Assembly (NCBI RefSeq): GCF_024628865.1
Contig: NZ_CP102384.1
Span: 3,917,001-3,981,000, forward strand
Reading direction: 5' to 3'
Source: Sphingopyxis sp. DBS4
GTDB taxonomy: Bacteria > Pseudomonadota > Alphaproteobacteria > Sphingomonadales > Sphingomonadaceae
DNA: 64,000 bases
A program made the position numbers and the translations under genes. Positions 1 through 64,000 of the stretch are shown in pieces. Below the pieces are notes generated by a model. The model was not told the DNA's origin, did no database searches, and was given only the letters and a program-made list of their open reading frames with translations. Every line of letters begins with the position of its first letter. Positions within the stretch are counted from its first letter, which is position 1.

Positions 1-827
1 ACCTCGGCGTGCGGCTGCTCACCACGAGCGATCCGCAGGAGGCGATAGAGATCGCGCAGGAGTTGGGTCGGCTGAACGAAGAGCGCCGCGCGATCGAGGC
101 GGCGGTGCTCGATGAGGCGATGGCGGCGAGCCTGTCGTGCGCGAACGCGCCCGTCGCGATCGTTGCCGGGCAAGGCTGGCATCCCGGCGTGATCGGAATC
201 GTCGCCGGGCGCCTGAAAGAGAAGCTGCATCGCCCCGCAATCGTCATCGCGGTCGACGAGGATGGCGTCGGCAAGGGATCGGGGCGCTCGATCTCGGGCG
301 TCGACCTTGGCGCCGCGATCCTCGCCGCGAAGGAGACCGGGTTGCTCGTCGCGGGTGGCGGCCATGCGATGGCGGCGGGACTGACCGTCGAGGCGGGCAA
401 GGTCGATGCGCTCGGCGCCTTCCTCAATGACCGGCTCGCCGCCGACGTCGAGCGCGCGAGCGGCGACAGGTCGCTGCTGATCGACGCGGTGCTGGCGCCG
501 CGCGGGATCAATCCGCTGTGGTGCGAGGCGATCGAGAGCGCAGGGCCTTATGGTGCCGGCTGGCCCGCGCCGCGCGTCGCGACGGGGCCGGTGCGGGTCG
601 TCGAATCGGGGATCGTCGGCACCGATCATGTCCGGCTGATCGTGGCGGGGGACGATGGCGCGCGGTTCAAGGCGATCGCCTTTCGCAGCGCCGAGAGCGA
701 GCTGGGGCAATCGCTGCTGAACGCGCGCGGGCGCAAGCTGTGGCTCGCGGGGCGCGCGAAACGCGACGACTGGGGCAGCCGTCCCGCCGCCGAACTTCAC
801 CTCGAAGATGCCGCCTGGGCCGACTAG
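1..827 (+). CDS. recJ: Single-stranded-DNA-specific exonuclease RecJ, C-terminal part (5' end outside window)
   Basis: This is the 3' part of recJ; the reading frame is open to the left edge (codons from base 3), so the N-terminal DHH phosphoesterase motifs lie outside the window. What remains shows the DHHA1-type block GWHPGVIGIVAGRLKEK and the glycine-rich GGGHAMAAG motif near residues 55-125, followed by the small C-terminal OB-like domain typical of RecJ. RecJ degrades single-stranded DNA 5' to 3' in recombination and mismatch repair in the cytoplasm. The stop codon TAG lies inside a dispersed repeat (826-930), so the last residues may have been set by that insertion. Family assignment is confident. 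Confidence 0.93.
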   Translation, partial: LGVRLLTTSDPQEAIEIAQELGRLNEERRAIEAAVLDEAMAASLSCANAPVAIVAGQGWHPGVIGIVAGRLKEKLHRPAIVIAVDEDGVGKGSGRSISGVDLGAAILAAKETGLLVAGGGHAMAAGLTVEAGKVDALGAFLNDRLAADVERASGDRSLLIDAVLAPRGINPLWCEAIESAGPYGAGWPAPRVATGPVRVVESGIVGTDHVRLIVAGDDGARFKAIAFRSAESELGQSLLNARGRKLWLAGRAKRDDWGSRPAAELHLEDAAWAD

Positions 828-930
828 AGTGCGTTCGGTTTTGATGGAATCAAAACCGGCACTCCAGATTCTTGTGTTGCCGTGTTTTTCGAATCGTCCG
901 GTGATTCCACCTGACTTGAAAACACTCCAG
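826..930. repeat. Dispersed ~100-bp repeat, copy A
   Basis: A near-identical sequence occurs at 17660-17762. Both begin at the TAG stop codon of the upstream gene with AGAGTGC, run through a TTTTGAT/ATCAAAA inverted repeat to GCACTC, continue with AGATTCTTG and end at CCACCTGACTTGAAA followed by CACTC. The first ~40 bases can form a hairpin, so the element may end recJ transcription. The rest of the 828-1010 gap shows no gene. Confidence 0.8.
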
Positions 931-1010
931 GAACCGGCGGACGTTCCCGCGCCAATCGGCGCTTGACCGCATGGAAACGCCCGTCTAAGGCGCCGCTTCA
1001 CCGGTTTGAC

Positions 1011-1086
1011 GGCCCCTTCGTCTAGCGGTCTAGGACGTCGCCCTTTCACGGCGAAAACACGGGTTCGAGTCCCGTAGGGGTCACCA
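1011..1086 (+). tRNA. tRNA-Glu (UUC)
   Basis: A complete cloverleaf is visible: acceptor arm GGCCCCT pairs with AGGGGTC, the anticodon stem TCGCC/GGCGA encloses loop CTTTCAC with anticodon TTC, the T arm carries GGGTTCGAGTCCC, and CCA is encoded. It is the first of two tandem glutamate tRNAs 46 bp apart. Confidence 0.96.
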
Positions 1087-1132
1087 CGGTGTAGCGGGCG
1101 GTCGGCTCGCCCATCTAGACATCCGACCATAA

Positions 1133-1207
1133 GGCCCCTTCGTCTAGCGGTCAGGACGCGGCCCTCTCACGGCTGAAACACGGGTTCGATTCCCGTAGGG
1201 GTCACCA
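1133..1207 (+). tRNA. tRNA-Glu (CUC)
   Basis: The acceptor arm is the same as in the tRNA at 1011. The anticodon stem CGGCC/GGCTG encloses loop CTCTCAC with anticodon CTC, which decodes GAG. The D loop is one base shorter than in the neighbour and CCA is encoded. The tandem pair probably arose by duplication and anticodon divergence. Confidence 0.95.
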
Positions 1208-1266
1208 GTCGAACGAAAGATCGGCTTTGGCCCGCTGCGCGCCCGTGAGCGCACGGCGAGATGCGA

Positions 1267-3267
1267 TCAAAGATCGAGGCCGAGCGCCTTTGCCACCCGT
1301 TCCCACGGCACCAGCTTGAAATTCTGATTCTCGGGCGGCGAGACGTTGCGGCCGTCCTGCGCGACCATCAGGCCGTGCGGGAAGTTCGGACCGGCCGCGA
1401 GGCTGCTGACGTCGAGGCCGTCGGTTTCGGAAACACCGTCGATCCCCGCCGCCATGTCGGCGCCGATGCGGAACGAGCCGACATAGGCGTTGTCGCCCTC
1501 GCGGCGGAAGACCGCATAGCTGTCGTTGCCCTGGCTCGAGACGACCAGATAGCCCTTGCCGCCCGCCATCGCATAGAGGCCCATCCCCTCCATATCGTCC
1601 TTGAGCGCCGGATTGTCGGTGATCTTCGCCAGCATCGTGCGCGCGGGACCGCCGCGCGGTTCGGCGCCCTCGCGCCAGATGCCGACATCTTCCTCGCCAG
1701 TATAGAGCATCCCCGTCTCATCATCGGCGACGCAGCCTTCGACCTGGCTCGCGAAGGGCAGGTCGCGCACCAGCTTCGCGCGCACTTTGCCCGCGGGGGT
1801 CGCGACCAGTTCCCACTGGCGCATCTTGCCGTCGGTCTGGTTGACGAAGACATAGGTCTTTTTCGTCTTCGCGCTGCGATACATGCACAGGCCATAGGGG
1901 TCTTCAAAGCCGGTATTCTGCAGCCCGTCCGCGACATCGGTCAGCCGGCGCGTCGCGGGGTCGAGCGCATAGATCGATATGCCCTTCGTCGTGCGGTTGC
2001 TTGCCGTCACCAGCGCGACATCGCGTCCGCCGAGACGGAAACCGCTGCGCAGGTCGACATTGTTCATGCGTCCGTCGGGCAGATATTGGAGCACCTTGCC
2101 GTCGAGGCCATAGACATAGAGCCCCGACTGTTTCTGCGTCCCGATCACCACGCTTTGCGCGGGGTCGGCGGGATTGATCCAGATCGCCGGATCGTCGGCG
2201 GCGTCCCCCCCGGTTTCGACCGGCGCGGTCTCGACCGTGGCGAGCGCCAGCGGCATCGTCGCGGGCGCCGGAGCGGCGGGCCGTTCGGGAAGCCCTGCCG
2301 CGGCGAGCAGCGCCGGCCAGCTCGCGATCTTGAAATTGGGCTGTTCGGGCGCATTGTCGTCGTCGGCGACGACCACGACCGGACCCGCGATCGTGATGCT
2401 GCCCGCGTCCTCGACCTTGTCGGCACCCGCCGCCAGCGTCACCGACCCCTGATAGGCATAGTCGTCGGTGGGGTCGTAGATGTTCAGGCGGTTCGCCTTG
2501 GCATCCGAAACGAGCAGCCGTCCATCGGCGGCGATGGCGACGCCCTTCGCTTCGTCGGTGATATGGCCGAGGCGGACGATGTCGACGATTTCCGGCTTGA
2601 TCTCGGCCTCGGGCTCGGCGGCGAAGCGCCAGACGCCGACGGCTTCCTGCGAGACATAGACCGCGCCGCGATCGTCGGCGGCGCAATAGCCGATTTCCGA
2701 TCCCAGCGACCAGCGCCGCGCGATGCGACCGCTCATCGCGCCCGAGGCGTCGGCGGCAAGCCCCCATTGCTCGATCTCGCCCTTGTCGCCGACGAGGAAG
2801 AGATAGAGGGTGCCGTCGCGATGGCTGCGCGAGAAACAGAGGCCCGCGACCGTCATATCGGGTTTGATTCCGGTCAGGCTCAGCGGGGTCGGAACGCCGC
2901 CGGCGCCGACGCGGAAAAGCTTGGGCGCGTTCGCCTTGCCGTCGAGCGCGGCAAGCAACGGCGCACCGCCCGGCGCGGCGTCGGCGCGAAGATCGAGCGC
3001 GCGGATATTGCCGACCTTGTGCGTCGCGACGCGCTGTCCCTTCAAATCGAAAACTTCGATTCCCGCCGATTCGGCGCCCGCGAGAATCAGCGTGCGCGAC
3101 GGATCGCCGGGATCGGCGATCACGGCGGCGCCATCGGCCCCCGACCCTTGCGTCGCCTGCGTTTCCGCCGATGCGGCGACGGCAGGGATCGCGGCGTCAT
3201 CGGGGGCCGCTGCGGCGGCGGGAACGGCCGTCAGCGCGGCGGCGATTGCAAACAGACTGGTTTTCAC
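1267..3267 (-). CDS. Secreted dual-domain beta-propeller phytase (3-phytase)
   Basis: The product is a predicted exported calcium-dependent beta-propeller phytase, which removes phosphates from phytate (inositol hexakisphosphate) outside the cytoplasm. The start is GTG with a strong upstream AGGGAGGG. Residues 1-21 form a signal peptide (MKTSLFAIAAAL...AAAA). At 666 aa it is about twice a single propeller: residues ~40-330 form a divergent first domain. Residues ~345-660 carry the hallmark DDPAIWINP, GTQKQSGLYVYGLDG, MNNVDLR and DDETGMLYTGEEDVGIW segments. Dual-domain phytases use the weak first propeller to extend the range of lower inositol phosphates. It is divergent from the phosphatase at 3382 and lies next to the inositol catabolism genes, which fits a phytate-scavenging role. 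Confidence 0.92.
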   Translation of the reverse strand: MKTSLFAIAAALTAVPAAAAAPDDAAIPAVAASAETQATQGSGADGAAVIADPGDPSRTLILAGAESAGIEVFDLKGQRVATHKVGNIRALDLRADAAPGGAPLLAALDGKANAPKLFRVGAGGVPTPLSLTGIKPDMTVAGLCFSRSHRDGTLYLFLVGDKGEIEQWGLAADASGAMSGRIARRWSLGSEIGYCAADDRGAVYVSQEAVGVWRFAAEPEAEIKPEIVDIVRLGHITDEAKGVAIAADGRLLVSDAKANRLNIYDPTDDYAYQGSVTLAAGADKVEDAGSITIAGPVVVVADDDNAPEQPNFKIASWPALLAAAGLPERPAAPAPATMPLALATVETAPVETGGDAADDPAIWINPADPAQSVVIGTQKQSGLYVYGLDGKVLQYLPDGRMNNVDLRSGFRLGGRDVALVTASNRTTKGISIYALDPATRRLTDVADGLQNTGFEDPYGLCMYRSAKTKKTYVFVNQTDGKMRQWELVATPAGKVRAKLVRDLPFASQVEGCVADDETGMLYTGEEDVGIWREGAEPRGGPARTMLAKITDNPALKDDMEGMGLYAMAGGKGYLVVSSQGNDSYAVFRREGDNAYVGSFRIGADMAAGIDGVSETDGLDVSSLAAGPNFPHGLMVAQDGRNVSPPENQNFKLVPWERVAKALGLDL

Positions 3268-3381
3268 TCAACCCTCCCTCATTCATCCGGAAAAGCGACG
3301 GCCGTCTGGATGTGATGGCCCGCTCTCAAATTCAGAATAATTTTTCTATCTTTCTTATAAAACAGAACGTATATTCATTCC
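3268..3381. promoter_or_regulatory. Divergent AT-rich promoter region (phytase / inositol monophosphatase)
   Basis: These 114 bp separate two divergent genes and contain the most AT-rich stretch nearby (about 3328-3380). A weak palindrome ACAGAA-CGTATA-TTCATT at 3362-3379 resembles the ATGGAA-N6-TTYCAT operator of the iol genes, with 4 of 6 bases matching in each half. I found no clear PhoB box. Confidence 0.45.
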
Positions 3382-4173
3382 ATGCCGATGTCATCCCTTA
3401 TTTCCGCCATGATCGCCGCCGCTCACGCCGCGGGCGAAGGATTGATCGCCGACCGCGAGCGCATCGCCACGCTGACGATCCACAGCAAGGCCGGCGCCGC
3501 CGACATGTTCACCGAGGCCGACCTCAAGGCCGAGGCGACCGTCCGCGAACACTTGATGGCCCATGCCCCCGACTATGGCTTCCTCGGCGAGGAAGGTGGA
3601 TTGACCCCCGGTCGCGACACCGACCATGTGTGGGTGGTCGATCCGCTGGACGGTACGACCAACTTCCTGACAGGATCCCCACTCTTCGCTGTGAATATTG
3701 CACTGGCGCGACAGGGTGAGGTGATTGCGGGCGTCACCTACGTTCCCGCAATGGCCGAGCTGTTCTGGGCCGAAACCGGCCGCGGCGCCTGGCTCGGTGA
3801 GCAGCGCATCCGGATTTCGCCGCGCTCGACGATCGAGGAGGCCGTGCTCGGGGTCGGTATTCCCTTTGCGACCAAGCCGGATCACGAACAATTTTACGCC
3901 GAGATGGAGCGGCTGACCCCGCGCGTCACTGGCATCCGCCGCCTTGGCGCGGGCGCGATCGACATGGCGTGGGTCGCCTGCGGCCGACACGACGCCTATT
4001 GGGAACAGAGCGTCAGCGCCTGGGACATGGCCGCAGGGGTTGCGATCGTCCGCGAGGCGGGCGGAATCGTCACCGACACGCTCGGCAACGCGCTTGACCT
4101 GATGAACGGCACGGTGCTGGCCTCAACGCCGGCGATCCACAAGGAACTGCTGACGGCGCTGACACGGGTTTAG
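3382..4173 (+). CDS. Inositol monophosphatase family protein (SuhB/HisN-like)
   Basis: The 263-aa protein has the complete metal site of the inositol monophosphatase family: GEEGG with Glu70/Glu71, WVVDPLDGTTNF with Asp87 and Asp90, and WDMAAG near residue 214. These enzymes hydrolyse inositol 1-phosphate, or histidinol phosphate in the HisN branch, in the cytoplasm with Mg2+. Being divergent from a phytase and beside an iol cluster with an organophosphate transporter, its likely task is the last dephosphorylation to free myo-inositol. The family alone does not prove the substrate. A second in-frame ATG lies at 3388, and no strong Shine-Dalgarno sequence precedes either start. Confidence 0.88.
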   Translation: MPMSSLISAMIAAAHAAGEGLIADRERIATLTIHSKAGAADMFTEADLKAEATVREHLMAHAPDYGFLGEEGGLTPGRDTDHVWVVDPLDGTTNFLTGSPLFAVNIALARQGEVIAGVTYVPAMAELFWAETGRGAWLGEQRIRISPRSTIEEAVLGVGIPFATKPDHEQFYAEMERLTPRVTGIRRLGAGAIDMAWVACGRHDAYWEQSVSAWDMAAGVAIVREAGGIVTDTLGNALDLMNGTVLASTPAIHKELLTALTRV

Positions 4174-4220
4174 GTTTGGAGGCGGCTTTGGGGTGGTGAG
4201 CGGACGATGCCCAACCACTC

Positions 4221-4300
4221 CCGTCATCCCGGCGAAGGCCGGGATCTCACCCTATCGCCACGAGGCACTGGCGAGATCCCGGCCTTCGCCGGGATGACGG
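4221..4300. repeat. Hairpin repeat with 28-bp perfect inverted arms
   Basis: The arms CCGTCATCCCGGCGAAGGCC... (4221-4248) and its exact complement (4273-4300) enclose a 24-bp loop. It sits between two convergent genes and could act as a bidirectional terminator. The core 'CGGCGAAGGCCG' type occurs widely in sphingomonad intergenic DNA. The remainder of 4174-4341 shows no gene. Confidence 0.85.
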
Positions 4301-4341
4301 AGTTCGGTCGAAATCCGCCAATTCTCCGTTACGGCTTCCCC

Positions 4342-5457
4342 TTAGGGCTTCACCCACCCCCCCTCGCGATGCGACCGCCGGATCGCGTCGGCGACCTTCT
4401 CCACCGCCAGCGCATCGGCGAAGCTCTTTGCCGCCGACGGCAGTCCCGCCGCGGCCTCGACCGCGGCCTTGACCTCGATCGTCTTCAAATCATTGTAGCC
4501 GATCTGATGGCCCGATGCGGGGCAGAAGGCGCCATAGTCGCCATGCTCGGGCCCGGCGCAGATCGTCGTGAAGCCATTGGTGCGGCCCGGCCCGGAACGA
4601 TAGAGTTGCAGTTCGTTGAACTGCTCCTGCGTGAAGGCGATCGAGCCCTTCGTGCCGCTGACCTCGAACGCCAGCCCCATCTTGTGCCCGCTCGCGATCC
4701 AACTCGCCGCGAGAGTGCCGGTCGCGCCGCCGGCAAATTCGACGACCGCGTCCATCTGGTCGTCGACCGTCACCGCGCGGTCGGTGCCCGCTGCGTCGCG
4801 GCGCGTCGGGTAAGCGGTATGCAGCCGGCCCGACACCGACGCGATGTCGCCGATCAGATGCTGCGCCATCGCGATGATATGGCTGCCGATGTCGGCGAGC
4901 GCGCCGCCCGCTTGCTCGGGCTCGCAGCGCCAATTGAACGGCGCGTCGGCCGACGCCATGAAATCCTCGGCATGGATACCGCGAAAGGCGGTCACCTCGC
5001 CGATCTCGCCGCTGGCGATCAGGTCGCGCGCGAGGACGATCATCGGATTGTAGAGATAGGTGAAGCCGACTGCGGTCGGCCGCCCCGTTGCTGCGGCGGC
5101 CGCGGTCATCGCTTCGGACTCCGCAATCGTCGTCGCCAGCGGCTTTTCGCAATAGACCGCCTTGCCGGCCTGAAGCGCGGCGATCGCGATCGGGGCGTGG
5201 AGCAGGTTCGGGGTGGCGATCGCGACCATGTCGATCGATGCGTCGGCGATCGCCTCGCGCCAGTCGCCGCTTGCCTGCGGGATACCGAGCGAGGCAGCCG
5301 CAGCGGCCGCCGTCGGCAGATCGCGGTCGGCGAGGATCGTGACGCGCGGCGCACGCGGCAGGTCGAAGGTCCGGTCCGCCGCCGCGAAGGCGAGCGCATG
5401 GGCGCGGCCCATGAAGCCGCTGCCGATCAGCGCGATATGGAGGGGGGCGCCGCTCAT
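4342..5457 (-). CDS. Gfo/Idh/MocA family NAD(P)-dependent oxidoreductase (second inositol/sugar dehydrogenase)
   Basis: The 371-aa protein begins with a Rossmann fold (IALIGSGFMGRAHA), has the family motif YCEKPLA near residue 105 and the C-terminal substrate-binding domain with EDFMASADAPFNWR and DIGSHIIAMAQHL. Members oxidise inositols, amino sugars or sugars with NAD(P). It is the last gene of the run transporter-phoD-small HTH-oxidoreductase and overlaps the small gene by 4 bp, so translation is likely coupled. As a separate iolG exists at 16679, this enzyme may handle a stereoisomer (scyllo- or chiro-inositol) or a keto-inositol; that is inference. Confidence 0.85.
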   Translation of the reverse strand: MSGAPLHIALIGSGFMGRAHALAFAAADRTFDLPRAPRVTILADRDLPTAAAAAASLGIPQASGDWREAIADASIDMVAIATPNLLHAPIAIAALQAGKAVYCEKPLATTIAESEAMTAAAAATGRPTAVGFTYLYNPMIVLARDLIASGEIGEVTAFRGIHAEDFMASADAPFNWRCEPEQAGGALADIGSHIIAMAQHLIGDIASVSGRLHTAYPTRRDAAGTDRAVTVDDQMDAVVEFAGGATGTLAASWIASGHKMGLAFEVSGTKGSIAFTQEQFNELQLYRSGPGRTNGFTTICAGPEHGDYGAFCPASGHQIGYNDLKTIEVKAAVEAAAGLPSAAKSFADALAVEKVADAIRRSHREGGWVKP

Positions 5458-5660
5458 CCGCCCGCGACCTGATGAAAGCGTTCGCGCAGCCGCTCGATCG
5501 TCTTGCGCTTGACCGGCTGACCGTCGCGCAGCTTGTACCAGCTATTCTGGCTGATCCGATAGGTCTCGAACAGGCCTTCCCGCGTCGCGCACGGCAGATG
5601 CGCCTTCAGCGCCTCGAACTCGTCGCGCGCGATCGTCTCCATCTCGAAACGCATTCTCAT
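5454..5660 (-). CDS. Small HTH-like protein of unknown function
   Basis: A 68-aa basic protein joined to both neighbours by 4-bp ATGA overlaps, which supports it as a real, translationally coupled gene. Residues ~30-64 (YRISQNSWYKLRDGQPVKRK followed by TIERLRERF) look like a short helix-turn-helix: turn ISQN, recognition helix SWYKLR, and a trailing helix. Similar small proteins occur in alphaproteobacteria without an assigned function. In this position it could be a local regulator or an accessory of the phosphatase/transporter operon. I do not recognise a named family. Confidence 0.65.
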   Translation of the reverse strand: MRMRFEMETIARDEFEALKAHLPCATREGLFETYRISQNSWYKLRDGQPVKRKTIERLRERFHQVAGG

Positions 5661-7069
5661 TCACCTCCATAATAGCTGCCGCCGCGCTCCACGCGCTCGC
5701 GGCGTTCGAGTTCATGCGGGTCGATCGCTGCGCGCCAGCTCTGCTTGCCGTTGACGAGGTCTGCGGCGCGCAGGACGACGGGTTTGCCCGACGCCGAAGC
5801 CCCGATCACGTCGCGAATGCTCAATTCGACGCGCGGCTCGGGATCGAAGCTGAACTCGAGCAGGCCGAAATTGGCGCTCCGCACCCACGGCGCACGCAAT
5901 CGCACCTCGGGATGCTGATCGACGAATTTCGGCGCGAGATATTGGGCAAGGCCCGAACTCACCAGATCGTAGAAATCATAGCCGCCCTGCTCGGACCAGG
6001 GCACACAGTTGAGTTCGCCCTGATGCACGTCGCCCGAAATACCGAGGCAACCGCCAATCCTTTCGTCGCGGATAAAATCGAGGATCTCGTTCCGCTCGTG
6101 GAGGTAGGCGGCCCAGCTATCGCCGTCCTTTTCGGCGAGCGTCCAGCCGGTGCCCGACGCGAGGATCTTGAACGCCGCCTTCGATGCCTTGAGTTCGCGT
6201 TTCAGCCACGCCTTTTGTCCCGCGCCGAGCATCGTCTTGGCCGGACTGTCGGGGTCCGACGGCGGGTCGCGATGGTAGCGCCCGTCGAGCATGAAGATAT
6301 CGACGGGGCCGAAGCTGTGGCGAAAGAAGATGCCCGGCGTATCGGGCAGCCCCGACGCCGGATTCGCCCACCAGCGGTCGAACAGGCGGCGCGTCATCGC
6401 CTTCGCGCCGTTGCGGCGGTCCGAATCATTATAGCCGAAATCATGATCGTCCCAGATCGCGAGTTGCGGCACCGAACGGAGCAGCGGGACGAGCGCCGGC
6501 ACATTGCGCTGGCGCGAATAGAGCGCCGAAAAGGCGGTCTCGCTGTCGCTGTCGGCGTAGATATTGTCACCGAGCCACAGGAAGAGGTCGGGCTCCATCG
6601 CCGCGACCGCTTCGAACACCGGTTGCTCGGGGTAGAGCTGGACGCGCGCGCACGAGCCGAAGGCGATGCGGATCGGGCGCGGGCGGTCGGGCGCGGTGCG
6701 GGTGCGGAAAGCGAGCGGCTGGTGCCGGTCGTCGATTCCGTCGGTCTTGATGCGGTAATAATAGTCGGTGTCGGGCCGAAGCCCTTTCACTTCGATCGCG
6801 GTGCAGAGATCATTCTCCTGCGTCGCGGCGACCGGCGCGGTCGTCTTCGCATCGGCGAAATCGCGGCGTGTCGCATATTCGACCGCGACCCCGAAGGCGC
6901 CGCTCGCGCGCGACCAGACGGAGAAGCTCTCCGGCGTCGTCGCACCCACCATCGGGCCATCGAGCAGCCGCGGATAGCCGATCGCGGCGGCATAAAGCCG
7001 GCGCGGCAACGCAGCGAGAAAGGCAAGCGCGGCGCCCCCGCGCAGAAGATTGCGGCGATGCATCGTCAT
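5657..7069 (-). CDS. phoD: PhoD-like alkaline phosphatase/phosphodiesterase, Tat-exported
   Basis: The 470-aa protein starts with a twin-arginine signal (HRRNLLRGGAALAFLAAL), so it is exported folded to the periplasm. It follows the PhoD order: N-terminal fibronectin-like part, then FGSCAR, WLGDNIYAD, IWDDHDFGYND, LDGRYHR and SGDVH, which supply the metal ligands. PhoD enzymes hydrolyse phosphomonoesters and diesters with Ca2+ and Fe3+. It begins 5 bp after the OPA transporter gene, so the two are probably co-transcribed. In this setting it may trim inositol phosphates or glycerophosphoinositol before uptake. Substrate is inferred from context only. A second ATG lies two codons downstream. 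Confidence 0.88.
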   Translation of the reverse strand: MTMHRRNLLRGGAALAFLAALPRRLYAAAIGYPRLLDGPMVGATTPESFSVWSRASGAFGVAVEYATRRDFADAKTTAPVAATQENDLCTAIEVKGLRPDTDYYYRIKTDGIDDRHQPLAFRTRTAPDRPRPIRIAFGSCARVQLYPEQPVFEAVAAMEPDLFLWLGDNIYADSDSETAFSALYSRQRNVPALVPLLRSVPQLAIWDDHDFGYNDSDRRNGAKAMTRRLFDRWWANPASGLPDTPGIFFRHSFGPVDIFMLDGRYHRDPPSDPDSPAKTMLGAGQKAWLKRELKASKAAFKILASGTGWTLAEKDGDSWAAYLHERNEILDFIRDERIGGCLGISGDVHQGELNCVPWSEQGGYDFYDLVSSGLAQYLAPKFVDQHPEVRLRAPWVRSANFGLLEFSFDPEPRVELSIRDVIGASASGKPVVLRAADLVNGKQSWRAAIDPHELERRERVERGGSYYGGE

Positions 7070-7074
7070 GTCCT

Positions 7075-8409
7075 TCAGTCGCGCAGCTTCGTGTTCCAGA
7101 GCGTCGTGGCGAGGATCGTCGCCAGCACCGAACTGCCGATCCAGAACCAGATCACCGGCCCGAAATCATAGACGTTCGCGCCGTTCGCCATATGCATGTT
7201 GGCGTCGATCAGCGCCCCCGACACCTGTTCCTGGATCGCGGCACCGAGATAGGAGAAGACGCCGACGAGGCCGAGCGCGGCGCCCGCGACGCGCTTCGGA
7301 CAGATATCGATCGCGAACAGCCCGCCGAGCGAGGTGACAAGGCCGGTCATGCCGAGCCCGAACAGGATCACCGCGACCAGAACGACGGCCGGATTGTTCG
7401 GGCCGAAGAAGAGCAGCAGCAGCCCGACAAGCTCGACGACGCCGAACAGCAGATTGGCTGGCGGACGCCGCGCGCCGAAGAATTTATCGGAAACGAAGCC
7501 AAAGGCGACCGCCCCCGCGACCCCCGCGAGCGTACTCGCGGTGAGCACCGCGCCCGCTTCCGCCAGCGAATAGCCCCGCGCTTCCTGGAGATAAAGGATG
7601 CCCCAGCTGTTGATCGCGTAGCGCGTCACATAGTTGGCGGCGCTTGCCAGCGCGAGAATCCAGACCGCCGGGATTTTGAGGATCGAAAGCTGGGTCGCGA
7701 ACACCCCGCGCTCGGGCGCGCCTTCGGCGGGCGGGGCATAATGATCGTTCCGCCAGTCGGCGACGGTCGGCAGGCCCAGCGCGCGCGGACGGTCGGCCAT
7801 CGCGTAAAAGGCGGCGATCCCCGCAAGAATCGCCGCGACGCCCGGCCCCCAGAAGCCCCAGCGCCAGCCGCCGAACGCGACGAGCGCCGAGACGGCGGCG
7901 AAGGTCAGCCCCTCGCCGATCGAATGCGCAGTTGACCAGATGCCGTAATAGCGCCCGCGCTCGCGGTTCGAGAACCAGCTCGCCAGCGCGACGACGCAGG
8001 CGGGCGCGCCATAGCTCTGGAACCAGCCGTTGAGGCCCCAGATCAGCAGCGTCGCCCAGAAGAGCGTCGAGAAGCCCATCGCAATATTGCACAGCGCCGA
8101 CAGGATCATCCCCGCCGCGAACAGCCGCTTCACATTGCTGTGATCGGCGACGAAGCCGTTGATCAGTTTGCCCGCGGCATAGGTGTAGAAGAGCGCCGAG
8201 CCGATCATCCCGAGTTCGAGCGGCGTGAAGATGCCCTGATCGATCAGCGGTTTCTTGACGATGTTGATCGCGAGCCGACAGGTATAGCTGACGGCGTAGG
8301 CGAGCGTGATCGCCATGATGATCCGCATCCGATAGCTCTTGAAAGCGCCATCGACGCCGTCGTCGGTCCTGACCGGCAGGTCCGGCCCCGTCGCGAAATA
8401 TCTGAGCAT
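7075..8409 (-). CDS. OPA-family (GlpT/UhpT/UhpC-like) organophosphate:phosphate antiporter, candidate inositol-phosphate importer
   Basis: The 444-aa polytopic inner-membrane protein has the twelve-helix MFS layout. It carries the OPA signature: SYTCRLAINIVKKPL with Arg45 in helix 1, and NYVTRYAINSWGILYL with Arg263 in helix 7. These match the phosphate-binding Arg45 and Arg269 of GlpT. I chose ATG 8409, preceded by GGAGAG, over a TTG 20 codons upstream. It has its own iol-type operator at 8474-8491 and leads the phoD-HTH-oxidoreductase group. The window has no classic inositol permease (IolT or an ABC system), so import of an inositol phosphate is a plausible role. UhpC-like sensing is the alternative. 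Confidence 0.82.
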   Translation of the reverse strand: MLRYFATGPDLPVRTDDGVDGAFKSYRMRIIMAITLAYAVSYTCRLAINIVKKPLIDQGIFTPLELGMIGSALFYTYAAGKLINGFVADHSNVKRLFAAGMILSALCNIAMGFSTLFWATLLIWGLNGWFQSYGAPACVVALASWFSNRERGRYYGIWSTAHSIGEGLTFAAVSALVAFGGWRWGFWGPGVAAILAGIAAFYAMADRPRALGLPTVADWRNDHYAPPAEGAPERGVFATQLSILKIPAVWILALASAANYVTRYAINSWGILYLQEARGYSLAEAGAVLTASTLAGVAGAVAFGFVSDKFFGARRPPANLLFGVVELVGLLLLFFGPNNPAVVLVAVILFGLGMTGLVTSLGGLFAIDICPKRVAGAALGLVGVFSYLGAAIQEQVSGALIDANMHMANGANVYDFGPVIWFWIGSSVLATILATTLWNTKLRD

Positions 8410-8473
8410 CGCCTCTCTCCCTCGCCGGCCATTGCCAGTCCTCTGTTGCGAGACTATTTCATTATTCAATAAA

Positions 8474-8491
8474 ATGGAAGATTTGTTTCAT
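8474..8491. promoter_or_regulatory. Putative iol regulon operator (transporter promoter)
   Basis: ATGGAA-GATTTG-TTTCAT matches the palindromic consensus ATGGAA-N6-TTYCAT seen best at 16618-16635. It lies 65 bp upstream of the chosen transporter start. Confidence 0.6.
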
Positions 8492-8500
8492 ATCTATGAA

Positions 8501-8583
8501 TCGTCATTGCGAGGAGCGAAGCGACGCGGCAATCCAGGGTGTGACAAGCCGCTCTGGATTGCTTCGCTCCGCTCGCAATGACG
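8501..8583. repeat. Hairpin repeat, 'CGTCATTGCGAG' family, copy 1
   Basis: Two arms starting CGTCATTGCGAG and ending CTCGCAATGACG flank GCAATCCAG/CTGGATTGC. A second copy lies at 22927-23002. It stands just after mmsA and just upstream of the transporter operator, so it may end the iolCDEB-mmsA transcript. Confidence 0.85.
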
Positions 8584-8608
8584 GATGAGTAATCCCGAGC
8601 GATCAGCT

Positions 8609-10102
8609 CTATGACGTCGGAATAAGGAACGCATTGTCGCCGGCGCCGCCATCGGGCCAGCGCTGGGTCACTGTCTTGACCTTGGTCCAGAAGCGCACGC
8701 CTTCCATTCCATATTGGTTGGTATCGCCGAACCCCGAGCGCTTCCAGCCGCCGAAGCTGTGATAGGCGACGGGCACCGGGATCGGCACGTTGATGCCGAC
8801 CATGCCGACGTTGACGCGCTGCGCGAATTCGCGCGCGGCGTGGCCGTTGCGCGTGAAGATCGCGACGCCATTGCCGTACTGATGATCGCTCGGCAGGCGC
8901 AGCGCCGTTTCGAAATCGGGGGCGCGGACGATCTGCAGCACCGGGCCGAAAATTTCCTCGCGATAGGCGCGCATGTCGGTCGTCACCCGGTCGAACAAAG
9001 TCGGGCCGACGAAGAAGCCCTGCTCATGCCCTTGCAGCACCAGCCCGCGGCCATCGACGACCAGCTCGGCGCCCTCGTCGACCCCGGCCTGGATCCATTG
9101 CTCGATGCGCGCCTTGTGCGCGGCGTTGACGACCGGGCCGTAATGCGCGTCGGGATCGCTCGACACCCCGACCTTGAGCGCGGCGATCGCCGGGATCAGC
9201 CGTTCGCGCAGCGCATCGGCGGTCTTGTCGCCCACCGGCACCACGACCGGCAGCGCCATGCAGCGCTCGCCCGCCGAACCGAAAGCGGCGCCGCAAAGGT
9301 CGCTGACGACCTGGTCGAGGTCGGCGTCGGGCATGACGATGCCGTGGTTCTTCGCGCCGCCCATCGCCTGCACGCGCTTCCCCGCTGCGGTGCCGCGCCC
9401 ATAGACATAGTGCGCGATATCCGACGAGCCGACGAAGCTGACCGCCGCGATCGCCGGATGGTCGAGGATCGCGTCGACCATCTCCTTGTCGCCATGGACG
9501 ACTTGCAGGATCCCCTCGGGCAGCCCCGCCTCGCGCATCAGCTCGGCGAGGCGCACCGGCACCGACGGATCGCGCTCGCTGGGCTTGAGGATGAAGGCGT
9601 TGCCCGCCGCGATCGCGGGGCCGAACATCCACATCGGGATCATCGCGGGAAAATTGAACGGGGTGATGCCCGCGACGACGCCGAGCGCCTGCCGCATGGC
9701 ATAGACGTCGATTCCCGGCCCCGCGCCCTGCGTATATTCGCCCTTCAGCGCGTGCGGGATGCCGCACGAAAATTCGATGACTTCCAGCCCGCGCAGGATG
9801 TCGCCCCTTGCGTCGGCGACGACCTTGCCATGCTCGCTCGCGAGCAGCTCGGCGAGGTCCTGCATGTTCGCCTCGAGCAGTTCGCGGAAGCGGAACAACA
9901 CGCGCGAACGGCGCTGCGGATTGGTCGCCGCCCAGCCGGGCTGCGCGGCCGCTGCCGTCGCGACGGCGCGATCGAGATCGGCAGGGGTCGAAAAGGCGAC
10001 GCGCGCCTGAACCTGCCCCGTGCTCGGGTTGAAAACCTCGCCCGCACGCACGGAACCGCCGCCGGCGGCGTCGCCGGCGATGAAGGGGTCAATCTGTCTC
10101 AT
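8609..10102 (-). CDS. mmsA: CoA-acylating methylmalonate-semialdehyde dehydrogenase
   Basis: A 497-aa aldehyde dehydrogenase of the MMSDH/IolA group, with FVGSSDIAHYVY, GAKNHGIVMPDADLDQ and the catalytic cysteine in GERCMA (Cys281). In inositol breakdown it converts malonate semialdehyde to acetyl-CoA and CO2 with NAD+ and CoA; the same enzyme serves valine degradation. A good ribosome site (GGAAGAG) precedes the ATG. It is the last gene of iolC-iolD-iolE-iolB-mmsA, 9 bp after iolB, which supports the inositol role. The alternative symbol is iolA. Confidence 0.94.
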   Translation of the reverse strand: MRQIDPFIAGDAAGGGSVRAGEVFNPSTGQVQARVAFSTPADLDRAVATAAAAQPGWAATNPQRRSRVLFRFRELLEANMQDLAELLASEHGKVVADARGDILRGLEVIEFSCGIPHALKGEYTQGAGPGIDVYAMRQALGVVAGITPFNFPAMIPMWMFGPAIAAGNAFILKPSERDPSVPVRLAELMREAGLPEGILQVVHGDKEMVDAILDHPAIAAVSFVGSSDIAHYVYGRGTAAGKRVQAMGGAKNHGIVMPDADLDQVVSDLCGAAFGSAGERCMALPVVVPVGDKTADALRERLIPAIAALKVGVSSDPDAHYGPVVNAAHKARIEQWIQAGVDEGAELVVDGRGLVLQGHEQGFFVGPTLFDRVTTDMRAYREEIFGPVLQIVRAPDFETALRLPSDHQYGNGVAIFTRNGHAAREFAQRVNVGMVGINVPIPVPVAYHSFGGWKRSGFGDTNQYGMEGVRFWTKVKTVTQRWPDGGAGDNAFLIPTS

Positions 10103-10111
10103 CGCTCTTCC

Positions 10112-10903
10112 TTACTGGCGCACGATCCACTCGTGCGCGGGGTCGTTGCGGAACACCCAGTTGCGCCGGGGTCCCGCCATCACGTTCAGATAATAAAGAT
10201 CATATCCGTGCGGCGCGCCGACCGGATGATAACCGCGCGGCACCATCACGACGTCGCCGTCCTCGACCGCCATCGTCTCGTCGATGTCGCGTTCGTCGGT
10301 ATAGACGCGCTGGAAGGCGAAGCCCTGCGGCGGCGACAGGCGGTGGTAATAGGTTTCCTCGAGGAAGGTCTCCTCGGGAAAGGCGTCGCGGTCGTGCTTG
10401 TGCGGCGGATAGCTCGACCAGTGGCCGCCGGGCGTGATCACCTCGACGACGAGCAGGCTTTCGGCCTCATCGGCATCGGACAGGATGTTGCGGACGTGGC
10501 GCGTGTTGGTGCCCTGCCCGCGCACCTCGACCGCGTCGGAGCGGATCAACCGCACCGCGCCGGCGCCGGTTCCCGGCGCGGTGCAGATCGCAACTTCGGC
10601 ATCGGACGCCGCCCCTATCGTATAGCGATGACCGGCGGGGACATAGACCGAGGTCGCGGCGCCATCGAACACCGTCTCGCGCCCGCCGATATCGCCGAAA
10701 TGCTCGCCGCCCGCATCGACCGACACCGTTCCGGTCAGGATCACGAGACACGCCTCGCGCCCGTCCTCGACATGATTGTAACGCGCACCCGCGGCCAGCC
10801 GGACAACGCGGAAACCGACATATGTCCAGCCCGCGCTTTCGGGCGTGATGTCGAGCAGCGTGCCATCGTCGTCGGGGGCGTGCGGGCGGACGAGCAGCGA
10901 CAT
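10112..10903 (-). CDS. iolB: 5-deoxy-glucuronate isomerase
   Basis: The 263-aa bicupin contains the conserved SSYPPHKHD metal site near residue 165, then EETYYHRLSPPQGFAFQRVY and VPRGYHPVGAPHGYDLYYLN. IolB converts 5-deoxy-D-glucuronate to 2-deoxy-5-keto-gluconate in the cytoplasm. Its start overlaps the end of iolE by one base. Confidence 0.95.
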   Translation of the reverse strand: MSLLVRPHAPDDDGTLLDITPESAGWTYVGFRVVRLAAGARYNHVEDGREACLVILTGTVSVDAGGEHFGDIGGRETVFDGAATSVYVPAGHRYTIGAASDAEVAICTAPGTGAGAVRLIRSDAVEVRGQGTNTRHVRNILSDADEAESLLVVEVITPGGHWSSYPPHKHDRDAFPEETFLEETYYHRLSPPQGFAFQRVYTDERDIDETMAVEDGDVVMVPRGYHPVGAPHGYDLYYLNVMAGPRRNWVFRNDPAHEWIVRQ

Positions 10904-11796
10904 CAGACCAGCGCCTCCTCGCGCGCGAGCCGCTTCAGCGTGTCGAGGCCGAGCTGGCTGTATTCGCGCGGATTGGCAATCGCCGGGTCCTGTTCGGCCT
11001 CGATCACGATCCAGCCCGAATAATCCATGTCGGCGAGCGCGCGCATGAAGGGCGCATAATCATAGTCGCCGTCGCCGGGCGCGGTGAACATGCCGCCGAC
11101 GACGCCATTGAGGAAGCTCGTCCCATTCGCGAGAAATTCGTCATATTTCGCGGTCCGCACATCCTTGCAATGGACGTGGGCGACGCGCTCGGGGCGCGCC
11201 TTGATCACGTCGATCGGCTCGATCCCGCCGAACAGCGCGTGGCCCGTGTCGAGCACCAGCCCGACATGATCGCCGGTCGCATCGAAGAAGCGCTCGAGCT
11301 CGTCCTTCGTCTCGACGAGGGTGCCGAGATGATGGTGATAGGCGAAACGCAGTCCGCGATCGGTGATGAAGCGCGCGACGGTGTTCAACCGCTCGCCGAA
11401 CTGCTTCCAGTCGGCGGCGGGCAGCACCGGATGCGTGTCGAGCCGGCTGCCATAGCGGTCACCGTGGACCGCGTTCGACGTCTCGGCGAGGATGAAGACG
11501 CTCGAATCCATATATTCGAGCAGCGCGAGATGCTTCGCCAGCGCCGCAATCTCGGCATCGGCGTCGCGCACCAGAAGATTCGACGAATACCAGCCGCTGA
11601 CGATGTCGAGGCCATAGCTCGACATGATCGGCGCGAGCGTTTCGGGATCGCGCGGGAATTTATTGCCCAGCTCGACCCCGTCGAAGCCGATGTCGCGAAC
11701 ATCGGTTAGCAGTTCGTCGAGCGTCGTATCACCGCCCAGTTCGCGCATGTCGTCGTTGCACCAGGCGATCGGGCTCACGCCCCAGCGGATCGTCAT
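10903..11796 (-). CDS. iolE: Inosose (2-keto-myo-inositol) dehydratase
   Basis: The 297-aa TIM-barrel protein of the xylose-isomerase-like superfamily shows RFAYHHHLGT, LVLDTGHALFGG, HVHCKDVR and WIVIEAEQDP, the metal ligands of IolE. It dehydrates 2-keto-myo-inositol, the product of IolG, to the substrate of IolD. It overlaps iolD by 4 bp (ATGA), so translation is likely coupled. Length is normal. Confidence 0.95.
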   Translation of the reverse strand: MTIRWGVSPIAWCNDDMRELGGDTTLDELLTDVRDIGFDGVELGNKFPRDPETLAPIMSSYGLDIVSGWYSSNLLVRDADAEIAALAKHLALLEYMDSSVFILAETSNAVHGDRYGSRLDTHPVLPAADWKQFGERLNTVARFITDRGLRFAYHHHLGTLVETKDELERFFDATGDHVGLVLDTGHALFGGIEPIDVIKARPERVAHVHCKDVRTAKYDEFLANGTSFLNGVVGGMFTAPGDGDYDYAPFMRALADMDYSGWIVIEAEQDPAIANPREYSQLGLDTLKRLAREEALV

Positions 11797-13628
11797 TGCC
11801 TCTCTCCGTCAATTCGATGTTCATAGTCGCGCCGCGCGGCCTGCACTTCGGCCCGCGTCGACACTTCGGGTACGGCGACGTCCCACCAATGGCCGCCCGC
11901 CTCGGTGGTGATCGCGGGATCGGTGTCGATGACGATCACGTAGCTTTTGGCCGACGCCTTGGCGCGGCCGAGCGCGGCGTCGAGGTCTGCGAGGCCGCCG
12001 ACCTTCTCGGCCCCCGCACCGAGGCTACGGGCATGGGCCGCGAAATCGATCTCAGGCAGCACGGCATGCGCCGCGTCGGCGAGCAGATTGTTGAACGGAC
12101 GCCCGCCCGTTCCCTGCTGCAGCCGGTTGATGCAGCCGTAGCCGCGGTTGTCGAGCAGCACGACTATGATCTTGTGCCCGAGCATCACCGAGGTTGCGAG
12201 TTCGGAGTTGAGCATCAGATAACTGCCGTCGCCGACCATCACGATGACGTCGCGCGCCGGGTCGGCCATCTTGACCCCAAGTCCGCCTGCGACCTCGTAA
12301 CCCATGCACGAAAAGCCATATTCGACATGATAGCCGCCCGGGCGGTGGCTCCGCCAAAGCTTGTGGAGTTCGCCGGGCAGCCCGCCCGCGGCGCACACAA
12401 CAGTGGCGTCCTCGCCCGCCTGCCGCCACACCGCGCCGATCACCTGCGCGTCGGAGGGCAGCGCGGTACCGGGCGTGGTCGCGGCGTCCCATGCGGCGTT
12501 CCATTCAGCAACTGCAGCGCGGTTCGCGTCGCCCCATGCCGCCTCGACCCGCCAATCGGCGAGCGCTTCGGTCAGGGCTTCGAGCGTTTCGCGCGCATCG
12601 CCGACGACCGCTTCGGCGCCCTGCTTGATCGCGTCGGGCACGGCGATGTTGACCTGGATCAGCCGCTTGCCCGCGAAGAGCGTACGCGATCCGGTGGTAA
12701 AATCCTGCAGCCGGGTACCGACGCCGATAATCAGGTCGGCGGCCTCGGCCGCGGCATTCGCCGCACTCGTCCCGGTGACGCCGATGCTGCCGAGCGCCTG
12801 GCGGTGATCCCACGCCAGCGCACCCTTCCCCGCCTGCGTCTCGGCGACCGGGATGCCGGTCTGCGCCGCGAGGTCGGCCAGCACCGCCTCAGCCCCGGAA
12901 TAAAGCACGCCGCCGCCCGCGACGATCAGCGGCGCCTTTGCGGTGCGGACCGCTTCGACGAGACGGTCAAATTCCGCGCGGTCTGCGCGCGAACGGCGCT
13001 GACGCCAAAGGCGCGGAGCAAAGAAGCTCTCGGGATAGTCATAAGCCTCGGCCTGCACGTCCTGACAAAGCGCCAGCGTCACCGGCCCGCACAGCGCCGG
13101 ATCGGTCAGCACACCCATCGCGCGCGGCAGCGCATCGATGATCTGTTCGGGCCGCGTGATACGGTCGAAATAGCGCGAGACCGGGCGGAAGCAGTCGTTT
13201 GCGCTGACCGTCGCGTCAGCAAAATCCTCGATCTGCTGGAGCACGGGATCGGGACGGCGACTGGCATAGACGTCACCGGGCAGGAACAGCACGGGCAGCC
13301 GGTTGACGTGCGCGAGTGCCGCCGCGGTCACCATGTTGGTCGCGCCGGGGCCGATCGAGGTCGTGCACGCCATCGCGCGGCGACGACGGCTCGCCTTGGC
13401 AAAGGCGATCGCCGCGTGCGCCATCCCCTGTTCGTTATGCGCGCGATACGTCGGAAGCGTGTCTTCCATCCCGGCGAGCGCTTCGCCCATCCCCGCGACA
13501 TTACCATGGCCGAAGATCGCCCACATGCCCGCGAAATAGGGCAGTTCGACGCCATCGATCTCGACCCGCTGCGCCGCGAGCCAGCGCGACAGCGCCTGCG
13601 CCATCGTTAATCTGACAGTCCTGCTCAT
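11793..13628 (-). CDS. iolD: 3D-(3,5/4)-trihydroxycyclohexane-1,2-dione acylhydrolase
   Basis: A 611-aa thiamine-diphosphate enzyme with the usual three domains. An N-terminal Pyr domain contains GHGNVAGMGEAL and MACTTSIGPGATNMVTAAA. The central domain follows, and a C-terminal PP domain has VMVGDGSYLMLNSELATSV and LLDNRGYGCINRLQ. It opens the ring of the IolE product to 5-deoxy-glucuronate. It overlaps iolC upstream and iolE downstream by 4 bp each. Identification is firm. Confidence 0.95.
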   Translation of the reverse strand: MSRTVRLTMAQALSRWLAAQRVEIDGVELPYFAGMWAIFGHGNVAGMGEALAGMEDTLPTYRAHNEQGMAHAAIAFAKASRRRRAMACTTSIGPGATNMVTAAALAHVNRLPVLFLPGDVYASRRPDPVLQQIEDFADATVSANDCFRPVSRYFDRITRPEQIIDALPRAMGVLTDPALCGPVTLALCQDVQAEAYDYPESFFAPRLWRQRRSRADRAEFDRLVEAVRTAKAPLIVAGGGVLYSGAEAVLADLAAQTGIPVAETQAGKGALAWDHRQALGSIGVTGTSAANAAAEAADLIIGVGTRLQDFTTGSRTLFAGKRLIQVNIAVPDAIKQGAEAVVGDARETLEALTEALADWRVEAAWGDANRAAVAEWNAAWDAATTPGTALPSDAQVIGAVWRQAGEDATVVCAAGGLPGELHKLWRSHRPGGYHVEYGFSCMGYEVAGGLGVKMADPARDVIVMVGDGSYLMLNSELATSVMLGHKIIVVLLDNRGYGCINRLQQGTGGRPFNNLLADAAHAVLPEIDFAAHARSLGAGAEKVGGLADLDAALGRAKASAKSYVIVIDTDPAITTEAGGHWWDVAVPEVSTRAEVQAARRDYEHRIDGERQ

Positions 13629-15580
13629 GCCGCCACCTTAGCACGGCGCGCCGCGCGCCAGCCATCGGCAAGAACACGCAGATTGGCGCCGAGCGCGGCA
13701 ATCGCCGCCTCGTCGTCGATCGCGCCGGTCAGCCATTGCTGCGCGACGTCGTGGAAGATCGTCCGGCCGACCGCGAAGCCCTTGACCAGCGGAAAGGCGG
13801 CGGCGGCGACGATGCCCGCGAGCACTTCGTCCTGCGGCGCCGACAGGCCGAGCAGAACAATGCCGCGGCACAGCGGATCGTGGCGCAGGATCGCGGCCTC
13901 GCTCGCGGCCCAGGCGGCGGCATCGGTCGTCGGTTCGAGCTTCCACCAGTCGGGATAGATGCCGAGCGAATAGATATGGTCGATCACCGAGGCGATCGTG
14001 CCGCTGTCGACCGGCCCATGTTTCGAGGCGATGATTTCGAGCAGAAATTCGTGACGCGTGCGGCGACACGCGTCGAACAGCCGCGCTATCTGCCGGTCCT
14101 GCCGCGCGCGCATCTCGGCATCATCGTCCGGATGATAGAAGACGAGGCATTTGACGACATGGTTGGTCGGCCAGTCGCGCAGCGTCATGCCGACATCGGG
14201 CGAACCTTCGAAGCGCAGCGGACGCGACCCCGGCACCTCGATCGGCCGCCCGATCCAATAGGGATGATCGGCCGCCGCCTCGAGCGCGCGCGCACCGAAG
14301 CGCCCATCGAGCAGCACGCCGTAATTGGGATCGCCCGCGCCCATGCGGTGCAGCGCCTCGAGCGCCAGATTCTTGAAATGATGGACCCGCGCCTCGTCGC
14401 TTTCGCCGAGTTCGGCGAGCAGATCGTCGAACTGGCTGCGGTGATCGATCGCAAGGACCGTCAGTTCATCGCGCTCGCCGTGGCGGTTGGTCGACCAGTG
14501 GAGCTGTTCGAGCTCGGCACTTTCACGCAAGCGGTGCGGCCATTCGCGGCTGAGGAAATGCTGCAATTCGTCCCACGACGCCATTGCCGGGGCGCAGCCG
14601 TGCCGCGACACGACGAGCGCACCGCACGCATTGGCGATCTCGCAGCATTTTTCGAGCGGCATGTCCTTCAGCCAGCCGCGCAGGAAGCCGGCCATGAAAG
14701 CGTCGCCCGCACCGAGCACGTTGAACACCTCGATCGGAAAGCCGCGGCCGACGACCCCGGCGTCGAGCGATGCGGGGATATCGCCGGGAAAGGCTATGCA
14801 GCCGTCAGCGCCGCGCTTGCAGACGAGCAGCGCCGCACTCTTCGCGCGGATCGCACGGAGCGCGGCGAGCGTGTCGGTCGAGCCGCCAAGGATATGAATC
14901 TCCTCCTCGGTGCCGACGATCAGGTCGCAGAGCGGCAGTACGCGCTGGAGCGCTTCGGTCACGCCGCTATCCGCGACGAAGCGGTCCTCGCCATTGTCCT
15001 TGCCCGCGAGCCCCCACAGCACCGGCCGGTAATCGATGTCGAAAACGACGCGACCGCCGGCCGCCTTCATCAGCGTCGCCGCCTTGAGGCTCGCCGCGAA
15101 CACGCCCGGTTGCGACAGGTGCGTGCCGTTGATCAGCAGCGCGCCGGCCGAAGCGATGAAATCGGGGTCGATATCGTCGGCGGCCAGCGCCATGTCGGCG
15201 CAATTCTCACGGTAGAAGATCAGCGGAAAGGTATCGGGATCGCGGATACCGAGGAAAACGAGCGCGGTCAGCCGGTCGGGGTCGGAGCGGACGCCGCGCG
15301 TCGACACCCCTTCGCGTTCGAGCTCCTCGACGATGAAGCGACCGAAATGATCGGCGCCGACACGCGTGATCAGCCCGGCGCGCAGGCCGAGGCGCGCGGC
15401 GCCGACCGCGGTGTTGGTCGGGCTGCCGCCGATATATTTGGCAAAGCTCGCCATATCCTCGAGCCGCCCGCCAATCTGTTCGCCGTATAGGTCGATCCCC
15501 GCGCGCCCCAGCGTGACGACATCCAGCCGGCCCTCTCCGCCCCGTTCCTGCCCTTGTTGCGTCATCGCTTTCGAGACCAT
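13625..15580 (-). CDS. iolC: 5-dehydro-2-deoxygluconokinase fused to a DUF2090 domain (possible kinase-aldolase)
   Basis: The 651-aa protein is a fusion. Residues ~18-335 form a PfkB-type kinase (DVVTLGRAGIDLYGEQ, YIGGSPTNTAVGAARLGL, catalytic NVLGAGDAFMAGFLRGW), which phosphorylates 2-deoxy-5-keto-gluconate. Residues ~340-640 form the DUF2090 domain with DHRSQFDDLL, HHFKNLALEAL and HEFLLEIIASKHG, which resembles a class-I-aldolase TIM barrel. No separate iolJ aldolase lies in the window, so the second domain may do the aldol cleavage to DHAP and malonate semialdehyde (inference). AAGGAAGG directly abuts the ATG at 15580; another ATG lies at 15565. It leads the iolCDEB-mmsA operon. Confidence 0.93.
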   Translation of the reverse strand: MVSKAMTQQGQERGGEGRLDVVTLGRAGIDLYGEQIGGRLEDMASFAKYIGGSPTNTAVGAARLGLRAGLITRVGADHFGRFIVEELEREGVSTRGVRSDPDRLTALVFLGIRDPDTFPLIFYRENCADMALAADDIDPDFIASAGALLINGTHLSQPGVFAASLKAATLMKAAGGRVVFDIDYRPVLWGLAGKDNGEDRFVADSGVTEALQRVLPLCDLIVGTEEEIHILGGSTDTLAALRAIRAKSAALLVCKRGADGCIAFPGDIPASLDAGVVGRGFPIEVFNVLGAGDAFMAGFLRGWLKDMPLEKCCEIANACGALVVSRHGCAPAMASWDELQHFLSREWPHRLRESAELEQLHWSTNRHGERDELTVLAIDHRSQFDDLLAELGESDEARVHHFKNLALEALHRMGAGDPNYGVLLDGRFGARALEAAADHPYWIGRPIEVPGSRPLRFEGSPDVGMTLRDWPTNHVVKCLVFYHPDDDAEMRARQDRQIARLFDACRRTRHEFLLEIIASKHGPVDSGTIASVIDHIYSLGIYPDWWKLEPTTDAAAWAASEAAILRHDPLCRGIVLLGLSAPQDEVLAGIVAAAAFPLVKGFAVGRTIFHDVAQQWLTGAIDDEAAIAALGANLRVLADGWRAARRAKVAA

Positions 15581-15620
15581 CCTTCCTTGGTCTGAAACGC
15601 TTATTCCACTTTTAGAATGT

Positions 15621-15638
15621 TTGCAACATATGTTTCAT
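15621..15638. promoter_or_regulatory. Putative iol regulon operator (iolC promoter)
   Basis: TTGCAA-CATATG-TTTCAT fits the consensus ATGGAA-N6-TTYCAT with one imperfect half. It lies 41 bp upstream of the iolC start, inside the 79-bp gap between the regulator gene and iolC. Confidence 0.5.
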
Positions 15639-15659
15639 GTTGGGGTGGCAATGAAATAG

Positions 15660-16538
15660 CTATGCCGGTCCGTCCTCGCGCGCCTTGCCGTCGGCGCGTG
15701 TTGCTTCGAAGGCGAAATTGATGACGAGCGCCTGCGCGAGACACATCGATGCCGACAGCGAGCGGAATTTCCGCACCTCCGCCTCGCGAATCTGCAGGAC
15801 ATGTTCGGCGGGCTTGGCGACCGGGCTGACTAGGCTGTCGCTGATCGCGAGGACGCGGCCGCCGCTCGCCTTGGCAGCGTTGACGACCGCGATCGTCTCT
15901 TCGGAATAGGGGTGAAAGCTGATCGCGATCAGCAGGTCGTCGGGGCCCATCGCGTGCACCTGCTGCAGCCCCAGCCCCCCGACTCCGTCGATGAACACCG
16001 CGCGCTTGCCCGCCTGGAGCAGCGAATAGGCGATATAGGACGCGACGGGGAACGAGCGGCGGAACCCCGCGACATGCACGGTGTCGGCCGCCATCAACAG
16101 GTCGACCGCCGCGCGCATGTCGGCACCGCTGACCGTCTGCAACAGATTCTGGATCGCAAGGCTGTTGCCCTCGACGAATTCGGAGAGGAGATTCGCGGGT
16201 TCCGCATCCTGCGCGCTGGTCGTCTGGTCGAGCTGGCGGACGCGCTCCGAATAGCCGAGCGCGGCATTGTTGCTGAGCAGCCCGTCGCGGAACAGACGCT
16301 GCATCTGACTCGCGCCCTCGAAGCCGAAACTTTTGGCGAAGCGCACGATCGCCGAGGGCTGGACGCCGCAGCGGTCGGCGATCACCGCAAGCGTTTCGAG
16401 CGCGATGTCGTTGGGCTCGTCGAGGATATAACGCGCGATCTGCTTGAGCCGCTTGCTCAGCGTCTCGTATCGGCTCACGATCTCGGCGCGCAATTCTTCC
16501 GCCGAGGCGGGGGCGGTCGGGACGTCGGTCAAAATCAT
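15660..16538 (-). CDS. RpiR/MurR-family transcriptional regulator, likely regulator of the iol genes
   Basis: The 292-aa protein has an N-terminal RpiR helix-turn-helix (residues ~15-90: LKQIARYILDEPNDIALETL then IADRCGVQPSAIVRFAKSFG). A C-terminal sugar-phosphate-binding SIS domain follows (DTVHVAGFRRSFPVASYIAY, DLLIAISFHPYSEETI). I chose ATG 16538, which follows GGGGGAGA; the frame is open further upstream without a better start. It sits between iolC and iolG, and palindromes lie in the intergenic regions on both sides of the gene, which suggests autoregulation. SIS regulators respond to sugar phosphates, so a phosphorylated inositol intermediate is the likely effector (inference). Confidence 0.88.
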   Translation of the reverse strand: MILTDVPTAPASAEELRAEIVSRYETLSKRLKQIARYILDEPNDIALETLAVIADRCGVQPSAIVRFAKSFGFEGASQMQRLFRDGLLSNNAALGYSERVRQLDQTTSAQDAEPANLLSEFVEGNSLAIQNLLQTVSGADMRAAVDLLMAADTVHVAGFRRSFPVASYIAYSLLQAGKRAVFIDGVGGLGLQQVHAMGPDDLLIAISFHPYSEETIAVVNAAKASGGRVLAISDSLVSPVAKPAEHVLQIREAEVRKFRSLSASMCLAQALVINFAFEATRADGKAREDGPA

Positions 16539-16559
16539 TCTCCCCCGTTGGTCGGAAAA

Positions 16560-16664
16560 ACGGAATATCTGTTCAAAACTTGTAACGCAACTGTCGCCCT
16601 GCGGCTTGTTCGAAGCTATGGAATATATGTTCCATATGATATAGATATGGAACATGGTTTCAAC
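16560..16664. promoter_or_regulatory. Divergent iolG / regulator promoter with three operator-like palindromes
   Basis: A perfect palindrome ATGGAA-TATATG-TTCCAT lies at 16618-16635. Partial copies are ACGGAA-TATCTG-TTCAAA at 16560-16577 and ATGGAA-CATGGT-TTCAAC at 16647-16664. In addition TTCCATAT and ATATGGAA form an inverted pair around GATATAG. The last site ends 14 bp before the iolG start, where a repressor would block transcription or initiation. Confidence 0.65.
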
Positions 16665-16678
16665 CGGAAGAGGATAAT

Positions 16679-17662
16679 ATGCACGACATCGCCCTGATCG
16701 GCGCCGGCAGGATCGGCAAAATCCATGCGGCGAACCTCGCCGCCAACCCGCGCCTGCGGCTGACGCGGGTCGTCGATCCCTTTCCCGAGGCGGCGGCGGA
16801 GATTGCGGCCCAATATGGCGCACAGGTTTCGACGATCGAGGACGCCCTCGCTGATCCGACCATCGCCGGCGTCGTCGTCGCCAGTTCGACCGACACCCAT
16901 CTGCCCTACAGCCTCGCGGCCGCGGAGGCCGGCAAGGCGATCTTCTGCGAAAAGCCGCTCGATCAGGATCTGACCGCCGCGCGCGATTCGGCGGCGCGGT
17001 TCGCGGCGCTCAAAGCGCGGCTCTTCCTCGCCTTCAATCGCCGCTTCGACCCGAATTTCGCGGCCCTGCAGGCGCGGCTGGCGGACGGCGCGGTCGGCGC
17101 GCTCGAAACGCTGCACATCATCAGCCACGATCCCGCACCACCGCCGGTCGATTATGTCAAAGTGTCGGGCGGCATCTTCAAGGACATGGTGATCCACGAT
17201 TTCGACATGGCGCGCTGGCTGCTCGGCGAAGAGGTGACCGAGGTCTTCGCCAGCGCCTCGGTGCTCGTTGACCCTGCGATCGGCGAGGCGGGTGATGCCG
17301 ATACCGCGAAGACGATCCTGCGCACCGCATCGGGCCGCCTCTGCGTGATCTCGTCGAGCCGCCGCAGCGGCTATGGCTACGACCAGCGGATCGAGGCGTT
17401 CGGATCGAAAGGCATGATCCGCGCGCAGAACCAGCTCGAAACGACGGTCGAGACGTGGGGCGAGAAGGGCGCCGCCGCCGATCGCTTCCAGAATTTCTTC
17501 CTCGATCGCTATGCCGTTGCCTACGCCCGCGAGGCCGAGCATTTCGCCGACATTCTGGACGGCGCCGCGCCGCTCGTCGATTTTCGCGATGGCGTCGCGG
17601 CGCTGGCGCTGGCCGAGGCGGCGGCGCAGTCGGCACAGACGGGCGAGCGGGTGCTGCTCTAG
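16679..17662 (+). CDS. iolG: myo-inositol 2-dehydrogenase
   Basis: The 327-aa Gfo/Idh/MocA protein carries the IolG pattern: Rossmann motif IALIGAGRIGKIHAANL, FCEKPLD with Lys92, FNRRFDPNF, and the diagnostic SGGIFKDMVIHDFDMARW block with catalytic Asp and His. It oxidises myo-inositol to 2-keto-myo-inositol with NAD+. The ATG follows GGAAGAGG. It is divergent from the RpiR regulator across several operator-like palindromes and stands apart from the minus-strand iol operon. The TAG stop coincides with the first bases of a dispersed repeat. Confidence 0.93.
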   Translation: MHDIALIGAGRIGKIHAANLAANPRLRLTRVVDPFPEAAAEIAAQYGAQVSTIEDALADPTIAGVVVASSTDTHLPYSLAAAEAGKAIFCEKPLDQDLTAARDSAARFAALKARLFLAFNRRFDPNFAALQARLADGAVGALETLHIISHDPAPPPVDYVKVSGGIFKDMVIHDFDMARWLLGEEVTEVFASASVLVDPAIGEAGDADTAKTILRTASGRLCVISSSRRSGYGYDQRIEAFGSKGMIRAQNQLETTVETWGEKGAAADRFQNFFLDRYAVAYAREAEHFADILDGAAPLVDFRDGVAALALAEAAAQSAQTGERVLL

Positions 17663-17762
17663 AGTGCCGATTTTGATGGCATCAAAACCGGCACTCTAGA
17701 TTCTTGTCTTACCGTGTTTTCCGAGTCGTCAGCTGGTTCCACCTGACTTGAAAGCACTCTAA
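17660..17762. repeat. Dispersed ~100-bp repeat, copy B
   Basis: This is the second copy of the element at 826-930. The 5' hairpin AGAGTGCCGATTTTGAT / ATCAAAACCGGCACTCT is almost perfect here, and a third GCACTCT closes the element. Like copy A, it starts on the stop codon of the upstream gene. Confidence 0.85.
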
Positions 17763-17840
17763 AAGATTGGCGGCGTCCGGCGCCTCCTACCTGCGCCGTT
17801 CCCACGAAGGCGGGGATGAGGGTCGCAATATATCTGCCCT

Positions 17841-18605
17841 CTACCCGCAATCGGCGAGCGCGATCTCGTAGAGCTTCGGCCAATATTTGCCGGTGACGAA
17901 CAGCCGCTTCTTCTTCGCGTCCCACGCGATGCCGTTGAGCACGCTGTCGGACCCGCGCGCCCCCGCATCCGCCTTCAGCCCCGAAAGGTCGACGAGCGAC
18001 ACGACGTCGCCGCTCGCGGGGTCGATGCGGACGATCAGGTCGGTCATCCAGATATTGGCCCAGATTTGTCCGTCGATCGTTTCGAGCTCGTTGATCATGC
18101 GCAATGGCCGGCCGCCGAAGCGGACGGTGACGCGGCCTTGCTCCTTCATCGTCGCGGGGTCGAGGAAGCGAAGATCGGACGAACCATCGCTGAGCACTAG
18201 GCGATCCCCGACCATGGCGACGCCCCACCCTTCGCCATCATAGGCAAAATCGCCGAGCGGTTTCAGATCCTTGATCGACCAGCGATGGCCGACGCCGTTC
18301 TGCCACGTCACACCGATGATCTGATGGCCCCAGCGCGTGATCCCCTCGCCGAACTGATCGTCGGGCAGCTTCGTCTCGGCCAGCGCCTTGCCGGTTTCGA
18401 GGTCGAGCCGCGCGATGCGCGAATGGCCATATTGGCCAGTGGCTTCGTAAAGATGCCCGCCGTCCCAGAACAGGCCCTGGGTGAAGGACGCGCTGTCGTG
18501 CGGATAGCTTTGGACGACGCGATAGCCGCAGCGCTCGACCGGCGGCGGTACGGGATCGGCGACCGCCGGTTCGGCGAGCAGAACGAAGGCAAGAAGAAGA
18601 CTCAT
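17841..18605 (-). CDS. Glutaminyl-peptide cyclotransferase (glutamine cyclotransferase family)
   Basis: The 254-aa protein has a short signal peptide (MSLLLAFVLLAEPAVAD) and the five-bladed propeller pattern of plant-type glutaminyl cyclases: YPHDSASFTQGLFWDGG, YEATGQYGHS, WQNGVGHRW, INELETIDGQIWANIW and VLNGIAWD. These enzymes convert N-terminal glutamine to pyroglutamate, here probably in the periplasm. The gene is convergent with iolG across the dispersed repeat. Function is inferred from family membership; it appears unrelated to the inositol genes. Confidence 0.87.
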   Translation of the reverse strand: MSLLLAFVLLAEPAVADPVPPPVERCGYRVVQSYPHDSASFTQGLFWDGGHLYEATGQYGHSRIARLDLETGKALAETKLPDDQFGEGITRWGHQIIGVTWQNGVGHRWSIKDLKPLGDFAYDGEGWGVAMVGDRLVLSDGSSDLRFLDPATMKEQGRVTVRFGGRPLRMINELETIDGQIWANIWMTDLIVRIDPASGDVVSLVDLSGLKADAGARGSDSVLNGIAWDAKKKRLFVTGKYWPKLYEIALADCG

Positions 18606-18652
18606 AGCGTCTAGCTATGCCGGACAGCACGAACTGGCAATGAGAGAGCCAC

Positions 18653-18759
18653 CGTGCCCCTGCGAAGGCAGGGGCCCATCACCGGACGACGCGTTTCCCC
18701 GCGACCGGCGGCTATGAGGGCAACGGCAGATGATGGGCCCCTGCCTTCGCAGGGGCACG
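18653..18759. repeat. Hairpin repeat with 29-bp perfect inverted arms
   Basis: CGTGCCCCTGCGAAGGCAGG... at 18653-18681 pairs exactly with 18731-18759 around a 49-bp loop. It lies between the cyclotransferase promoter and the end of groEL. Confidence 0.85.
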
Positions 18760-18772
18760 ACGCGCAAGAAAA

Positions 18773-18799
18773 GGGCCGGAGGATCGCTCCCCCGGCCCC
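18773..18799 (-). terminator. Rho-independent terminator of groESL
   Basis: Read on the minus strand, GGGCCGG...CCGGCCC forms a GC-rich stem followed by a short T-rich tract (CTTTTCTTG), about 33 bp past the groEL stop. Confidence 0.7.
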
Positions 18800-18831
18800 G
18801 TTTCTTCGACTGAGCGCCGAACGGTTCGGAC

Positions 18832-20514
<1,683 letters not shown>

Positions 20515-20538
20515 TCACTCTCAATTCGACGGATGGAC

Positions 20539-20826
20539 TCAGGCGATGACGCCGAGGATGTCCGATTCCTTCATGATCAGCAGCTCTTCGCCGTCGACCT
20601 TGACTTCGGTGCCCGACCATTTGCCGAACAGGATGCGGTCACCGGCCTTGACGTCGAGCGGGGTGACCTTGCCGTCGTCGGCGCGGGTGCCCGAACCGAC
20701 CGAGACGACTTCGCCTTCCTGCGGCTTTTCCTTGGCGGTGTCGGGGATGATGATGCCGCCGGCCGTCTTTTCCTCGGCTTCGATACGGCGGACGAGCACG
20801 CGGTCGTGCAGCGGACGAAATTGCAT
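20539..20826 (-). CDS. groES: Co-chaperonin GroES
   Basis: The 95-aa protein begins [20 protein letters not shown] and contains [38 protein letters not shown] and the mobile-loop region of GroES. ATG 20826 is preceded by GGAGGG at good spacing, so an ATG 13 codons upstream is not used. It is the first gene of the operon behind a CIRCE operator. Confidence 0.97.
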
Positions 20827-20858
20827 GGATATCCCTCCAGAGGTGCAAATGATGTCAC

Positions 20859-20885
20859 TTAGCACTCACGCGGGGCGAGTGCTAA
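20859..20885. promoter_or_regulatory. CIRCE operator (HrcA-binding)
   Basis: TTAGCACTC-N9-GAGTGCTAA is an exact match to the CIRCE consensus, 33 bp upstream of the groES start. HrcA represses groESL here; the divergent gene at 20897 may also be affected because its start lies only 12 bp away. Confidence 0.95.
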
Positions 20886-20896
20886 CAGGCGGGCAT

Positions 20897-21469
20897 ATGG
20901 GTCGCACCCCGTGGGGCGTCAAGCGGAGTCCAACGAAAATTTTACGCCTGCTCGGCTATGGCATCCAGATGGGGTGCGAAGTTCCTATCATCAAGGACGT
21001 TGAACCGCCCAGCCAACTGGAGTTGCTGGAGCGCGGAGCGCGTTTACGAAGCGATTTGCTCGATGCCTTTGCCCGCCTCGAAGAGGTTGTCTGCAAGAAG
21101 CTCGATCACGATGCAAAAGGAACGGCCGCCCAATCGCTGACCCAGAAGCTCAACGCTTTAGAGAAGGCTTCATTTCGTCATCCCATCAAGGCCAAACAGC
21201 GGATCGCGGAAATTCGCGCTTTGGTAGAGTGCCGGAACGACATGGTGCATTCTATCTTGGCGGTTGCCGAACTGAGCAGCGATTCCAACAGCTATTTCGT
21301 GTTCCGCAATGTCTCGGCGCTACCGGACTGCACAGGACGGCAGCTACGAGCCATCACGAGTGAAGAGTTCAAGGCGCTGATCAGCCGCGTAAAGACCGCA
21401 GCAAAACAACTCAGCGATCAGCCGATGAAGGCAACAGCCCCAACCGCCCCCGCAGCCGCCACCGCGTGA
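20897..21469 (+). CDS. Orphan protein with HEPN-type RNxxxH motif
   Basis: A 190-aa protein of unrecognised family (176 or fewer aa if ATG 20969 is used). It is largely helical. Near residues 100-125 it has AEIRALVECRNDMVHSIL, whose R-N-D-M-V-H (Arg113-His118) matches the RNxxxH active motif of HEPN ribonucleases. Lysine-rich, less GC-biased codon use differs from its neighbours, which suggests transfer. It starts beside the CIRCE site, is divergent from groES, and its last 59 bp overlap the convergent MATE gene. No nucleotidyltransferase partner (MNT antitoxin) lies beside it. Function is unproven. Confidence 0.6.
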   Translation: MGRTPWGVKRSPTKILRLLGYGIQMGCEVPIIKDVEPPSQLELLERGARLRSDLLDAFARLEEVVCKKLDHDAKGTAAQSLTQKLNALEKASFRHPIKAKQRIAEIRALVECRNDMVHSILAVAELSSDSNSYFVFRNVSALPDCTGRQLRAITSEEFKALISRVKTAAKQLSDQPMKATAPTAPAAATA

Positions 21470-22820
21470 GCAGCAGCGCCGCGACGACGACCAGCCCGAC
21501 CGCGAGGCCGATCCACACGCCGACCCCCGCCATCGGCGTCCAGAAGCCGAGGTAGATGGCGGTGCCATAGCCCGCGAGCCAATAGCCGCAGACCGCGATC
21601 AGCATCGGGATGCGCGTGTCCTGCAGCCCGCGCAGCACCCCCGCCGCGACCGTCTGCGCACCGTCGAAGAGCTGGAAGGCCGCGGCGACGACGAGGAACT
21701 GCATCGCAAAGCCGACGAGCAGCGCGTTCTTCGGATCGCCGACATCGACATAGATCGACAGGAAAAGACTCGGAAACAGCCACATCGACAGCGCGGTGAG
21801 CGCCATGAAGCCGATGCCGAGCCCCAGCGAGGCGCGACCCGCGAGCGCGATGCCGCGGCGGTCGCCCGCGCCGTATGCGAGCCCGACGCGGATCGTCGCC
21901 GCCTGCGCGACCCCGAACGGAATCTGAAAGGCAAGCGCCGCGATCTGGAGCGCGATCGTATGCCCGGCAAGCTGCGCCTCGCCGATCCGCCCCATCAGGA
22001 AAGCCGCGCCGGTGAACAGCCCCGCCTCGGCGAGGATCGTCAGCCCGATCGGCGTGCCGATGCGCAGGATTTCGGTGAAGCGGCTCCATTCGCTGCGCCA
22101 CCAGTTGCCGAACAGATGATAGCGCCGCAACCGCCGGTCGCTCTGGATCACGACGACATAAGCGATCAGCATCGCGGTGCTGGTGAGGATGCTCGACAGC
22201 GCCGAACCGTGGAGGCCGAGCGCGGGCATACCGAGATGGCCGAACACCAATACCCAATTGCCGAACCCGTTGACGAACAGCGCCAGGAAGGTGATCGCGG
22301 TCGCGATCGTCGGCCGGCCGAGCGCGGAAACGAAGATGCGCAGCACGCTCGCCGCGATCGACGGAAACATGCACCACATGAGCAGCAGCAGGAAGCTGGC
22401 GGCACGGTGGGTCAGTTCGGGCTCCTGCCCCGTCGCGCGCATGATCGGCCCGCCCGCCGCGCAGACACCCATGAAGACGAGCGAGACGAGCAGGCTGAGC
22501 CACAGCGCCATGCGGACGGTGCGCCGCACCTCGCGCACGCTATGCTTGCGCCGCCCGAGTTCGGCGGCGATCAGCGGCGCCGACGCTCCGACGAGTCCGG
22601 TGCCGGTCCACAGCAAGAGGCCATAGATCGAAACGCCGAGCGACGACGCCGCGAGCGCCGCATCGCCAAGCCGCGCCACGAAGATGACGTCGATCGCATA
22701 GACGAGCATCTGGAGCAGGTTCGCGGCCGCCAGCGGCCAGGCGAGCGCCAGCGTCGCGCGAAATTCGGCGCGGAAATTCTGCGGCGGCGCCGCGGTCAGG
22801 GGGTGGGCCTGCTCCAGCAT
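21411..22820 (-). CDS. MATE family multidrug/Na+-coupled exporter
   Basis: The 469-aa inner-membrane protein has about twelve hydrophobic helices in two repeats and MATE hallmarks such as ALAWPLAAANLLQMLVYAID near the N terminus, GNWVLVFGHLGMPALGLHGSA, and the C-terminal half beginning LRIGTPIGLTILAEAGLF. It likely exports cationic drugs or metabolites with Na+ or H+. The gene overlaps the convergent orphan gene at its 3' end. Confidence 0.9.
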   Translation of the reverse strand: MLEQAHPLTAAPPQNFRAEFRATLALAWPLAAANLLQMLVYAIDVIFVARLGDAALAASSLGVSIYGLLLWTGTGLVGASAPLIAAELGRRKHSVREVRRTVRMALWLSLLVSLVFMGVCAAGGPIMRATGQEPELTHRAASFLLLLMWCMFPSIAASVLRIFVSALGRPTIATAITFLALFVNGFGNWVLVFGHLGMPALGLHGSALSSILTSTAMLIAYVVVIQSDRRLRRYHLFGNWWRSEWSRFTEILRIGTPIGLTILAEAGLFTGAAFLMGRIGEAQLAGHTIALQIAALAFQIPFGVAQAATIRVGLAYGAGDRRGIALAGRASLGLGIGFMALTALSMWLFPSLFLSIYVDVGDPKNALLVGFAMQFLVVAAAFQLFDGAQTVAAGVLRGLQDTRIPMLIAVCGYWLAGYGTAIYLGFWTPMAGVGVWIGLAVGLVVVAALLLTRWRLRGRLGLLPSSADR

Positions 22821-22926
22821 AGCCGGCCCGGATAGGCGCGGGGTTTCCGGCGTTCAATAGCGGTGAAGCGCCGCGCGCGGTTTCAGGGGCGGGGGTGATA
22901 AAAAGGCAACAGCCGCTCCCTCATTT

Positions 22927-23002
22927 CGTCATTGCGAGCGAAGCGAAGCAATCCAGAGTGGCGTAAACCGCTCTGGATTGCTTCGCTTCGCTCGCAATGA
23001 CG
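22927..23002. repeat. Hairpin repeat, 'CGTCATTGCGAG' family, copy 2
   Basis: Arms CGTCATTGCGAGCGAAGCG... and its complement ending CTCGCAATGACG surround GCAATCCAGAG/CTCTGGATTGC. The copy at 8501-8583 has the same arms with a few changes. It ends six bases from the stop codon of the next gene. Confidence 0.87.
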
Positions 23003-23008
23003 CGGCTT

Positions 23009-23581
23009 TTACCCAACCCACATCGCCGTCATCTCATAGGCGAAGGCGAGAAAGGTCAGCGTCAGCCCCACCACGAACAGCCGATAGGCATAGGCCAGAA
23101 ACCGATATTTGCGCCGCGCGAGGATCAGGCCGTTCTGATAGGTATCGCGCAGGATCGTCTCGTAAAGGTCCTCCTCGGTCCGCATCCGCGCCTTGACCGC
23201 GTCGATGAACTCATCCTCGTCCATCTGCGCGAAGCGGCCGAAGAAGAGGATGTTGCTGTGATCCTTGCCGTCGCGATAGACGGCGGGCGGCGCCTTGCCG
23301 ACACGCGGCAGCACCGCCGAGATCGCGAGCAGCGCCGAGAGAAACGAAAAGGTCGCGAGCACCGTCAGCGGCAGCGCGAATGCCCCCGGGCCGCTGCGCG
23401 CCTGTCCGACCGCAAGCGTGAAGACGACGAAGGTCGCGCCCATCAGGATCGACGCCTTTTGGTCCGCCATCTGCGACAATTGCATCGTGATCTGCTGGTT
23501 GGTGCGCACGAGATGCACCGCATTGGGCGGGAAGGAAATCGCCGGCCGGTCCGGCGTCGCATCCGATTTTTCGCTGTCCAT
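23009..23581 (-). CDS. Pycsar-effector-like (PycTM / DUF5706-type) membrane protein
   Basis: The 190-aa protein shows the hallmark ADQKASILMGATFVVF at residues 39-54, which starts the first membrane helix. A second helix follows at ~70-92 and a third near the C terminus (FVVGLTLTFLAFAYEM). Between them is a cytoplasmic part with SNILFFGRFAQMDEDEF and YETILRDTYQNGLILARRKY. This layout is that of the transmembrane effectors of Pycsar anti-phage systems. No uridylate or cytidylate cyclase gene is adjacent, so the protein may be a housekeeping relative rather than a defence effector. ATG 23581 was chosen; an in-frame ATG also lies 14 codons upstream. Confidence 0.7.
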   Translation of the reverse strand: MDSEKSDATPDRPAISFPPNAVHLVRTNQQITMQLSQMADQKASILMGATFVVFTLAVGQARSGPGAFALPLTVLATFSFLSALLAISAVLPRVGKAPPAVYRDGKDHSNILFFGRFAQMDEDEFIDAVKARMRTEEDLYETILRDTYQNGLILARRKYRFLAYAYRLFVVGLTLTFLAFAYEMTAMWVG

Positions 23582-23734
23582 ATAAGTCCCGTCCCTGTCC
23601 GCGACCTTTTGCGGGGATGGCATGAAGCGTCGGGAACGGCAAGATGCTGCCCGATTCCCGCCGCATTCGCTTGCCATGCGGGACGCATCGCGGCATTCCC
23701 GCGCGCAACATTCTATCTATATGGGACGCACCCG

Positions 23735-23971
23735 ATGAGCACCGCCCTCAAGGACCAGATTTACGGCCTGATCACCCCTTTCAACAAGAAGGGCGTCGAC
23801 CTTACCGACGCGACGACCTTTGCCGGCGACCTTGAATGGGACAGCCTGACGGTGATGGATTTCGTCGCCGAGGTCGAGGACACGTTCGACATCATCATCA
23901 GCATGAACCAGCAGGCCGAGATCGAGACTGTCGGCCAGTTGATCGCCGCGGTCGAAAAGCTGCAGGGCTGA
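23735..23971 (+). CDS. Acyl carrier protein, sphingolipid-specific
   Basis: A 78-aa acidic ACP with the phosphopantetheine serine in WDSLTVMDF (Ser37). It lies 7 bp before serine palmitoyltransferase and is probably the dedicated acyl donor carrier for sphingolipid synthesis, as known for the ACP beside spt in Caulobacter and sphingomonads. The motif has D-S-L-T rather than the D-S-L-D of fatty-acid AcpP, and the protein is less acidic overall. Confidence 0.9.
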   Translation: MSTALKDQIYGLITPFNKKGVDLTDATTFAGDLEWDSLTVMDFVAEVEDTFDIIISMNQQAEIETVGQLIAAVEKLQG

Positions 23972-23978
23972 CCCGCCG

Positions 23979-25181
23979 ATGACCGACCTCTTCTCCAAAT
24001 TCGACCCGCTGATCAAGCAGCGCGAAGATCTGCTCGCGACCGGCGTCACCGATCCGTTCAGCCTGGTGATGGAGAAAGTCCTCTCCCCCACCGTCGCGAT
24101 CTGCAACGGGCGCGAGACGATCCTGCTCGGCACCTATAATTATATGGGGATGACCTTCGACGAGGACGTCATCGCCGCGGGCAAGGACGCGCTCGACCGC
24201 TTCGGCAGCGGCACGACCGGCAGCCGCGTCCTCAACGGCACCTATCAGGGTCACAAGGCGTGCGAGGACGCGCTGAAAGAGTTTTACGCCATGGATCATG
24301 CCATGGTCTTCTCGACCGGCTATCAGGCAAACCTCGGCATCATCTCGACGATCGCGGGCAAGGGCGACTATGTCATCCTCGACATCGACAGCCACGCCTC
24401 GATCTACGACGGCTGCAAGATGGGCGACGCCGAAATCGTCGCCTTTCGCCACAACGACATCGAAGCCTTGGAAAAGCGCCTGAAGCGCCTGCCGCCCGAG
24501 GCGGGCAAGCTCGTCGTGCTTGAGGGCGTCTATTCGATGCTCGGCGACGTCGCGCCGCTGAAGGACATGATCCGCATCGCCAAGGAAAATGGCGCGATGG
24601 TGCTGGTCGACGAAGCGCATTCGATGGGCTTCATCGGCGAGCATGGCCGCGGCGTCGCCGAGGCGCAGGGCGTGATCGACGACGTCGATTTCATCATCGG
24701 CACCTTTTCGAAGAGCGTCGGCACCGTCGGCGGCTTCTGCGTCTCGAACCATCCGAAGTTCGAAATCATGCGGCTGGTCTGCCGGCCTTACGTCTTCACC
24801 GCCTCGCTGCCGCCGAGCGTCGTCGCGACCGCCGCGACGAGCATCCGCAAGCTGATGCACGGATCGAACAAGCGCGCGCACCTTTGGGAAAATTCGAAGA
24901 CGCTGCACAAGGGGCTCAAGGATCTGGGCTTCACGCTCGGCACCGAGGAGCCGCAGTCGGCGATCATCGCCGTCATCATGCCCGACCTCGAAAAGGGCGC
25001 AATGATGTGGGAAGCGCTGCTCGAGGAAGGCCTCTACGTCAACCTCGCGCGCCCGCCGGCGACTCCCGCGGGCATGACCCTGCTGCGCTGCTCGCTCTGC
25101 GCCGAACATTCGAGCGATCAGGTCGGCGAGATTCTCGCCCGCTTCGAACGCGCGGGCCGACGCGCCGGGATTTTGGGCTGA
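23979..25181 (+). CDS. spt: Serine palmitoyltransferase
   Basis: The 400-aa PLP enzyme of the alpha-oxoamine synthase family has GTYNYMGMTFDEDVI, FGSGTTGSRVLNGTYQGHK, LVDEAHSMGFIGEHGRG and the cofactor lysine in GTFSKSVGTVGG (Lys245). It condenses serine with a fatty acyl thioester to 3-ketosphinganine, the first step of sphingolipid synthesis. It is soluble, like the Sphingomonas paucimobilis enzyme. It follows its ACP and probably shares its promoter. Length is normal for the bacterial enzyme. Confidence 0.95.
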   Translation: MTDLFSKFDPLIKQREDLLATGVTDPFSLVMEKVLSPTVAICNGRETILLGTYNYMGMTFDEDVIAAGKDALDRFGSGTTGSRVLNGTYQGHKACEDALKEFYAMDHAMVFSTGYQANLGIISTIAGKGDYVILDIDSHASIYDGCKMGDAEIVAFRHNDIEALEKRLKRLPPEAGKLVVLEGVYSMLGDVAPLKDMIRIAKENGAMVLVDEAHSMGFIGEHGRGVAEAQGVIDDVDFIIGTFSKSVGTVGGFCVSNHPKFEIMRLVCRPYVFTASLPPSVVATAATSIRKLMHGSNKRAHLWENSKTLHKGLKDLGFTLGTEEPQSAIIAVIMPDLEKGAMMWEALLEEGLYVNLARPPATPAGMTLLRCSLCAEHSSDQVGEILARFERAGRRAGILG

Positions 25182-25294
25182 GCCGGGCACCCGCGCCGAC
25201 CAGCGGATTCCTTTTCGCGGCGAATCGAGCCGGCGCGCGGCGCCTGCGTCCTTCGCACCTTTGCCCCGCGCCGCTTGTCCGGTAGAACGCACGC

Positions 25295-27253
25295 GTGTTC
25301 GAGCGGGATCTGGACGATGAAACCGAGGAACGGCGGGAGCGGTTTCGCTTCTGGCTGACCGTCGGACTGGGCGCGATCCTGACCTGCGTGGTCGGGGCGC
25401 TCGTCCTGCTGCTCAGCCGCGCCAACGACGATTACGACCGCTCGCTCGGCTGGCAGGCGCACAGCCTGGAAATCATCTCGCAGACGCGCAGCCTCGACGC
25501 GGCACTGGCCCGCGCCGAAGCCGCGCTCGGTCGCTTCGCGGTCGGGCTGCAGAAAGAGGATGGCCGCGTCTATCAACAGCAATGGGGGCTGTCGCAGCAA
25601 TATCTGACGCTGCTCCAGCGCAACGTCCGCGACAATCCTGAGCAGGCCGAGCTCGTCCGCAAACTGACCGCCGAACTCGACGCGCGCGGCGCCCAGCTCG
25701 GCGACGCCGCACTCAGCGCCAATTATCGCCAGACCGTCGCCGCCATATCCAAATATAATGCCGCCGGCCACGACGCCGCGCTGATCCGCATCGACCGGCT
25801 GTTGTCCAGCCTCATTCGCAACGAGCGCCGGATATTGTTCGAGCGCAATCGCGTCGCGGCGTCGGACCGCGCCAGCCTCAACCAGGCGATCCTGCTCTTT
25901 TCGCTGCTCGGCGCCGCCGCCGCGGTGATCGCGATCGCCGCCACCGTCTCGCTCGTCCGCGCCGAGGGCGAACGCCGCGCGGCGCGGCGCGAAACCTTGT
26001 TCGAGAGCGACCGCGCGATGCAGCTCGAGGCCGCGGTCGAGGCGCGCACCGCCGAGCTTGCGCAGGCCAACGACGCGCTGCGCAGCGAGATGGGCGAGCG
26101 CGAAGCGGCCGAGGCGCAGCTTCGTCAGGCGCAGAAGATGGAAGCCGTCGGCCAATTGACCGGCGGCATTGCGCATGATTTCAACAATATGCTCGCGGTC
26201 GTCGTCGGCGGGCTCGAACTCGCGCAGCGGCTCGTCGCGACCGCGCCCGACAAGGCGCAACGGCACCTGAGCAATGCGATGGACGGCGCCAACCGCGCCG
26301 CCGACCTGACGCGCCGCCTGCTCACCTTCGCGCGATCGGAACCCGCGCGCCCCGAAATGATGCCGGTCGACGAGTGCATCACCAGCTTCGCCGAGCTGAT
26401 CGAACGGACGATCGGCGACCGCATCGCGCTGACGCTCGATCTGCATGCACCCGACCTGGCCTGCTGGGTCGACCGCCAGCAGTTCGAGAATGCGCTGCTC
26501 AATCTCGCGGTCAACGCGCGCGATGCGATGGACGGCCATGGCTCGCTGACGATCCGCACGCTGCGCGATGAAGAGGAAGAAGCGGCGGCGCTGGCGGTGC
26601 AGGTCATCGACACCGGCTGCGGCATGTCGCCCGAAGTGCTCGAACGCGTCTTCGATCCCTTCTACACCACCAAGCCCGCCGGCCAGGGCACCGGCCTCGG
26701 CATGAGCCAGGTCTTCGCCTTCTGTCGCCAGTCGGGCGGCGAGGTGCAGGTGTCGTCGACCGAAGGCGAAGGGACGAGCGTCGCGATGCTCCTCCCCGTC
26801 GCGCGGCCCGAGGAAGCAGGCGCGGCGCTGACAAATGCGAACGAGGCGGCCGACGAGGCAGCGCCGGGCGACGCGCTCACCATCCTTGTCGTCGAGGACG
26901 ACCAGCGCGTCCTCGCAGCGACGGTCGATGCGGTCGAGGAACTGGGGCATAAGGCGGTCGCATGCGGCAATCCGCTCGACGCCGAGGCGCTCGTCGACAC
27001 GCACGGCGGGTTCGACCTCATCCTCTCGGATGTACTGATGCCCGAACTCACCGGCCCCGAAATGATCGCCGGGCTGAAGCAGCGCTGGCCCGACCTGCCG
27101 GTGCTGTTCGTCACCGGCTACGCCGGCGATGCGAGCGAGGACGAGGCATTCGGCGACCACGACGTGCTGCGCAAACCCTTCACCCTGACCGCGCTCGACC
27201 AGGCGATCCGGCGCAGCAATGCCCCGGCGGAGGGGCGGCGGCTGGCGGGCTGA
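25295..27253 (+). CDS. Hybrid sensor histidine kinase with CHASE3-like sensor and C-terminal receiver
   Basis: The 652-aa protein starts at GTG 25295. A first membrane helix (residues ~22-45, LTVGLGAILTCVVGALVLLL) and a second (~208-228) flank a periplasmic helical CHASE3-like domain. Then comes a coiled coil, the HisKA box GGIAHDFNNMLAVV with His294, the ATPase motifs NLAVNARDAM, DTGCGM and GTGLGMSQV, and a receiver (TILVVEDDQ; phospho-acceptor Asp579 in LSDVLMPE; Lys in LRKPF). No separate DNA-binding regulator is adjacent. It lies just after spt, so an envelope or lipid signal is possible, but no input is visible. Confidence 0.9.
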   Translation: MFERDLDDETEERRERFRFWLTVGLGAILTCVVGALVLLLSRANDDYDRSLGWQAHSLEIISQTRSLDAALARAEAALGRFAVGLQKEDGRVYQQQWGLSQQYLTLLQRNVRDNPEQAELVRKLTAELDARGAQLGDAALSANYRQTVAAISKYNAAGHDAALIRIDRLLSSLIRNERRILFERNRVAASDRASLNQAILLFSLLGAAAAVIAIAATVSLVRAEGERRAARRETLFESDRAMQLEAAVEARTAELAQANDALRSEMGEREAAEAQLRQAQKMEAVGQLTGGIAHDFNNMLAVVVGGLELAQRLVATAPDKAQRHLSNAMDGANRAADLTRRLLTFARSEPARPEMMPVDECITSFAELIERTIGDRIALTLDLHAPDLACWVDRQQFENALLNLAVNARDAMDGHGSLTIRTLRDEEEEAAALAVQVIDTGCGMSPEVLERVFDPFYTTKPAGQGTGLGMSQVFAFCRQSGGEVQVSSTEGEGTSVAMLLPVARPEEAGAALTNANEAADEAAPGDALTILVVEDDQRVLAATVDAVEELGHKAVACGNPLDAEALVDTHGGFDLILSDVLMPELTGPEMIAGLKQRWPDLPVLFVTGYAGDASEDEAFGDHDVLRKPFTLTALDQAIRRSNAPAEGRRLAG

Positions 27254-27298
27254 TTTAAGGGTTTACAGCGCGATTATGGACCAACATCCATATTCCGT

Positions 27299-27372
27299 TC
27301 GTGTCGAGCGAAGTCGAGACACCCATCGCGGCAGCGCAAGGTCGATGGGTGTCTCGACTTCGCTCGACACGA
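27299..27372. repeat. Hairpin repeat with 30-bp perfect inverted arms
   Basis: TCGTGTCGAGCGAAGTCGAG... (27299-27328) pairs exactly with 27343-27372 around a 14-bp loop, between two convergent genes. It probably works as a bidirectional terminator for the sensor kinase and the Tam41-like gene. Confidence 0.87.
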
Positions 27373-27403
27373 GCGGGAAAGGGAGGCGGCTTTGGCACGC
27401 CGC

Positions 27404-28384
27404 TCAGCGGATAGCGCCGCTCTTCATCAGGCGCGGCACCAGCGTCACCGCCGCGAGCAGCGGCCAGCGGCGCTGCCAGGGCTTGATCTCGATCTTCGTA
27501 CCTGCGTGGCGATTGATCTTCCACGCCAGATAATCGATCCCGCCGGCATAGGTGAGGCTCGCTTTCGCCAGTCGTACGATGCTGAGCAGCTTGCCCTCGA
27601 TGCGGCGGCGCGCCCAGCCGCCGCTCGGTGCGCCGGTGGAAATCGCGGCGATCACCGGCTCGCTGAAGCGCCGATAGCGGCCGGGATCGGCATCGACGAC
27701 CGACTGCGCGCGGTTCGCGCGTTCGGCGCGCAGCTCGACCGAATAGGTCAGTGAAAAAGCACGGCGCCACCAGTCGAGCGGCTCCTCGCCGGCGCGCGAG
27801 CCCGCGGCGGCGAGCAGCGTCGGCGCGGCGCGCGACACCGCCGCGACGGCCCGCCCCGCCGCGGTGTCGTCGACCGCCCAGACGAGCCGCGACGGCTGCG
27901 CGAAGCGCGCCCAGACCGACACATTGCGCGTCTCCGGCCCGTTCAGCCGGTCGAAGTCGGCTTCGCTCAGCACCGCATATTTGGCGATCAGTCCGCCGTG
28001 CTGGAACGGAAAGACATTGGGCGGGATCAGCCGGTTCGCGAGCGCCAGCCAGCGCCGTGGATAGGCGTCGCCATAGTCGGAGACGATCAGATAGAAATCG
28101 AGCATCAGCCCGTCGAGTTCGCGCTCGCGCAGGCAGCTCCCGTAAAAAAGCACCGCGCGCGCGCTGCCCGGATAGTCGGCGGCGATCGCCGCCGCCATCG
28201 CGGCAACGCGCGGATCGACGGGGAGCGACAATTCTTCGCGGACGAGTTGCGCCAGCCTGTCCGGCTCCCCGAGCGAAGCCGAGGGGCTCGTTCGAGCGAA
28301 GCGAGAACCGCTCATGGGCCTCGACTGCGCTCGGCCTGCCCCCTCGGCTTCGCTCGGGGAATCGGGATGGGTGGAATCGCGCAT
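27404..28384 (-). CDS. Tam41-like phosphatidate cytidylyltransferase, candidate CDP-sphingolipid synthase
   Basis: The protein resembles mitochondrial Tam41, a nucleotidyltransferase-fold CDP-diacylglycerol synthase. It has the nucleotide motif LFYGSCLRERELDGLMLDFY, then IVSDYGDAYPRRWLALANRL, GGLIAKYAVLSEADF (Tam41 KYGVIS) and WARFAQPSRLVW. It lies 16 bp after a lipid kinase of the ceramide-kinase type, so it may activate ceramide-1-phosphate or phosphatidate with CTP. The N terminus is unclear: ATG 28384 would translate ~40 residues that come mainly from a hairpin repeat (28265-28360). The conserved protein begins near DRLAQLVREEL, so a later GTG or other start is possible. Confidence 0.72.
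   Translation of the reverse strand: MRDSTHPDSPSEAEGAGRAQSRPMSGSRFARTSPSASLGEPDRLAQLVREELSLPVDPRVAAMAAAIAADYPGSARAVLFYGSCLRERELDGLMLDFYLIVSDYGDAYPRRWLALANRLIPPNVFPFQHGGLIAKYAVLSEADFDRLNGPETRNVSVWARFAQPSRLVWAVDDTAAGRAVAAVSRAAPTLLAAAGSRAGEEPLDWWRRAFSLTYSVELRAERANRAQSVVDADPGRYRRFSEPVIAAISTGAPSGGWARRRIEGKLLSIVRLAKASLTYAGGIDYLAWKINRHAGTKIEIKPWQRRWPLLAAVTLVPRLMKSGAIR
28265..28360. repeat. Hairpin repeat, 'CCCCGAGCGAAGCCGAGGGG' family, copy 1
   Basis: The arms CTCCCCGAGCGAAGCCGAGG... (28265-28286) and its complement (28339-28360) enclose a loop with GAGCGAAGCGAGAAC. A longer copy lies at 36711-36826. It lies at the predicted N-terminal end of the Tam41-like gene, within the apparent reading frame. 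Confidence 0.85.
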
Positions 28385-28400
28385 TGCCGAAATGCCCGGC

Positions 28401-29372
28401 TCAGGCGGCAAGGCGCAGGAAAGGCACCGGCTGTGTCGAGGTCAGGATGATCGGCTTGCCGCCCGTCGCCTCGAAAATCTCGCCGTCGAGGATGACATTC
28501 GAGCGTTCGCCTTCGATGCGGATTTCGTCACCCTGCTGGAAATGCACGCCGTCGAGCGGCTTCTGCCCCAGCGTCCCGCGCCACGTCGCGCCGAGCATCC
28601 GGAACAGCGCCCCGACGCTGCTTTCGGTCGCGAGCAGCTTCATATGGCCATTCGGCCCGGGGCCGTCGCCGGTGCGGATGCTGAGCAGCAATTTTTCGAG
28701 CGTCGTGACGATCAGCAGCGAGAATTTACCCTGGAACTCGCCCTGGCGGACGAGCGACACCGTCATCGGTTCGGGCTTCGGCGGCAGGCGCCCGCCGCCG
28801 ATCCCCAGGATCATCGCGAACAGGCCGAGGATCGCGGCGAGGACGTGCGACACGCCGTTCGGCAGCCCGAGCGGATAGATGCGATGGCGGCAATAGAGCA
28901 TGACGTCGGCGAGATAGGCGCCGCCGAGGAACATGCCGAGCACCGGCCGACCCCCGTCACGGTCGAGCGCGATGAGCTGGCGCTCGACGACATGATCCTC
29001 GAGCCGGCCATCGTGGACCAGCTCGACGACGCGTTGCAACGCCTTGATCGGATCGCCCTCGGCGCCCAGGTCGAGCGCGATCAAATTGGTCTTGCCGTTG
29101 GGCAGCACCGCGACCGGCGGCGGCGAGCCGCCGAAATGGCCGCCTGAATAGAGCTCGGTCAGCGCCGCCTGGACGGTGCCGTCGCCGCCGTTGATCGCGA
29201 CGATGCGCGGGGAGACCATCGCGATGGTGCGGATCGCCTCGCCGATCTGGTCGACATCCTCGACCTCGTAATGGAAAATGTCGGGGTGCGCCGCGCAATA
29301 TTCGCGCACCCGCGGCAACAGGGCCCGGTTGCCCGTCGAGCGTGGATTGGAAAGAAGCGCGACGCTCGCCAT
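28401..29372 (-). CDS. Diacylglycerol/ceramide kinase-family lipid kinase
   Basis: The 323-aa protein has the DAGK catalytic pattern: LLSNPRSTGN near residue 7, the nucleotide loop INGGDGTVQAAL (Gly62-Thr66), VLPNGKTNLIALDLG and the C-terminal beta-sandwich with DGEIFEATGG. It phosphorylates a lipid alcohol at the inner membrane. Its place between a serine palmitoyltransferase block, a Tam41-like cytidylyltransferase and lptFG recalls the ceramide kinase CpgB of Caulobacter, so ceramide is a likely substrate. YegS/DgkB-type diacylglycerol activity is the alternative. Downstream gene distance is 16 bp, suggesting an operon. Confidence 0.82.
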   Translation of the reverse strand: MASVALLSNPRSTGNRALLPRVREYCAAHPDIFHYEVEDVDQIGEAIRTIAMVSPRIVAINGGDGTVQAALTELYSGGHFGGSPPPVAVLPNGKTNLIALDLGAEGDPIKALQRVVELVHDGRLEDHVVERQLIALDRDGGRPVLGMFLGGAYLADVMLYCRHRIYPLGLPNGVSHVLAAILGLFAMILGIGGGRLPPKPEPMTVSLVRQGEFQGKFSLLIVTTLEKLLLSIRTGDGPGPNGHMKLLATESSVGALFRMLGATWRGTLGQKPLDGVHFQQGDEIRIEGERSNVILDGEIFEATGGKPIILTSTQPVPFLRLAA

Positions 29373-29378
29373 TCGTCC

Positions 29379-29852
29379 CTACATATATTTCATGGTGATG
29401 GTGATCGTCCGCGGCGCGTTGCCGACCGCAAAGGCGGTCTTCTTGTAGCTCGGCTTGCCGAGGTTGAAGATGTTGATGCTCGGATTGTTCGACATGCCGC
29501 CGCCGTCCGAGGTCAGATCGGTCTTGCCGTTGCCGTTGACGTCGTGGCGCACCGCGATGCCATAGCTGCCCGCTTCGGGAAGCGGCACGCACACGGTCAT
29601 CGACCCCGCGCGCACGGGCACTTCGATCCGGTTGATCCAGCGGCCCTTGGTGAGCCAGTCGGCTGCGGTCGCGCGATAGCTTTGCACGCGCACTTTGCCC
29701 GTGCCGCCTTTCAATCCGTTGATCTGGACCAGCGTGGACGGTCCGCTTCGGCACTTCGACAGGTCGTTCGACATGACCTGCCCCTCTGCATTCGCCGCTC
29801 CCGCGACGAACAGCAAAGCCAGACAGAGGGACGTCGATACAAATTTCGACAT
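29379..29852 (-). CDS. DUF2141 domain exported protein
   Basis: The 157-aa protein has a signal peptide (MSKFVSTSLCLALLFVAGAANA) and the DUF2141 pattern: GKVRVQSYRATAADWL, AGSMTVCVPLPEAGSYGIAV, the calcium-loop-like HDVNGNGKTDLTSDGGG and TITITMKYM at the end. ATG 29852 follows GGGAG; an upstream frame start adds 10 residues without homology. It ends 6 bp before the lipid kinase start, so the two and the Tam41-like gene form one unit. Function of the family is unknown; a periplasmic binding or carrier role in lipid head-group work is only a guess. Confidence 0.75.
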   Translation of the reverse strand: MSKFVSTSLCLALLFVAGAANAEGQVMSNDLSKCRSGPSTLVQINGLKGGTGKVRVQSYRATAADWLTKGRWINRIEVPVRAGSMTVCVPLPEAGSYGIAVRHDVNGNGKTDLTSDGGGMSNNPSINIFNLGKPSYKKTAFAVGNAPRTITITMKYM

Positions 29853-29972
29853 GACGCAATAGCTCCCAGTGGTTATAGCCATGCCAGCCAGGCTGGTATG
29901 GGCCCCTGTCGCCCTTGAATCGGCATATCGGAAACATTTGCGGCCAAATCATGGTGATGGGGCGACCGAAAC

Positions 29973-31181
29973 TTGAATAAGCTACCCGCCATCGATCGCT
30001 ACATCGCGCGGCTCATCTTCTTTCCCATGCTCGGCACTCTCGTCCTCTCGGCGATGCTGCTGGTGCTCGAGAAGATGCTGCGCCTTTTCGATTTCGTCGC
30101 GACCGAGGGCGGTCCGGTCAGCGTCGTGTGGCGGATGCTCGCCAATCTGATCCCCGAATATCTGTCGCTCGGCATTCCGATCGGGCTTATGCTCGGCATC
30201 CTGCTCGCCTTTCGCCGCCTCGCGACGTCGAGCGAGCTCGACGTGCTGCGCGGCGTCGGGATGAGCTTCGGGCGGCTGCTCCGCATCCCCTATGTCTTTG
30301 CTTTCGCGCTCGCTTTGCTCAACCTCGCAATCGTCGGATTCATCCAGCCCTATGCGCGCTATGCCTATGAAGGCTTGCAGTTCGATCTGCGCTCGGGCGC
30401 GCTCGGGGCGTCGATCAAGGTCGGCGAATTCACCAAGCTCGGCCAGCGGATGACGCTCAGGATCGAGGAAAGCTATAACGACGGCAAGTCGCTGCGCGGC
30501 ATTTTCGTGCGCGGCGAGAACAAGGACGGGCAGACCGTCTCCGCGACCGCCGCGCGCGGCCAGTTCCTTGCGACCGACGATCCGAACACGATCATCCTGC
30601 GCCTGTCGCAGGGCGTGCTGATCCACGAATCGCCCAAATTCGCGGTGCCGCGCGTCCTGACCTTCGACAATCACGATCTGCCGATCCCGCTGCCGAAGAT
30701 CGAGGCCTTCCGCCTGCGCGGCGGCGCCGACCGCGAACTCACGATCCCTGAACTGTTCGTCGTCGGCAAGGACAAGAGCGAGCCGCTCAAGACGCGGCTC
30801 GAATCGCGGGCGAATTTCCATTTCCGCATCGTCGAGGTCATGTCGATGTTCCTCGTCCCGCTGATCGCGATTGCGCTCGCCATACCGCCCAAGCGATCGA
30901 CCTCGGCGCTCGGCGTCTTCCTGTCGATCGTGCTGCTGGTGACCCAGCACAAGATCAACCAATATGCCGAAGACCTCGGCGCGCGCGGCGTCATCGACCC
31001 GCTGCTCGCGCTGTGGGTTCCCTTCCTGCTGTTCGCGGGGCTGGCGATCTGGATGTATTATACGCTCGCGCACGTCCCCGGCGGCCAGCCGATCGGCGCG
31101 CTCGAACGCGTCGCGGCCAAGGCCGGCGCGCGCATCCGCGGCCTGATCCGCATCTTCCAGCGCAAGCAACAGACGGCCTAG
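29973..31181 (+). CDS. lptF: Lipopolysaccharide/glycolipid export permease LptF
   Basis: The 402-aa inner-membrane protein has the LptF/LptG layout: three N-terminal helices (ARLIFFPMLGTLVLSAMLLV and on), a periplasmic jellyroll (~130-270) and three C-terminal helices. It starts at TTG 29973. With LptG and the LptB ATPase it extracts lipid from the inner membrane to the Lpt bridge. Sphingomonads usually have glycosphingolipids instead of LPS, so the cargo here may be a sphingolipid (inference). Confidence 0.93.
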   Translation: MNKLPAIDRYIARLIFFPMLGTLVLSAMLLVLEKMLRLFDFVATEGGPVSVVWRMLANLIPEYLSLGIPIGLMLGILLAFRRLATSSELDVLRGVGMSFGRLLRIPYVFAFALALLNLAIVGFIQPYARYAYEGLQFDLRSGALGASIKVGEFTKLGQRMTLRIEESYNDGKSLRGIFVRGENKDGQTVSATAARGQFLATDDPNTIILRLSQGVLIHESPKFAVPRVLTFDNHDLPIPLPKIEAFRLRGGADRELTIPELFVVGKDKSEPLKTRLESRANFHFRIVEVMSMFLVPLIAIALAIPPKRSTSALGVFLSIVLLVTQHKINQYAEDLGARGVIDPLLALWVPFLLFAGLAIWMYYTLAHVPGGQPIGALERVAAKAGARIRGLIRIFQRKQQTA

Positions 31182-31187
31182 GACCAG

Positions 31188-32285
31188 ATGCACCAGTTTC
31201 ACTTTTTCCCGTCGCGCACGATGGCGATCTATGTCGGGCGGATGTTCCTGATCCGGTCCTTCGCGATTCTGTTCGCGCTGGTGCTGGTGCTGCAGACGCT
31301 CGACCTGCTCGGCGAAAGCGGCAAGATCCTGGCCGTTGCGGGCAACGGCGACAGCGACGTCTGGCGCTATGTCGGGATGCGGATGCCGCAGATCATCGAG
31401 ACATTCCTGCCCTTTTCGGTCCTGCTCGGGACGATCCTGACGCTGATGACGCTCAATCAGAACAGCGAGGTGATCGCGATGAAGGCGGCGGGGATGTCGG
31501 CGCATCAGGTGCTCGCGCCGCTGTTCCTCGCCGCGCTGCTCGTCGCGGGGATCAGCTTCGCCTTCAACGAACGCATCGTCACCCGCGCGACCGCGACGCT
31601 CAGCGCCTGGCAGAAGGTCGAATATGCCAAGGTGCCGAAGGACAGCGGCATCCGCACCAACATCTGGGTCCGCGAGGGTAGCGACCTGATCAACGCCGCG
31701 ACGGTCGAAACCGGCGGACCGGTGCTCATCCTGCGGACCATCACCATCTATGAACGGACGCAGGGCGTGCTGTCGTCGATGCTCAAGGCCGACAGCGCGC
31801 GTCCGGTCGCGGGCGGCTGGGAACTGACCAATGCCCGGCGTTTCCTCCGCCGCTCGGGCACGCTCGAACCGCTCGGCACCGTCATCGCGATGAAGGGCGT
31901 GCGTCCCGACCAGTTCACGCTGGCGCAGGTAGACGGCGACGAACTCCCCTTCCCGCAGCTCGCCTCCGCCATCGCCGATCTGGAAGCCGCGGGACGGCCG
32001 GTCGATTCGCTGAAGGGCGTGCTGTGGCACAAGATTTCGGGGCCGCTGTCGGCGATATTGATGCCGCTGCTCGGCGCCGTCGCGGCGTTCGGCCTCGCGC
32101 GCTCGGGCAAGCTGTTCGTGCGCGCGATCCTCGGCATGGCGCTCGGCTTCGCCTACTTCGTCGCCGACAATTTCGCGCTCGCGATGGGCGACCTCGGCGC
32201 CTATTCGCCCTTCCTCGCCGCCTGGGGGCCGTTCATCCTCTTCGCGCTGATCGGCGAGATGATCCTGATCCGCACCGAGGAATAG
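31188..32285 (+). CDS. lptG: Lipopolysaccharide/glycolipid export permease LptG
   Basis: The 365-aa partner of LptF begins 6 bp after it. It has an N-terminal helix block (MAIYVGRMFLIRSFAILFAL), the coupling-helix region LTLMTLNQNSEVIAMKAAGM, the periplasmic jellyroll, and three C-terminal helices ending in LIGEMILIRTEE. LptG contacts LptB in the cytoplasm through the coupling helix. Confidence 0.94.
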   Translation: MHQFHFFPSRTMAIYVGRMFLIRSFAILFALVLVLQTLDLLGESGKILAVAGNGDSDVWRYVGMRMPQIIETFLPFSVLLGTILTLMTLNQNSEVIAMKAAGMSAHQVLAPLFLAALLVAGISFAFNERIVTRATATLSAWQKVEYAKVPKDSGIRTNIWVREGSDLINAATVETGGPVLILRTITIYERTQGVLSSMLKADSARPVAGGWELTNARRFLRRSGTLEPLGTVIAMKGVRPDQFTLAQVDGDELPFPQLASAIADLEAAGRPVDSLKGVLWHKISGPLSAILMPLLGAVAAFGLARSGKLFVRAILGMALGFAYFVADNFALAMGDLGAYSPFLAAWGPFILFALIGEMILIRTEE

Positions 32286-32678
32286 CTAGCCGATAAACGG
32301 CGCCACCACCGCGTCGGTGACCCGCAGCGGCCGCCCGCTCGCCTTGTCAAGCAGCGCCCACACCGTGCGCGCGCGGACATGCACCTTGCCGCCCTCGCCG
32401 GTGAATTCCATGAAGCGGTCGAACTTCGCGCCCTGCGGCTTGTCGGCCACCCAGGTCCGCGCCGTCACCGTCTCGCCGGGGCCGAGCGCGCGCAGATAAT
32501 CGATCTCGTGCCGCACCACGACCCAGATATAGGCATCCTTGTGGCTCTGCGGCGCGGCGGCGTCCCAATGGCCGGTCGCGACCTGCTGAATCCACTGGAC
32601 CCAGACGGCATTGTTGACGTGGCCGAGCTCGTCGATGCTCTCAGGCGTCGCGACGAATTCGTGCGTATATTCCCTCAT
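32286..32678 (-). CDS. Acyl-CoA thioesterase, 4-hydroxybenzoyl-CoA thioesterase (hot-dog) family
   Basis: A 130-aa hot-dog protein: ESIDELGHVNNAVWVQWIQQ with the catalytic Asp, followed by RHEIDYLRALGPGETVTART. It hydrolyses acyl-CoA thioesters; the natural substrate is unknown. ATG 32678 overlaps the stop of threonine dehydratase by 4 bp, so the two are coupled. It is convergent with lptG with no gap for a terminator. Confidence 0.87.
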   Translation of the reverse strand: MREYTHEFVATPESIDELGHVNNAVWVQWIQQVATGHWDAAAPQSHKDAYIWVVVRHEIDYLRALGPGETVTARTWVADKPQGAKFDRFMEFTGEGGKVHVRARTVWALLDKASGRPLRVTDAVVAPFIG

Positions 32679-33925
32679 GCCAGCTCGACGGTCGTCACCA
32701 TATAGCCCGCGTCGCGCAACGAGGCGACGAGGCTGTCGAGATGCTCGCGGTCGCGCGCCTCGCATTCGATGTCGGTGATCAGCCCCTTGGCGGGCAGCGT
32801 CGTGAAGATGCGCTGGTGATAGATTTCGATGATGTTGACCTGCTTCTCGTCGAACAGCTTCATCACCTTGAACAGCGCGCCGGGCCGGTCCTGCAGCCGG
32901 ATGCGCAGGCGCGCGATGCGGCCCGAGCGTGCAAGGTCGCGCAGCAGCACGTTCGCGAGCAGCCGCGTGTCGATATTGCCGCCGGTGAGCACGAGTCCGA
33001 CCTTGCGCCCGGCAAACTCCTCGGGGTGCGCAAGCATCGCCGCGAGCCCCGCGGCGCCCGCGCCCTCGACCACCGTCTTCTCGATCTGGAGCAGCAGGCT
33101 GACCGCGCGTTCGAGGTGGCGCTCGGCCACCAGCACGATGTCGTCATTGAGTTCGGCGACAATCTTGCGCGTATAGGCGCCCGGTTCCTTGACCGCGATG
33201 CCCTCGGCCAGCGTGTCGCCCTCGCACGCCATGTCGACGCCGTTGAGTTCGGCATACATCGACGGATACAGCTCGGCCTGCACCCCGACGAGGCGCATGT
33301 CGTTCTTGATCCCGCGCGCCGCGGTGCCCATGCCGCTGAGCAGCCCGCCGCCGCCGATCGGCACGATCAGCGTGTCGAGCTCGGGCACGTCCTCGAGCAT
33401 TTCGAGCGCCACCGTCCCCTGTCCCGCCGCGACATGCGGATGGTCAAAGGGATGGACGAAAGTCAGGCCGCGCTCGACCTCCAGCTCGCGGGCATGGGCA
33501 TAGGCGTCGTCGAACTTCTCGCCATGGAGAACGATCGTCGCGCCGTGGCTCGCGGTCTGCGACACCTTCACCTGCGGCGTCGTGCTCGGCATCACGATGG
33601 TGACCGGCACGCCGAGCCGCTTGCCGTGATAGGCAAGCCCCTGTGCGTGATTGCCCGCCGACGCCGCGATCACGCCGCGCGCCCGGGCCTCGTCGTCGAG
33701 CAGCAGCAGCGCGTTCAACGCGCCGCGTTCCTTGTACGCCGCGGTGAATTGCAGATTCTCGAACTTCAACCACACGTCGGCGCCGACCATCTCGGACAAT
33801 GTCTGCGACTTCAGCGTCGGCGTCCGCACGACCGCCCCGTTAATTCGCCCCGCCGCCGCGCGCACATCGTCCAATGTGATCGCCGGAAAATCGGCGGCGG
33901 AGGTCAGCGTGAGTTGATCGGTCAT
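32675..33925 (-). CDS. ilvA: Threonine ammonia-lyase (threonine dehydratase) with ACT domain
   Basis: The 416-aa PLP enzyme has the cofactor lysine in TAAYKERGALN (Lys65), SAGNHAQGLAYHGK, and the phosphate-binding IGGGGLLSGMGTAA. Residues ~330-416 form one ACT domain (RIRLQDRPGALFKVMKLFDE) for allosteric control. It converts threonine to 2-oxobutyrate. One ACT-like domain and the ~400-aa length fit the TdcB/ilvA2 short type common in alphaproteobacteria. ATG 33925 was chosen because the MTDQLTLTSAADFP start matches the family N terminus. Confidence 0.9.
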   Translation of the reverse strand: MTDQLTLTSAADFPAITLDDVRAAAGRINGAVVRTPTLKSQTLSEMVGADVWLKFENLQFTAAYKERGALNALLLLDDEARARGVIAASAGNHAQGLAYHGKRLGVPVTIVMPSTTPQVKVSQTASHGATIVLHGEKFDDAYAHARELEVERGLTFVHPFDHPHVAAGQGTVALEMLEDVPELDTLIVPIGGGGLLSGMGTAARGIKNDMRLVGVQAELYPSMYAELNGVDMACEGDTLAEGIAVKEPGAYTRKIVAELNDDIVLVAERHLERAVSLLLQIEKTVVEGAGAAGLAAMLAHPEEFAGRKVGLVLTGGNIDTRLLANVLLRDLARSGRIARLRIRLQDRPGALFKVMKLFDEKQVNIIEIYHQRIFTTLPAKGLITDIECEARDREHLDSLVASLRDAGYMVTTVELA

Positions 33926-33982
33926 AGCGATAGGCGCCCTAGCCCATCTGGCGCACGAAGCAAACAATGCTATGGACCGGGT

Positions 33983-34861
33983 ATGAGCGAACAGAAATTG
34001 CGCGTCACTTTCATCGGCACCGGCGTCATGGGCGGGCCGATGGCGGGGCATCTCGTCAAGGCGGGGCACGCCCTCACCGTCTACAACCGCACCCGCGCCA
34101 AGGCCGACGCCTGGGTCGCCGAATATGGCGGCACGGCGGCGGCGACGCCCGCCGAGGCCGCGCAAGACGCCGATGTCGTGTTGAGCTGCGTCGGCAACGA
34201 CGACGACCTTGCGCAGGTCACGCTCGGCCGCGACGGTGCCTTCAGGGCGATGCGGAAAGGCGCGCTGTTCATCGACCACACCACCGTTTCGGCGCGCATC
34301 GCCCGCCAGCTTTCGGTCGAGGCCGAGGGGCTGGGCCTGCTCTGTGTCGACGCGCCCGTCTCGGGCGGCGAGTCGGGCGCGCAGGCGGGAACGCTGTCGG
34401 CGATGTGCGGCGGCGCGCAGGCGGCGTTCGACGCCGCCGAGCCGATCATGCGCGCCTATGCAGCGCGCATCACCCACATCGGCGGCCCCGGCGCGGGGCA
34501 GACGACCAAGATGGTCAACCAGATCGCGATCGCCGGGGTGCTCCAAGGGCTGTCCGAGGCGGTGCGCTTCGCGCAGGCGTCGAAGCTCGACACCGACAAG
34601 GTGTTCGAGGCGGTATCGGGCGGCGCCGCGGCGAGCTGGCAGATGCTCAACCGCTGGGGCACGATGGCGAAGGACGAGTTCGATTTCGGCTTCGCGGTCG
34701 ACTGGATGCGCAAGGATCTGGGCCTCGCGCTCGACGAAGCGCGGGTAAACGGCGCGACGCTTCCCGTGGCGAGCCTCGTCGATCAATTCTATGCTGACGT
34801 GCAGAAGGCCGGCGGCGGGCGCAAGGATACGAGTTCGCTCGTGACGAGGCTGCCGAAGTGA
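33983..34861 (+). CDS. 3-hydroxyisobutyrate dehydrogenase-family NAD(P)-dependent reductase
   Basis: The 292-aa protein has the Rossmann motif VTFIGTGVMGGPMAGHL, the substrate motif DAPVSGGESGAQAGTL (residues 123-138) and the catalytic lysine in GQTTKMVNQ (Lys176). Candidates are 3-hydroxyisobutyrate dehydrogenase and 2-hydroxy-3-oxopropionate (tartronate semialdehyde) reductase; the motifs do not separate these. It is divergent from ilvA. Its stop codon overlaps a GTG that opens the downstream frame across a hairpin repeat. Confidence 0.85.
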   Translation: MSEQKLRVTFIGTGVMGGPMAGHLVKAGHALTVYNRTRAKADAWVAEYGGTAAATPAEAAQDADVVLSCVGNDDDLAQVTLGRDGAFRAMRKGALFIDHTTVSARIARQLSVEAEGLGLLCVDAPVSGGESGAQAGTLSAMCGGAQAAFDAAEPIMRAYAARITHIGGPGAGQTTKMVNQIAIAGVLQGLSEAVRFAQASKLDTDKVFEAVSGGAAASWQMLNRWGTMAKDEFDFGFAVDWMRKDLGLALDEARVNGATLPVASLVDQFYADVQKAGGGRKDTSSLVTRLPK

Positions 34862-34878
34862 GTGGGGAACACACCCAT

Positions 34879-35037
34879 CCCCTCCCGCAAGCGGGAGGGG
34901 CAGCGAAACTTGGTCCGGCGCAGCCGGGCCTAGTTGCAGCGGGGTGGGCACTTACGGCCCGCAACCTGCTGCCCACCCCGCTGCGACTAGCGAGCAAGCT
35001 CGCAAGTCTCGCTGCCCCTCCCGCAAGCGGGAGGGGG
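34879..35037. repeat. Compound hairpin repeat with nested palindromes
   Basis: Both ends carry CCCCTCCCGCAAGCGGGAGG, itself a palindrome, and GCAGCGGGGTGGGC pairs with GCCCACCCCGCTGC inside. The element fills the space between the dehydrogenase and the amidohydrolase. Its last bases GCGGGAGGGGG form the Shine-Dalgarno sequence of the next gene. Confidence 0.87.
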
Positions 35038-35043
35038 TTGCTG

Positions 35044-36690
35044 GTGCTCGCCGCCTTCCTCCTCGCCGCCCCCGCCCATGCCGACACCCTCGTCGATAAC
35101 GTCAACGGCATCACCCTCGACAAGGACGGCAAGGTCGTGCGCTTCACCGGCCTGCTCGTCGGCACCGACGGCAAGGTCAAGCAATTGCTCGACCGCAAGG
35201 ACAAGCGCCCCGAACGCCCCGATTTCAAGGAGGACGGCAAGGGCCGCACCCTCATCCCCGGGCTGATCGACGCGCACGGCCATGTCATGGGGCTCGGCTT
35301 CTCGCTGATGCTCCTCGACCTTTCGGACACGACCAGCCTCGCCGAAGCGCAGGCGGCGATCCGCAAATATGCCGCCGACAACCCCGAAATGCCGTGGATC
35401 ATCGGGTCGGGCTGGAATCAGGAGAAATGGGGGCTCGGCCGCTTCCCGACCGCTGCCGACCTCGACGCCGCCGTCCCCGACCGTCCGGTGTGGCTCGAAC
35501 GCGTCGACGGTCACGCCGGCTGGGCGAACACGGCGGCGATGAACGCCGCGAAGATCAGCGCGACGACCAAGGCGCCCGAGGGCGGCCGGATCGAAATGGC
35601 GGGCGGCAAGCCGAGCGGAATCTTCGTCGATGCCGCGGTCGCGCTCGTCGATGCCGCCAAGCCCAAGCCGCTCGCGCGCGACCTCGACCGCGCCTTCCTG
35701 CTCGCGCAGCAGAAACTGCTGTCGCAGGGCATCACCGGCATCGCCGACATGGGGACGACGATCCAGGACTGGCAGGCCTATCGCCGCGCCGGCGACAAGA
35801 AACAGCTCGCGATCCGTATCCTGAGCTATGGCCGCGACGTCGACAATATGGCGCTGATCGCGGGCGGCGAGCCGACCCCCTGGCTCTACGACGACAAGCT
35901 GCGCATGGTCGGGGTGAAGCTCTATCTCGACGGCGCGCTCGGCTCGCGCGGCGCGTGGCTGAAGGCGCCCTACAGCGACGCGCCGGGGCAGAAGGGCCTG
36001 CCGCTGCTGACCCCCGCGCAGCTTCGCAACAAGATGGTGCGCGCCTCGATGGACAAGTTCCAGGTCGCGATCCACGCGATCGGCGACGCCGCCAATGCCG
36101 AAGCGCTCGACGCGATCGCCGATCTCTCCCGCGACCTGCCGGGCGAGCGCCGCTGGCGCATCGAACATGCGCAGATCGTCGACCCCGCCGACATCGCGCG
36201 CTTTGCCGAGATGAAGGTGATCGCCTCGATGCAGCCGATCCACCAGCCGTCCGACCGGCTGATGGCCGAGGCGCGGCTCGGCCCCGATCGGCTGAAGGGC
36301 GCTTATGCGTGGCGCAGCATGGAGAAAGCGGGGGTCCGCCTTGCCTTCGGGTCCGACGTGCCGGTCGAAAGCTCGAACCCCTTCCCCGGCATCGCCGCCG
36401 CCATCTCGCGCACCGGCGCCGACGGCCAGCCGGTCGGCGGCTGGCATCCCGAAGAGACGGTCAGCCGCGAGACCGCACTCGACGGCTTCACCCGCACCGC
36501 AGCTTTCGCCGCCTTCGCCGAGGATCGGCTCGGCACGCTGATGCCCGGAATGCGCGCCGATTTCGTGATCCTCGCCGACGACCCGCTGCTCGCGAGCCCC
36601 GACGACATCCGCAAGATGACCCCGCTCGAAACCTGGATCGGCGGCTATCGCTATTACAAGAAACAGGGCGCCGCCGACGCCGGCCGGTGA
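35044..36690 (+). CDS. Exported amidohydrolase (amidohydrolase 3 / YtcJ-like)
   Basis: A metal-dependent hydrolase of ~548 aa with GLIDAHGHVMG (first metal ligands), VAIHAIGDAANAEALDAI, WRIEHAQIVDP and FGSDVPVESSNPFPGI. Substrate unknown; the family acts on amides and cyclic ureas. A signal peptide (LAAFLLAAPAHAD) is visible. I place the start at GTG 35044, six bases after GGGAGGGGG, although in-frame TTG 35038 and the far GTG 34858, which overlaps the previous stop, are possible. The upstream choice would translate the whole repeat. It may form a unit with the FAD oxidoreductase that follows. Confidence 0.82.
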   Translation: MLAAFLLAAPAHADTLVDNVNGITLDKDGKVVRFTGLLVGTDGKVKQLLDRKDKRPERPDFKEDGKGRTLIPGLIDAHGHVMGLGFSLMLLDLSDTTSLAEAQAAIRKYAADNPEMPWIIGSGWNQEKWGLGRFPTAADLDAAVPDRPVWLERVDGHAGWANTAAMNAAKISATTKAPEGGRIEMAGGKPSGIFVDAAVALVDAAKPKPLARDLDRAFLLAQQKLLSQGITGIADMGTTIQDWQAYRRAGDKKQLAIRILSYGRDVDNMALIAGGEPTPWLYDDKLRMVGVKLYLDGALGSRGAWLKAPYSDAPGQKGLPLLTPAQLRNKMVRASMDKFQVAIHAIGDAANAEALDAIADLSRDLPGERRWRIEHAQIVDPADIARFAEMKVIASMQPIHQPSDRLMAEARLGPDRLKGAYAWRSMEKAGVRLAFGSDVPVESSNPFPGIAAAISRTGADGQPVGGWHPEETVSRETALDGFTRTAAFAAFAEDRLGTLMPGMRADFVILADDPLLASPDDIRKMTPLETWIGGYRYYKKQGAADAGR

Positions 36691-36710
36691 GGAAAGGCAG
36701 AATGCAATAT

Positions 36711-36826
36711 CCCCCGATTCCCCGAGCGAAGCCGAGGGGCTATGCCGAGCGAAGTCGAGGCCGCGACGGTGCAGCTTCTCGCTCCGCTCGAACAAGCCCC
36801 TCGGCTTCGCTCGGGGAATCGGGGGT
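36711..36826. repeat. Hairpin repeat, 'CCCCGAGCGAAGCCGAGGGG' family, copy 2
   Basis: Arms of 30 bp, CCCCCGATTCCCCGAGCGAA... (36711-36740) and its exact complement (from 36797), enclose a 56-bp loop that also has GAGCGAAGTCGAGG-like motifs. It is related to the copy at 28265-28360 and ends 15 bp before the next start codon. Confidence 0.87.
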
Positions 36827-36841
36827 GGAGGATTGCCCGTC

Positions 36842-38077
36842 ATGAGCAATCCGTCGCGCCGCGCCATCCTTGCCGGATTCGCCGCGCTGCCCATCGCAAC
36901 CGCGGCTGCCGCGACCGAACGCAAGGAACGCAAGTCGAAAAAGCGCAAGCCCGCGCGACCCAGGGTTCAGCATGTCGACGTCGCGGTGGTCGGCGCGGGG
37001 GCGATCGGCGCGTGGACCGCGTGGCACCTCGTCCGCGCGGGGCTCAGCGTCCGGCTGTTCGACGCCTATGGCGCCGGCAACGGCCGCGCCGCGTCGAACC
37101 TGCCGTCGATGATGCTCGATCCGGTGCAGGGCGGCGATGCGCTTTACGCGGCGCTCATCGACGACAGCCGCACCGCGTGGGAGCGGCTGTCCGACAGCGC
37201 GAGCCTGCCGATCCTGACCCCGTGCGAGGCGGTGACCGCGCTCGCCGCGGGCGATGCCGTCGCCGAGCCGCGCGGCGCCGACCGCACCACCGGCGAGCGG
37301 CTGCGGAGCCGCTTCACCCAGATCGCCTGGCATCCCGAGGAAGCGGTGTTGCACGCCACTAAAGGCGCGATGATCGCGGGTCGCCGCGGGGTGCTCGAAA
37401 CGATTCTCGACGCGCAGATCGAATGCGAGGACATCGTGATGCCCGCGCCGCTGCGCGACAAGAAACAGGGTCTCTACCTGCTCCCCGACGGCGGCACCGC
37501 GCAGAATCTCGTCTATGCGACCGGCGCCTGGCTGACCGAACTGTTCCCGCAGATATTGACGCCCGCGCGCCTGTCGGCGGTGCGCCAGCAGGTCTTCCAC
37601 TTCGGCGCCGGTCAGGGCGATACGCAGTTCCGCCCGCCCGCGATGCCCGCCTTCGTCGACCGCGCCTATGGCTTCAACCTGCTCCCCGACGTCGAGGGGG
37701 TCGGGGTGCGCGTCTGGAAAAGCGCGCCCGACGCCAGCGTCGACCCCGACAGCTTCGATCGCCGCGCCGACATCGATGCGGGAGCGCGCGCGCTCGCCGA
37801 CGCGCGCCAGTGGATCGCCGCGCGCCTGCCGCGCCTGGCCGACGCCCCCGTGGTCGCGAGCGCGGCGGCGCACGACTGCCGCACATCGACCGGCGACCTG
37901 TTGCTCGACCGCCTGCCCGGACAGGACCGCGTCTGGGTCGTCGGCGGCGCCGCGGGCCGCGCTTTCGCGCTCGCCCCCGCGATCGGCGCGCGCGTAGCCG
38001 CACACGTCCAGGACGCCGCGCGGCCGATCGAGCCGCGCTGGGCGCTGGCACGGCTGACGGGTGGTGGGACGCCTTAA
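36842..38077 (+). CDS. Tat-exported FAD-dependent oxidoreductase (DAO family)
   Basis: The 411-aa protein starts at ATG 36842 with a twin-arginine signal (NPSRRAILAGFAALPIATAA), then a lysine-rich linker, then the FAD motif VDVAVVGAGAIGAWTAWHL. A glycine/serine-oxidase-like fold (DAO) follows with VYATGAWLTELFP and VWVVGGAAGRAFALAPAIGA near the end. It probably oxidises an amino acid or amine in the periplasm. No partner dehydrogenase subunit is visible. Substrate unknown. Confidence 0.83.
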   Translation: MSNPSRRAILAGFAALPIATAAAATERKERKSKKRKPARPRVQHVDVAVVGAGAIGAWTAWHLVRAGLSVRLFDAYGAGNGRAASNLPSMMLDPVQGGDALYAALIDDSRTAWERLSDSASLPILTPCEAVTALAAGDAVAEPRGADRTTGERLRSRFTQIAWHPEEAVLHATKGAMIAGRRGVLETILDAQIECEDIVMPAPLRDKKQGLYLLPDGGTAQNLVYATGAWLTELFPQILTPARLSAVRQQVFHFGAGQGDTQFRPPAMPAFVDRAYGFNLLPDVEGVGVRVWKSAPDASVDPDSFDRRADIDAGARALADARQWIAARLPRLADAPVVASAAAHDCRTSTGDLLLDRLPGQDRVWVVGGAAGRAFALAPAIGARVAAHVQDAARPIEPRWALARLTGGGTP

Positions 38078-38082
38078 CCCTT

Positions 38083-38172
38083 CCCGTTCGCCCTGAGCTT
38101 GTCGAAGGGCCGTATTTTCCTTCATAGGTGACAAAGAAGGACTGTCCTTCGACAAGCTCAGGACGAACGGGG
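38083..38172. repeat. Hairpin repeat, 'GAGCTTGTCGAAGG' family
   Basis: CCCGTTCGCCCTGAGCTTGT... (38083-38109) pairs with ...ACAAGCTCAGGACGAACGGG (38146-38171) with one mismatch. It is the only sequence between the oxidoreductase and the flavoprotein gene, whose GTG start follows 7 bp later. Confidence 0.85.
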
Positions 38173-38179
38173 GAATGGG

Positions 38180-39328
<1,149 letters not shown>

Positions 39329-39416
39329 CCGTTCGCCGCGCGGCGCTTGCCAAGCCTCGCGGGACTGCTATCGCTACCGGCAGGAAAATGGGGACAGGGC
39401 CGAGGCCGGGGCAGCA

Positions 39417-40994
39417 ATGACGACAGAAGCGAGCGACGCGCCGCCCGAGCGCCCCTACGACATCTTCATCAGCTACAGCCGCGCCGACGCCGACAAGGCG
39501 ATGCGGCTGCGCGACCTGCTGCTCGCGCGCGGCCATCATATCTTCTTCGATGCCGAGGGGATCGACGCCGGCGCCGAATTTCCCGACGTCATCGACCGCG
39601 CGGTCAAGGGCGCGAAGGTCGTGCTCGGCTGCTGGACCCCCGCCGCGATCCAGCGGCGCTGGGTCCGCATCGAAAGCCGCATCGGCCTCGACCGCGGCTC
39701 GCTCGTCGCGATCGGGCTCGAAAAGATGGACCCCGAGGCGCTGCCGGCCGAATTCTACAACGTCAACGTCCTCGACCTGTCGGGCTTCGACGGCGGCAGC
39801 GAAGCGCATCCCGCGTGGCAGCGCGTTCTCGCCGCCATCGACCGCCGCCTCGGCCGCGAGGGCGCCGCGGTGCCCCGCCCGGCCGCGGCGGCGCGCGCCG
39901 CCGCCCCGCGCCGACGCTTTTCGCCGCTCGCGCTCGGCGGCGCCGCGCTTCTGGCGGTCGCCGTCATCGGCGGAGGCGGCTGGTATTATGCCGCGAGCGC
40001 GGGCGCTTTCGACAAGGCGGCGGTCGAAGCGAGCCTCGACCGGTCGGTCGATACCGCCGCCCCGGTCATCGCCAACGCGGTCGACAGCGCGCTCCGCGAC
40101 ACCGAGGGGTCGACCAACGGCAAGATCTTCTGGGGCCTCGCGCAGCTCATCGCGGTCGAGACCACGCCCAGCGCGAGCGAACTCGCGCGGTTCGATGCCG
40201 ACGTCGCGAAATTCTTCGGCGATCCCTGCCACTGTGTGCCCGTCGAGGGGGCGCCCTTCACCATCGTCTCGCTCTGGACGCTCAAGGCCTATGGCGCGGT
40301 CAAGCGGGCGCCGCCCGCGATGGTGGTGGAATCGCTGCTCGCGGCGCAGAATGGCGAAGGCTGGTGGTCGAGCGCGATGGACGCCGCCAACCGGCCCGAC
40401 AATGCCGCCGCCTATGTCACCGCCTTCGCGGTCATCGCGCTGCGCGAGCTCGACCCGGCGCTGACCGGCGACCCGGCGCTCCGCGCGAAAGTGCGCGCCG
40501 CGCGCGAACGCGCGGTCGAATGGCTCAAGCGGCGGCGACCCAAGACCGGCGTGAACTGGGCCGACTATCCCGACAACAGCCTGCGCACCGAAGCTTCCTC
40601 GATCTCGGCGATGGCGACGGTCGCGCTGCTACCCGAGGTGAGCAAGACCGAAGCAAAGGACATCGCGGCGGGCTTCGTCGCGGGGATCGACAAGCTGTCG
40701 CCGATCGACAGCAATTTCTCGGCCGACATCATGGTCACCCGCGCGAATGGCGAGACCTATGTCGACACCTATCGCCATGTGCCGGCGGGCTGGGAAATCC
40801 GCGCGCTCGCCGAAAGCTATCCGCTGCTGGACGGCGACGCGGCGGCGAAGGCGGGACGCCTGCTCGACCAGGCGAAGGCGATCAGCCTGTCGGACCCGCA
40901 GCTCGCGCGGCAGGACTGGATGCTCGCCGAACAATATATGGGATTCCGCGGCGCGCGCGATGCGCTGGCCGCTCCCGCCGCCGCGAAACCCTAG
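39417..40994 (+). CDS. TIR-domain membrane protein with C-terminal helical-repeat domain
   Basis: The 525-aa protein has three parts. Residues ~13-125 form a TIR domain (PYDIFISYSRADADKAMRLR, FFDAEGIDAG, VVLGCWTPAAIQRRWVRIE) with Glu86 in the W-x3-E position that is catalytic in NAD-cleaving TIR proteins. Residues ~150-170 are an Ala/Pro/Arg linker and ~171-191 a membrane helix. The rest (~200-525) is helical with repeats such as GEGWWSSAMDAANRPDNAAA that recall terpenoid-cyclase-like toroids, and would be periplasmic if the N terminus is inside. No defence genes are adjacent. It could sense an envelope signal and trigger NAD loss, or be a scaffold; neither is shown. Confidence 0.78.
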   Translation: MTTEASDAPPERPYDIFISYSRADADKAMRLRDLLLARGHHIFFDAEGIDAGAEFPDVIDRAVKGAKVVLGCWTPAAIQRRWVRIESRIGLDRGSLVAIGLEKMDPEALPAEFYNVNVLDLSGFDGGSEAHPAWQRVLAAIDRRLGREGAAVPRPAAAARAAAPRRRFSPLALGGAALLAVAVIGGGGWYYAASAGAFDKAAVEASLDRSVDTAAPVIANAVDSALRDTEGSTNGKIFWGLAQLIAVETTPSASELARFDADVAKFFGDPCHCVPVEGAPFTIVSLWTLKAYGAVKRAPPAMVVESLLAAQNGEGWWSSAMDAANRPDNAAAYVTAFAVIALRELDPALTGDPALRAKVRAARERAVEWLKRRRPKTGVNWADYPDNSLRTEASSISAMATVALLPEVSKTEAKDIAAGFVAGIDKLSPIDSNFSADIMVTRANGETYVDTYRHVPAGWEIRALAESYPLLDGDAAAKAGRLLDQAKAISLSDPQLARQDWMLAEQYMGFRGARDALAAPAAAKP

Positions 40995-41007
40995 CGCTGG
41001 TTGGGAA

Positions 41008-41036
41008 GGGGGCGGCTTCCCCCCGGATGCCGCCCC
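41008..41036. terminator. Bidirectional terminator hairpin
   Basis: GGGGGCGGC (41008-41016) pairs with GCCGCCCC (41029-41036) in the 51-bp gap between the convergent TIR gene and the outer-membrane protein gene. There is no long T run, so termination strength is uncertain. Confidence 0.6.
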
Positions 41037-41045
41037 GGCCCGGCG

Positions 41046-41810
41046 TCAGAAAGACGCGCCGAGCGAAAAGACCACCGCTCCGTCGGCGCCGATCGCGCTC
41101 TTGTAGCCAAGCGCTTTCGGTTCGTCGGTGTTCACATAGCTGATGCCGAAGGTGAGCATCTTGTAGGAGGCGGTCGCGCCGACCGACCAGTCGAAAACCT
41201 TGCCGTCGAAGCCGCCGGGGAACGCATCGCTCCACGCCTGTCCGGCATGGGCGTTCAGCGCGAACGGCGTATCGGGAATTTGGGCGGCCAGTTCGCCGTG
41301 CAGATAAAAGGCCGACGATTTCGCCCCGATCGGACGGCTCGGATCCTGGGTGTTGCCAAGCGCCGACTGCTTCCATGCATAGTTGACGCCGACTTTGGCG
41401 TTCACCGGGCCGACATCGGTCGACAGGTTCAGATAGGGTTCGAAGAAATCGGCACCCGAACCGCCATGCTGGGGGTAAAGATAGTAGAGCAGGCCGCCGT
41501 CGACCGTCACGCCGCCGACATCCTTGCTATAGCCGGCAAAGAGGTCGACTTCGGTATTGCCCGCAAAACTGACGCTCGATGCCCAGGTGCCGGCGTAAAG
41601 CCCGCTCTCATGGGTAACGGTGATTCCGCCCTGGATCGCGGGGTCCTCGCTGCTCTGGCTGAAACCGCGGAAACGATAATCCGAGACCAGGGTCACGCTG
41701 CCGGTGATCGTGATCGGTTCGGAGGCCGCTTCTTCCTGAGCGTGGGCCGCAGCGGGAGCCAGGGAAACGGCGAAGAGCATGCCGAGGCATGCGCGGGAGA
41801 GATTTTTCAT
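41046..41810 (-). CDS. TIGR02001-family outer-membrane protein (paralogue 1)
   Basis: A 254-aa predicted beta-barrel protein with signal peptide (MKNLSRACLGMLFAVSLAPA...AHA). The family signature SGSVTLVSDYRFRGFSQS-type block (residues ~34-55: VTLVSDYRFRGFSQSSEDPA) is clear, followed by GITVTHESGLYAGTWASSV and alternating hydrophobic strands, ending in GASF with a C-terminal phenylalanine. Family function is unknown. It is one of two paralogues in tandem; both start ~115 bp downstream of a shared motif. ATG 41810 was chosen because the signal peptide begins there. Confidence 0.87.
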   Translation of the reverse strand: MKNLSRACLGMLFAVSLAPAAAHAQEEAASEPITITGSVTLVSDYRFRGFSQSSEDPAIQGGITVTHESGLYAGTWASSVSFAGNTEVDLFAGYSKDVGGVTVDGGLLYYLYPQHGGSGADFFEPYLNLSTDVGPVNAKVGVNYAWKQSALGNTQDPSRPIGAKSSAFYLHGELAAQIPDTPFALNAHAGQAWSDAFPGGFDGKVFDWSVGATASYKMLTFGISYVNTDEPKALGYKSAIGADGAVVFSLGASF

Positions 41811-41923
41811 GGACTGATCCCTTGAAGGTTGTCGGATCGTCCCTGCCTGCCGCGCGACCGCCAGCCTCTTTTTCGGGCCGGTCACATCTCGCGTGCCCGA
41901 TATGTCGTCGAATTTGCTGCGTC

Positions 41924-41941
41924 GCACAAACGAAAAATGCG
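41924..41941 (-). promoter_or_regulatory. Shared upstream motif of the outer-membrane paralogues, copy 1
   Basis: Read on the minus strand the motif is CGCATTTTTCGTTTGTGC, followed by GACGCAGCAAATTCG. The paralogue at 42177-42929 has CGCAATTTTCATTTGTGC and then GTTGCAACAACATCG at nearly the same distance (114 versus 115 bp from the start codon). It is a candidate operator or promoter element. The rest of 41811-42107 holds a small CCCGCGAAGGCGGG hairpin at 42064-42077 and no gene. Confidence 0.6.
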
Positions 41942-42107
41942 CCGCCTGCGCGAAATCGGCATCATCGTGCGACTTTTATGCAACAGGAGGTTGCGCGAAC
42001 GCCCCGGCGGTTGAAATTTTGATACGACGAACGGCCTGGATTTAGGTGAAAAAATCTGCGCGTTCCCGCGAAGGCGGGAGGATGGCTTTCGTCCGAACGC
42101 CGCCCAT

Positions 42108-42143
42108 AAAAAAGGGGACGGCCTTCCCCCGAAAGCCGCCCCC
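42108..42143 (-). terminator. Rho-independent terminator of outer-membrane paralogue 2
   Basis: On the minus strand a GGGGGCGGCTTTC...GGCCGTCCCC hairpin is followed by a run of six to seven T residues, 34 bp past the stop codon. Confidence 0.8.
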
Positions 42144-42176
42144 TCCCAAGCGCGTGGTCGCTGACCTGCCGGGGGC

Positions 42177-42929
42177 TTAGAAAGCCACGCCCAGCGTGAA
42201 GACCACGGTCGGATCGTAAAGCGTGTCGTCGGCCTTGACGCCCGTCTTTTTGATGTCGGTATCGATATAGGCAACCGACAGCGTCGCGGGCCCGGCGCTG
42301 TAGGAGGCGCCGATCGACCAGTCGAGATAATTGCCGTCGGCCGCCGCGGTGCCCAGCGACCCGTCGGTATAGCCGAGCCCGGCATTCAGCGTGACCGGCG
42401 TGTTCGGAATCCCGAAGCCAAGGCCGAGGTTCAGATAGAGGTTGTCCTCGCTTCCCAGCGATTTCTGGCTGGGGGCATAAGCGACGAGCCCGGTCGCCGA
42501 AAGCGGGCCGATATCGTGCGACAGCGAACCGATGAACTCGACATAGTCGGCGGGCCCCGCACCGTTATGATGCCCCGGATAGGCATAATAGGTGGTGTTG
42601 AGGTCGATCGTCGTCCCCGGCGCGACCTCGGTCGAAAAACCCGCGATCAGATCGAGCTCGAACTTGCCGTAGAGCGGGCTGTTCGGAAGCCCCGATCCCC
42701 ATGTGCCGACATAGAAGCCGCTGTCGTGGGTCAGCGTCAGGCTGGGCTGGATCTCGACCTTCTCGTTCGAGAGCGAAATGCCGCGATAGCGATAGTCGGA
42801 CACGATATCGACGCCGCCCGACAGGGTGAACGGACCGCCCTTGTTTTCGTCATCCTGCCCAAAGGCCGGAGTCGACATCGCCGATGCCGCGAGCAGCATG
42901 CCGAAACAGGCTTTGCCGAGAAACTTCAT
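42177..42929 (-). CDS. TIGR02001-family outer-membrane protein (paralogue 2)
   Basis: A 250-aa protein of the same family as its neighbour: signal peptide (MKFLGKACFGMLLAASAMST...AFG), then SGGVDIVSDYRYRGISLSNE, LTLTHDSGFYVGTWGSGLP and a beta-strand pattern ending GVAF. ATG 42929 gives the signal peptide. It carries its own terminator and the shared upstream motif, so the two paralogues are probably separate transcripts of one regulon. Confidence 0.87.
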   Translation of the reverse strand: MKFLGKACFGMLLAASAMSTPAFGQDDENKGGPFTLSGGVDIVSDYRYRGISLSNEKVEIQPSLTLTHDSGFYVGTWGSGLPNSPLYGKFELDLIAGFSTEVAPGTTIDLNTTYYAYPGHHNGAGPADYVEFIGSLSHDIGPLSATGLVAYAPSQKSLGSEDNLYLNLGLGFGIPNTPVTLNAGLGYTDGSLGTAAADGNYLDWSIGASYSAGPATLSVAYIDTDIKKTGVKADDTLYDPTVVFTLGVAF

Positions 42930-43043
42930 GGGTTGATCCCCCTCGTTGATGGCTACCGGATCGTCCCGCCTGCCCTGCATGTCCATACCTCTGACCGGGC
43001 CCGATACCACGAACGGGCGGAAAATTGCCGATGTTGTTGCAAC

Positions 43044-43061
43044 GCACAAATGAAAATTGCG
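43044..43061 (-). promoter_or_regulatory. Shared upstream motif of the outer-membrane paralogues, copy 2
   Basis: CGCAATTTTCATTTGTGC on the minus strand, 115 bp upstream of paralogue 2; counterpart of the motif at 41924-41941. It also lies in the divergent region before ispG. Confidence 0.6.
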
Positions 43062-43191
43062 TGTAAGTCGCGATTGAAGGACGGCCTGTGTCTTTCGCGC
43101 AACAGCCATCGGCTTCACGCTTGGCTTTGCCAAGTCGGCGCCGGAGGGCTAAAGAGCGCCCGGTTTCTTCCTTGGTATCGAGCCTGAATCG

Positions 43192-44343
43192 ATGAGCGAT
43201 CACAATCCTGGCCTGCGCCCCTGGCGCGACATCGCGCGGCGGACCAGCCGCCAGATCATGGTCGGCACCGTCCCCGTCGGCGGCGGCGCGCCGATCACGG
43301 TGCAGACGATGACGAACACGCCGACCGCCGATCCGGTGGCGACGATCGACCAGATCCGCCGCTGCGAGGATGCGGGCGCCGACCTGATCCGCGTTTCCTG
43401 CCCCGATACCGACAGCACCGCGGCGCTTGGGGCAATCGTCCGCGCCGCGCGTATCCCGATCATCGCCGACATCCATTTCCACTACAAGCGCGCGCTCGAA
43501 GCCGCCGACGCTGGGGCCGCGTGCCTGCGCATCAACCCCGGCAACATCGGCTCGTCGGAACGCGTCGGCGAGGTGGTGCGCGCCGCCAAGGCGAACGGCT
43601 GCGCGATCCGCATCGGCGTCAACGCGGGCAGCCTCGAAAAGGATTTGCTCGAAAAATATGGCGAGCCCTGCCCCGAAGCGCTCGTCGAAAGCGCGCTCGA
43701 TCATATCAAGCTGCTCCAGGATCACGACTTCCACGACTATAAGGTCGCGGTGAAGGCGAGCGACGTCTTCCTTGCCGTCGCCTCCTATATGCAGCTTGCC
43801 GACGCGGTCGACTGCCCGCTGCACCTCGGCATTACCGAGGCGGGCGGGCTGATCGGCGGCACCGTCAAGTCGGCGCTCGGCATCGGCAACCTGCTCTGGG
43901 CCGGGATCGGCGACACGATCCGCGTCTCGCTCTCGGCCGAACCCGAAGAGGAAGTCCGCGTCGGCTACGAGATCCTCAAGACCCTCGGCCTCCGCACCCG
44001 CGGCGTCCGCGTCGTTTCGTGCCCGAGCTGCGCGCGCCAGGGCTTCGACGTCATCCGCACCGTCCAGGCGCTCGAGGATGCGCTCCAGCACATCAAGACC
44101 CCGATGTCGCTCTCGGTCCTCGGCTGCGTCGTCAACGGCCCCGGCGAGGCGCGCGAGACCGATATCGGCATCACCGGCGGCGGCAACGGCAAGCATATGG
44201 TCTATCTCTCGGGCGTCACCGACCATCATGTCGAGGACGCCGACATGATCGCGCATATCGTCAGGCTGGTCGAAGCCAAGGCGGCCGAGATCGACGCCGG
44301 CAGCGCGGTGAGCATGGACACGCTCCACGGCAAGGCGGCCTAG
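43192..44343 (+). CDS. ispG: (E)-4-hydroxy-3-methylbut-2-enyl-diphosphate synthase (flavodoxin/ferredoxin)
   Basis: The 383-aa iron-sulfur enzyme of the MEP isoprenoid pathway has the N-terminal TIM barrel ([46 protein letters not shown]). The [4Fe-4S] ligands are in [13 protein letters not shown] (Cys277 and Cys280) and the third cysteine is in [10 protein letters not shown]. The single-insert, short bacterial form is seen. A hairpin CCCCGA...TCGGGG at 44355-44372 follows the stop and may end transcription. Confidence 0.95.
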
Positions 44344-44530
44344 GAACCGACAGACCCCGACACGGTTCGGGGTTGAAAGCGGATTCCCCATCTTCTTGCC
44401 ATTCCCGCGAACGCGGGACACCGATATTATAACTCGGTTCGCATCGGGCCTTGGGTTGTCATTCGCGAAGTCGAGAAGGCCCACGAGCGAGCCGTGAAGG
44501 GCGGCATAAATGGCGGCGAGCACCGAAATA

Positions 44531-45499
44531 TCATTGCGCGGCCATTCGCCAGTCACGCGGGGTCATGCCGAAGCGGCGGCGGAACGCCTTGCCGAAGGCG
44601 GAAAGATCGTCATAGCCGCAGCGTAGCGCGATGTCCCCGATGCCGAGCCGCGGGTCGCGCAGCAGGGCGCGGCCGTGATTGAGCCGCACCGCGCGGATGT
44701 GATCCGCGACCGAAAGGCCGCGTTGTTCGAACAGGCGATACAGGCTGGCGCGTGAGCAGCCGACCGCCCGCGCGACGGCATCGGCGGTCAGGCCCGCCTC
44801 CTCGCGCCGCGCCTCGATCAGCCGGCAGGCGCTGGCGAAATGTGCATCGCCGATGCGCCGCCCGTCATCCTTGGTGGCCGGGTTGAACCCTTCGAGGTAG
44901 GTCAAGGCAAGGCCGCTGAGCAATTTCATCGCCGCCGCCGCTTCGGCGGCGCTCATGTCGGGGCCGTGGCGGGCAAGCGCACCGAGCTGGTCCTTGAGCA
45001 GCAAGGCAAGCGGCGTGTCGGGCAAGGTGCGCAGCGCCCCGATCCCCGCGATCGGATCGCCGCCCATCGCGCGATAGACGGCGGCACGCGGCAGCGTGAT
45101 ATGATAGGCGCGATAGCTTGTTTCGGAATGGGTCTGCGCCGCACGATGGCAATCGAGCAGTTGCAGCCCGGTGCCCGGGCCGAGCCACAGACGCTCGTCC
45201 TGCCCATGGGTGACGCCGAACTGACCCTCTGCGATGACGCAAAGCTGCATATGGTCGAGCCGCCCGTCCTGGAAACGCGACGCGGTGGGGGCACAGACCA
45301 GGTCGGTGAAGGCGATGCCGTCGTCGCCGGTGCAGGCGAGCGCCGCGGCGCGATAGCCGCGATCGTCGGTGGTGCGCCGCATGTCGATTTCGGGGAAGAG
45401 TGCGTGCCAGAAATCGAACCGCTCCGTCATCGGCGCAGCGTCGGTGGAGACGCCGGTGAAACGCGCGTCCTGCCAGTGCGAGCGATGGTCCTGCCCCAC
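44531..45499 (-). CDS. AraC-family transcriptional regulator
   Basis: A 322-aa regulator with an N-terminal AraC-binding-like domain (FDFWHALFPEIDMR, MQLCVIAEGQFGV). Two helix-turn-helix motifs lie at the C terminus (ADAVARAVGCSRASLYRLFE and IGDIALRCGYDDLSAFGKAF, then FRRRFGMTPRDWR). GTG 45499 with GAGGGG upstream was chosen because the family homology begins before the ATG at 45430. It is divergent from the two-partner secretion operon and probably controls it, acting at the direct repeats in the short gap. 44344-44530 holds only a short GCGAACGCGG hairpin. Confidence 0.86.
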   Translation of the reverse strand: MGQDHRSHWQDARFTGVSTDAAPMTERFDFWHALFPEIDMRRTTDDRGYRAAALACTGDDGIAFTDLVCAPTASRFQDGRLDHMQLCVIAEGQFGVTHGQDERLWLGPGTGLQLLDCHRAAQTHSETSYRAYHITLPRAAVYRAMGGDPIAGIGALRTLPDTPLALLLKDQLGALARHGPDMSAAEAAAAMKLLSGLALTYLEGFNPATKDDGRRIGDAHFASACRLIEARREEAGLTADAVARAVGCSRASLYRLFEQRGLSVADHIRAVRLNHGRALLRDPRLGIGDIALRCGYDDLSAFGKAFRRRFGMTPRDWRMAAQ

Positions 45500-45544
45500 T
45501 CCCGATCCCCTCTTGGCCCGGAACGCTAATGTGGTTCGCCCCAT

Positions 45545-45585
45545 GGGTCAATCGATCGTGAGACGCCTGGCCCAATCGGTGAGAC
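45545..45585. promoter_or_regulatory. Direct repeats in the araC-type/tpsB intergenic region (candidate operator)
   Basis: CAATCGATCGTGAGAC (45549-45564) and CAATCGGTGAGAC (45573-45585) form two direct repeats 24 bp apart in the 161-bp divergent gap. AraC regulators commonly bind direct repeats about two helical turns apart. Confidence 0.5.
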
Positions 45586-45660
45586 TGTCGGCCTAACGGT
45601 CCCCTTCGGCCCGATGATAGGCCGGCGCCGGCGGGAGCGCGGAAGAAGAGGGGCGACACC

Positions 45661-47406
45661 ATGGACCGGCTGGACGGATGCGACCGCGAGACGGCAGCCC
45701 GGAGATGGGCGGGGCCGCTTGCGCTCACCGCGCTGGCCGCCGCGATGCCGCAGGGGGCCGCTGCGCAGACGGCAAGTCAGGTGACGCCGCCGACCTATGC
45801 GCCGCCGACGGTGCAGCCCGCCGAACCAATTACCCTGCCCGAGGGACCGGGGGTGGCCGTGCCGCCGGGCGCTGAGGCGCTGGAGGTGACGCTGGGCGAC
45901 GTTACCGTCGAAGGCGCGGACGATCCGCAGGCAGCGGCAGCGTTGCGCGCGGCGCTCGTCGGTCATCGGATCAAGGTCGCGGAGATATTCGCCGCCGCGC
46001 GCGCGATGGAGGCGCGCGCGGCGCGCGCCGGCCACATGTTGACCCGCGTGCTGGTGCCGGCGCAGGACCTGCGCGATGGCGCGACGTTGCGGCTCGTGGT
46101 CATCCGGGGGTTCATCGAGCGCCTCGACACCGACCAGGTGCCGCTGCTGGTGCGAAAGCGCGTGGCGGCACTGCTCACTCCGCTTGTCGGGCGGACGGAC
46201 GTGACGCTGCCGATGATCGAGCGGCGCTTGCTGCTGGCTGGCGACACGCCGGGGGTCACGCTGCATTCGGCCTTGGCCGCGGGCGAACAGCGCGGCGGGA
46301 CCGTGCTGGTGATCGAGGCCCGCCACCGCGTCGTCACCGGCTTCACGACCGTCGACAACACATTGCCGTCGTCGCTCGGGCGTTACGCGATCGGGCTGGG
46401 GCTCGACGTCAATGGCGCGCTCGGCCTCGGTGAGGCCATCTATCTGCGCGCGAGCGGCTTTCCCAACGGGGGGCGCGAGACCAGCATCCTCGACCCGACC
46501 CCGCGCAACCGCGCGCTCGCAGGCGGCGTGATTCTGCCGATCGGAAACGACGGGCTGACGCTCAATCTGGAGGCCGTCGACGCGCGCACCGCGCCGCGTC
46601 ATCGCAGTTTCCTGCTGGGCAGGGGCAGCCGGTTCAATCGGATCAGCGCGCGGATCGCCTGGCCGTTTGTGCGGACGCGCGCGCTCACCGTAAGCGGCGG
46701 ACTATCTTTCGAGGCGCAGCGCGAGCGCGTGTCGGTGATCGATCCGCTGCCCCTGCCGCTGTCCCTCGACGACCTGCGCATCCTGCGGGTGGACGGCTCG
46801 CTGATCGCGGCAACCCCGGGCAGTGGCAGGCTGGCGGCGCGAGGGGAGGTTTCGTTCGGGATCGACGGGCTGGGCGCGCGGTCGCGCGCCGATGCGACCG
46901 CGCTGCTCCCGCTGTCGCGCCAGGGCGCCGAAGCCAGCTTTCGGAAGCTGACGGTCGAGGCGACGCTGGTTCAGCCGGTCGGCACCGGCGTGCAGATCAT
47001 GCTCGCCGCGCGCGCGCAGACCGCGTTCGGTAAGCCGCTGATCAACGCCGAACAGATCGGCATCGCGGCGGCCGACGGCCTGTCGTCGCTGCCGTCGAGC
47101 CGCTTGCAGGGCGATGCCGGCTATGTCGTGCGCGCCGAGATCGCCCGTCCCTTTGCCCTGGCCGACGCGCGGTTCAGCATCGCCCCCTATCTGTTCGGAG
47201 CGGCGGGAGGCGTGCGCTACGAACGGCCGACCGTGCTCGAACGGCGCGAGACCGGGGCGAGCGATTTCGGCGCCGGATTGCGCCTCGCGGGCGCCGCGCA
47301 GGACGGGTCGCCGGGCGATTCAATCGGCCTCGAATGGGGCCGCGCGCATATCGAGGGGGCGGGAGGCAGCGACCGCTTCAACTTCACCATCGTCACGCAT
47401 TTCTGA
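45661..47406 (+). CDS. TpsB outer-membrane transporter of a two-partner secretion system (ShlB/FhaC/HecB family)
   Basis: The 581-aa protein has a signal-like N terminus, a proline-rich stretch, and POTRA domains with VTLGDVTVEGADD, LTRVLVPAQDLRDGATLRLV and VIRGFIERLD. A 16-strand barrel follows with GFTTVDNTLPSSLGRYAIGL, ending ...FNFTIVTHF with terminal phenylalanine. It exports its TpsA partner, which begins 22 bp downstream. The start follows GAAGAAGAGGGG. Identification is good, cargo is inferred from adjacency. Confidence 0.9.
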   Translation: MDRLDGCDRETAARRWAGPLALTALAAAMPQGAAAQTASQVTPPTYAPPTVQPAEPITLPEGPGVAVPPGAEALEVTLGDVTVEGADDPQAAAALRAALVGHRIKVAEIFAAARAMEARAARAGHMLTRVLVPAQDLRDGATLRLVVIRGFIERLDTDQVPLLVRKRVAALLTPLVGRTDVTLPMIERRLLLAGDTPGVTLHSALAAGEQRGGTVLVIEARHRVVTGFTTVDNTLPSSLGRYAIGLGLDVNGALGLGEAIYLRASGFPNGGRETSILDPTPRNRALAGGVILPIGNDGLTLNLEAVDARTAPRHRSFLLGRGSRFNRISARIAWPFVRTRALTVSGGLSFEAQRERVSVIDPLPLPLSLDDLRILRVDGSLIAATPGSGRLAARGEVSFGIDGLGARSRADATALLPLSRQGAEASFRKLTVEATLVQPVGTGVQIMLAARAQTAFGKPLINAEQIGIAAADGLSSLPSSRLQGDAGYVVRAEIARPFALADARFSIAPYLFGAAGGVRYERPTVLERRETGASDFGAGLRLAGAAQDGSPGDSIGLEWGRAHIEGAGGSDRFNFTIVTHF

Positions 47407-47428
47407 TCCGATTGCGAGGAGCATCGCC

Positions 47429-50400
47429 ATGATCCGCCCTGCCGTCCGTCCCCTCACCCTTCTCCTGCTCGCCTCGAGCGCGCTGATCCCGGTTGCGGCG
47501 CAGGCGCAGGCGCTGCCCACCGGCGGCAGCGTCGCCCGCGGCAGCGCGACGATCGGCACCCCGGCGGATGGCGCGATGACGGTCACCCAGTCGAGTGACC
47601 GCGCGATCATCAACTGGCAGAGCTTTTCGATCGGCGACGGCAATCGCGTCGACATCCGCCAACCCGATGCGCGCTCGGTTCTGCTCAACCGCGTGACGGG
47701 CGAGACGACCTCGACCATCGCCGGGTCGCTGAACGCCAATGGGCAGGTGTTTCTGATCAACCCCAACGGCATCCAGATCACATCGACCGGCACCGTCCGC
47801 GCGGCGGGGTTCGTCGCCTCGACGCTCGATATCGGCGACGATGATTTCATGCGAGGCGACATCGTCGTCACCGGGCGCGGCGGGCGCGTCGCCAATGCCG
47901 GGACGATCGCGATCGTGCGCGGCGGCTATGCCGCGCTGATCGGCGGCGAGGTCGACAACAGCGGGCTGATCCATGCGCCGCTGGGCCGGGTGATGCTCGG
48001 CGCGGGGACGCGCGCGACGCTCGACCTCGCGGGCGACGGTTTCTTGCAGGTCGCGCTGCCGGCGGCGGACGCGGGCGGGATCGCGATGTCCGGGCGGATC
48101 AGCGCCGACGGCGGCAGCGTGATCCTGTCGGCGGCGAGCGCGGTCGACGCCGCGCGGCACATCGTCAACCTGACCGGCGTGATCGAGGCGCGCGGGGTCG
48201 GCGGCACCGACGGCGCGGTGACGCTGACCGGCGGCGACATCCGCCTGACCGGCGCGGCGATCGACGTATCGGGCGCGGGCGGCGGCGGCAGCGTCCGCAT
48301 CGGCGGCGACCGGCAGGGCCGGGGCGCGCTGGCCCATGCGCGCACGGTCGAGATCGACGCAGCGACCCGCATCCGCGCCGACGCGATCGGCAGCGGCGAC
48401 GGCGGCGACGTCACCATCTGGTCGGACGAGGCGACGCGCTTCGCGGGCGCGATCTCAGCCAGGGGCGCGCGCGAGGGAAGCGGCGGCGAGGCGGAGGTGT
48501 CGTCGGCGGGCTTGCTCGACTATCGCGGCGCCGCCGACCTGACCGGCGCGGCGTTCGGCACGCTGCTGCTCGATCCCTATAACATCACCATCTCCAGCGG
48601 GGCCGACAGCAATCCCGATGGCTTCACCCCAACCGGCGCCGACAGCGTCATCAACGTCACGACGCTGACGAACGCGCTCGCGCTCGCCAACGTCACCGTC
48701 TCGACCGGCGCGGCGGGATCGGCGGGCGGGCAGGCGGGCGACATCACGCTCGCCGCGCCGCTGGACTGGACGTCGAGCGCGACGCTGACGCTGCAAGCCG
48801 CGGGCGACATCGCGCTGAACGGCGAGATCGACGCCGCGGCGGGCGGGCTGACGCTCGACGCCGGGGGCGCGATCACCGACAGCGCCACGCTGTCGGTCGC
48901 GCGCTTCCGCCTCGCCGCCGGCGACTGGTCGCAGGTCGGCGCGGCGCTCCCCGCCTTCGCCGCCGGCGATTTCAGCGTCGCGACCGGCGGCGCGACCTTC
49001 CTGCGCGCCACCGGCGGCACGGGCGCCGCCGCCGACCCCTATCTGCTCACCGACATCTATGGCGTGCAGGGGATCAACGGCTTTCTGACCGGCAGCTTCG
49101 CGCTGGGCGCCGACATCGACGCCGCGGGCACCGCATATTGGAACGGCGGCGCGGGGTTCGTGCCGCTGGGGACCGATGGGGAGAGCAACCGGCTCAACGG
49201 CAACACCGGGTTTACCGGCCAGTTCGATGGCCAGGGGCATGTGATCAGCGGGCTTACTATCAATCGGCCCTCGGCCTATTTTGTCGGCCTGTTCGGCTGG
49301 CAGGGCGGCGGCGCGATCGCTCGGATCGGCCTTGTCGGCGGCAGCATCACCGGCAAAAGCAATGTCGGCGGATTGTTGGGGTATCAAGACAGCGGCAGCG
49401 TCAGCCAGAGCTACGTCACCGGCAGCGTCGCTGGCGGAAGCAATATCGGCGGGCTGGTCGGCAAGCAGACCGACGACGGAAGCATCAGCCAGAGCTATGC
49501 CACCGGCAGCGTAACCGGTGACGGCTATATTGGCGGGCTGGTGGGGTGGAAGGACGGTGGCAGCCTCACCCAGAGCTACGCCACCGGCACGGCCAGCGGC
49601 TACAACAGCGTCGGCGGGCTGATAGGATATCTGGCCGGCGGCAACATCAGCCAGAGCTATGCCACCGGCGCCGTCAGCGGCTCCGCCAACGTCGGCGGAC
49701 TGGTGGGCTATCAGGTGGCGGGCGACATCGACCAGAGCTACGCCAGCGGCGCTATCACGGGCGCCAACAATGTCGGCGGACTGGTGGGGTGGACGTATGA
49801 CGGGGCCATCAGCGACAGCTATTGGGATAGCTATACCACCGGGCAATCGGCTGGGTTCGGCACTCAAGGCGGCACCGTGACCAATGTGTCGGCGGTGACC
49901 AGCGATCCGGCGCAAAGCGGTGCCCCCAACTACGCCTTCAACAAGGACGCCTATGCCAATTTCACCTTCGCGGCGGGGCCGGTGACGAGCGCGGGCGCGG
50001 ATGGCTGGGTGTGGGCGGGTTCCGGCACGCGGCCGTTCCTCGCCTGGGAAGTGCCGACCGCGCCCGCCGGCGGAGGACCGGCGGTGATCCGCAACGCCCA
50101 CCAGTTGCAACTGATCAATGCCGGCGACCTGAACGGCAACTATGTGCTGGCGAACGACATCGACCTGACCGCCGACCTCGCCGCGGTGGGCGGCAAATAT
50201 CCGGGTATGTGGTCGGAGGCGGGCTTCGTGCCGCTGGGGGCTGACGGGAATGGCAACCTGCTCAATGGCGGCAACGGGTTCACAGGCAATTTCGACGGTC
50301 AGGGGCATGTGATCGCCGGGCTCTTGGTCAACCGGCCCCGGGCCTATTATGTTGGCCTGTTCGGCTATCAGAGCGGCGGCTCGATCAACCGCGTCGGCCT

Positions 50401-53400
50401 GGTCGACGGCAGCGTCAGCGGCTACATCGCCGTCGGTGGGCTGGTGGGCGCGCAGGTTGGCGGCAGCGTCGCCCAAAACTATACGACCGGCAGCGTCAAC
50501 GGCGTTACCTATGTCGGTGGGCTGGTGGGGTATCAGCGCGGTGACAGCGGCATCGCCCAGAGCCATGCGACCGGCAGCGTCAGTGGCGATAGCAATGTCG
50601 GTGGGCTGGTGGGGTATCAGGACGACGGCGGCAGCATCGCCCAGAGCTATGCAACCGGCATGGTCAGCGGCAACAGTGGCGTCGGCGGGCTGGTGGGGCA
50701 TCAGGTCGCCGGCAGCATCGCCAGCAGCTATTGGGACAGCTACACGACCGGGCAATCGGCTGGGTTCGGAACTCAACACGGCACCGTGACCAATGTGTCG
50801 GTGGTGACCAGCGATCCGGCGCAGAGCGGCGCCGCCAATTACGCCTTTGCCAAGGGCGCCTATGCCAATTTCACCTTCGCGACGGGGCCGGTGACGACTG
50901 CGGGAGCGGACGGCTGGGTGTGGGTGGGGGCCGGCACGCGGCCGTTCCTCGCCTGGGAAGTGCCCACCGCACCCGTCGGCGGCGGGCCGGCGGTGATCCG
51001 CAACGCCCACCAGTTGCAACTGATCAATGCCGGCGACCTGAACGGCAACTATGTGCTGGCGAACGACATCGACCTGACCGCCGACCTCGCCGCGGTGAAC
51101 AGCAAATATCCGGGTATGTGGTCGGAGGCGGGCTTCGTGCCGCTCGGGACCGATGGGAACAACACTGCGCTCAACGGCAGCAACGGGTTCGCCGGAAATT
51201 TTGATGGTCAGGGGCATGTCATCACCAGGTTGGCCATCGATCGGCCCACAGCCAACGACGTCGGTTTGTTCGGCCGTCATGGCGGCGGCGCGATCAGTCG
51301 GATCGGCTTGGTGGGCGCCAGCGTGCGCGGTAGCGATAATGTCGGCGGACTGGTGGGGCTTGAGCAGGGCAAAATTGTCCACAGCTATGTCATCGGCGAC
51401 GTTAGCGGCGATTACTATGTTGGCGGGCTCGCGGGGCAGTACACGGGCTTCGGCATTGTTCAAAGCTACGCAGCCGGTAACGTCAAGGGTAGCTTCTCTG
51501 TCGGCGGACTGGTGGGAGCGTACGGCGGTGGCGACATCGCCCAGAGCTATGCCACCGGCAGCGTCAGTGGCGACATACGCATCGGCGGGCTGGTAGGGAT
51601 GCAGCAAGGCGGTAGCATCACCCAGAGCTATGCCGCCGGCAGCGTCAGCGGTAACTCGTCTGTCGGCGGGTTTGTGGGGACTCAGGTCCTCGGCAGCGTC
51701 ACTAACAGCTATTGGGACATGACAGCCACAGGGCAAGAGCACGGCCGGGCCGGCGGCGACCTCTCGGGCGCGAAGGGCCTCACCACCGCCGAGATGCAGG
51801 ATCTGTCGAATTTCGCCGACACCTATGCCGACTGGAATTTCACCTCGGTCTGGTCGCCGCCCAATCAGGTCGGGCAGAATGGCGGTTCGGCGACGGCCTA
51901 TTATCCCGAGCTTTACGCGCTGAGCCGCGTCGTCGCGGTCGCGCCCAACGGCGCCAGCATCGTCTATGGCACGCCCGCGCAAACCCCGATCGCGCAATAT
52001 TACGGGCTGCGCGAGGGCGATTTTCTGACCGCGCCCGCGACCATCGCCGGCGCCTCGGCGGCCGGCGATGCCGACGACTATCCGCTGACCGCGAGCGGCG
52101 CGCGGGCCAGCGATCCCGCCTATCGCTTCGTCTATCAGCCGGCGACGCTGACCGTCACGCCCGCCGACCTGATCGTGACCTATAGAGCCACGCCTGCGAC
52201 GAGCATCTATGGCGAGACCCCGTTGCTGACCGGCACGGTGAGCGCCCTAGGGTTGAAGAACGGCGATGCTCTGGACTCGGTGACCAGCGGCACGGCGATA
52301 TGGAGCAGCACCGGCGATGCGACCTCCTATATCGGCAGCTATGCGGTGACCGGCAGCGGACTTTCCGGCAACAGCGGCAATTACAACGTCACCTTCGCGC
52401 AGGACGCGATCAATGCGACCGCGCTCACTATCGACCCGCGTGCGTTGACGGTGACGGCGAATGCGCTGAGCCGCATCTATGGCGACGCCAATCCCGCGCT
52501 GACATACAGCGTCGGCGGCCTGGGGCTGGTCAACGGTGATACGCTGACCGGCGCGCTGGCTACCGAGGCGACGCTCACCAGCAACGCCGGGGACTATGTG
52601 ATCGCGCAGGGCAGTCTGAAGGCCTCGGACAATTATGACGTCCACTATGTGGGCGCAAAGCTGACCGTCACGCCTGCCGACCTGATCGTGACCTATGCTG
52701 CGGCGCCGGTGTCGAGCATCTATGGCGATACGCCGCTGCTGACCGGCACGGTGAGCAGCGAAGGGCTGAAGAATGGCGATACGCTGGACTCGGTGACCAA
52801 GGGCACGGCGGTATGGAGCAGCACCGGCGATGCGACTTCCGATATCGGCACCTATGCGGTGACCGGCAGCGGGCTTTCCGGCAACAGCAGCAATTACGAC
52901 GTCACCTTCGCGCAGGACGCGATCAATGCGGCCGCGCTCACTATCACCCCGCGCGCGTTGACGGTGACCGCCGATGCGCTCAGCCGCATCTATGGCGATG
53001 CGAACTCGGCGCTGACCTACAGCATCGGCGGGTCGGGATTGGTCAACGGCGACACGCTGACCGGCGCACTGACGACCGATGCGGCGGTCGGCAGCAACGT
53101 GGGTACCTATGCGATCGAGCAGGGCAGTCTGGCGGCTTCCGGCAATTATCTGCTCGACTATCGGGGTGCGGACCTGACCGTCACACCCGCCGATCTGATC
53201 GTGACTTATGGAGCGACGCCTGCGACGAGCATCTATGGCAACACGCCGTTGCTGACCGGCACGGTGAGCGCCCTAGGGTTGAAGAACGGCGATGCGCTGG
53301 ACTCGGTGACCAGCGGCACGGCGATATGGAGCAGCACCGGCGATGCGACCTCCGACATCGGCACCTATGCGGTGACCGGCAACGGGCTTTCCGGCGGCAG

Positions 53401-54448
53401 CGACAATTACCGCTTCACCTTCGCGCAGGGTGCGGCCAACGCGACCGCGCTCACCATTACCCCGCGCGTGCTGACGGTGACCGCCGATGCGCTGAGCCGC
53501 ATCTATGGCGAAGTGAACCCGGCATTGACCTACAGCATCGGCGGGTTGGGGCTGGTCAATGGCGATACGCTAACGGGCGCGCTGGCGACCGATGCGACGC
53601 GCGCCAGCAATGTGGATGCCTATGCGATCACGCAAGGCAGTCTTGCGGCAACGTCCAATTATGCGCTCACCTATGCCGGGGCGGACCTTACGATCACTCC
53701 CGCCGATTTGACCGTGACCTATCGGGCGAATCCGGTATCGAGCATCTATGGCGATACGCCGTCGCTGACCGGCACGGTGAGCAGCGAAGGGCTGAAGAAT
53801 GGCGATACGCTGGACTCGGTGACCAAGGGCACGGCGATATGGAGCAGCACCGGCGATGCGACTTCCGATATCGGCACCTATGCGGTGACCGGCAGCGGAC
53901 TTTCCGGCAACAGCGGCAATTACGACGTCACCTTCCTTCAGGACGCGGCCAATGTGGCGGCGCTCACCATCACCTCGCGCGCGCTGACGGTGACGGCGGA
54001 TGCACTGAGCCGCCTCTTTGGCGATGCCAACCCAGCGCTGACATACAGTATCGGCGGGCGAGGACTGGTCAATGGCGATACGCTGACCGGAGCGCTGGCG
54101 ACCGATGCCGACCGATCCAGCATCCCTGGTCCTTATGTGATCAAGCAGGGAACGCTAACCGTATCGACGAATTACTCGTTCCAATTCGTGCCGGGCGTCC
54201 TGACGGTCCTGGATGTCGGACCCGTGTCGTCGATGACAATCGCCAGCACCCAAGCGCGCGATGCCTTCGCGGCGATCGTGAATCCGCTGACGGGCATCGA
54301 CAGCATATCATCCGTCGCCGGCCTGTTACCCCTGCCGGACGATGGCCTCGGCGAGCAAGCCGGGAGCGCAGCGGGCTCGCAAGTGCCGGTGGCAATCGAC
54401 TGCTTGCGTAAACGACCTTGTCCGGCGGAGATAATCGCACCCCGATGA
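47429..54448 (+). CDS. TpsA filamentous-haemagglutinin-like adhesin with GLUG and MBG-type repeats
   Basis: A 2339-aa secreted protein; ATG 47429 follows GAGGAG and opens a signal peptide (MIRPAVRPLTLLLLASSALI...AQA). Residues ~30-300 form the TPS secretion domain with INWQSFSIGDGNRVDI and the hallmark FLINPNGI. Residues ~540-1430 have GLUG-type repeats (GGLVGYQ..., SQSYATGSVSG) in three blocks. Residues ~1578-2261 are four exact 171-aa repeats of mucin-binding-like (MBG) domains with SIYGDTPLLTGTV and ALTVTADALSRIYGD. The C terminus has a Cys pair (DCLRKRPC), which may anchor the protein as in HMW1. It is exported by the TpsB upstream and is likely an adhesin or biofilm protein. Confidence 0.9.
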   Translation: MIRPAVRPLTLLLLASSALIPVAAQAQALPTGGSVARGSATIGTPADGAMTVTQSSDRAIINWQSFSIGDGNRVDIRQPDARSVLLNRVTGETTSTIAGSLNANGQVFLINPNGIQITSTGTVRAAGFVASTLDIGDDDFMRGDIVVTGRGGRVANAGTIAIVRGGYAALIGGEVDNSGLIHAPLGRVMLGAGTRATLDLAGDGFLQVALPAADAGGIAMSGRISADGGSVILSAASAVDAARHIVNLTGVIEARGVGGTDGAVTLTGGDIRLTGAAIDVSGAGGGGSVRIGGDRQGRGALAHARTVEIDAATRIRADAIGSGDGGDVTIWSDEATRFAGAISARGAREGSGGEAEVSSAGLLDYRGAADLTGAAFGTLLLDPYNITISSGADSNPDGFTPTGADSVINVTTLTNALALANVTVSTGAAGSAGGQAGDITLAAPLDWTSSATLTLQAAGDIALNGEIDAAAGGLTLDAGGAITDSATLSVARFRLAAGDWSQVGAALPAFAAGDFSVATGGATFLRATGGTGAAADPYLLTDIYGVQGINGFLTGSFALGADIDAAGTAYWNGGAGFVPLGTDGESNRLNGNTGFTGQFDGQGHVISGLTINRPSAYFVGLFGWQGGGAIARIGLVGGSITGKSNVGGLLGYQDSGSVSQSYVTGSVAGGSNIGGLVGKQTDDGSISQSYATGSVTGDGYIGGLVGWKDGGSLTQSYATGTASGYNSVGGLIGYLAGGNISQSYATGAVSGSANVGGLVGYQVAGDIDQSYASGAITGANNVGGLVGWTYDGAISDSYWDSYTTGQSAGFGTQGGTVTNVSAVTSDPAQSGAPNYAFNKDAYANFTFAAGPVTSAGADGWVWAGSGTRPFLAWEVPTAPAGGGPAVIRNAHQLQLINAGDLNGNYVLANDIDLTADLAAVGGKYPGMWSEAGFVPLGADGNGNLLNGGNGFTGNFDGQGHVIAGLLVNRPRAYYVGLFGYQSGGSINRVGLVDGSVSGYIAVGGLVGAQVGGSVAQNYTTGSVNGVTYVGGLVGYQRGDSGIAQSHATGSVSGDSNVGGLVGYQDDGGSIAQSYATGMVSGNSGVGGLVGHQVAGSIASSYWDSYTTGQSAGFGTQHGTVTNVSVVTSDPAQSGAANYAFAKGAYANFTFATGPVTTAGADGWVWVGAGTRPFLAWEVPTAPVGGGPAVIRNAHQLQLINAGDLNGNYVLANDIDLTADLAAVNSKYPGMWSEAGFVPLGTDGNNTALNGSNGFAGNFDGQGHVITRLAIDRPTANDVGLFGRHGGGAISRIGLVGASVRGSDNVGGLVGLEQGKIVHSYVIGDVSGDYYVGGLAGQYTGFGIVQSYAAGNVKGSFSVGGLVGAYGGGDIAQSYATGSVSGDIRIGGLVGMQQGGSITQSYAAGSVSGNSSVGGFVGTQVLGSVTNSYWDMTATGQEHGRAGGDLSGAKGLTTAEMQDLSNFADTYADWNFTSVWSPPNQVGQNGGSATAYYPELYALSRVVAVAPNGASIVYGTPAQTPIAQYYGLREGDFLTAPATIAGASAAGDADDYPLTASGARASDPAYRFVYQPATLTVTPADLIVTYRATPATSIYGETPLLTGTVSALGLKNGDALDSVTSGTAIWSSTGDATSYIGSYAVTGSGLSGNSGNYNVTFAQDAINATALTIDPRALTVTANALSRIYGDANPALTYSVGGLGLVNGDTLTGALATEATLTSNAGDYVIAQGSLKASDNYDVHYVGAKLTVTPADLIVTYAAAPVSSIYGDTPLLTGTVSSEGLKNGDTLDSVTKGTAVWSSTGDATSDIGTYAVTGSGLSGNSSNYDVTFAQDAINAAALTITPRALTVTADALSRIYGDANSALTYSIGGSGLVNGDTLTGALTTDAAVGSNVGTYAIEQGSLAASGNYLLDYRGADLTVTPADLIVTYGATPATSIYGNTPLLTGTVSALGLKNGDALDSVTSGTAIWSSTGDATSDIGTYAVTGNGLSGGSDNYRFTFAQGAANATALTITPRVLTVTADALSRIYGEVNPALTYSIGGLGLVNGDTLTGALATDATRASNVDAYAITQGSLAATSNYALTYAGADLTITPADLTVTYRANPVSSIYGDTPSLTGTVSSEGLKNGDTLDSVTKGTAIWSSTGDATSDIGTYAVTGSGLSGNSGNYDVTFLQDAANVAALTITSRALTVTADALSRLFGDANPALTYSIGGRGLVNGDTLTGALATDADRSSIPGPYVIKQGTLTVSTNYSFQFVPGVLTVLDVGPVSSMTIASTQARDAFAAIVNPLTGIDSISSVAGLLPLPDDGLGEQAGSAAGSQVPVAIDCLRKRPCPAEIIAPR
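49890..51720 (+). repeat. Large in-frame duplication inside the TpsA GLUG region (909-bp unit)
   Basis: The segment around 50060-50250 (GTGATCCGCAACGCCCACCA and on) recurs nearly unchanged 909 bp later (50969-51160), exactly 303 codons apart. Short units of GLUG motifs (about 60-75 bp) repeat inside each block. Confidence 0.85.
52160..54211 (+). repeat. Four tandem 513-bp repeats inside TpsA
   Basis: The codon CCC of the PADL motif begins at 52160, 52673, 53186 and 53699, giving an exact 513-bp (171-codon) period. Each unit codes two MBG-type halves (about 92 and 79 residues). The copies differ by scattered changes, so the array is expanded by unequal exchange rather than recent slippage. 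Confidence 0.92.
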
Positions 54449-54849
54449 CCTCAGATGATTATTCCGGGCGAGCTATAACAAAGGTGTTCCCGCGAAAGCG
54501 GGGACGCCGCTGCGATCCAGGTTGCGTCGAAACGCATCGCGGGTTTCCCCGGCATCGGACACCTCGTCGCGCGCCAAGCGCGCGCGAAAGAGGCGCGACG
54601 GGCACACGATCATGACGGGTCCGGGCGGAAGCGCATTGCACCAATGGAATATTGCCGTCCCCTCCCCGCATTCGCCACCTCCCACCCGCTGCGACTGCGC
54701 CCGTCAGCAAAACAAGTGCGCCCGCACCTATTGTCCGGACCTTCGCCATACCCCCTGCAATCCTTCAAATTCCGGGCAAAACGACGGTCTCCCGGCGCGC
54801 CGCATATCCCCATTTGTAGGGTGTTCGCCGGAAGGCTAACGCCAGGAAG
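54449..54849. other. Intergenic region without a gene
   Basis: Between tpsA and the fused regulator. It starts with TATAACAAAGGTGTTCCCGC (54474 onward), whose first 14 bases are shared with the repeat at 63181. A GCGCGCCAAGCGCGCGC palindrome lies near 54571. I see no convincing coding frame; the promoter of the regulator is expected in the last 100 bp. Confidence 0.6.
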
Positions 54850-56700
54850 ATGACGCAGCGTGAGTCGACAGACCAGGAGGTTCCGGCAACGGCCGACTAT
54901 GCCCTCGATTGGCTGAGCGATCCCGAACGCCTGCTCGCGAAGGCGCGCGCCGAACCCGATGCCCTCGAAGCCTATTTCCATGCGCTCGATGCGTCGAACG
55001 ACTTCCGCACCACCTCGCTCTTCGACGGCGATGCGCTGACCCTGGCGATCGCCGACACCGGCTCATGCAGACTTCTGGATCCCCCGGGAGTCGAAGCGTC
55101 CGACGTCGCATATGAGATCGACTGGGACGCGGTGCGAGTGGTCCAACGGCAAGGTGGCATGAAGCTCGTCGAAGGAGAAGTCGACAGCGGCGACTCGTCC
55201 GTCATCGTCTATGTCGCGGCGCATGAAGCGTCCTATTGGGAACTGCCCGGAGCCATCGCCCAGGCCCTGAACGAGAACCCCGCCGAGAGAGCCTTGGTCA
55301 TCGCCGCGCCGGCCATCCCCGAGCGGCCCTTGCGAAGAGCCTGCCGCTCATTCGGAATGAGCGGCCTCGAGACGCGCATCATCGAGGCAAGCTTGCGCGA
55401 GGGGAATATCCGAAGGGCCGCCACGGCGATCGGGATCAGCTATACGACGGCGCGCGCGGCCATCTCGTCAGCGCTCGCAAAGAGCGGCGCACGGCGAATC
55501 CCCGGATTGCTGTATCGATTGTCGCTCCTCGCCTTCGGCGTCTTTCCGGCGGGCGATACGGCGCCGGCAATTCTTGTCGACCGTTGGGGCCTGAAACCCA
55601 GACAGGCGCAAATCGCCATGCTGCTGGCACAGGGAATGACCCGGGCCGAGACAGCACGGGCCCTCAGCCTCTCCGAAGCCTCGGTCAAGAAGCAGACCGA
55701 CATCGTCTTTCAGACCCTTGGCGTGTCGAGCGCGGCGGAAATGGCCCGCTCGATCAGTATCGCCACCGTGGCCCAGGCTCTCGTAAGCGCCAGCCACGGG
55801 CGCATGAGCTGGCTCGACAGCAACGCCGAGCCGCTTCGCATCCTTCATTCCGAAGATGGCCGGCGTATCGCCATCTCGGAATATGGCCCCCCGAAAGGAC
55901 ACCCGCTGGTGATCCTTCACAGCAGCATGACGACACGCCACCCGCCGCGGCATTTGGTGGCGAAGCTCGTCGACGAAGGCTTTCGCGTTCTTGCGATCGA
56001 CCGGCCGGGCTTCGGGTTGACCGATCCATCACCCGCCCCTGCGGGAGGCAGCGATGCCGACCCCTTCGCGGCAGCGGCTCAGGATATGGCGACGGTGTTT
56101 GACAGGTTGCGGATCGCGCGAGCGGATATCATCGGTCGCGGCGGCGCGCAGGCAGCAGTCGCGTTCGCCGGCCTTTACCCCGAACGGTGCGGCAAGGTCG
56201 TCCTCGTCAATCCCGATCCGATCTCCGCCCGCGACGAACGCCGCTGGGGAGTGCTCGGCTCGTTCAAGGAAGCCTATCGGCAGAGGCCCGGATTGATCCT
56301 CCCCGCGGCGCGTTTGATAGCGCGCGCGATGACGCGCGATTATCTCGGCAAGGCGCTGCAAAAGGCCATGCGGGGGAGCCCGCCCGACGAGGCCGCGCTC
56401 AAAGACGAGCAGGTGATCGACGATTATTATCGCGCTGTCCGGATGCTCGCGACGGGCAGGCTCGAAGGCTATGTACGCGAGCAGATGTATTTCGCGCGGG
56501 GCAAAACCGTCGATTATCCGGTGAGCGGCGCCGGCTGGTCGGTGTTGATCGGCGCCCATGACACATTGTCCGATCCCGCCTCTGTCCGATCCTATTGGAA
56601 AGAGATTCTGCCACAAGCCGAATTTGAAACCTTGCCGGAACACGGGCGCCTCCTGGCCTATGCCGACCCGGAGCTGATCGTTGGACGATTAACGGCGTAG
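54850..56700 (+). CDS. Fused regulator: two LuxR-type HTH domains and a serine-less alpha/beta hydrolase domain
   Basis: A 616-aa protein in one frame. Residues ~173-217 form a LuxR-like helix-turn-helix (LETRIIEASLREGNIRRAAT then AIGISYTTARAAISSALAKS). Residues ~248-298 form a second (LKPRQAQIAMLLAQGMTRAE then ALSLSEASVKKQTDIVFQTL). Residues ~335-616 are an alpha/beta hydrolase fold (HPLVILHSSMTTR, RVLAIDRPGFGLTD). At the nucleophile elbow the sequence is GRGGA, with Gly431 where the catalytic serine of G-x-S-x-G should be, so the domain probably binds rather than cleaves a ligand. A histidine is kept near the end (PEHGRLLAY). The target genes are unknown; neighbours are surface-protein and ECF-sigma genes. 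Confidence 0.82.
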   Translation: MTQRESTDQEVPATADYALDWLSDPERLLAKARAEPDALEAYFHALDASNDFRTTSLFDGDALTLAIADTGSCRLLDPPGVEASDVAYEIDWDAVRVVQRQGGMKLVEGEVDSGDSSVIVYVAAHEASYWELPGAIAQALNENPAERALVIAAPAIPERPLRRACRSFGMSGLETRIIEASLREGNIRRAATAIGISYTTARAAISSALAKSGARRIPGLLYRLSLLAFGVFPAGDTAPAILVDRWGLKPRQAQIAMLLAQGMTRAETARALSLSEASVKKQTDIVFQTLGVSSAAEMARSISIATVAQALVSASHGRMSWLDSNAEPLRILHSEDGRRIAISEYGPPKGHPLVILHSSMTTRHPPRHLVAKLVDEGFRVLAIDRPGFGLTDPSPAPAGGSDADPFAAAAQDMATVFDRLRIARADIIGRGGAQAAVAFAGLYPERCGKVVLVNPDPISARDERRWGVLGSFKEAYRQRPGLILPAARLIARAMTRDYLGKALQKAMRGSPPDEAALKDEQVIDDYYRAVRMLATGRLEGYVREQMYFARGKTVDYPVSGAGWSVLIGAHDTLSDPASVRSYWKEILPQAEFETLPEHGRLLAYADPELIVGRLTA

Positions 56701-56873
56701 CGCATCGCGCCGAGCGGCATCGCCACTCCCTTGAGAGACGTTCAGCGCCCGCTTTCGCCGGTCCCCTCGCCCGGTCCAATGTCCGATTTCAGACGCTGAT
56801 CCGTCATTCGCCTTGCATCATCGCATTTCCTTCGCAAAGCTTCGTATCCGGGTAGGTCGGTTGGAAACCAAAT

Positions 56874-57386
56874 ATGCAGAGCAATGACCGCGACCGCCTT
56901 TTGAGCGACGTCTATGACGAACTACGTGTCGCTGCCGCCCGGCTGCTGCGGCGCGACGCGCCGTCGCTGACCCTGCAACCAACCGATCTGGTCAACGAAG
57001 CCGCGCTGCGTATCGTGCGACTGGACGAGATGAGCTGGAATGACCGCCAGCATTTCTTTGCAACCGGCGCGCGAGTTCTGCGCCAGGCGATGATCGATGC
57101 TGTCCGCAGCCGCAAGCGCGCCAAGCGTCAGGCTCCGGCCGTTTTCCTGATCGATAACGACAACGCCGGCGGGATCGATGCCGAACTGCTCGACGCGGCG
57201 CTGACGAAGCTCGAAGAGGTTTCGCCCGATCTTGCCCATCTCGTCGAGATGCGTTTCTTCGTCGGACTCACGCCTGCCGAGATCGCACAGGTCACCGGCG
57301 CGTCGGAATCGACCATCAAGCGGCGCTGGAAAACCGCACGGCTATGGCTGGCCTCCGAACTACGCGGCGACGACGCGATGGACTAG
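56874..57386 (+). CDS. ECF-subfamily RNA polymerase sigma factor
   Basis: The 170-aa protein has region 2 (DLVNEAALRIVRLDEMSWND, FFATGARVLRQAMIDAVRSR) and region 4 (LVEMRFFVGLTPAEIAQVTG, SESTIKRRWKTARLWL) of the ECF group that is genetically tied to serine/threonine kinases. No anti-sigma factor is adjacent. Instead a Hanks-type kinase gene is convergent, 10 bp away, so activity is probably set by phosphorylation. Confidence 0.9.
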   Translation: MQSNDRDRLLSDVYDELRVAAARLLRRDAPSLTLQPTDLVNEAALRIVRLDEMSWNDRQHFFATGARVLRQAMIDAVRSRKRAKRQAPAVFLIDNDNAGGIDAELLDAALTKLEEVSPDLAHLVEMRFFVGLTPAEIAQVTGASESTIKRRWKTARLWLASELRGDDAMD

Positions 57387-57396
57387 AAGCCCAGAG

Positions 57397-59784
57397 TCAA
57401 TTGCAGGCAGCGTCGGCGGCCGCATCCAGACGGGGAATTTCAACCCTGGCGTCGCGCTCGGCCAATTCTCCGCCTTGTTGCATCCCGCGCAACAGGGCCT
57501 GTCCGCGGCGGGCGGCGGCGCAGGCGCCCGGTGTATGCCCGGCGGCGCGTAGCAGGTCGGCATGGTTGGCCAATGCCACCGCGACGTCGCGCTGGCGCGT
57601 CGGATCATTCGGTGCCACGGCGAGCCGCGCATCGCGCATCGCCAGCCCGCGTGACGAGGTGGCCGCCGCTTCTTCGCGCCGACCCAGCTGCGACAACAAA
57701 AGCGATTCCTCGCCATAGAGGATGATCAGCCGCATCTCGATCGCGGCGTCGGGGCCGAAGGCAAGGGTGCGCCGCATCGCTTCGCTGCCCTTGCGGGCTT
57801 CGGCGAGGGCCTCGGCAGAGGAACCACCGGTTTCGGCGATCGTCGAGGACAGATTGAAAGCTGCTTCGCCAAGCTTGTCGGTCCACAGCAGCGACGGACG
57901 GCGCACCAGTTCGGCGCCTATGATCGCCTTTGCTTCGCGATAGGGTGCCAAGGCGCCGGGCTTGTCGCCCGCATAATATATTGCGTCACCCATCCGCGCC
58001 AGCAAAGTGACTTCTAGGAGCGCCGCTTCGCGTTGCAGTTCCGGCCCGATTTTCATCGCGCGCAGCTTGACGAGCGCGCTGCGCAGGATCGGCACCGCCG
58101 CCGCTGCCTGATCTGCGTTGATCAGATCGACGCCATGATTGCGCTGTGCCGTTACCGCGCCGAGCAGCGCGCCCGGCCGTCCCGGTTCCGCCGCGAGAGC
58201 CGCTGCGAAAAAGCGTTCTGCCTGCGTCGTCTGCGCGCTGCTGGCGCTGTCGGCCGCCATGGTCCAGAGTGCCAGCGCGACCCGGCCGCGCTCTTCCAGA
58301 ATCGCTGCATTTCCCGGACGCTCGCGATCGAGCTGGGCGAGCAGCGCCGCGGCTCTGGTAAGCGAGCGCCGGGCCGCGTCGGGGCGACCAAGGCTCGAGG
58401 TGCCCGACAGGCCCTGCAGGCTGGCAAGGCGCCGATAGCCTTGCGCCGTATCGAACCGCAGGTCTTCAGGCGCATCGGGTACCGCCGACAGCCGCGCAAG
58501 ATAATGTGCGGCCTCCTCGGCCAGGCGTGCGCGCGCTGCGACCGTGCCCGGCGCGTCGTCGAGACTGTCGCTGAGTTCGGTGAGCATGAATTTGGCGATA
58601 CCGCGCACATCGTCGAAACGCGCGTCGGCCTCGGCCCGTGCGCGCTCGGCGCGGACATATTGGATGGTCGAAAAGGTCGCGACGCCCAGCAGCAGCAGCC
58701 CGGCTATGCCGGCCAGCGCCAGTCCCTTGCGATGGCGCCGGATGAAACGACCCGCAAGGTAACGCCACGCGGCATCGCCGCGCGCCTTGACCGGCACCCA
58801 GCTGCGATGGCGGCGGACATCGGCGAGCAATTCGGTCACGTCGGCGTAGCGGTCCGCGGGGTCTTCGGCGAGCGCGCGGCCCGCGATCGCGGCGAGATCG
58901 CCGTCCAGTTGACCAACCGGAAGCCGCGTGCCGGGCACATAGGCCATGTCGGGTGATGGGATCGCGCGGTCGAGCATGCCGAGCATCAGCACCCCCAGGC
59001 TGAAGATGTCGCTGGCAATCGTCGGCGCGAGCCCGACCCCGCGTTCGGGCGCGGCATAGCCCTTGGTCAGCGGATAGGGATCGCCCTCTTCCTCGACATC
59101 GAGCGCCACGATCAGTCGCGCGATCCCGAAATCGAGCAGGTGGACGCGGCCGTCCGCGGTCATCAGGACGTTCGACGGCTTGAGGTCGGCATGGATGACG
59201 AGGTTGCGGTGGGCGTGCGCGAGCGCCTCGCCCACTGCCTCGAACGCATCGAGCCGCGCGCCCTGCGAAGCCTGCATCCGGTCGAGCGCGCGCGTGACCG
59301 GTTCCCCGTCGATATAATCCATCGCCAGCCAGGGGCGATTGTCGACCTGTCCGCCATCCAATATGCGCACGATTCCGGGATGGCGCAGCCGGGCGAGGAT
59401 ACGCCGCTCCTCGGCAAAGCGCGCTTTCGCGCGCTCGCTAGCCAGATCACCGCGGATCAGCTTGATCGCCACCGTCTGCTGGAACACGCCGTCGTCGCGC
59501 TCGGCCTTCACCACCGCGCCCATGCCGCCGCGCGCGATCTCGCCTGTGACCCGATAGGGGCCGATGCGGCCCGGAATCGCGTCCACCACCGATAGCGGCT
59601 GGACGAAACTCTCGGTTGGCGTCAGCCGAAACACCGCATCGTCCAGCGCCAACAATTGCTCGACGCGGGCACGCAGACCGGCATCGGCGCCACACCGTTC
59701 GGCGATCAGGGCCGTCCGCAAATCGGGGGCGTCGAGACCGAGCGCTTCCTCGACGATCAACAGGGCGCGCGTGTCATCGGCCAT
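57397..59784 (-). CDS. Hanks-type serine/threonine protein kinase with membrane helix and TPR-like tail
   Basis: The 795-aa kinase has an N-terminal acidic segment. The kinase domain (~70-340) has GEIARGGMGAVVKAE, VAIKLIR, HADLKPSNVLM with HAD in place of HRD, LLDFGIARL (DFG) and TKGYAAPERG. One membrane helix lies at ~352-372 and a long periplasmic tail with TPR-like helices follows. It lies next to the ECF sigma gene with which it is convergent, and upstream of a secreted autotransporter. Substrate is probably the sigma factor (inference). The HAD variant is frequent in this group and does not by itself mean loss of activity. Confidence 0.9.
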   Translation of the reverse strand: MADDTRALLIVEEALGLDAPDLRTALIAERCGADAGLRARVEQLLALDDAVFRLTPTESFVQPLSVVDAIPGRIGPYRVTGEIARGGMGAVVKAERDDGVFQQTVAIKLIRGDLASERAKARFAEERRILARLRHPGIVRILDGGQVDNRPWLAMDYIDGEPVTRALDRMQASQGARLDAFEAVGEALAHAHRNLVIHADLKPSNVLMTADGRVHLLDFGIARLIVALDVEEEGDPYPLTKGYAAPERGVGLAPTIASDIFSLGVLMLGMLDRAIPSPDMAYVPGTRLPVGQLDGDLAAIAGRALAEDPADRYADVTELLADVRRHRSWVPVKARGDAAWRYLAGRFIRRHRKGLALAGIAGLLLLGVATFSTIQYVRAERARAEADARFDDVRGIAKFMLTELSDSLDDAPGTVAARARLAEEAAHYLARLSAVPDAPEDLRFDTAQGYRRLASLQGLSGTSSLGRPDAARRSLTRAAALLAQLDRERPGNAAILEERGRVALALWTMAADSASSAQTTQAERFFAAALAAEPGRPGALLGAVTAQRNHGVDLINADQAAAAVPILRSALVKLRAMKIGPELQREAALLEVTLLARMGDAIYYAGDKPGALAPYREAKAIIGAELVRRPSLLWTDKLGEAAFNLSSTIAETGGSSAEALAEARKGSEAMRRTLAFGPDAAIEMRLIILYGEESLLLSQLGRREEAAATSSRGLAMRDARLAVAPNDPTRQRDVAVALANHADLLRAAGHTPGACAAARRGQALLRGMQQGGELAERDARVEIPRLDAAADAACN

Positions 59785-59861
59785 CGCTGTTTGCTATCCT
59801 CATCGCCCCGAAAAGCGAACCCTGTTGATTGCGCCGATCCGCCGCCCGCATCGTTCGACCG

Positions 59862-62800
59862 TCACCAGGACAGGGCGAAGCCGATGGTGCCCGCGTGCGA
59901 CGTATAGCCTCCGCCAAAGCGGCCGTCATAGCCGAGGAAGAAGCTGGCTTTGCTTGACACCGGAATCCGCGCTCGCGCGCCGAGCAGGGCGGTGTCGGGT
60001 TCGCTGGCGGCGGTCATAACGAGCAAGCGGGTCGGCGCGACCGCGAAAGCGACCGGAGTGCTCCTTTCGCGGCCGTCGAGGACCGCGAGATAGCGCGCCG
60101 AGGCGGAGAGGTCGATCCCGCCCCAGTGCCGCGAAACTTCCAGCCCGACCGACGCGCGGGTGCGGTTGGCGTGCTGCCTGGCGACGCGCAGGCCAAGCAT
60201 GTCGCTTTCGGTAAAGTCGTCGGTGCGGACCGAGACAAGATCGATCCCCGCCACCGGACGCAACGTCCATTCGCCAGCCTTGAAGGCATAGCCAAGATCG
60301 AGGGCGACCCCCGCGACGCGCACGTCATAGTTGGCGGCCGAGTTGCCGATGATCGTCCGCAGCGTTTCGGCCTTGCCCGTGCCATAGCTGGCCGACAGTG
60401 CGGCGGTGAAGGCGCCGCCGTCGAAACGCAGCGCTGCCCCGCCCTCGGTCAGCGTCACATCGCCAGTCTCGGTCGCGCCGGGAACGTCGATATCGAGATT
60501 GCCGTGATCGACACCGGCCGCCAGCGACCATTGCGGTGCGAGCGCGAGGTTGAACCCGGCGGCAAAGCCGGTCGCATCGCGCCGACCGCCCTGCCGAACG
60601 CGAAAGCCATACACTTCGCCCCAGCCCGCATTGTGCGCCATTGGCCCGGCAAGCCGCCCGAGCAGCCGTCCGCCCAGATCGAACAGGCCCGATTGAACCT
60701 CGGCATGGATGGTGCCGACCGCGACGACCTGACCGTTGAGTTCGTACACTTCGCGCAGCGTGTCGGTGATCGTGTCGGTGCGGGTTTCGTTGATGGCATA
60801 GACGGTATCGGTGATGGTGTTGAAGTTTTCGTCTGCGTCGACCAGGTCGACCGATGTGCCGCCGGTCGTGCAAGTCGGCCGCGTGGTGGACGGCAGCGAC
60901 GATATATTGCACGTCGACAACGCGCCGGTCAGGATGGTGTCGGGACCGAAAGTCGTCACCCCCGTCGTCGTCACGACACCCGGCCCGGCAAGCGAGTAGG
61001 TCGAGGCACCCGTGATTGTCGTGCTGGTCGTCGTGGAAGCGATGCGAACCGGGTCGCCGACAATCACTCCCGGCCCTCCCGCAGCCGTGATCGCCGCGCG
61101 CGCCGCCGTCACGCCTCCCTGTACCAACGGATCGGCAAAGGCAGCAGCAAAAGTCTGATCATAGAGCGACGTGCCGCCCAGAAGCCGCCCGATGATCTGG
61201 GTCGAATAGGCTGCCGTGCGGTTGGTGATCACCGTTGCCGGGTTGAACACCAGACTTTCGCGCGATGAAAAACTGAAGGTCTGGCCAGGGTTCGCGGCAA
61301 TTATGTCGAGAAACACATTGTTGGCATCGTACCGCAGGCTGATCGATGCATTTTCGGGTGTCGTCGTCAGCGGGCTGAACGTCCCCGACCGCCCCCCCGC
61401 CGCCGTGAGCAGCGTGTAGGTTCCGGCGGTGAAGGTGCCGCCGGTGGCAAAGGTCGCCAGGCTGCCTGCGAGACTCGCCGTGCCCGTCACATTGATCCGG
61501 TCGGCGGCATTATTGCCGACATCAACGCGATAGACGCTGCCCGCGGCCAGCACCAGATTGCCGTCGATCGTCAGCGTGTCGATCATGCCGTCATGGGCGT
61601 TCATCGTGCCGCTGCTGGTCAGCGATCCGGCAAAGGTCGAATTGCCGCCGCCACTGTTCCACGTCCCGCTGTTGGTGAACAAGGATCCGACGACCGCCGA
61701 ACCCGTCACATCGACGCGGCCGGTCATCGTGCCGCTGTTGATCAGCGTGAAGGCGGTTCCGGCGGGCGTCCCGGCGACGGCCACCGCACCGCTGAGCGTG
61801 CCAAAGTTCCGGATATCGACCGCGCCGGTTGCCCCCGCGCTTTGAAGGACCTGAATGCCCGTCTGATCGCCTCCGACGCTGCCGCCCGCACGGATGGCGA
61901 CGCTGGCATTGCCATTGACCGGCTGCAGCAGGATGCCGGTGCCTGTAGCGGCGATGGCGCCGGACAGGTCGGCCACCAGCGAACCGGTACCCGTCGGTGC
62001 GAACCAGAGGCCGGCCCGGACGGCTCCGGTCGTTCCGGTCTGGTCGATCGTCGTGCCGGCTGCCGTGGTGAAGCGGCTCTGGCCGGTAATGGCGTTGAGG
62101 ATGACGCCGACATTCGCGACGCTGATCGCTGCGCCGCTGGTCAGCGTCACATTGGCGCCGGCTTCGCGACTGAAGGCGGTCAGGCCCGCGCCAGCCGAAT
62201 AGCTGTTGGTCACCCGCGCATCGGTGATGATGGTGAGCGCCGACGCCGCGCCATGTCCGGGCCCGGCCGTCAGGGACACGGAAATGCCGCCGTTCACGAC
62301 CGTTCCGCCGGCCATGGTCAGGTTGATGCTGTCGGAAGCCTGGATGTCGAGCGCGCCGACACCATTGTCCCGCCGTGTCGCGGTGATCGTGCCACCCGCA
62401 AACCATGCATCGAGGCTGCTATTCTCCGCGACCAGCCTTAAGCCGCCCTCGCCGGTGAACGTTCCGCCGAGCGGGTCGGTCTGCGATCCGACGGTGACGC
62501 TGTTACCCAGGCCCGACGCATGGATGACGAGGGCCGTGGACCCGACGAAATTTCCCGTGGCGTTCGCCGTGCCGTTGGTGGTGACGCTGCCGTTACCCGA
62601 ATAGTGGATCGAGCCGCTGTTGGTACCGATGTTGAGGCCGTCGCTTTCGGAAGGATCATCCCAGCCAACCGTATGGCTGATCGTGCCGTTGTTGACGACA
62701 TTGATCGGCCGCGGCGTCGTGGCTGCGGGCTGGCTGCCACTGTACAGGTACAATCCCCACCCATTGATCGTCACGCCGCTGTTCACGGTCAGATTGAGCG

Positions 62801-63002
62801 GGGCCTCGACCGCCTGATAATTTGCCGAAGTCGACGGATTATTGCCGTTCCGGTTGACAGCGGAGTTGGTGATGGTGTCGCCGCAGTTGATCGTCACCAT
62901 GCCGTCGCCCGCCGTCGTCGTCGCACACTCCGCCCATGCGGCGGTCGGCACCATCAGCGCCCACGCCGCCACGCCCAGCCGAAGCCTTGAAATCCGCGCC
63001 AT
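59862..63002 (-). CDS. Autotransporter (type Va) with beta-helical passenger
   Basis: A 1046-aa protein with signal peptide (MARISRLRLGVAAWALMVPTAAWA), a long threonine/asparagine-rich passenger with NNGTISH and FTNSGTWNSGG-type beta-helix repeats. The region ~600-780 is followed by an autotransporter barrel (~775-1046) starting near GWGEVYGFRV and ending in GTIGFALSW. ATG 63002 was chosen for the signal peptide and the GGGGGGAA upstream. Passenger function is unknown: adhesin or biofilm role is likely. It is on the same strand as the kinase, 77 bp upstream of it. Confidence 0.9.
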   Translation of the reverse strand: MARISRLRLGVAAWALMVPTAAWAECATTTAGDGMVTINCGDTITNSAVNRNGNNPSTSANYQAVEAPLNLTVNSGVTINGWGLYLYSGSQPAATTPRPINVVNNGTISHTVGWDDPSESDGLNIGTNSGSIHYSGNGSVTTNGTANATGNFVGSTALVIHASGLGNSVTVGSQTDPLGGTFTGEGGLRLVAENSSLDAWFAGGTITATRRDNGVGALDIQASDSINLTMAGGTVVNGGISVSLTAGPGHGAASALTIITDARVTNSYSAGAGLTAFSREAGANVTLTSGAAISVANVGVILNAITGQSRFTTAAGTTIDQTGTTGAVRAGLWFAPTGTGSLVADLSGAIAATGTGILLQPVNGNASVAIRAGGSVGGDQTGIQVLQSAGATGAVDIRNFGTLSGAVAVAGTPAGTAFTLINSGTMTGRVDVTGSAVVGSLFTNSGTWNSGGGNSTFAGSLTSSGTMNAHDGMIDTLTIDGNLVLAAGSVYRVDVGNNAADRINVTGTASLAGSLATFATGGTFTAGTYTLLTAAGGRSGTFSPLTTTPENASISLRYDANNVFLDIIAANPGQTFSFSSRESLVFNPATVITNRTAAYSTQIIGRLLGGTSLYDQTFAAAFADPLVQGGVTAARAAITAAGGPGVIVGDPVRIASTTTSTTITGASTYSLAGPGVVTTTGVTTFGPDTILTGALSTCNISSLPSTTRPTCTTGGTSVDLVDADENFNTITDTVYAINETRTDTITDTLREVYELNGQVVAVGTIHAEVQSGLFDLGGRLLGRLAGPMAHNAGWGEVYGFRVRQGGRRDATGFAAGFNLALAPQWSLAAGVDHGNLDIDVPGATETGDVTLTEGGAALRFDGGAFTAALSASYGTGKAETLRTIIGNSAANYDVRVAGVALDLGYAFKAGEWTLRPVAGIDLVSVRTDDFTESDMLGLRVARQHANRTRASVGLEVSRHWGGIDLSASARYLAVLDGRERSTPVAFAVAPTRLLVMTAASEPDTALLGARARIPVSSKASFFLGYDGRFGGGYTSHAGTIGFALSW

Positions 63003-63346
63003 CGTCGTTCCCCCCATTCCGCCTATCCAGACACCAAGGCGACATCGGTGCGGAAAAGGGGTCACCTTCGGTGAAATCATTTTAGACGGGTGTCGTGAGA
63101 AGCAGCGAACGGCCAGAATCAGGCGCTAAGCTATCGCTCTTTGCCTTCCGAAGAGTTTCAAATGGCAAGTTCCAACGGGTTATAACAAAGGTGTCCCCGG
63201 GGAAGCGGGAAACCAGTGCGGGATCAGCCGACGCACGCTCTGGGTTCCTGCTTTCGCGGGAATGACGAAAGTTGGGAAACGATTGCCTCCAAAAAGAAAG
63301 GGGCCGGGTTTCCCCGGCCCCAGGTCCAGTGCCCCCCTGCAGAGGA
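63003..63346. other. Intergenic region with hairpin repeat and terminator, no gene
   Basis: A hairpin repeat begins TATAACAAAGGTGTCCCCGG at 63181 and ends near 63268; its first 14 bases match 54474. A strong minus-strand terminator GGGGCCGGGG-AAA-CCCGGCCCC followed by TTTCTTTTT lies at 63290-63323, serving the TonB-dependent receptor gene. The promoter of the autotransporter is expected in 63003-63170. Confidence 0.7.
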
Positions 63347-64000
63347 TCAGAATTTGAACTGGAGACCCGTCTTGACCGAATAGCCGTAGCGCTCGACCTC
63401 GTCGGTCCGCGACGAAATTCCCTGGAAGACGCGGTAGGGCTCGTCGTTGAGGTTCGATCCTTCGAGGAAGATCGTCACATTCTTGACGATGTCGTAGCCG
63501 ATGCGCGCGTCCCACTGGTTGAAGGCGCCGACATAAAGGTCGGTGTCGGTATCCCCGCCGGGTTCGAGCAGATAGGCCGAGCGGTAGGTGTAGGCGATGC
63601 GCGCCGACAGTCCGCCCTTCTCATAGGAGAGGAAGGCCGATGCCACCCGGTTCGACTGGCTGGCGAGCGGCAGCCGCTCGTCGCCGCGGCCCGGGATGCC
63701 CTTGGCGCGCGATTTCACGAAGGTGATGCTGCCGCCGATGCTGAAGCCGTCGAGCGGCGCGGGCAGGAAGCTCAATTCGGTCTGGGCGTTGATCTCGATG
63801 CCCTTGACGAAGGCGCTGTCGGCGTTGACCGGCATCGTCACCTGCGCATCGACGAGCGCCTGGCCGGCGAAGGTACCGCTCTGCACGACGGTGGCCGTGT
63901 AGATCGGATTCTCGATCGTCTTGTAAAAGCCGGCGATGCTGATGATGCCCTTGCGCCCGATATAATATTCGCCAGCGAGGTCATAGTTGGTCGATGTCAG
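63347..64000 (-). CDS. TonB-dependent outer-membrane receptor, C-terminal part (5' end outside window)
   Basis: The last 217 residues of a TonB-dependent receptor barrel; the frame is open to the right edge. It has DLAGEYYIGRKGIISIAGFY, FVKGIEINAQTELSFLPAPL, ASAFLSYEKGGLSARIAYTY, ARIGYDIVKNVTIFLEGSN, and the C-terminal strand ending in GLQFKF with terminal phenylalanine. It takes up a siderophore, vitamin, sugar or similar ligand; the substrate cannot be told from this part. A good terminator follows (63290-63323). Confidence 0.9.
   Translation of the reverse strand: MTSTNYDLAGEYYIGRKGIISIAGFYKTIENPIYTATVVQSGTFAGQALVDAQVTMPVNADSAFVKGIEINAQTELSFLPAPLDGFSIGGSITFVKSRAKGIPGRGDERLPLASQSNRVASAFLSYEKGGLSARIAYTYRSAYLLEPGGDTDTDLYVGAFNQWDARIGYDIVKNVTIFLEGSNLNDEPYRVFQGISSRTDEVERYGYSVKTGLQFKF

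Follow-up and report, generated by a model that had tools for sequence, protein, structure and literature searches.

Phytate is a plant storage compound and a major store of organic phosphorus in soil, and the phytases of bacteria are mostly interpreted as serving phosphorus supply. The locus studied here, from a 64,000-nucleotide stretch of Sphingopyxis sp. DBS4 (NZ_CP102384.1, 3,917,001 to 3,981,000; hereafter the window), raises the question of whether such an enzyme may instead serve the use of phytate as carbon, as an earlier, sequence-only reading had proposed. Profile searches recovered every gene named in that reading between positions 1267 and 17662, together with two elements it had missed, an RpiR/SIS regulator and an aldolase domain fused to IolC. 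The features are as follows.

1267-3267, minus strand: secreted two-domain beta-propeller phytase (PF02333, 2e-128; Sec-type signal peptide by eye)
3364-3377: candidate IolR-type operator in the shared divergent promoter of the phytase and the next gene (minus-strand reading TGAATATACGTTCT; position weight matrix score 13.7, shuffle p 0.007)
3382-4173, plus strand: inositol monophosphatase family phosphatase (IMPase; PF00459; matches SuhB/IMPase structures; no signal peptide by eye)
4342-5457, minus strand: second Gfo/Idh/MocA dehydrogenase (best NCBIfam match levoglucosan dehydrogenase, 280 bits against a cut-off of 650)
5657-7069, minus strand: PhoD-like phosphatase (PF09423/PF16655; Tat-type N terminus by eye, compared across the N-termini of 11 orthologs)
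7075-8469, minus strand: MFS protein of the organophosphate:phosphate antiporter (OPA) type (PF07690; GlpT structure, 4e-50; start probably near 8409)
8476-8489: candidate IolR-type operator upstream of the MFS gene (score 11.7, p 0.012)
8609-10102, minus strand: mmsA/iolA, CoA-acylating malonate/methylmalonate semialdehyde dehydrogenase (TIGR01722 over cut-off)
10112-10903, minus strand: iolB (TIGR04378 over cut-off)
10903-11796, minus strand: iolE (TIGR04379 over cut-off)
11793-13628, minus strand: iolD (TIGR04377 over cut-off)
13625-15580, minus strand: iolC kinase fused to a DUF2090 aldolase domain (TIGR04382 and NF047869 over cut-off; PF09863)
15594-15607: IolR-type site before iolC (in the matrix training set)
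15660 to about 16538, minus strand: RpiR/SIS-type regulator, candidate IolR (PF01418, PF01380; start placed from relatives, the longest ORF running to 16823)
16562-16662: three IolR-type sites between iolR and iolG, at 16562, 16620 (GGAATATATGTTCC) and 16649 (in the training set)
16679-17662, plus strand: iolG, inositol 2-dehydrogenase (TIGR04380 over cut-off)
63347-64000, minus strand: 3' part of a TonB receptor (45% to TBDR8 of a relative; L102)

The iol pathway for myo-inositol was present in full at curated cut-offs (IolG, E, D, B, C, aldolase and IolA/MmsA), the aldolase being the PF09863 domain of the IolC fusion, with NF047869 exceeded. The regulator adjoins the iol genes and has GGAA-N6-TTCC sites at its promoters, as in an IolR regulon. 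The phytase combines PF02333 with active-site motifs, and its two domains were confirmed, but probably only one of them is catalytic: motifs such as GDAADDPAIW are missing from the N-terminal domain, which appears degenerate, and the match to 3-phytases in the PDB (aligned to 3amr and 1poo) covers residues 343-663 only, that is, the C-terminal domain. The IMPase retains its catalytic motifs, including the metal site, so that family membership is clear while its substrate is a prediction; it reached none of the NCBIfam equivalog cut-offs, and the lack of a recognisable signal peptide suggests a cytosolic enzyme. In some relatives the IMPase gene lies inside the iol operon.

Phytases of this family had been expected beside TonB receptors or alone, not with iol genes. 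The former holds for the Pseudomonas-type relatives, but the pairing with iol genes proved to be recurrent. Orthologs of the window phytase occur in five other sphingomonads, and phytase, MFS, IMPase, iol genes and regulator are found together in six sphingomonads (one across a contig break) as well as in other genera, an arrangement too widely shared for a chance cluster. Linkage of phytase and iol genes was also seen in Caulobacter, Luteimonas, Pseudoxanthomonas, Povalibacter and others, with differing gene orders, and is thus not limited to one genome. Environmental strains with the locus include Sphingopyxis flava R11H and Sphingomonas horti MAH-20. Where phytase and iolB share a contig (five of the sphingomonads) they are 6.6-15.7 kb apart; in the sixth genome, G067, mmsA is the last gene on the iol contig, and the phosphatase is the first on the phytase contig. 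Among 249 Sphingomonadaceae, two PF02333 matches in one frame were found in six, all within the nine genomes with iolB over the cut-off (hypergeometric 2.7e-10); the count of six may be low, since a single match was also obtained in a few further phytase frames of considerable length (587-740 aa). A weak IolD-like match (25%) in L049 was left out of the iol count. Phytases as such are common in the family (109/249), but the 103 genomes with one match all lack iolB over the cut-off, and one-match phytases were rejected as part of the sphingomonad system. Outside the Sphingomonadaceae, the linked phytase of Caulobacter Root343 has one domain.

The probable account of this arrangement is that phytate is trimmed outside the cell and that inositol (mono)phosphate is imported, then dephosphorylated and oxidised inside, the cluster making up half of a locus for inositol-phosphate use. 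Phytate or its breakdown products would cross the outer membrane through a TonB receptor, and phosphates would be removed by the secreted propeller phytase, a distant AppA-like phytase and perhaps PhoD, proteins whose families are clear and whose activities are predicted. The GlpT-like antiporter would import, in exchange for phosphate, a product that has lost part of its phosphates and is most likely inositol monophosphate, from which the cytosolic monophosphatase would release myo-inositol; IolG, E, D, B, the IolC-aldolase and MmsA, a gene set present in the window, would then yield dihydroxyacetone phosphate and acetyl-CoA. From the operator pattern, the RpiR-type IolR is predicted to bind and to keep the iol genes repressed, along with those for phytase, transporter and receptor, as long as no inositol signal is present. 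Polysaccharide utilisation loci likewise group a receptor and secreted enzymes with a carrier, catabolic functions and a regulator; the likeness is one of analogy only, as the substrate here would be a polyphosphate.

The gene set had been taken for a single, sufficient locus. It is indeed clustered, but incomplete, as relatives' loci also hold TonB receptors, a two-component system and an AppA-like phytase, which here lie about 45 kb off, across the window end: the truncated receptor is followed by a histidine kinase, a response regulator, the AppA-like phytase and a second receptor. The AppA-like protein of this genome, encoded outside the window, scored 208 bits against the 585 required by NF007552 (AppA-type histidine acid phytase), while its ortholog in L014 matched AppA-type phytase structures (about 1e-48 to 1e-52), indicating a related protein rather than an equivalog.

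The transporter is the step on which the account turns. By sequence it shares the fold family of GlpT, UhpT, PgtP and SLC37 and their phosphate-site residues; the GlpT-type residues are invariant in all 27 aligned orthologs, as are the paired phosphate-binding arginines R65 and R283. It differs from these carriers in its linkage to iol and phytase genes, in scores far below the NCBIfam OPA cut-offs (232 against 632.55 bits for TIGR00712, GlpT; 261 of 564 for UhpC), and in a Leu, again in 27/27, at the column aligned to GlpT Lys46. An AlphaFold model from six sequences was not used (mean pLDDT 60.5).

A different route, possible but doubtful, is that dephosphorylation is completed outside, for which PhoD and the AppA-like enzyme could suffice, and that free myo-inositol enters by another carrier, the MFS then serving for phosphate or a different organophosphate; the locus would still be an IolR-controlled carbon locus. 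In its favour, two linked loci (G259 and G284) are without the MFS, and Caulobacter Root343 (G281) has the MFS as well as a protein sharing 90% identity with an IbpA-like ABC binding protein of Caulobacter Root655. In Root655 that binding protein (best PDB match 4irx, 535 bits) adjoins iolG, and neither the MFS nor an IMPase or phytase is present in 1-48 kb of the contig, a replacement that favours the main account. Against this route, the MFS tracks the linkage closely, being present in 20 of 22 iol-linked genomes and in none of 27 others (a set of 49 picked by ourselves), and in seven of the ten loci measurable for both it lies 2-97 bp before the IMPase gene on the same strand (in the window, L007 and L051 the strands are opposite); a cytosolic IMPase would be idle on this route. 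Nor was an IbpA-like protein or a PF00083 carrier apparent in the window's genome, where the best PF13407 match (90 bits) is LacI-type by eye and has no similarity to the Root655 binding protein, and PF00083 gave no match at 1e-30. Seven of the 249 Sphingomonadaceae have the MFS above 800 bits, namely the six locus carriers and G204, which lacks both a phytase match and an iolB over the cut-off and has none of the remaining locus genes within 20 kb.

There is also a more specific proposal, for which we judge the chances to be about even: that the OPA clade linked to iol genes consists of bacterial antiporters devoted to exchanging inositol phosphate for phosphate, that inositol phosphates are eaten as carbon while still phosphorylated, and that the phytate-utilisation locus is transferable, is shared by Alpha- and Gammaproteobacteria and answers to an inositol repressor rather than the phosphate regulon. 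No description of a bacterial inositol phosphate carrier or of phytase-iol linkage was found in the accessible part of the open-licence PMC literature, which is not proof of absence; the points that appear new are the IolR-type sites at iol-linked phytase promoters and the GlpT-like antiporter tied to the linkage.

Regulation bears on whether the phytases are instead phosphate-scavenging genes that lie near iol genes by chance, with carbon use incidental. A strict GGAA-N6-TTCC match occurs once in the window, no more than expected by chance over 64 kb; the informative test is only the position-weighted one, restricted to promoters and run with controls. In a mismatch-based scan, a different position of the phytase promoter came out on top. 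The matrix was trained on iolC, iolG and iolR promoters only, and PHO-like boxes (at least 11/14) were scored against the PHO-box consensus. IolR-type scores of at least 8 were found in promoters of the phytase (16/19), MFS (8/11), AppA-like phytase (4/5), IMPase (3/3) and receptor TBDR8 (10/14, one overlapping a training region), against 21/156 controls, and in none of those of TBDR7 (0/7) or the response regulator (0/2). Linked and other phytase promoters differed at this score (21/24 against 11/58) and at shuffle p<0.02 (18/24 against 4/58; the 58 being 59 non-linked loci minus L096, whose upstream stretch is short), so the phytase here looks like a carbon gene.

TonB receptor-phytase pairs elsewhere (Pseudomonas-type; Flavobacterium Fjoh_1367/1368, PMC8115612) have the propeller phytase and receptor in common with this system, but no iol genes in view, and the OPA-type MFS is absent from the non-linked genomes searched. 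These pairs do appear PHO-controlled: 17/32 non-linked receptor promoters carry PHO-like boxes (random windows, 7/128) and just 2/32 an IolR-type score of at least 8, and the Flavobacterium pair is described as induced by low phosphate. PHO-like boxes also occur in 4/14 linked TBDR8 promoters, that of the window's genome included (controls, 6/156), and phosphate may thus be a second purpose of the system. At the phytase promoters, however, such boxes are few whether linked (3/24) or not (6/58), and none reached the threshold before the window phytase. A purely PHO-controlled locus was rejected on these grounds, and with a linkage that recurs in differing gene orders, fortuitous neighbourhood is improbable. 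The linked locus is apparently under the inositol regulator, judging from the pattern of sites, and the proposal that phytate carbon is the goal gains support both from linkage in two proteobacterial classes and from IolR-type sites at phytase, transporter, receptor and second phytase promoters. Degradation of phosphatidylinositol or glycerophosphoinositol, with PhoD acting as phosphodiesterase and the glycerol phosphate portion taken up in the manner of GlpT, is highly improbable, for although the PhoD family includes phosphodiesterases and the MFS resembles GlpT, PhoD was not seen in L004, L007 or Caulobacter L137 and L138, where phytase-type enzymes are kept, and the GlpT Lys46 column is Leu throughout.

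The closest described system is the myo-inositol module of Caulobacter crescentus (iolR, idhA, iolCDEBA, ibpA-iatA-iatP; Boutte et al. 2008, PMC2597717), which shares the catabolic set, an adjoining RpiR-type IolR and GGAA-N6-TTCC operators. In that bacterium an ABC system, whose genes lie about 500 kb away, takes up free inositol; in its place the window has the OPA-type MFS, IMPase and phytases; in the available text of that paper, phytase appears once, in the reference list.

If the locus is under an inositol repressor, phytate turnover is also a question of carbon, and phytate mineralisation could run when phosphate is plentiful. An uncharacterised transporter clade gains a concrete candidate substrate, with the case in which an ABC-type binding protein replaces it as a natural contrast. 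The second Gfo/Idh/MocA dehydrogenase of the window possibly acts on another inositol stereoisomer.

This analysis established the gene set of a phytase and inositol locus in the 4.9 Mb genome of Sphingopyxis sp. DBS4, its linkage in other genomes, the distribution of its transporter, and the pattern of its candidate operators. The genes at 1267-17662 specify a two-domain, secreted beta-propeller phytase, an inositol monophosphatase family protein (IMPase), a second dehydrogenase of the Gfo/Idh/MocA family, a PhoD-like phosphatase whose N terminus is of the Tat type, a transporter of the organophosphate-antiporter type (MFS), mmsA, iolB, iolE and iolD, iolC fused to an aldolase domain, a regulator of the RpiR/SIS type (candidate IolR), and iolG. 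The sequence-only reading had grouped the phytase, IMPase, PhoD-like and transporter genes with the iol genes, and family matches were found for each. MmsA and the iol proteins passed curated NCBIfam cut-offs, which gives a complete route from myo-inositol to dihydroxyacetone phosphate and acetyl-CoA. Residues 343-663 of the phytase aligned to solved 3-phytases, the first domain is degenerate, and the nearest named relatives are from Sphingopyxis (95% to a Sphingopyxis MAG, among the matches listed). The enzyme families are already known; what is new is their combination, the apparent regulator, and the transporter clade, none of which was found described in searches of open-licence PMC papers.

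Among 249 Sphingomonadaceae genomes, 109 had a match to the beta-propeller phytase domain (PF02333) and nine had iolB over cut-off. Two PF02333 matches in one frame occurred in six genomes, all iolB-positive, while none of the other 103 phytase genomes had iolB over cut-off. The phytase-iol synteny for which a search had been suggested was present in more than one sphingomonad, with a phytase-iolB gap of 6.6-15.7 kb in the five genomes carrying both on one contig. Three iolB genomes (G075, G141, G182) had no phytase match and, among 14 control genomes, both families were matched in Bacillus subtilis and Caulobacter vibrioides (presence only). Alignment of the phytase against genome_contigs (84,980 species) gave at least 343 relatives, the best 80 of which were examined with flanks of at most 10 kb each side. 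The flanks of 17 of these 80 loci held iolB, C, D or E, the linked groups being Sphingopyxis, Sphingomonas, Caulobacter, Luteimonas, Pseudoxanthomonas, Povalibacter, Woeseiaceae, Parvularculaceae, and unclassified MAGs; in three more (L024, L048, L051) the flank edge showed mmsA or genes of the MFS group. A receptor like TBDR8 (a TonB receptor, see below) without iol genes was found in 32 of the 80, mostly from Pseudomonas and other Gammaproteobacteria. In a subset of 49 genomes chosen from the 80, a sample biased to good phytase matches, iolD was over cut-off in 26, and lay within 30 kb of the phytase on one contig in 20. G249 and G251 were counted as linked because contig ends interrupt the locus and the neighbours match, and G257, G282, G295 and G296 as unlinked, with phytase and iolD on different contigs. 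In Sphingopyxis panaciterrulae, one phytase copy is linked and another is not.

The IolR operator of Caulobacter is given as GGAA-N6-TTCC (PMC2597717). With 43 sites from iolC, iolG and iolR promoters plus two published sites as the training set, a symmetric model of 14 bases was built, and promoters from 32 selected sources were scored, with 8 as the level counted. Candidate sites in the window's genome, and the position of the second-half gene group, were as follows.

3364-3377, IolR-type site between phytase and IMPase
8476-8489, IolR-type site before the MFS gene
15594, IolR-type site before iolC
between iolR and iolG, three IolR-type sites
second half of the system (L102), IolR-type sites before the AppA-like gene and before TBDR8
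C1:3980347-3988794, TBDR8, kinase, regulator, AppA-like gene and TBDR7 (a second TonB receptor), grouped together

The level was reached by promoters of phytase (16/19), MFS (8/11), AppA-like (4/5), IMPase (3/3), TBDR8 (10/14, the L056 site being also in training), second dehydrogenase (5/9) and mmsA (1/3) genes, classes that are not independent because divergent genes share regions, and by 21 of 156 control promoters. It was not reached for TBDR7 (0/7), the response regulator (0/2) or PhoD (0/1). The model gave an AUC of 0.876, against at most 0.824 in 300 column-permuted models (mean 0.622). The most telling control compares phytase promoters with each other, linked versus unlinked: shuffle p < 0.02 was obtained for 18/24 iol-linked phytase promoters and 4/58 others (Fisher 1.1e-9), and a score of at least 8 for 21/24 and 11/58. 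One of the four site-positive others (L034) has iol genes 28 kb away, and the remaining three (L037, L040, L055) are contigs under 10 kb. Control of the locus by IolR is predicted from these sites. Three sphingomonad two-domain phytases lying away from iol genes (L025, L026, L028) had no such site (scores 0.2-1.4).

The system is split in the window's genome and together in relatives. In all five related sphingomonads the locus includes TBDR8, genes of a two-component system, and a histidine acid phosphatase related to AppA-type phytases; TBDR7 is also there except in G067, where none was seen. PhoD was seen in three of these genomes, the second dehydrogenase in two. In the window's genome iolG is about 45 kb from the second-half group, the window ending inside TBDR8, and an integrase gene comes after that group. 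This phage-type integrase gene (L102 12431-13768), near the AppA-like phytase and TBDR7 genes, perhaps marks an island border. In G067 (L007 4728-9667), the TBDR8 gene seems to be in two pieces around an ORF resembling, by eye, an IS30-type transposase.

The MFS transporter (E <= 1e-60) was found in 20/22 linked and 0/27 other chosen genomes (Fisher 8e-12), the two exceptions, G259 and G284, both being MAGs. Matches above 800 bits occurred in seven of 249 Sphingomonadaceae, the six two-domain-phytase genomes and G204, the next best being 145 bits. In G204 the ortholog (69%; L103 9695-11062) adjoins a gene for a lipoxygenase, and the 20 kb around it showed no other gene of the locus (iol, phytase). 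The MFS matched GlpT at E 4e-50, with scores far under the OPA cut-offs listed. By alignment, R65 and R283 correspond to the two arginines with which GlpT binds phosphate; these, H182 and K101 are invariant across 27 aligned orthologs, whereas the Lys that follows the first arginine in GlpT is Leu in 27/27. IMPase lies 2-97 bp after MFS on the same strand in 7/10 measurable loci (Caulobacter, Luteimonas, Pseudoxanthomonas), on the opposite strand in the window, L007 and L051, and 4-5 bp after mmsA in L004 and L005; no signal peptide was apparent by eye in 20/20 IMPase N-termini.

In Caulobacter sp. Root655 the phytase is on a contig other than the iol contig, whose 1-48 kb stretch showed no MFS, IMPase or phytase; a binding protein adjoining iolG best matched PDB 4irx (535 bits), the Caulobacter inositol-binding protein. 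Caulobacter Root343 has both MFS and a binding protein 90% identical to that of Root655, so the swap between them is not strict. A Povalibacter PF13407 protein considered as IbpA-like was ruled out, having no similarity to the IbpA-like protein. The window's genome has no such binding protein (best PF13407 match 90 bits, LacI-type by eye) and no PF00083 match at 1e-30. Together with the MFS/IMPase pairing and the MFS distribution, this suggests that inositol would enter as its phosphate: other phosphates would be removed in the periplasm and inositol imported as its monophosphate. The end products of the two phytase types, inositol 2-phosphate for AppA-type enzymes and InsP3 for propeller phytases, fit such entry.

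PHO-box-like sites (at least 11 of 14 consensus bases) occurred in 17/32 receptor promoters of non-linked loci versus 7/128 random windows, while only 2/32 of these promoters reached an IolR-type score of 8. Phytase promoters had them in 3/24 linked and 6/58 non-linked cases. Given this contrast, one kind of enzyme seems to answer to phosphate shortage in the first group of bacteria and to inositol in the second, the linked one. Linked TBDR8 promoters carried PHO-box-like sites in 4/14 cases, the window's genome included (controls 6/156), and this receptor may answer to both signals. Phytate-baited beads in soil were dominated by Sphingomonas and Caulobacter, with phytate as phosphorus source, according to PMC5017799; this fits the ecology and says nothing on carbon use.

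Congeners with the locus carry it at another genomic place. The recJ gene adjoins the locus in the window's genome, is on a contig other than that of the locus in G250 and G252, and in G251 is separated from iolD by about 270 kb; in G042, a genome without iolB, it is about 594 kb from the glutamine cyclotransferase gene, both of which flank the locus in the window's genome. Identity to the window's IolD is 70-72% in Luteimonas and 69-71% in some Sphingomonadaceae, and to its MFS 63-65% in both; the module has probably been transferred between classes. Elsewhere in the window are a 525-aa TIR-domain protein (39417-40994), a two-partner secretion pair (45661-54448) in which a ShlB-type transporter accompanies a long TPS-domain protein that has a GLUG motif and MBG repeats, and, beside a TonB receptor, a row of a LuxR-like HTH/alpha-beta hydrolase, an ECF sigma factor, a Ser/Thr protein kinase, and an autotransporter (54850-63080).
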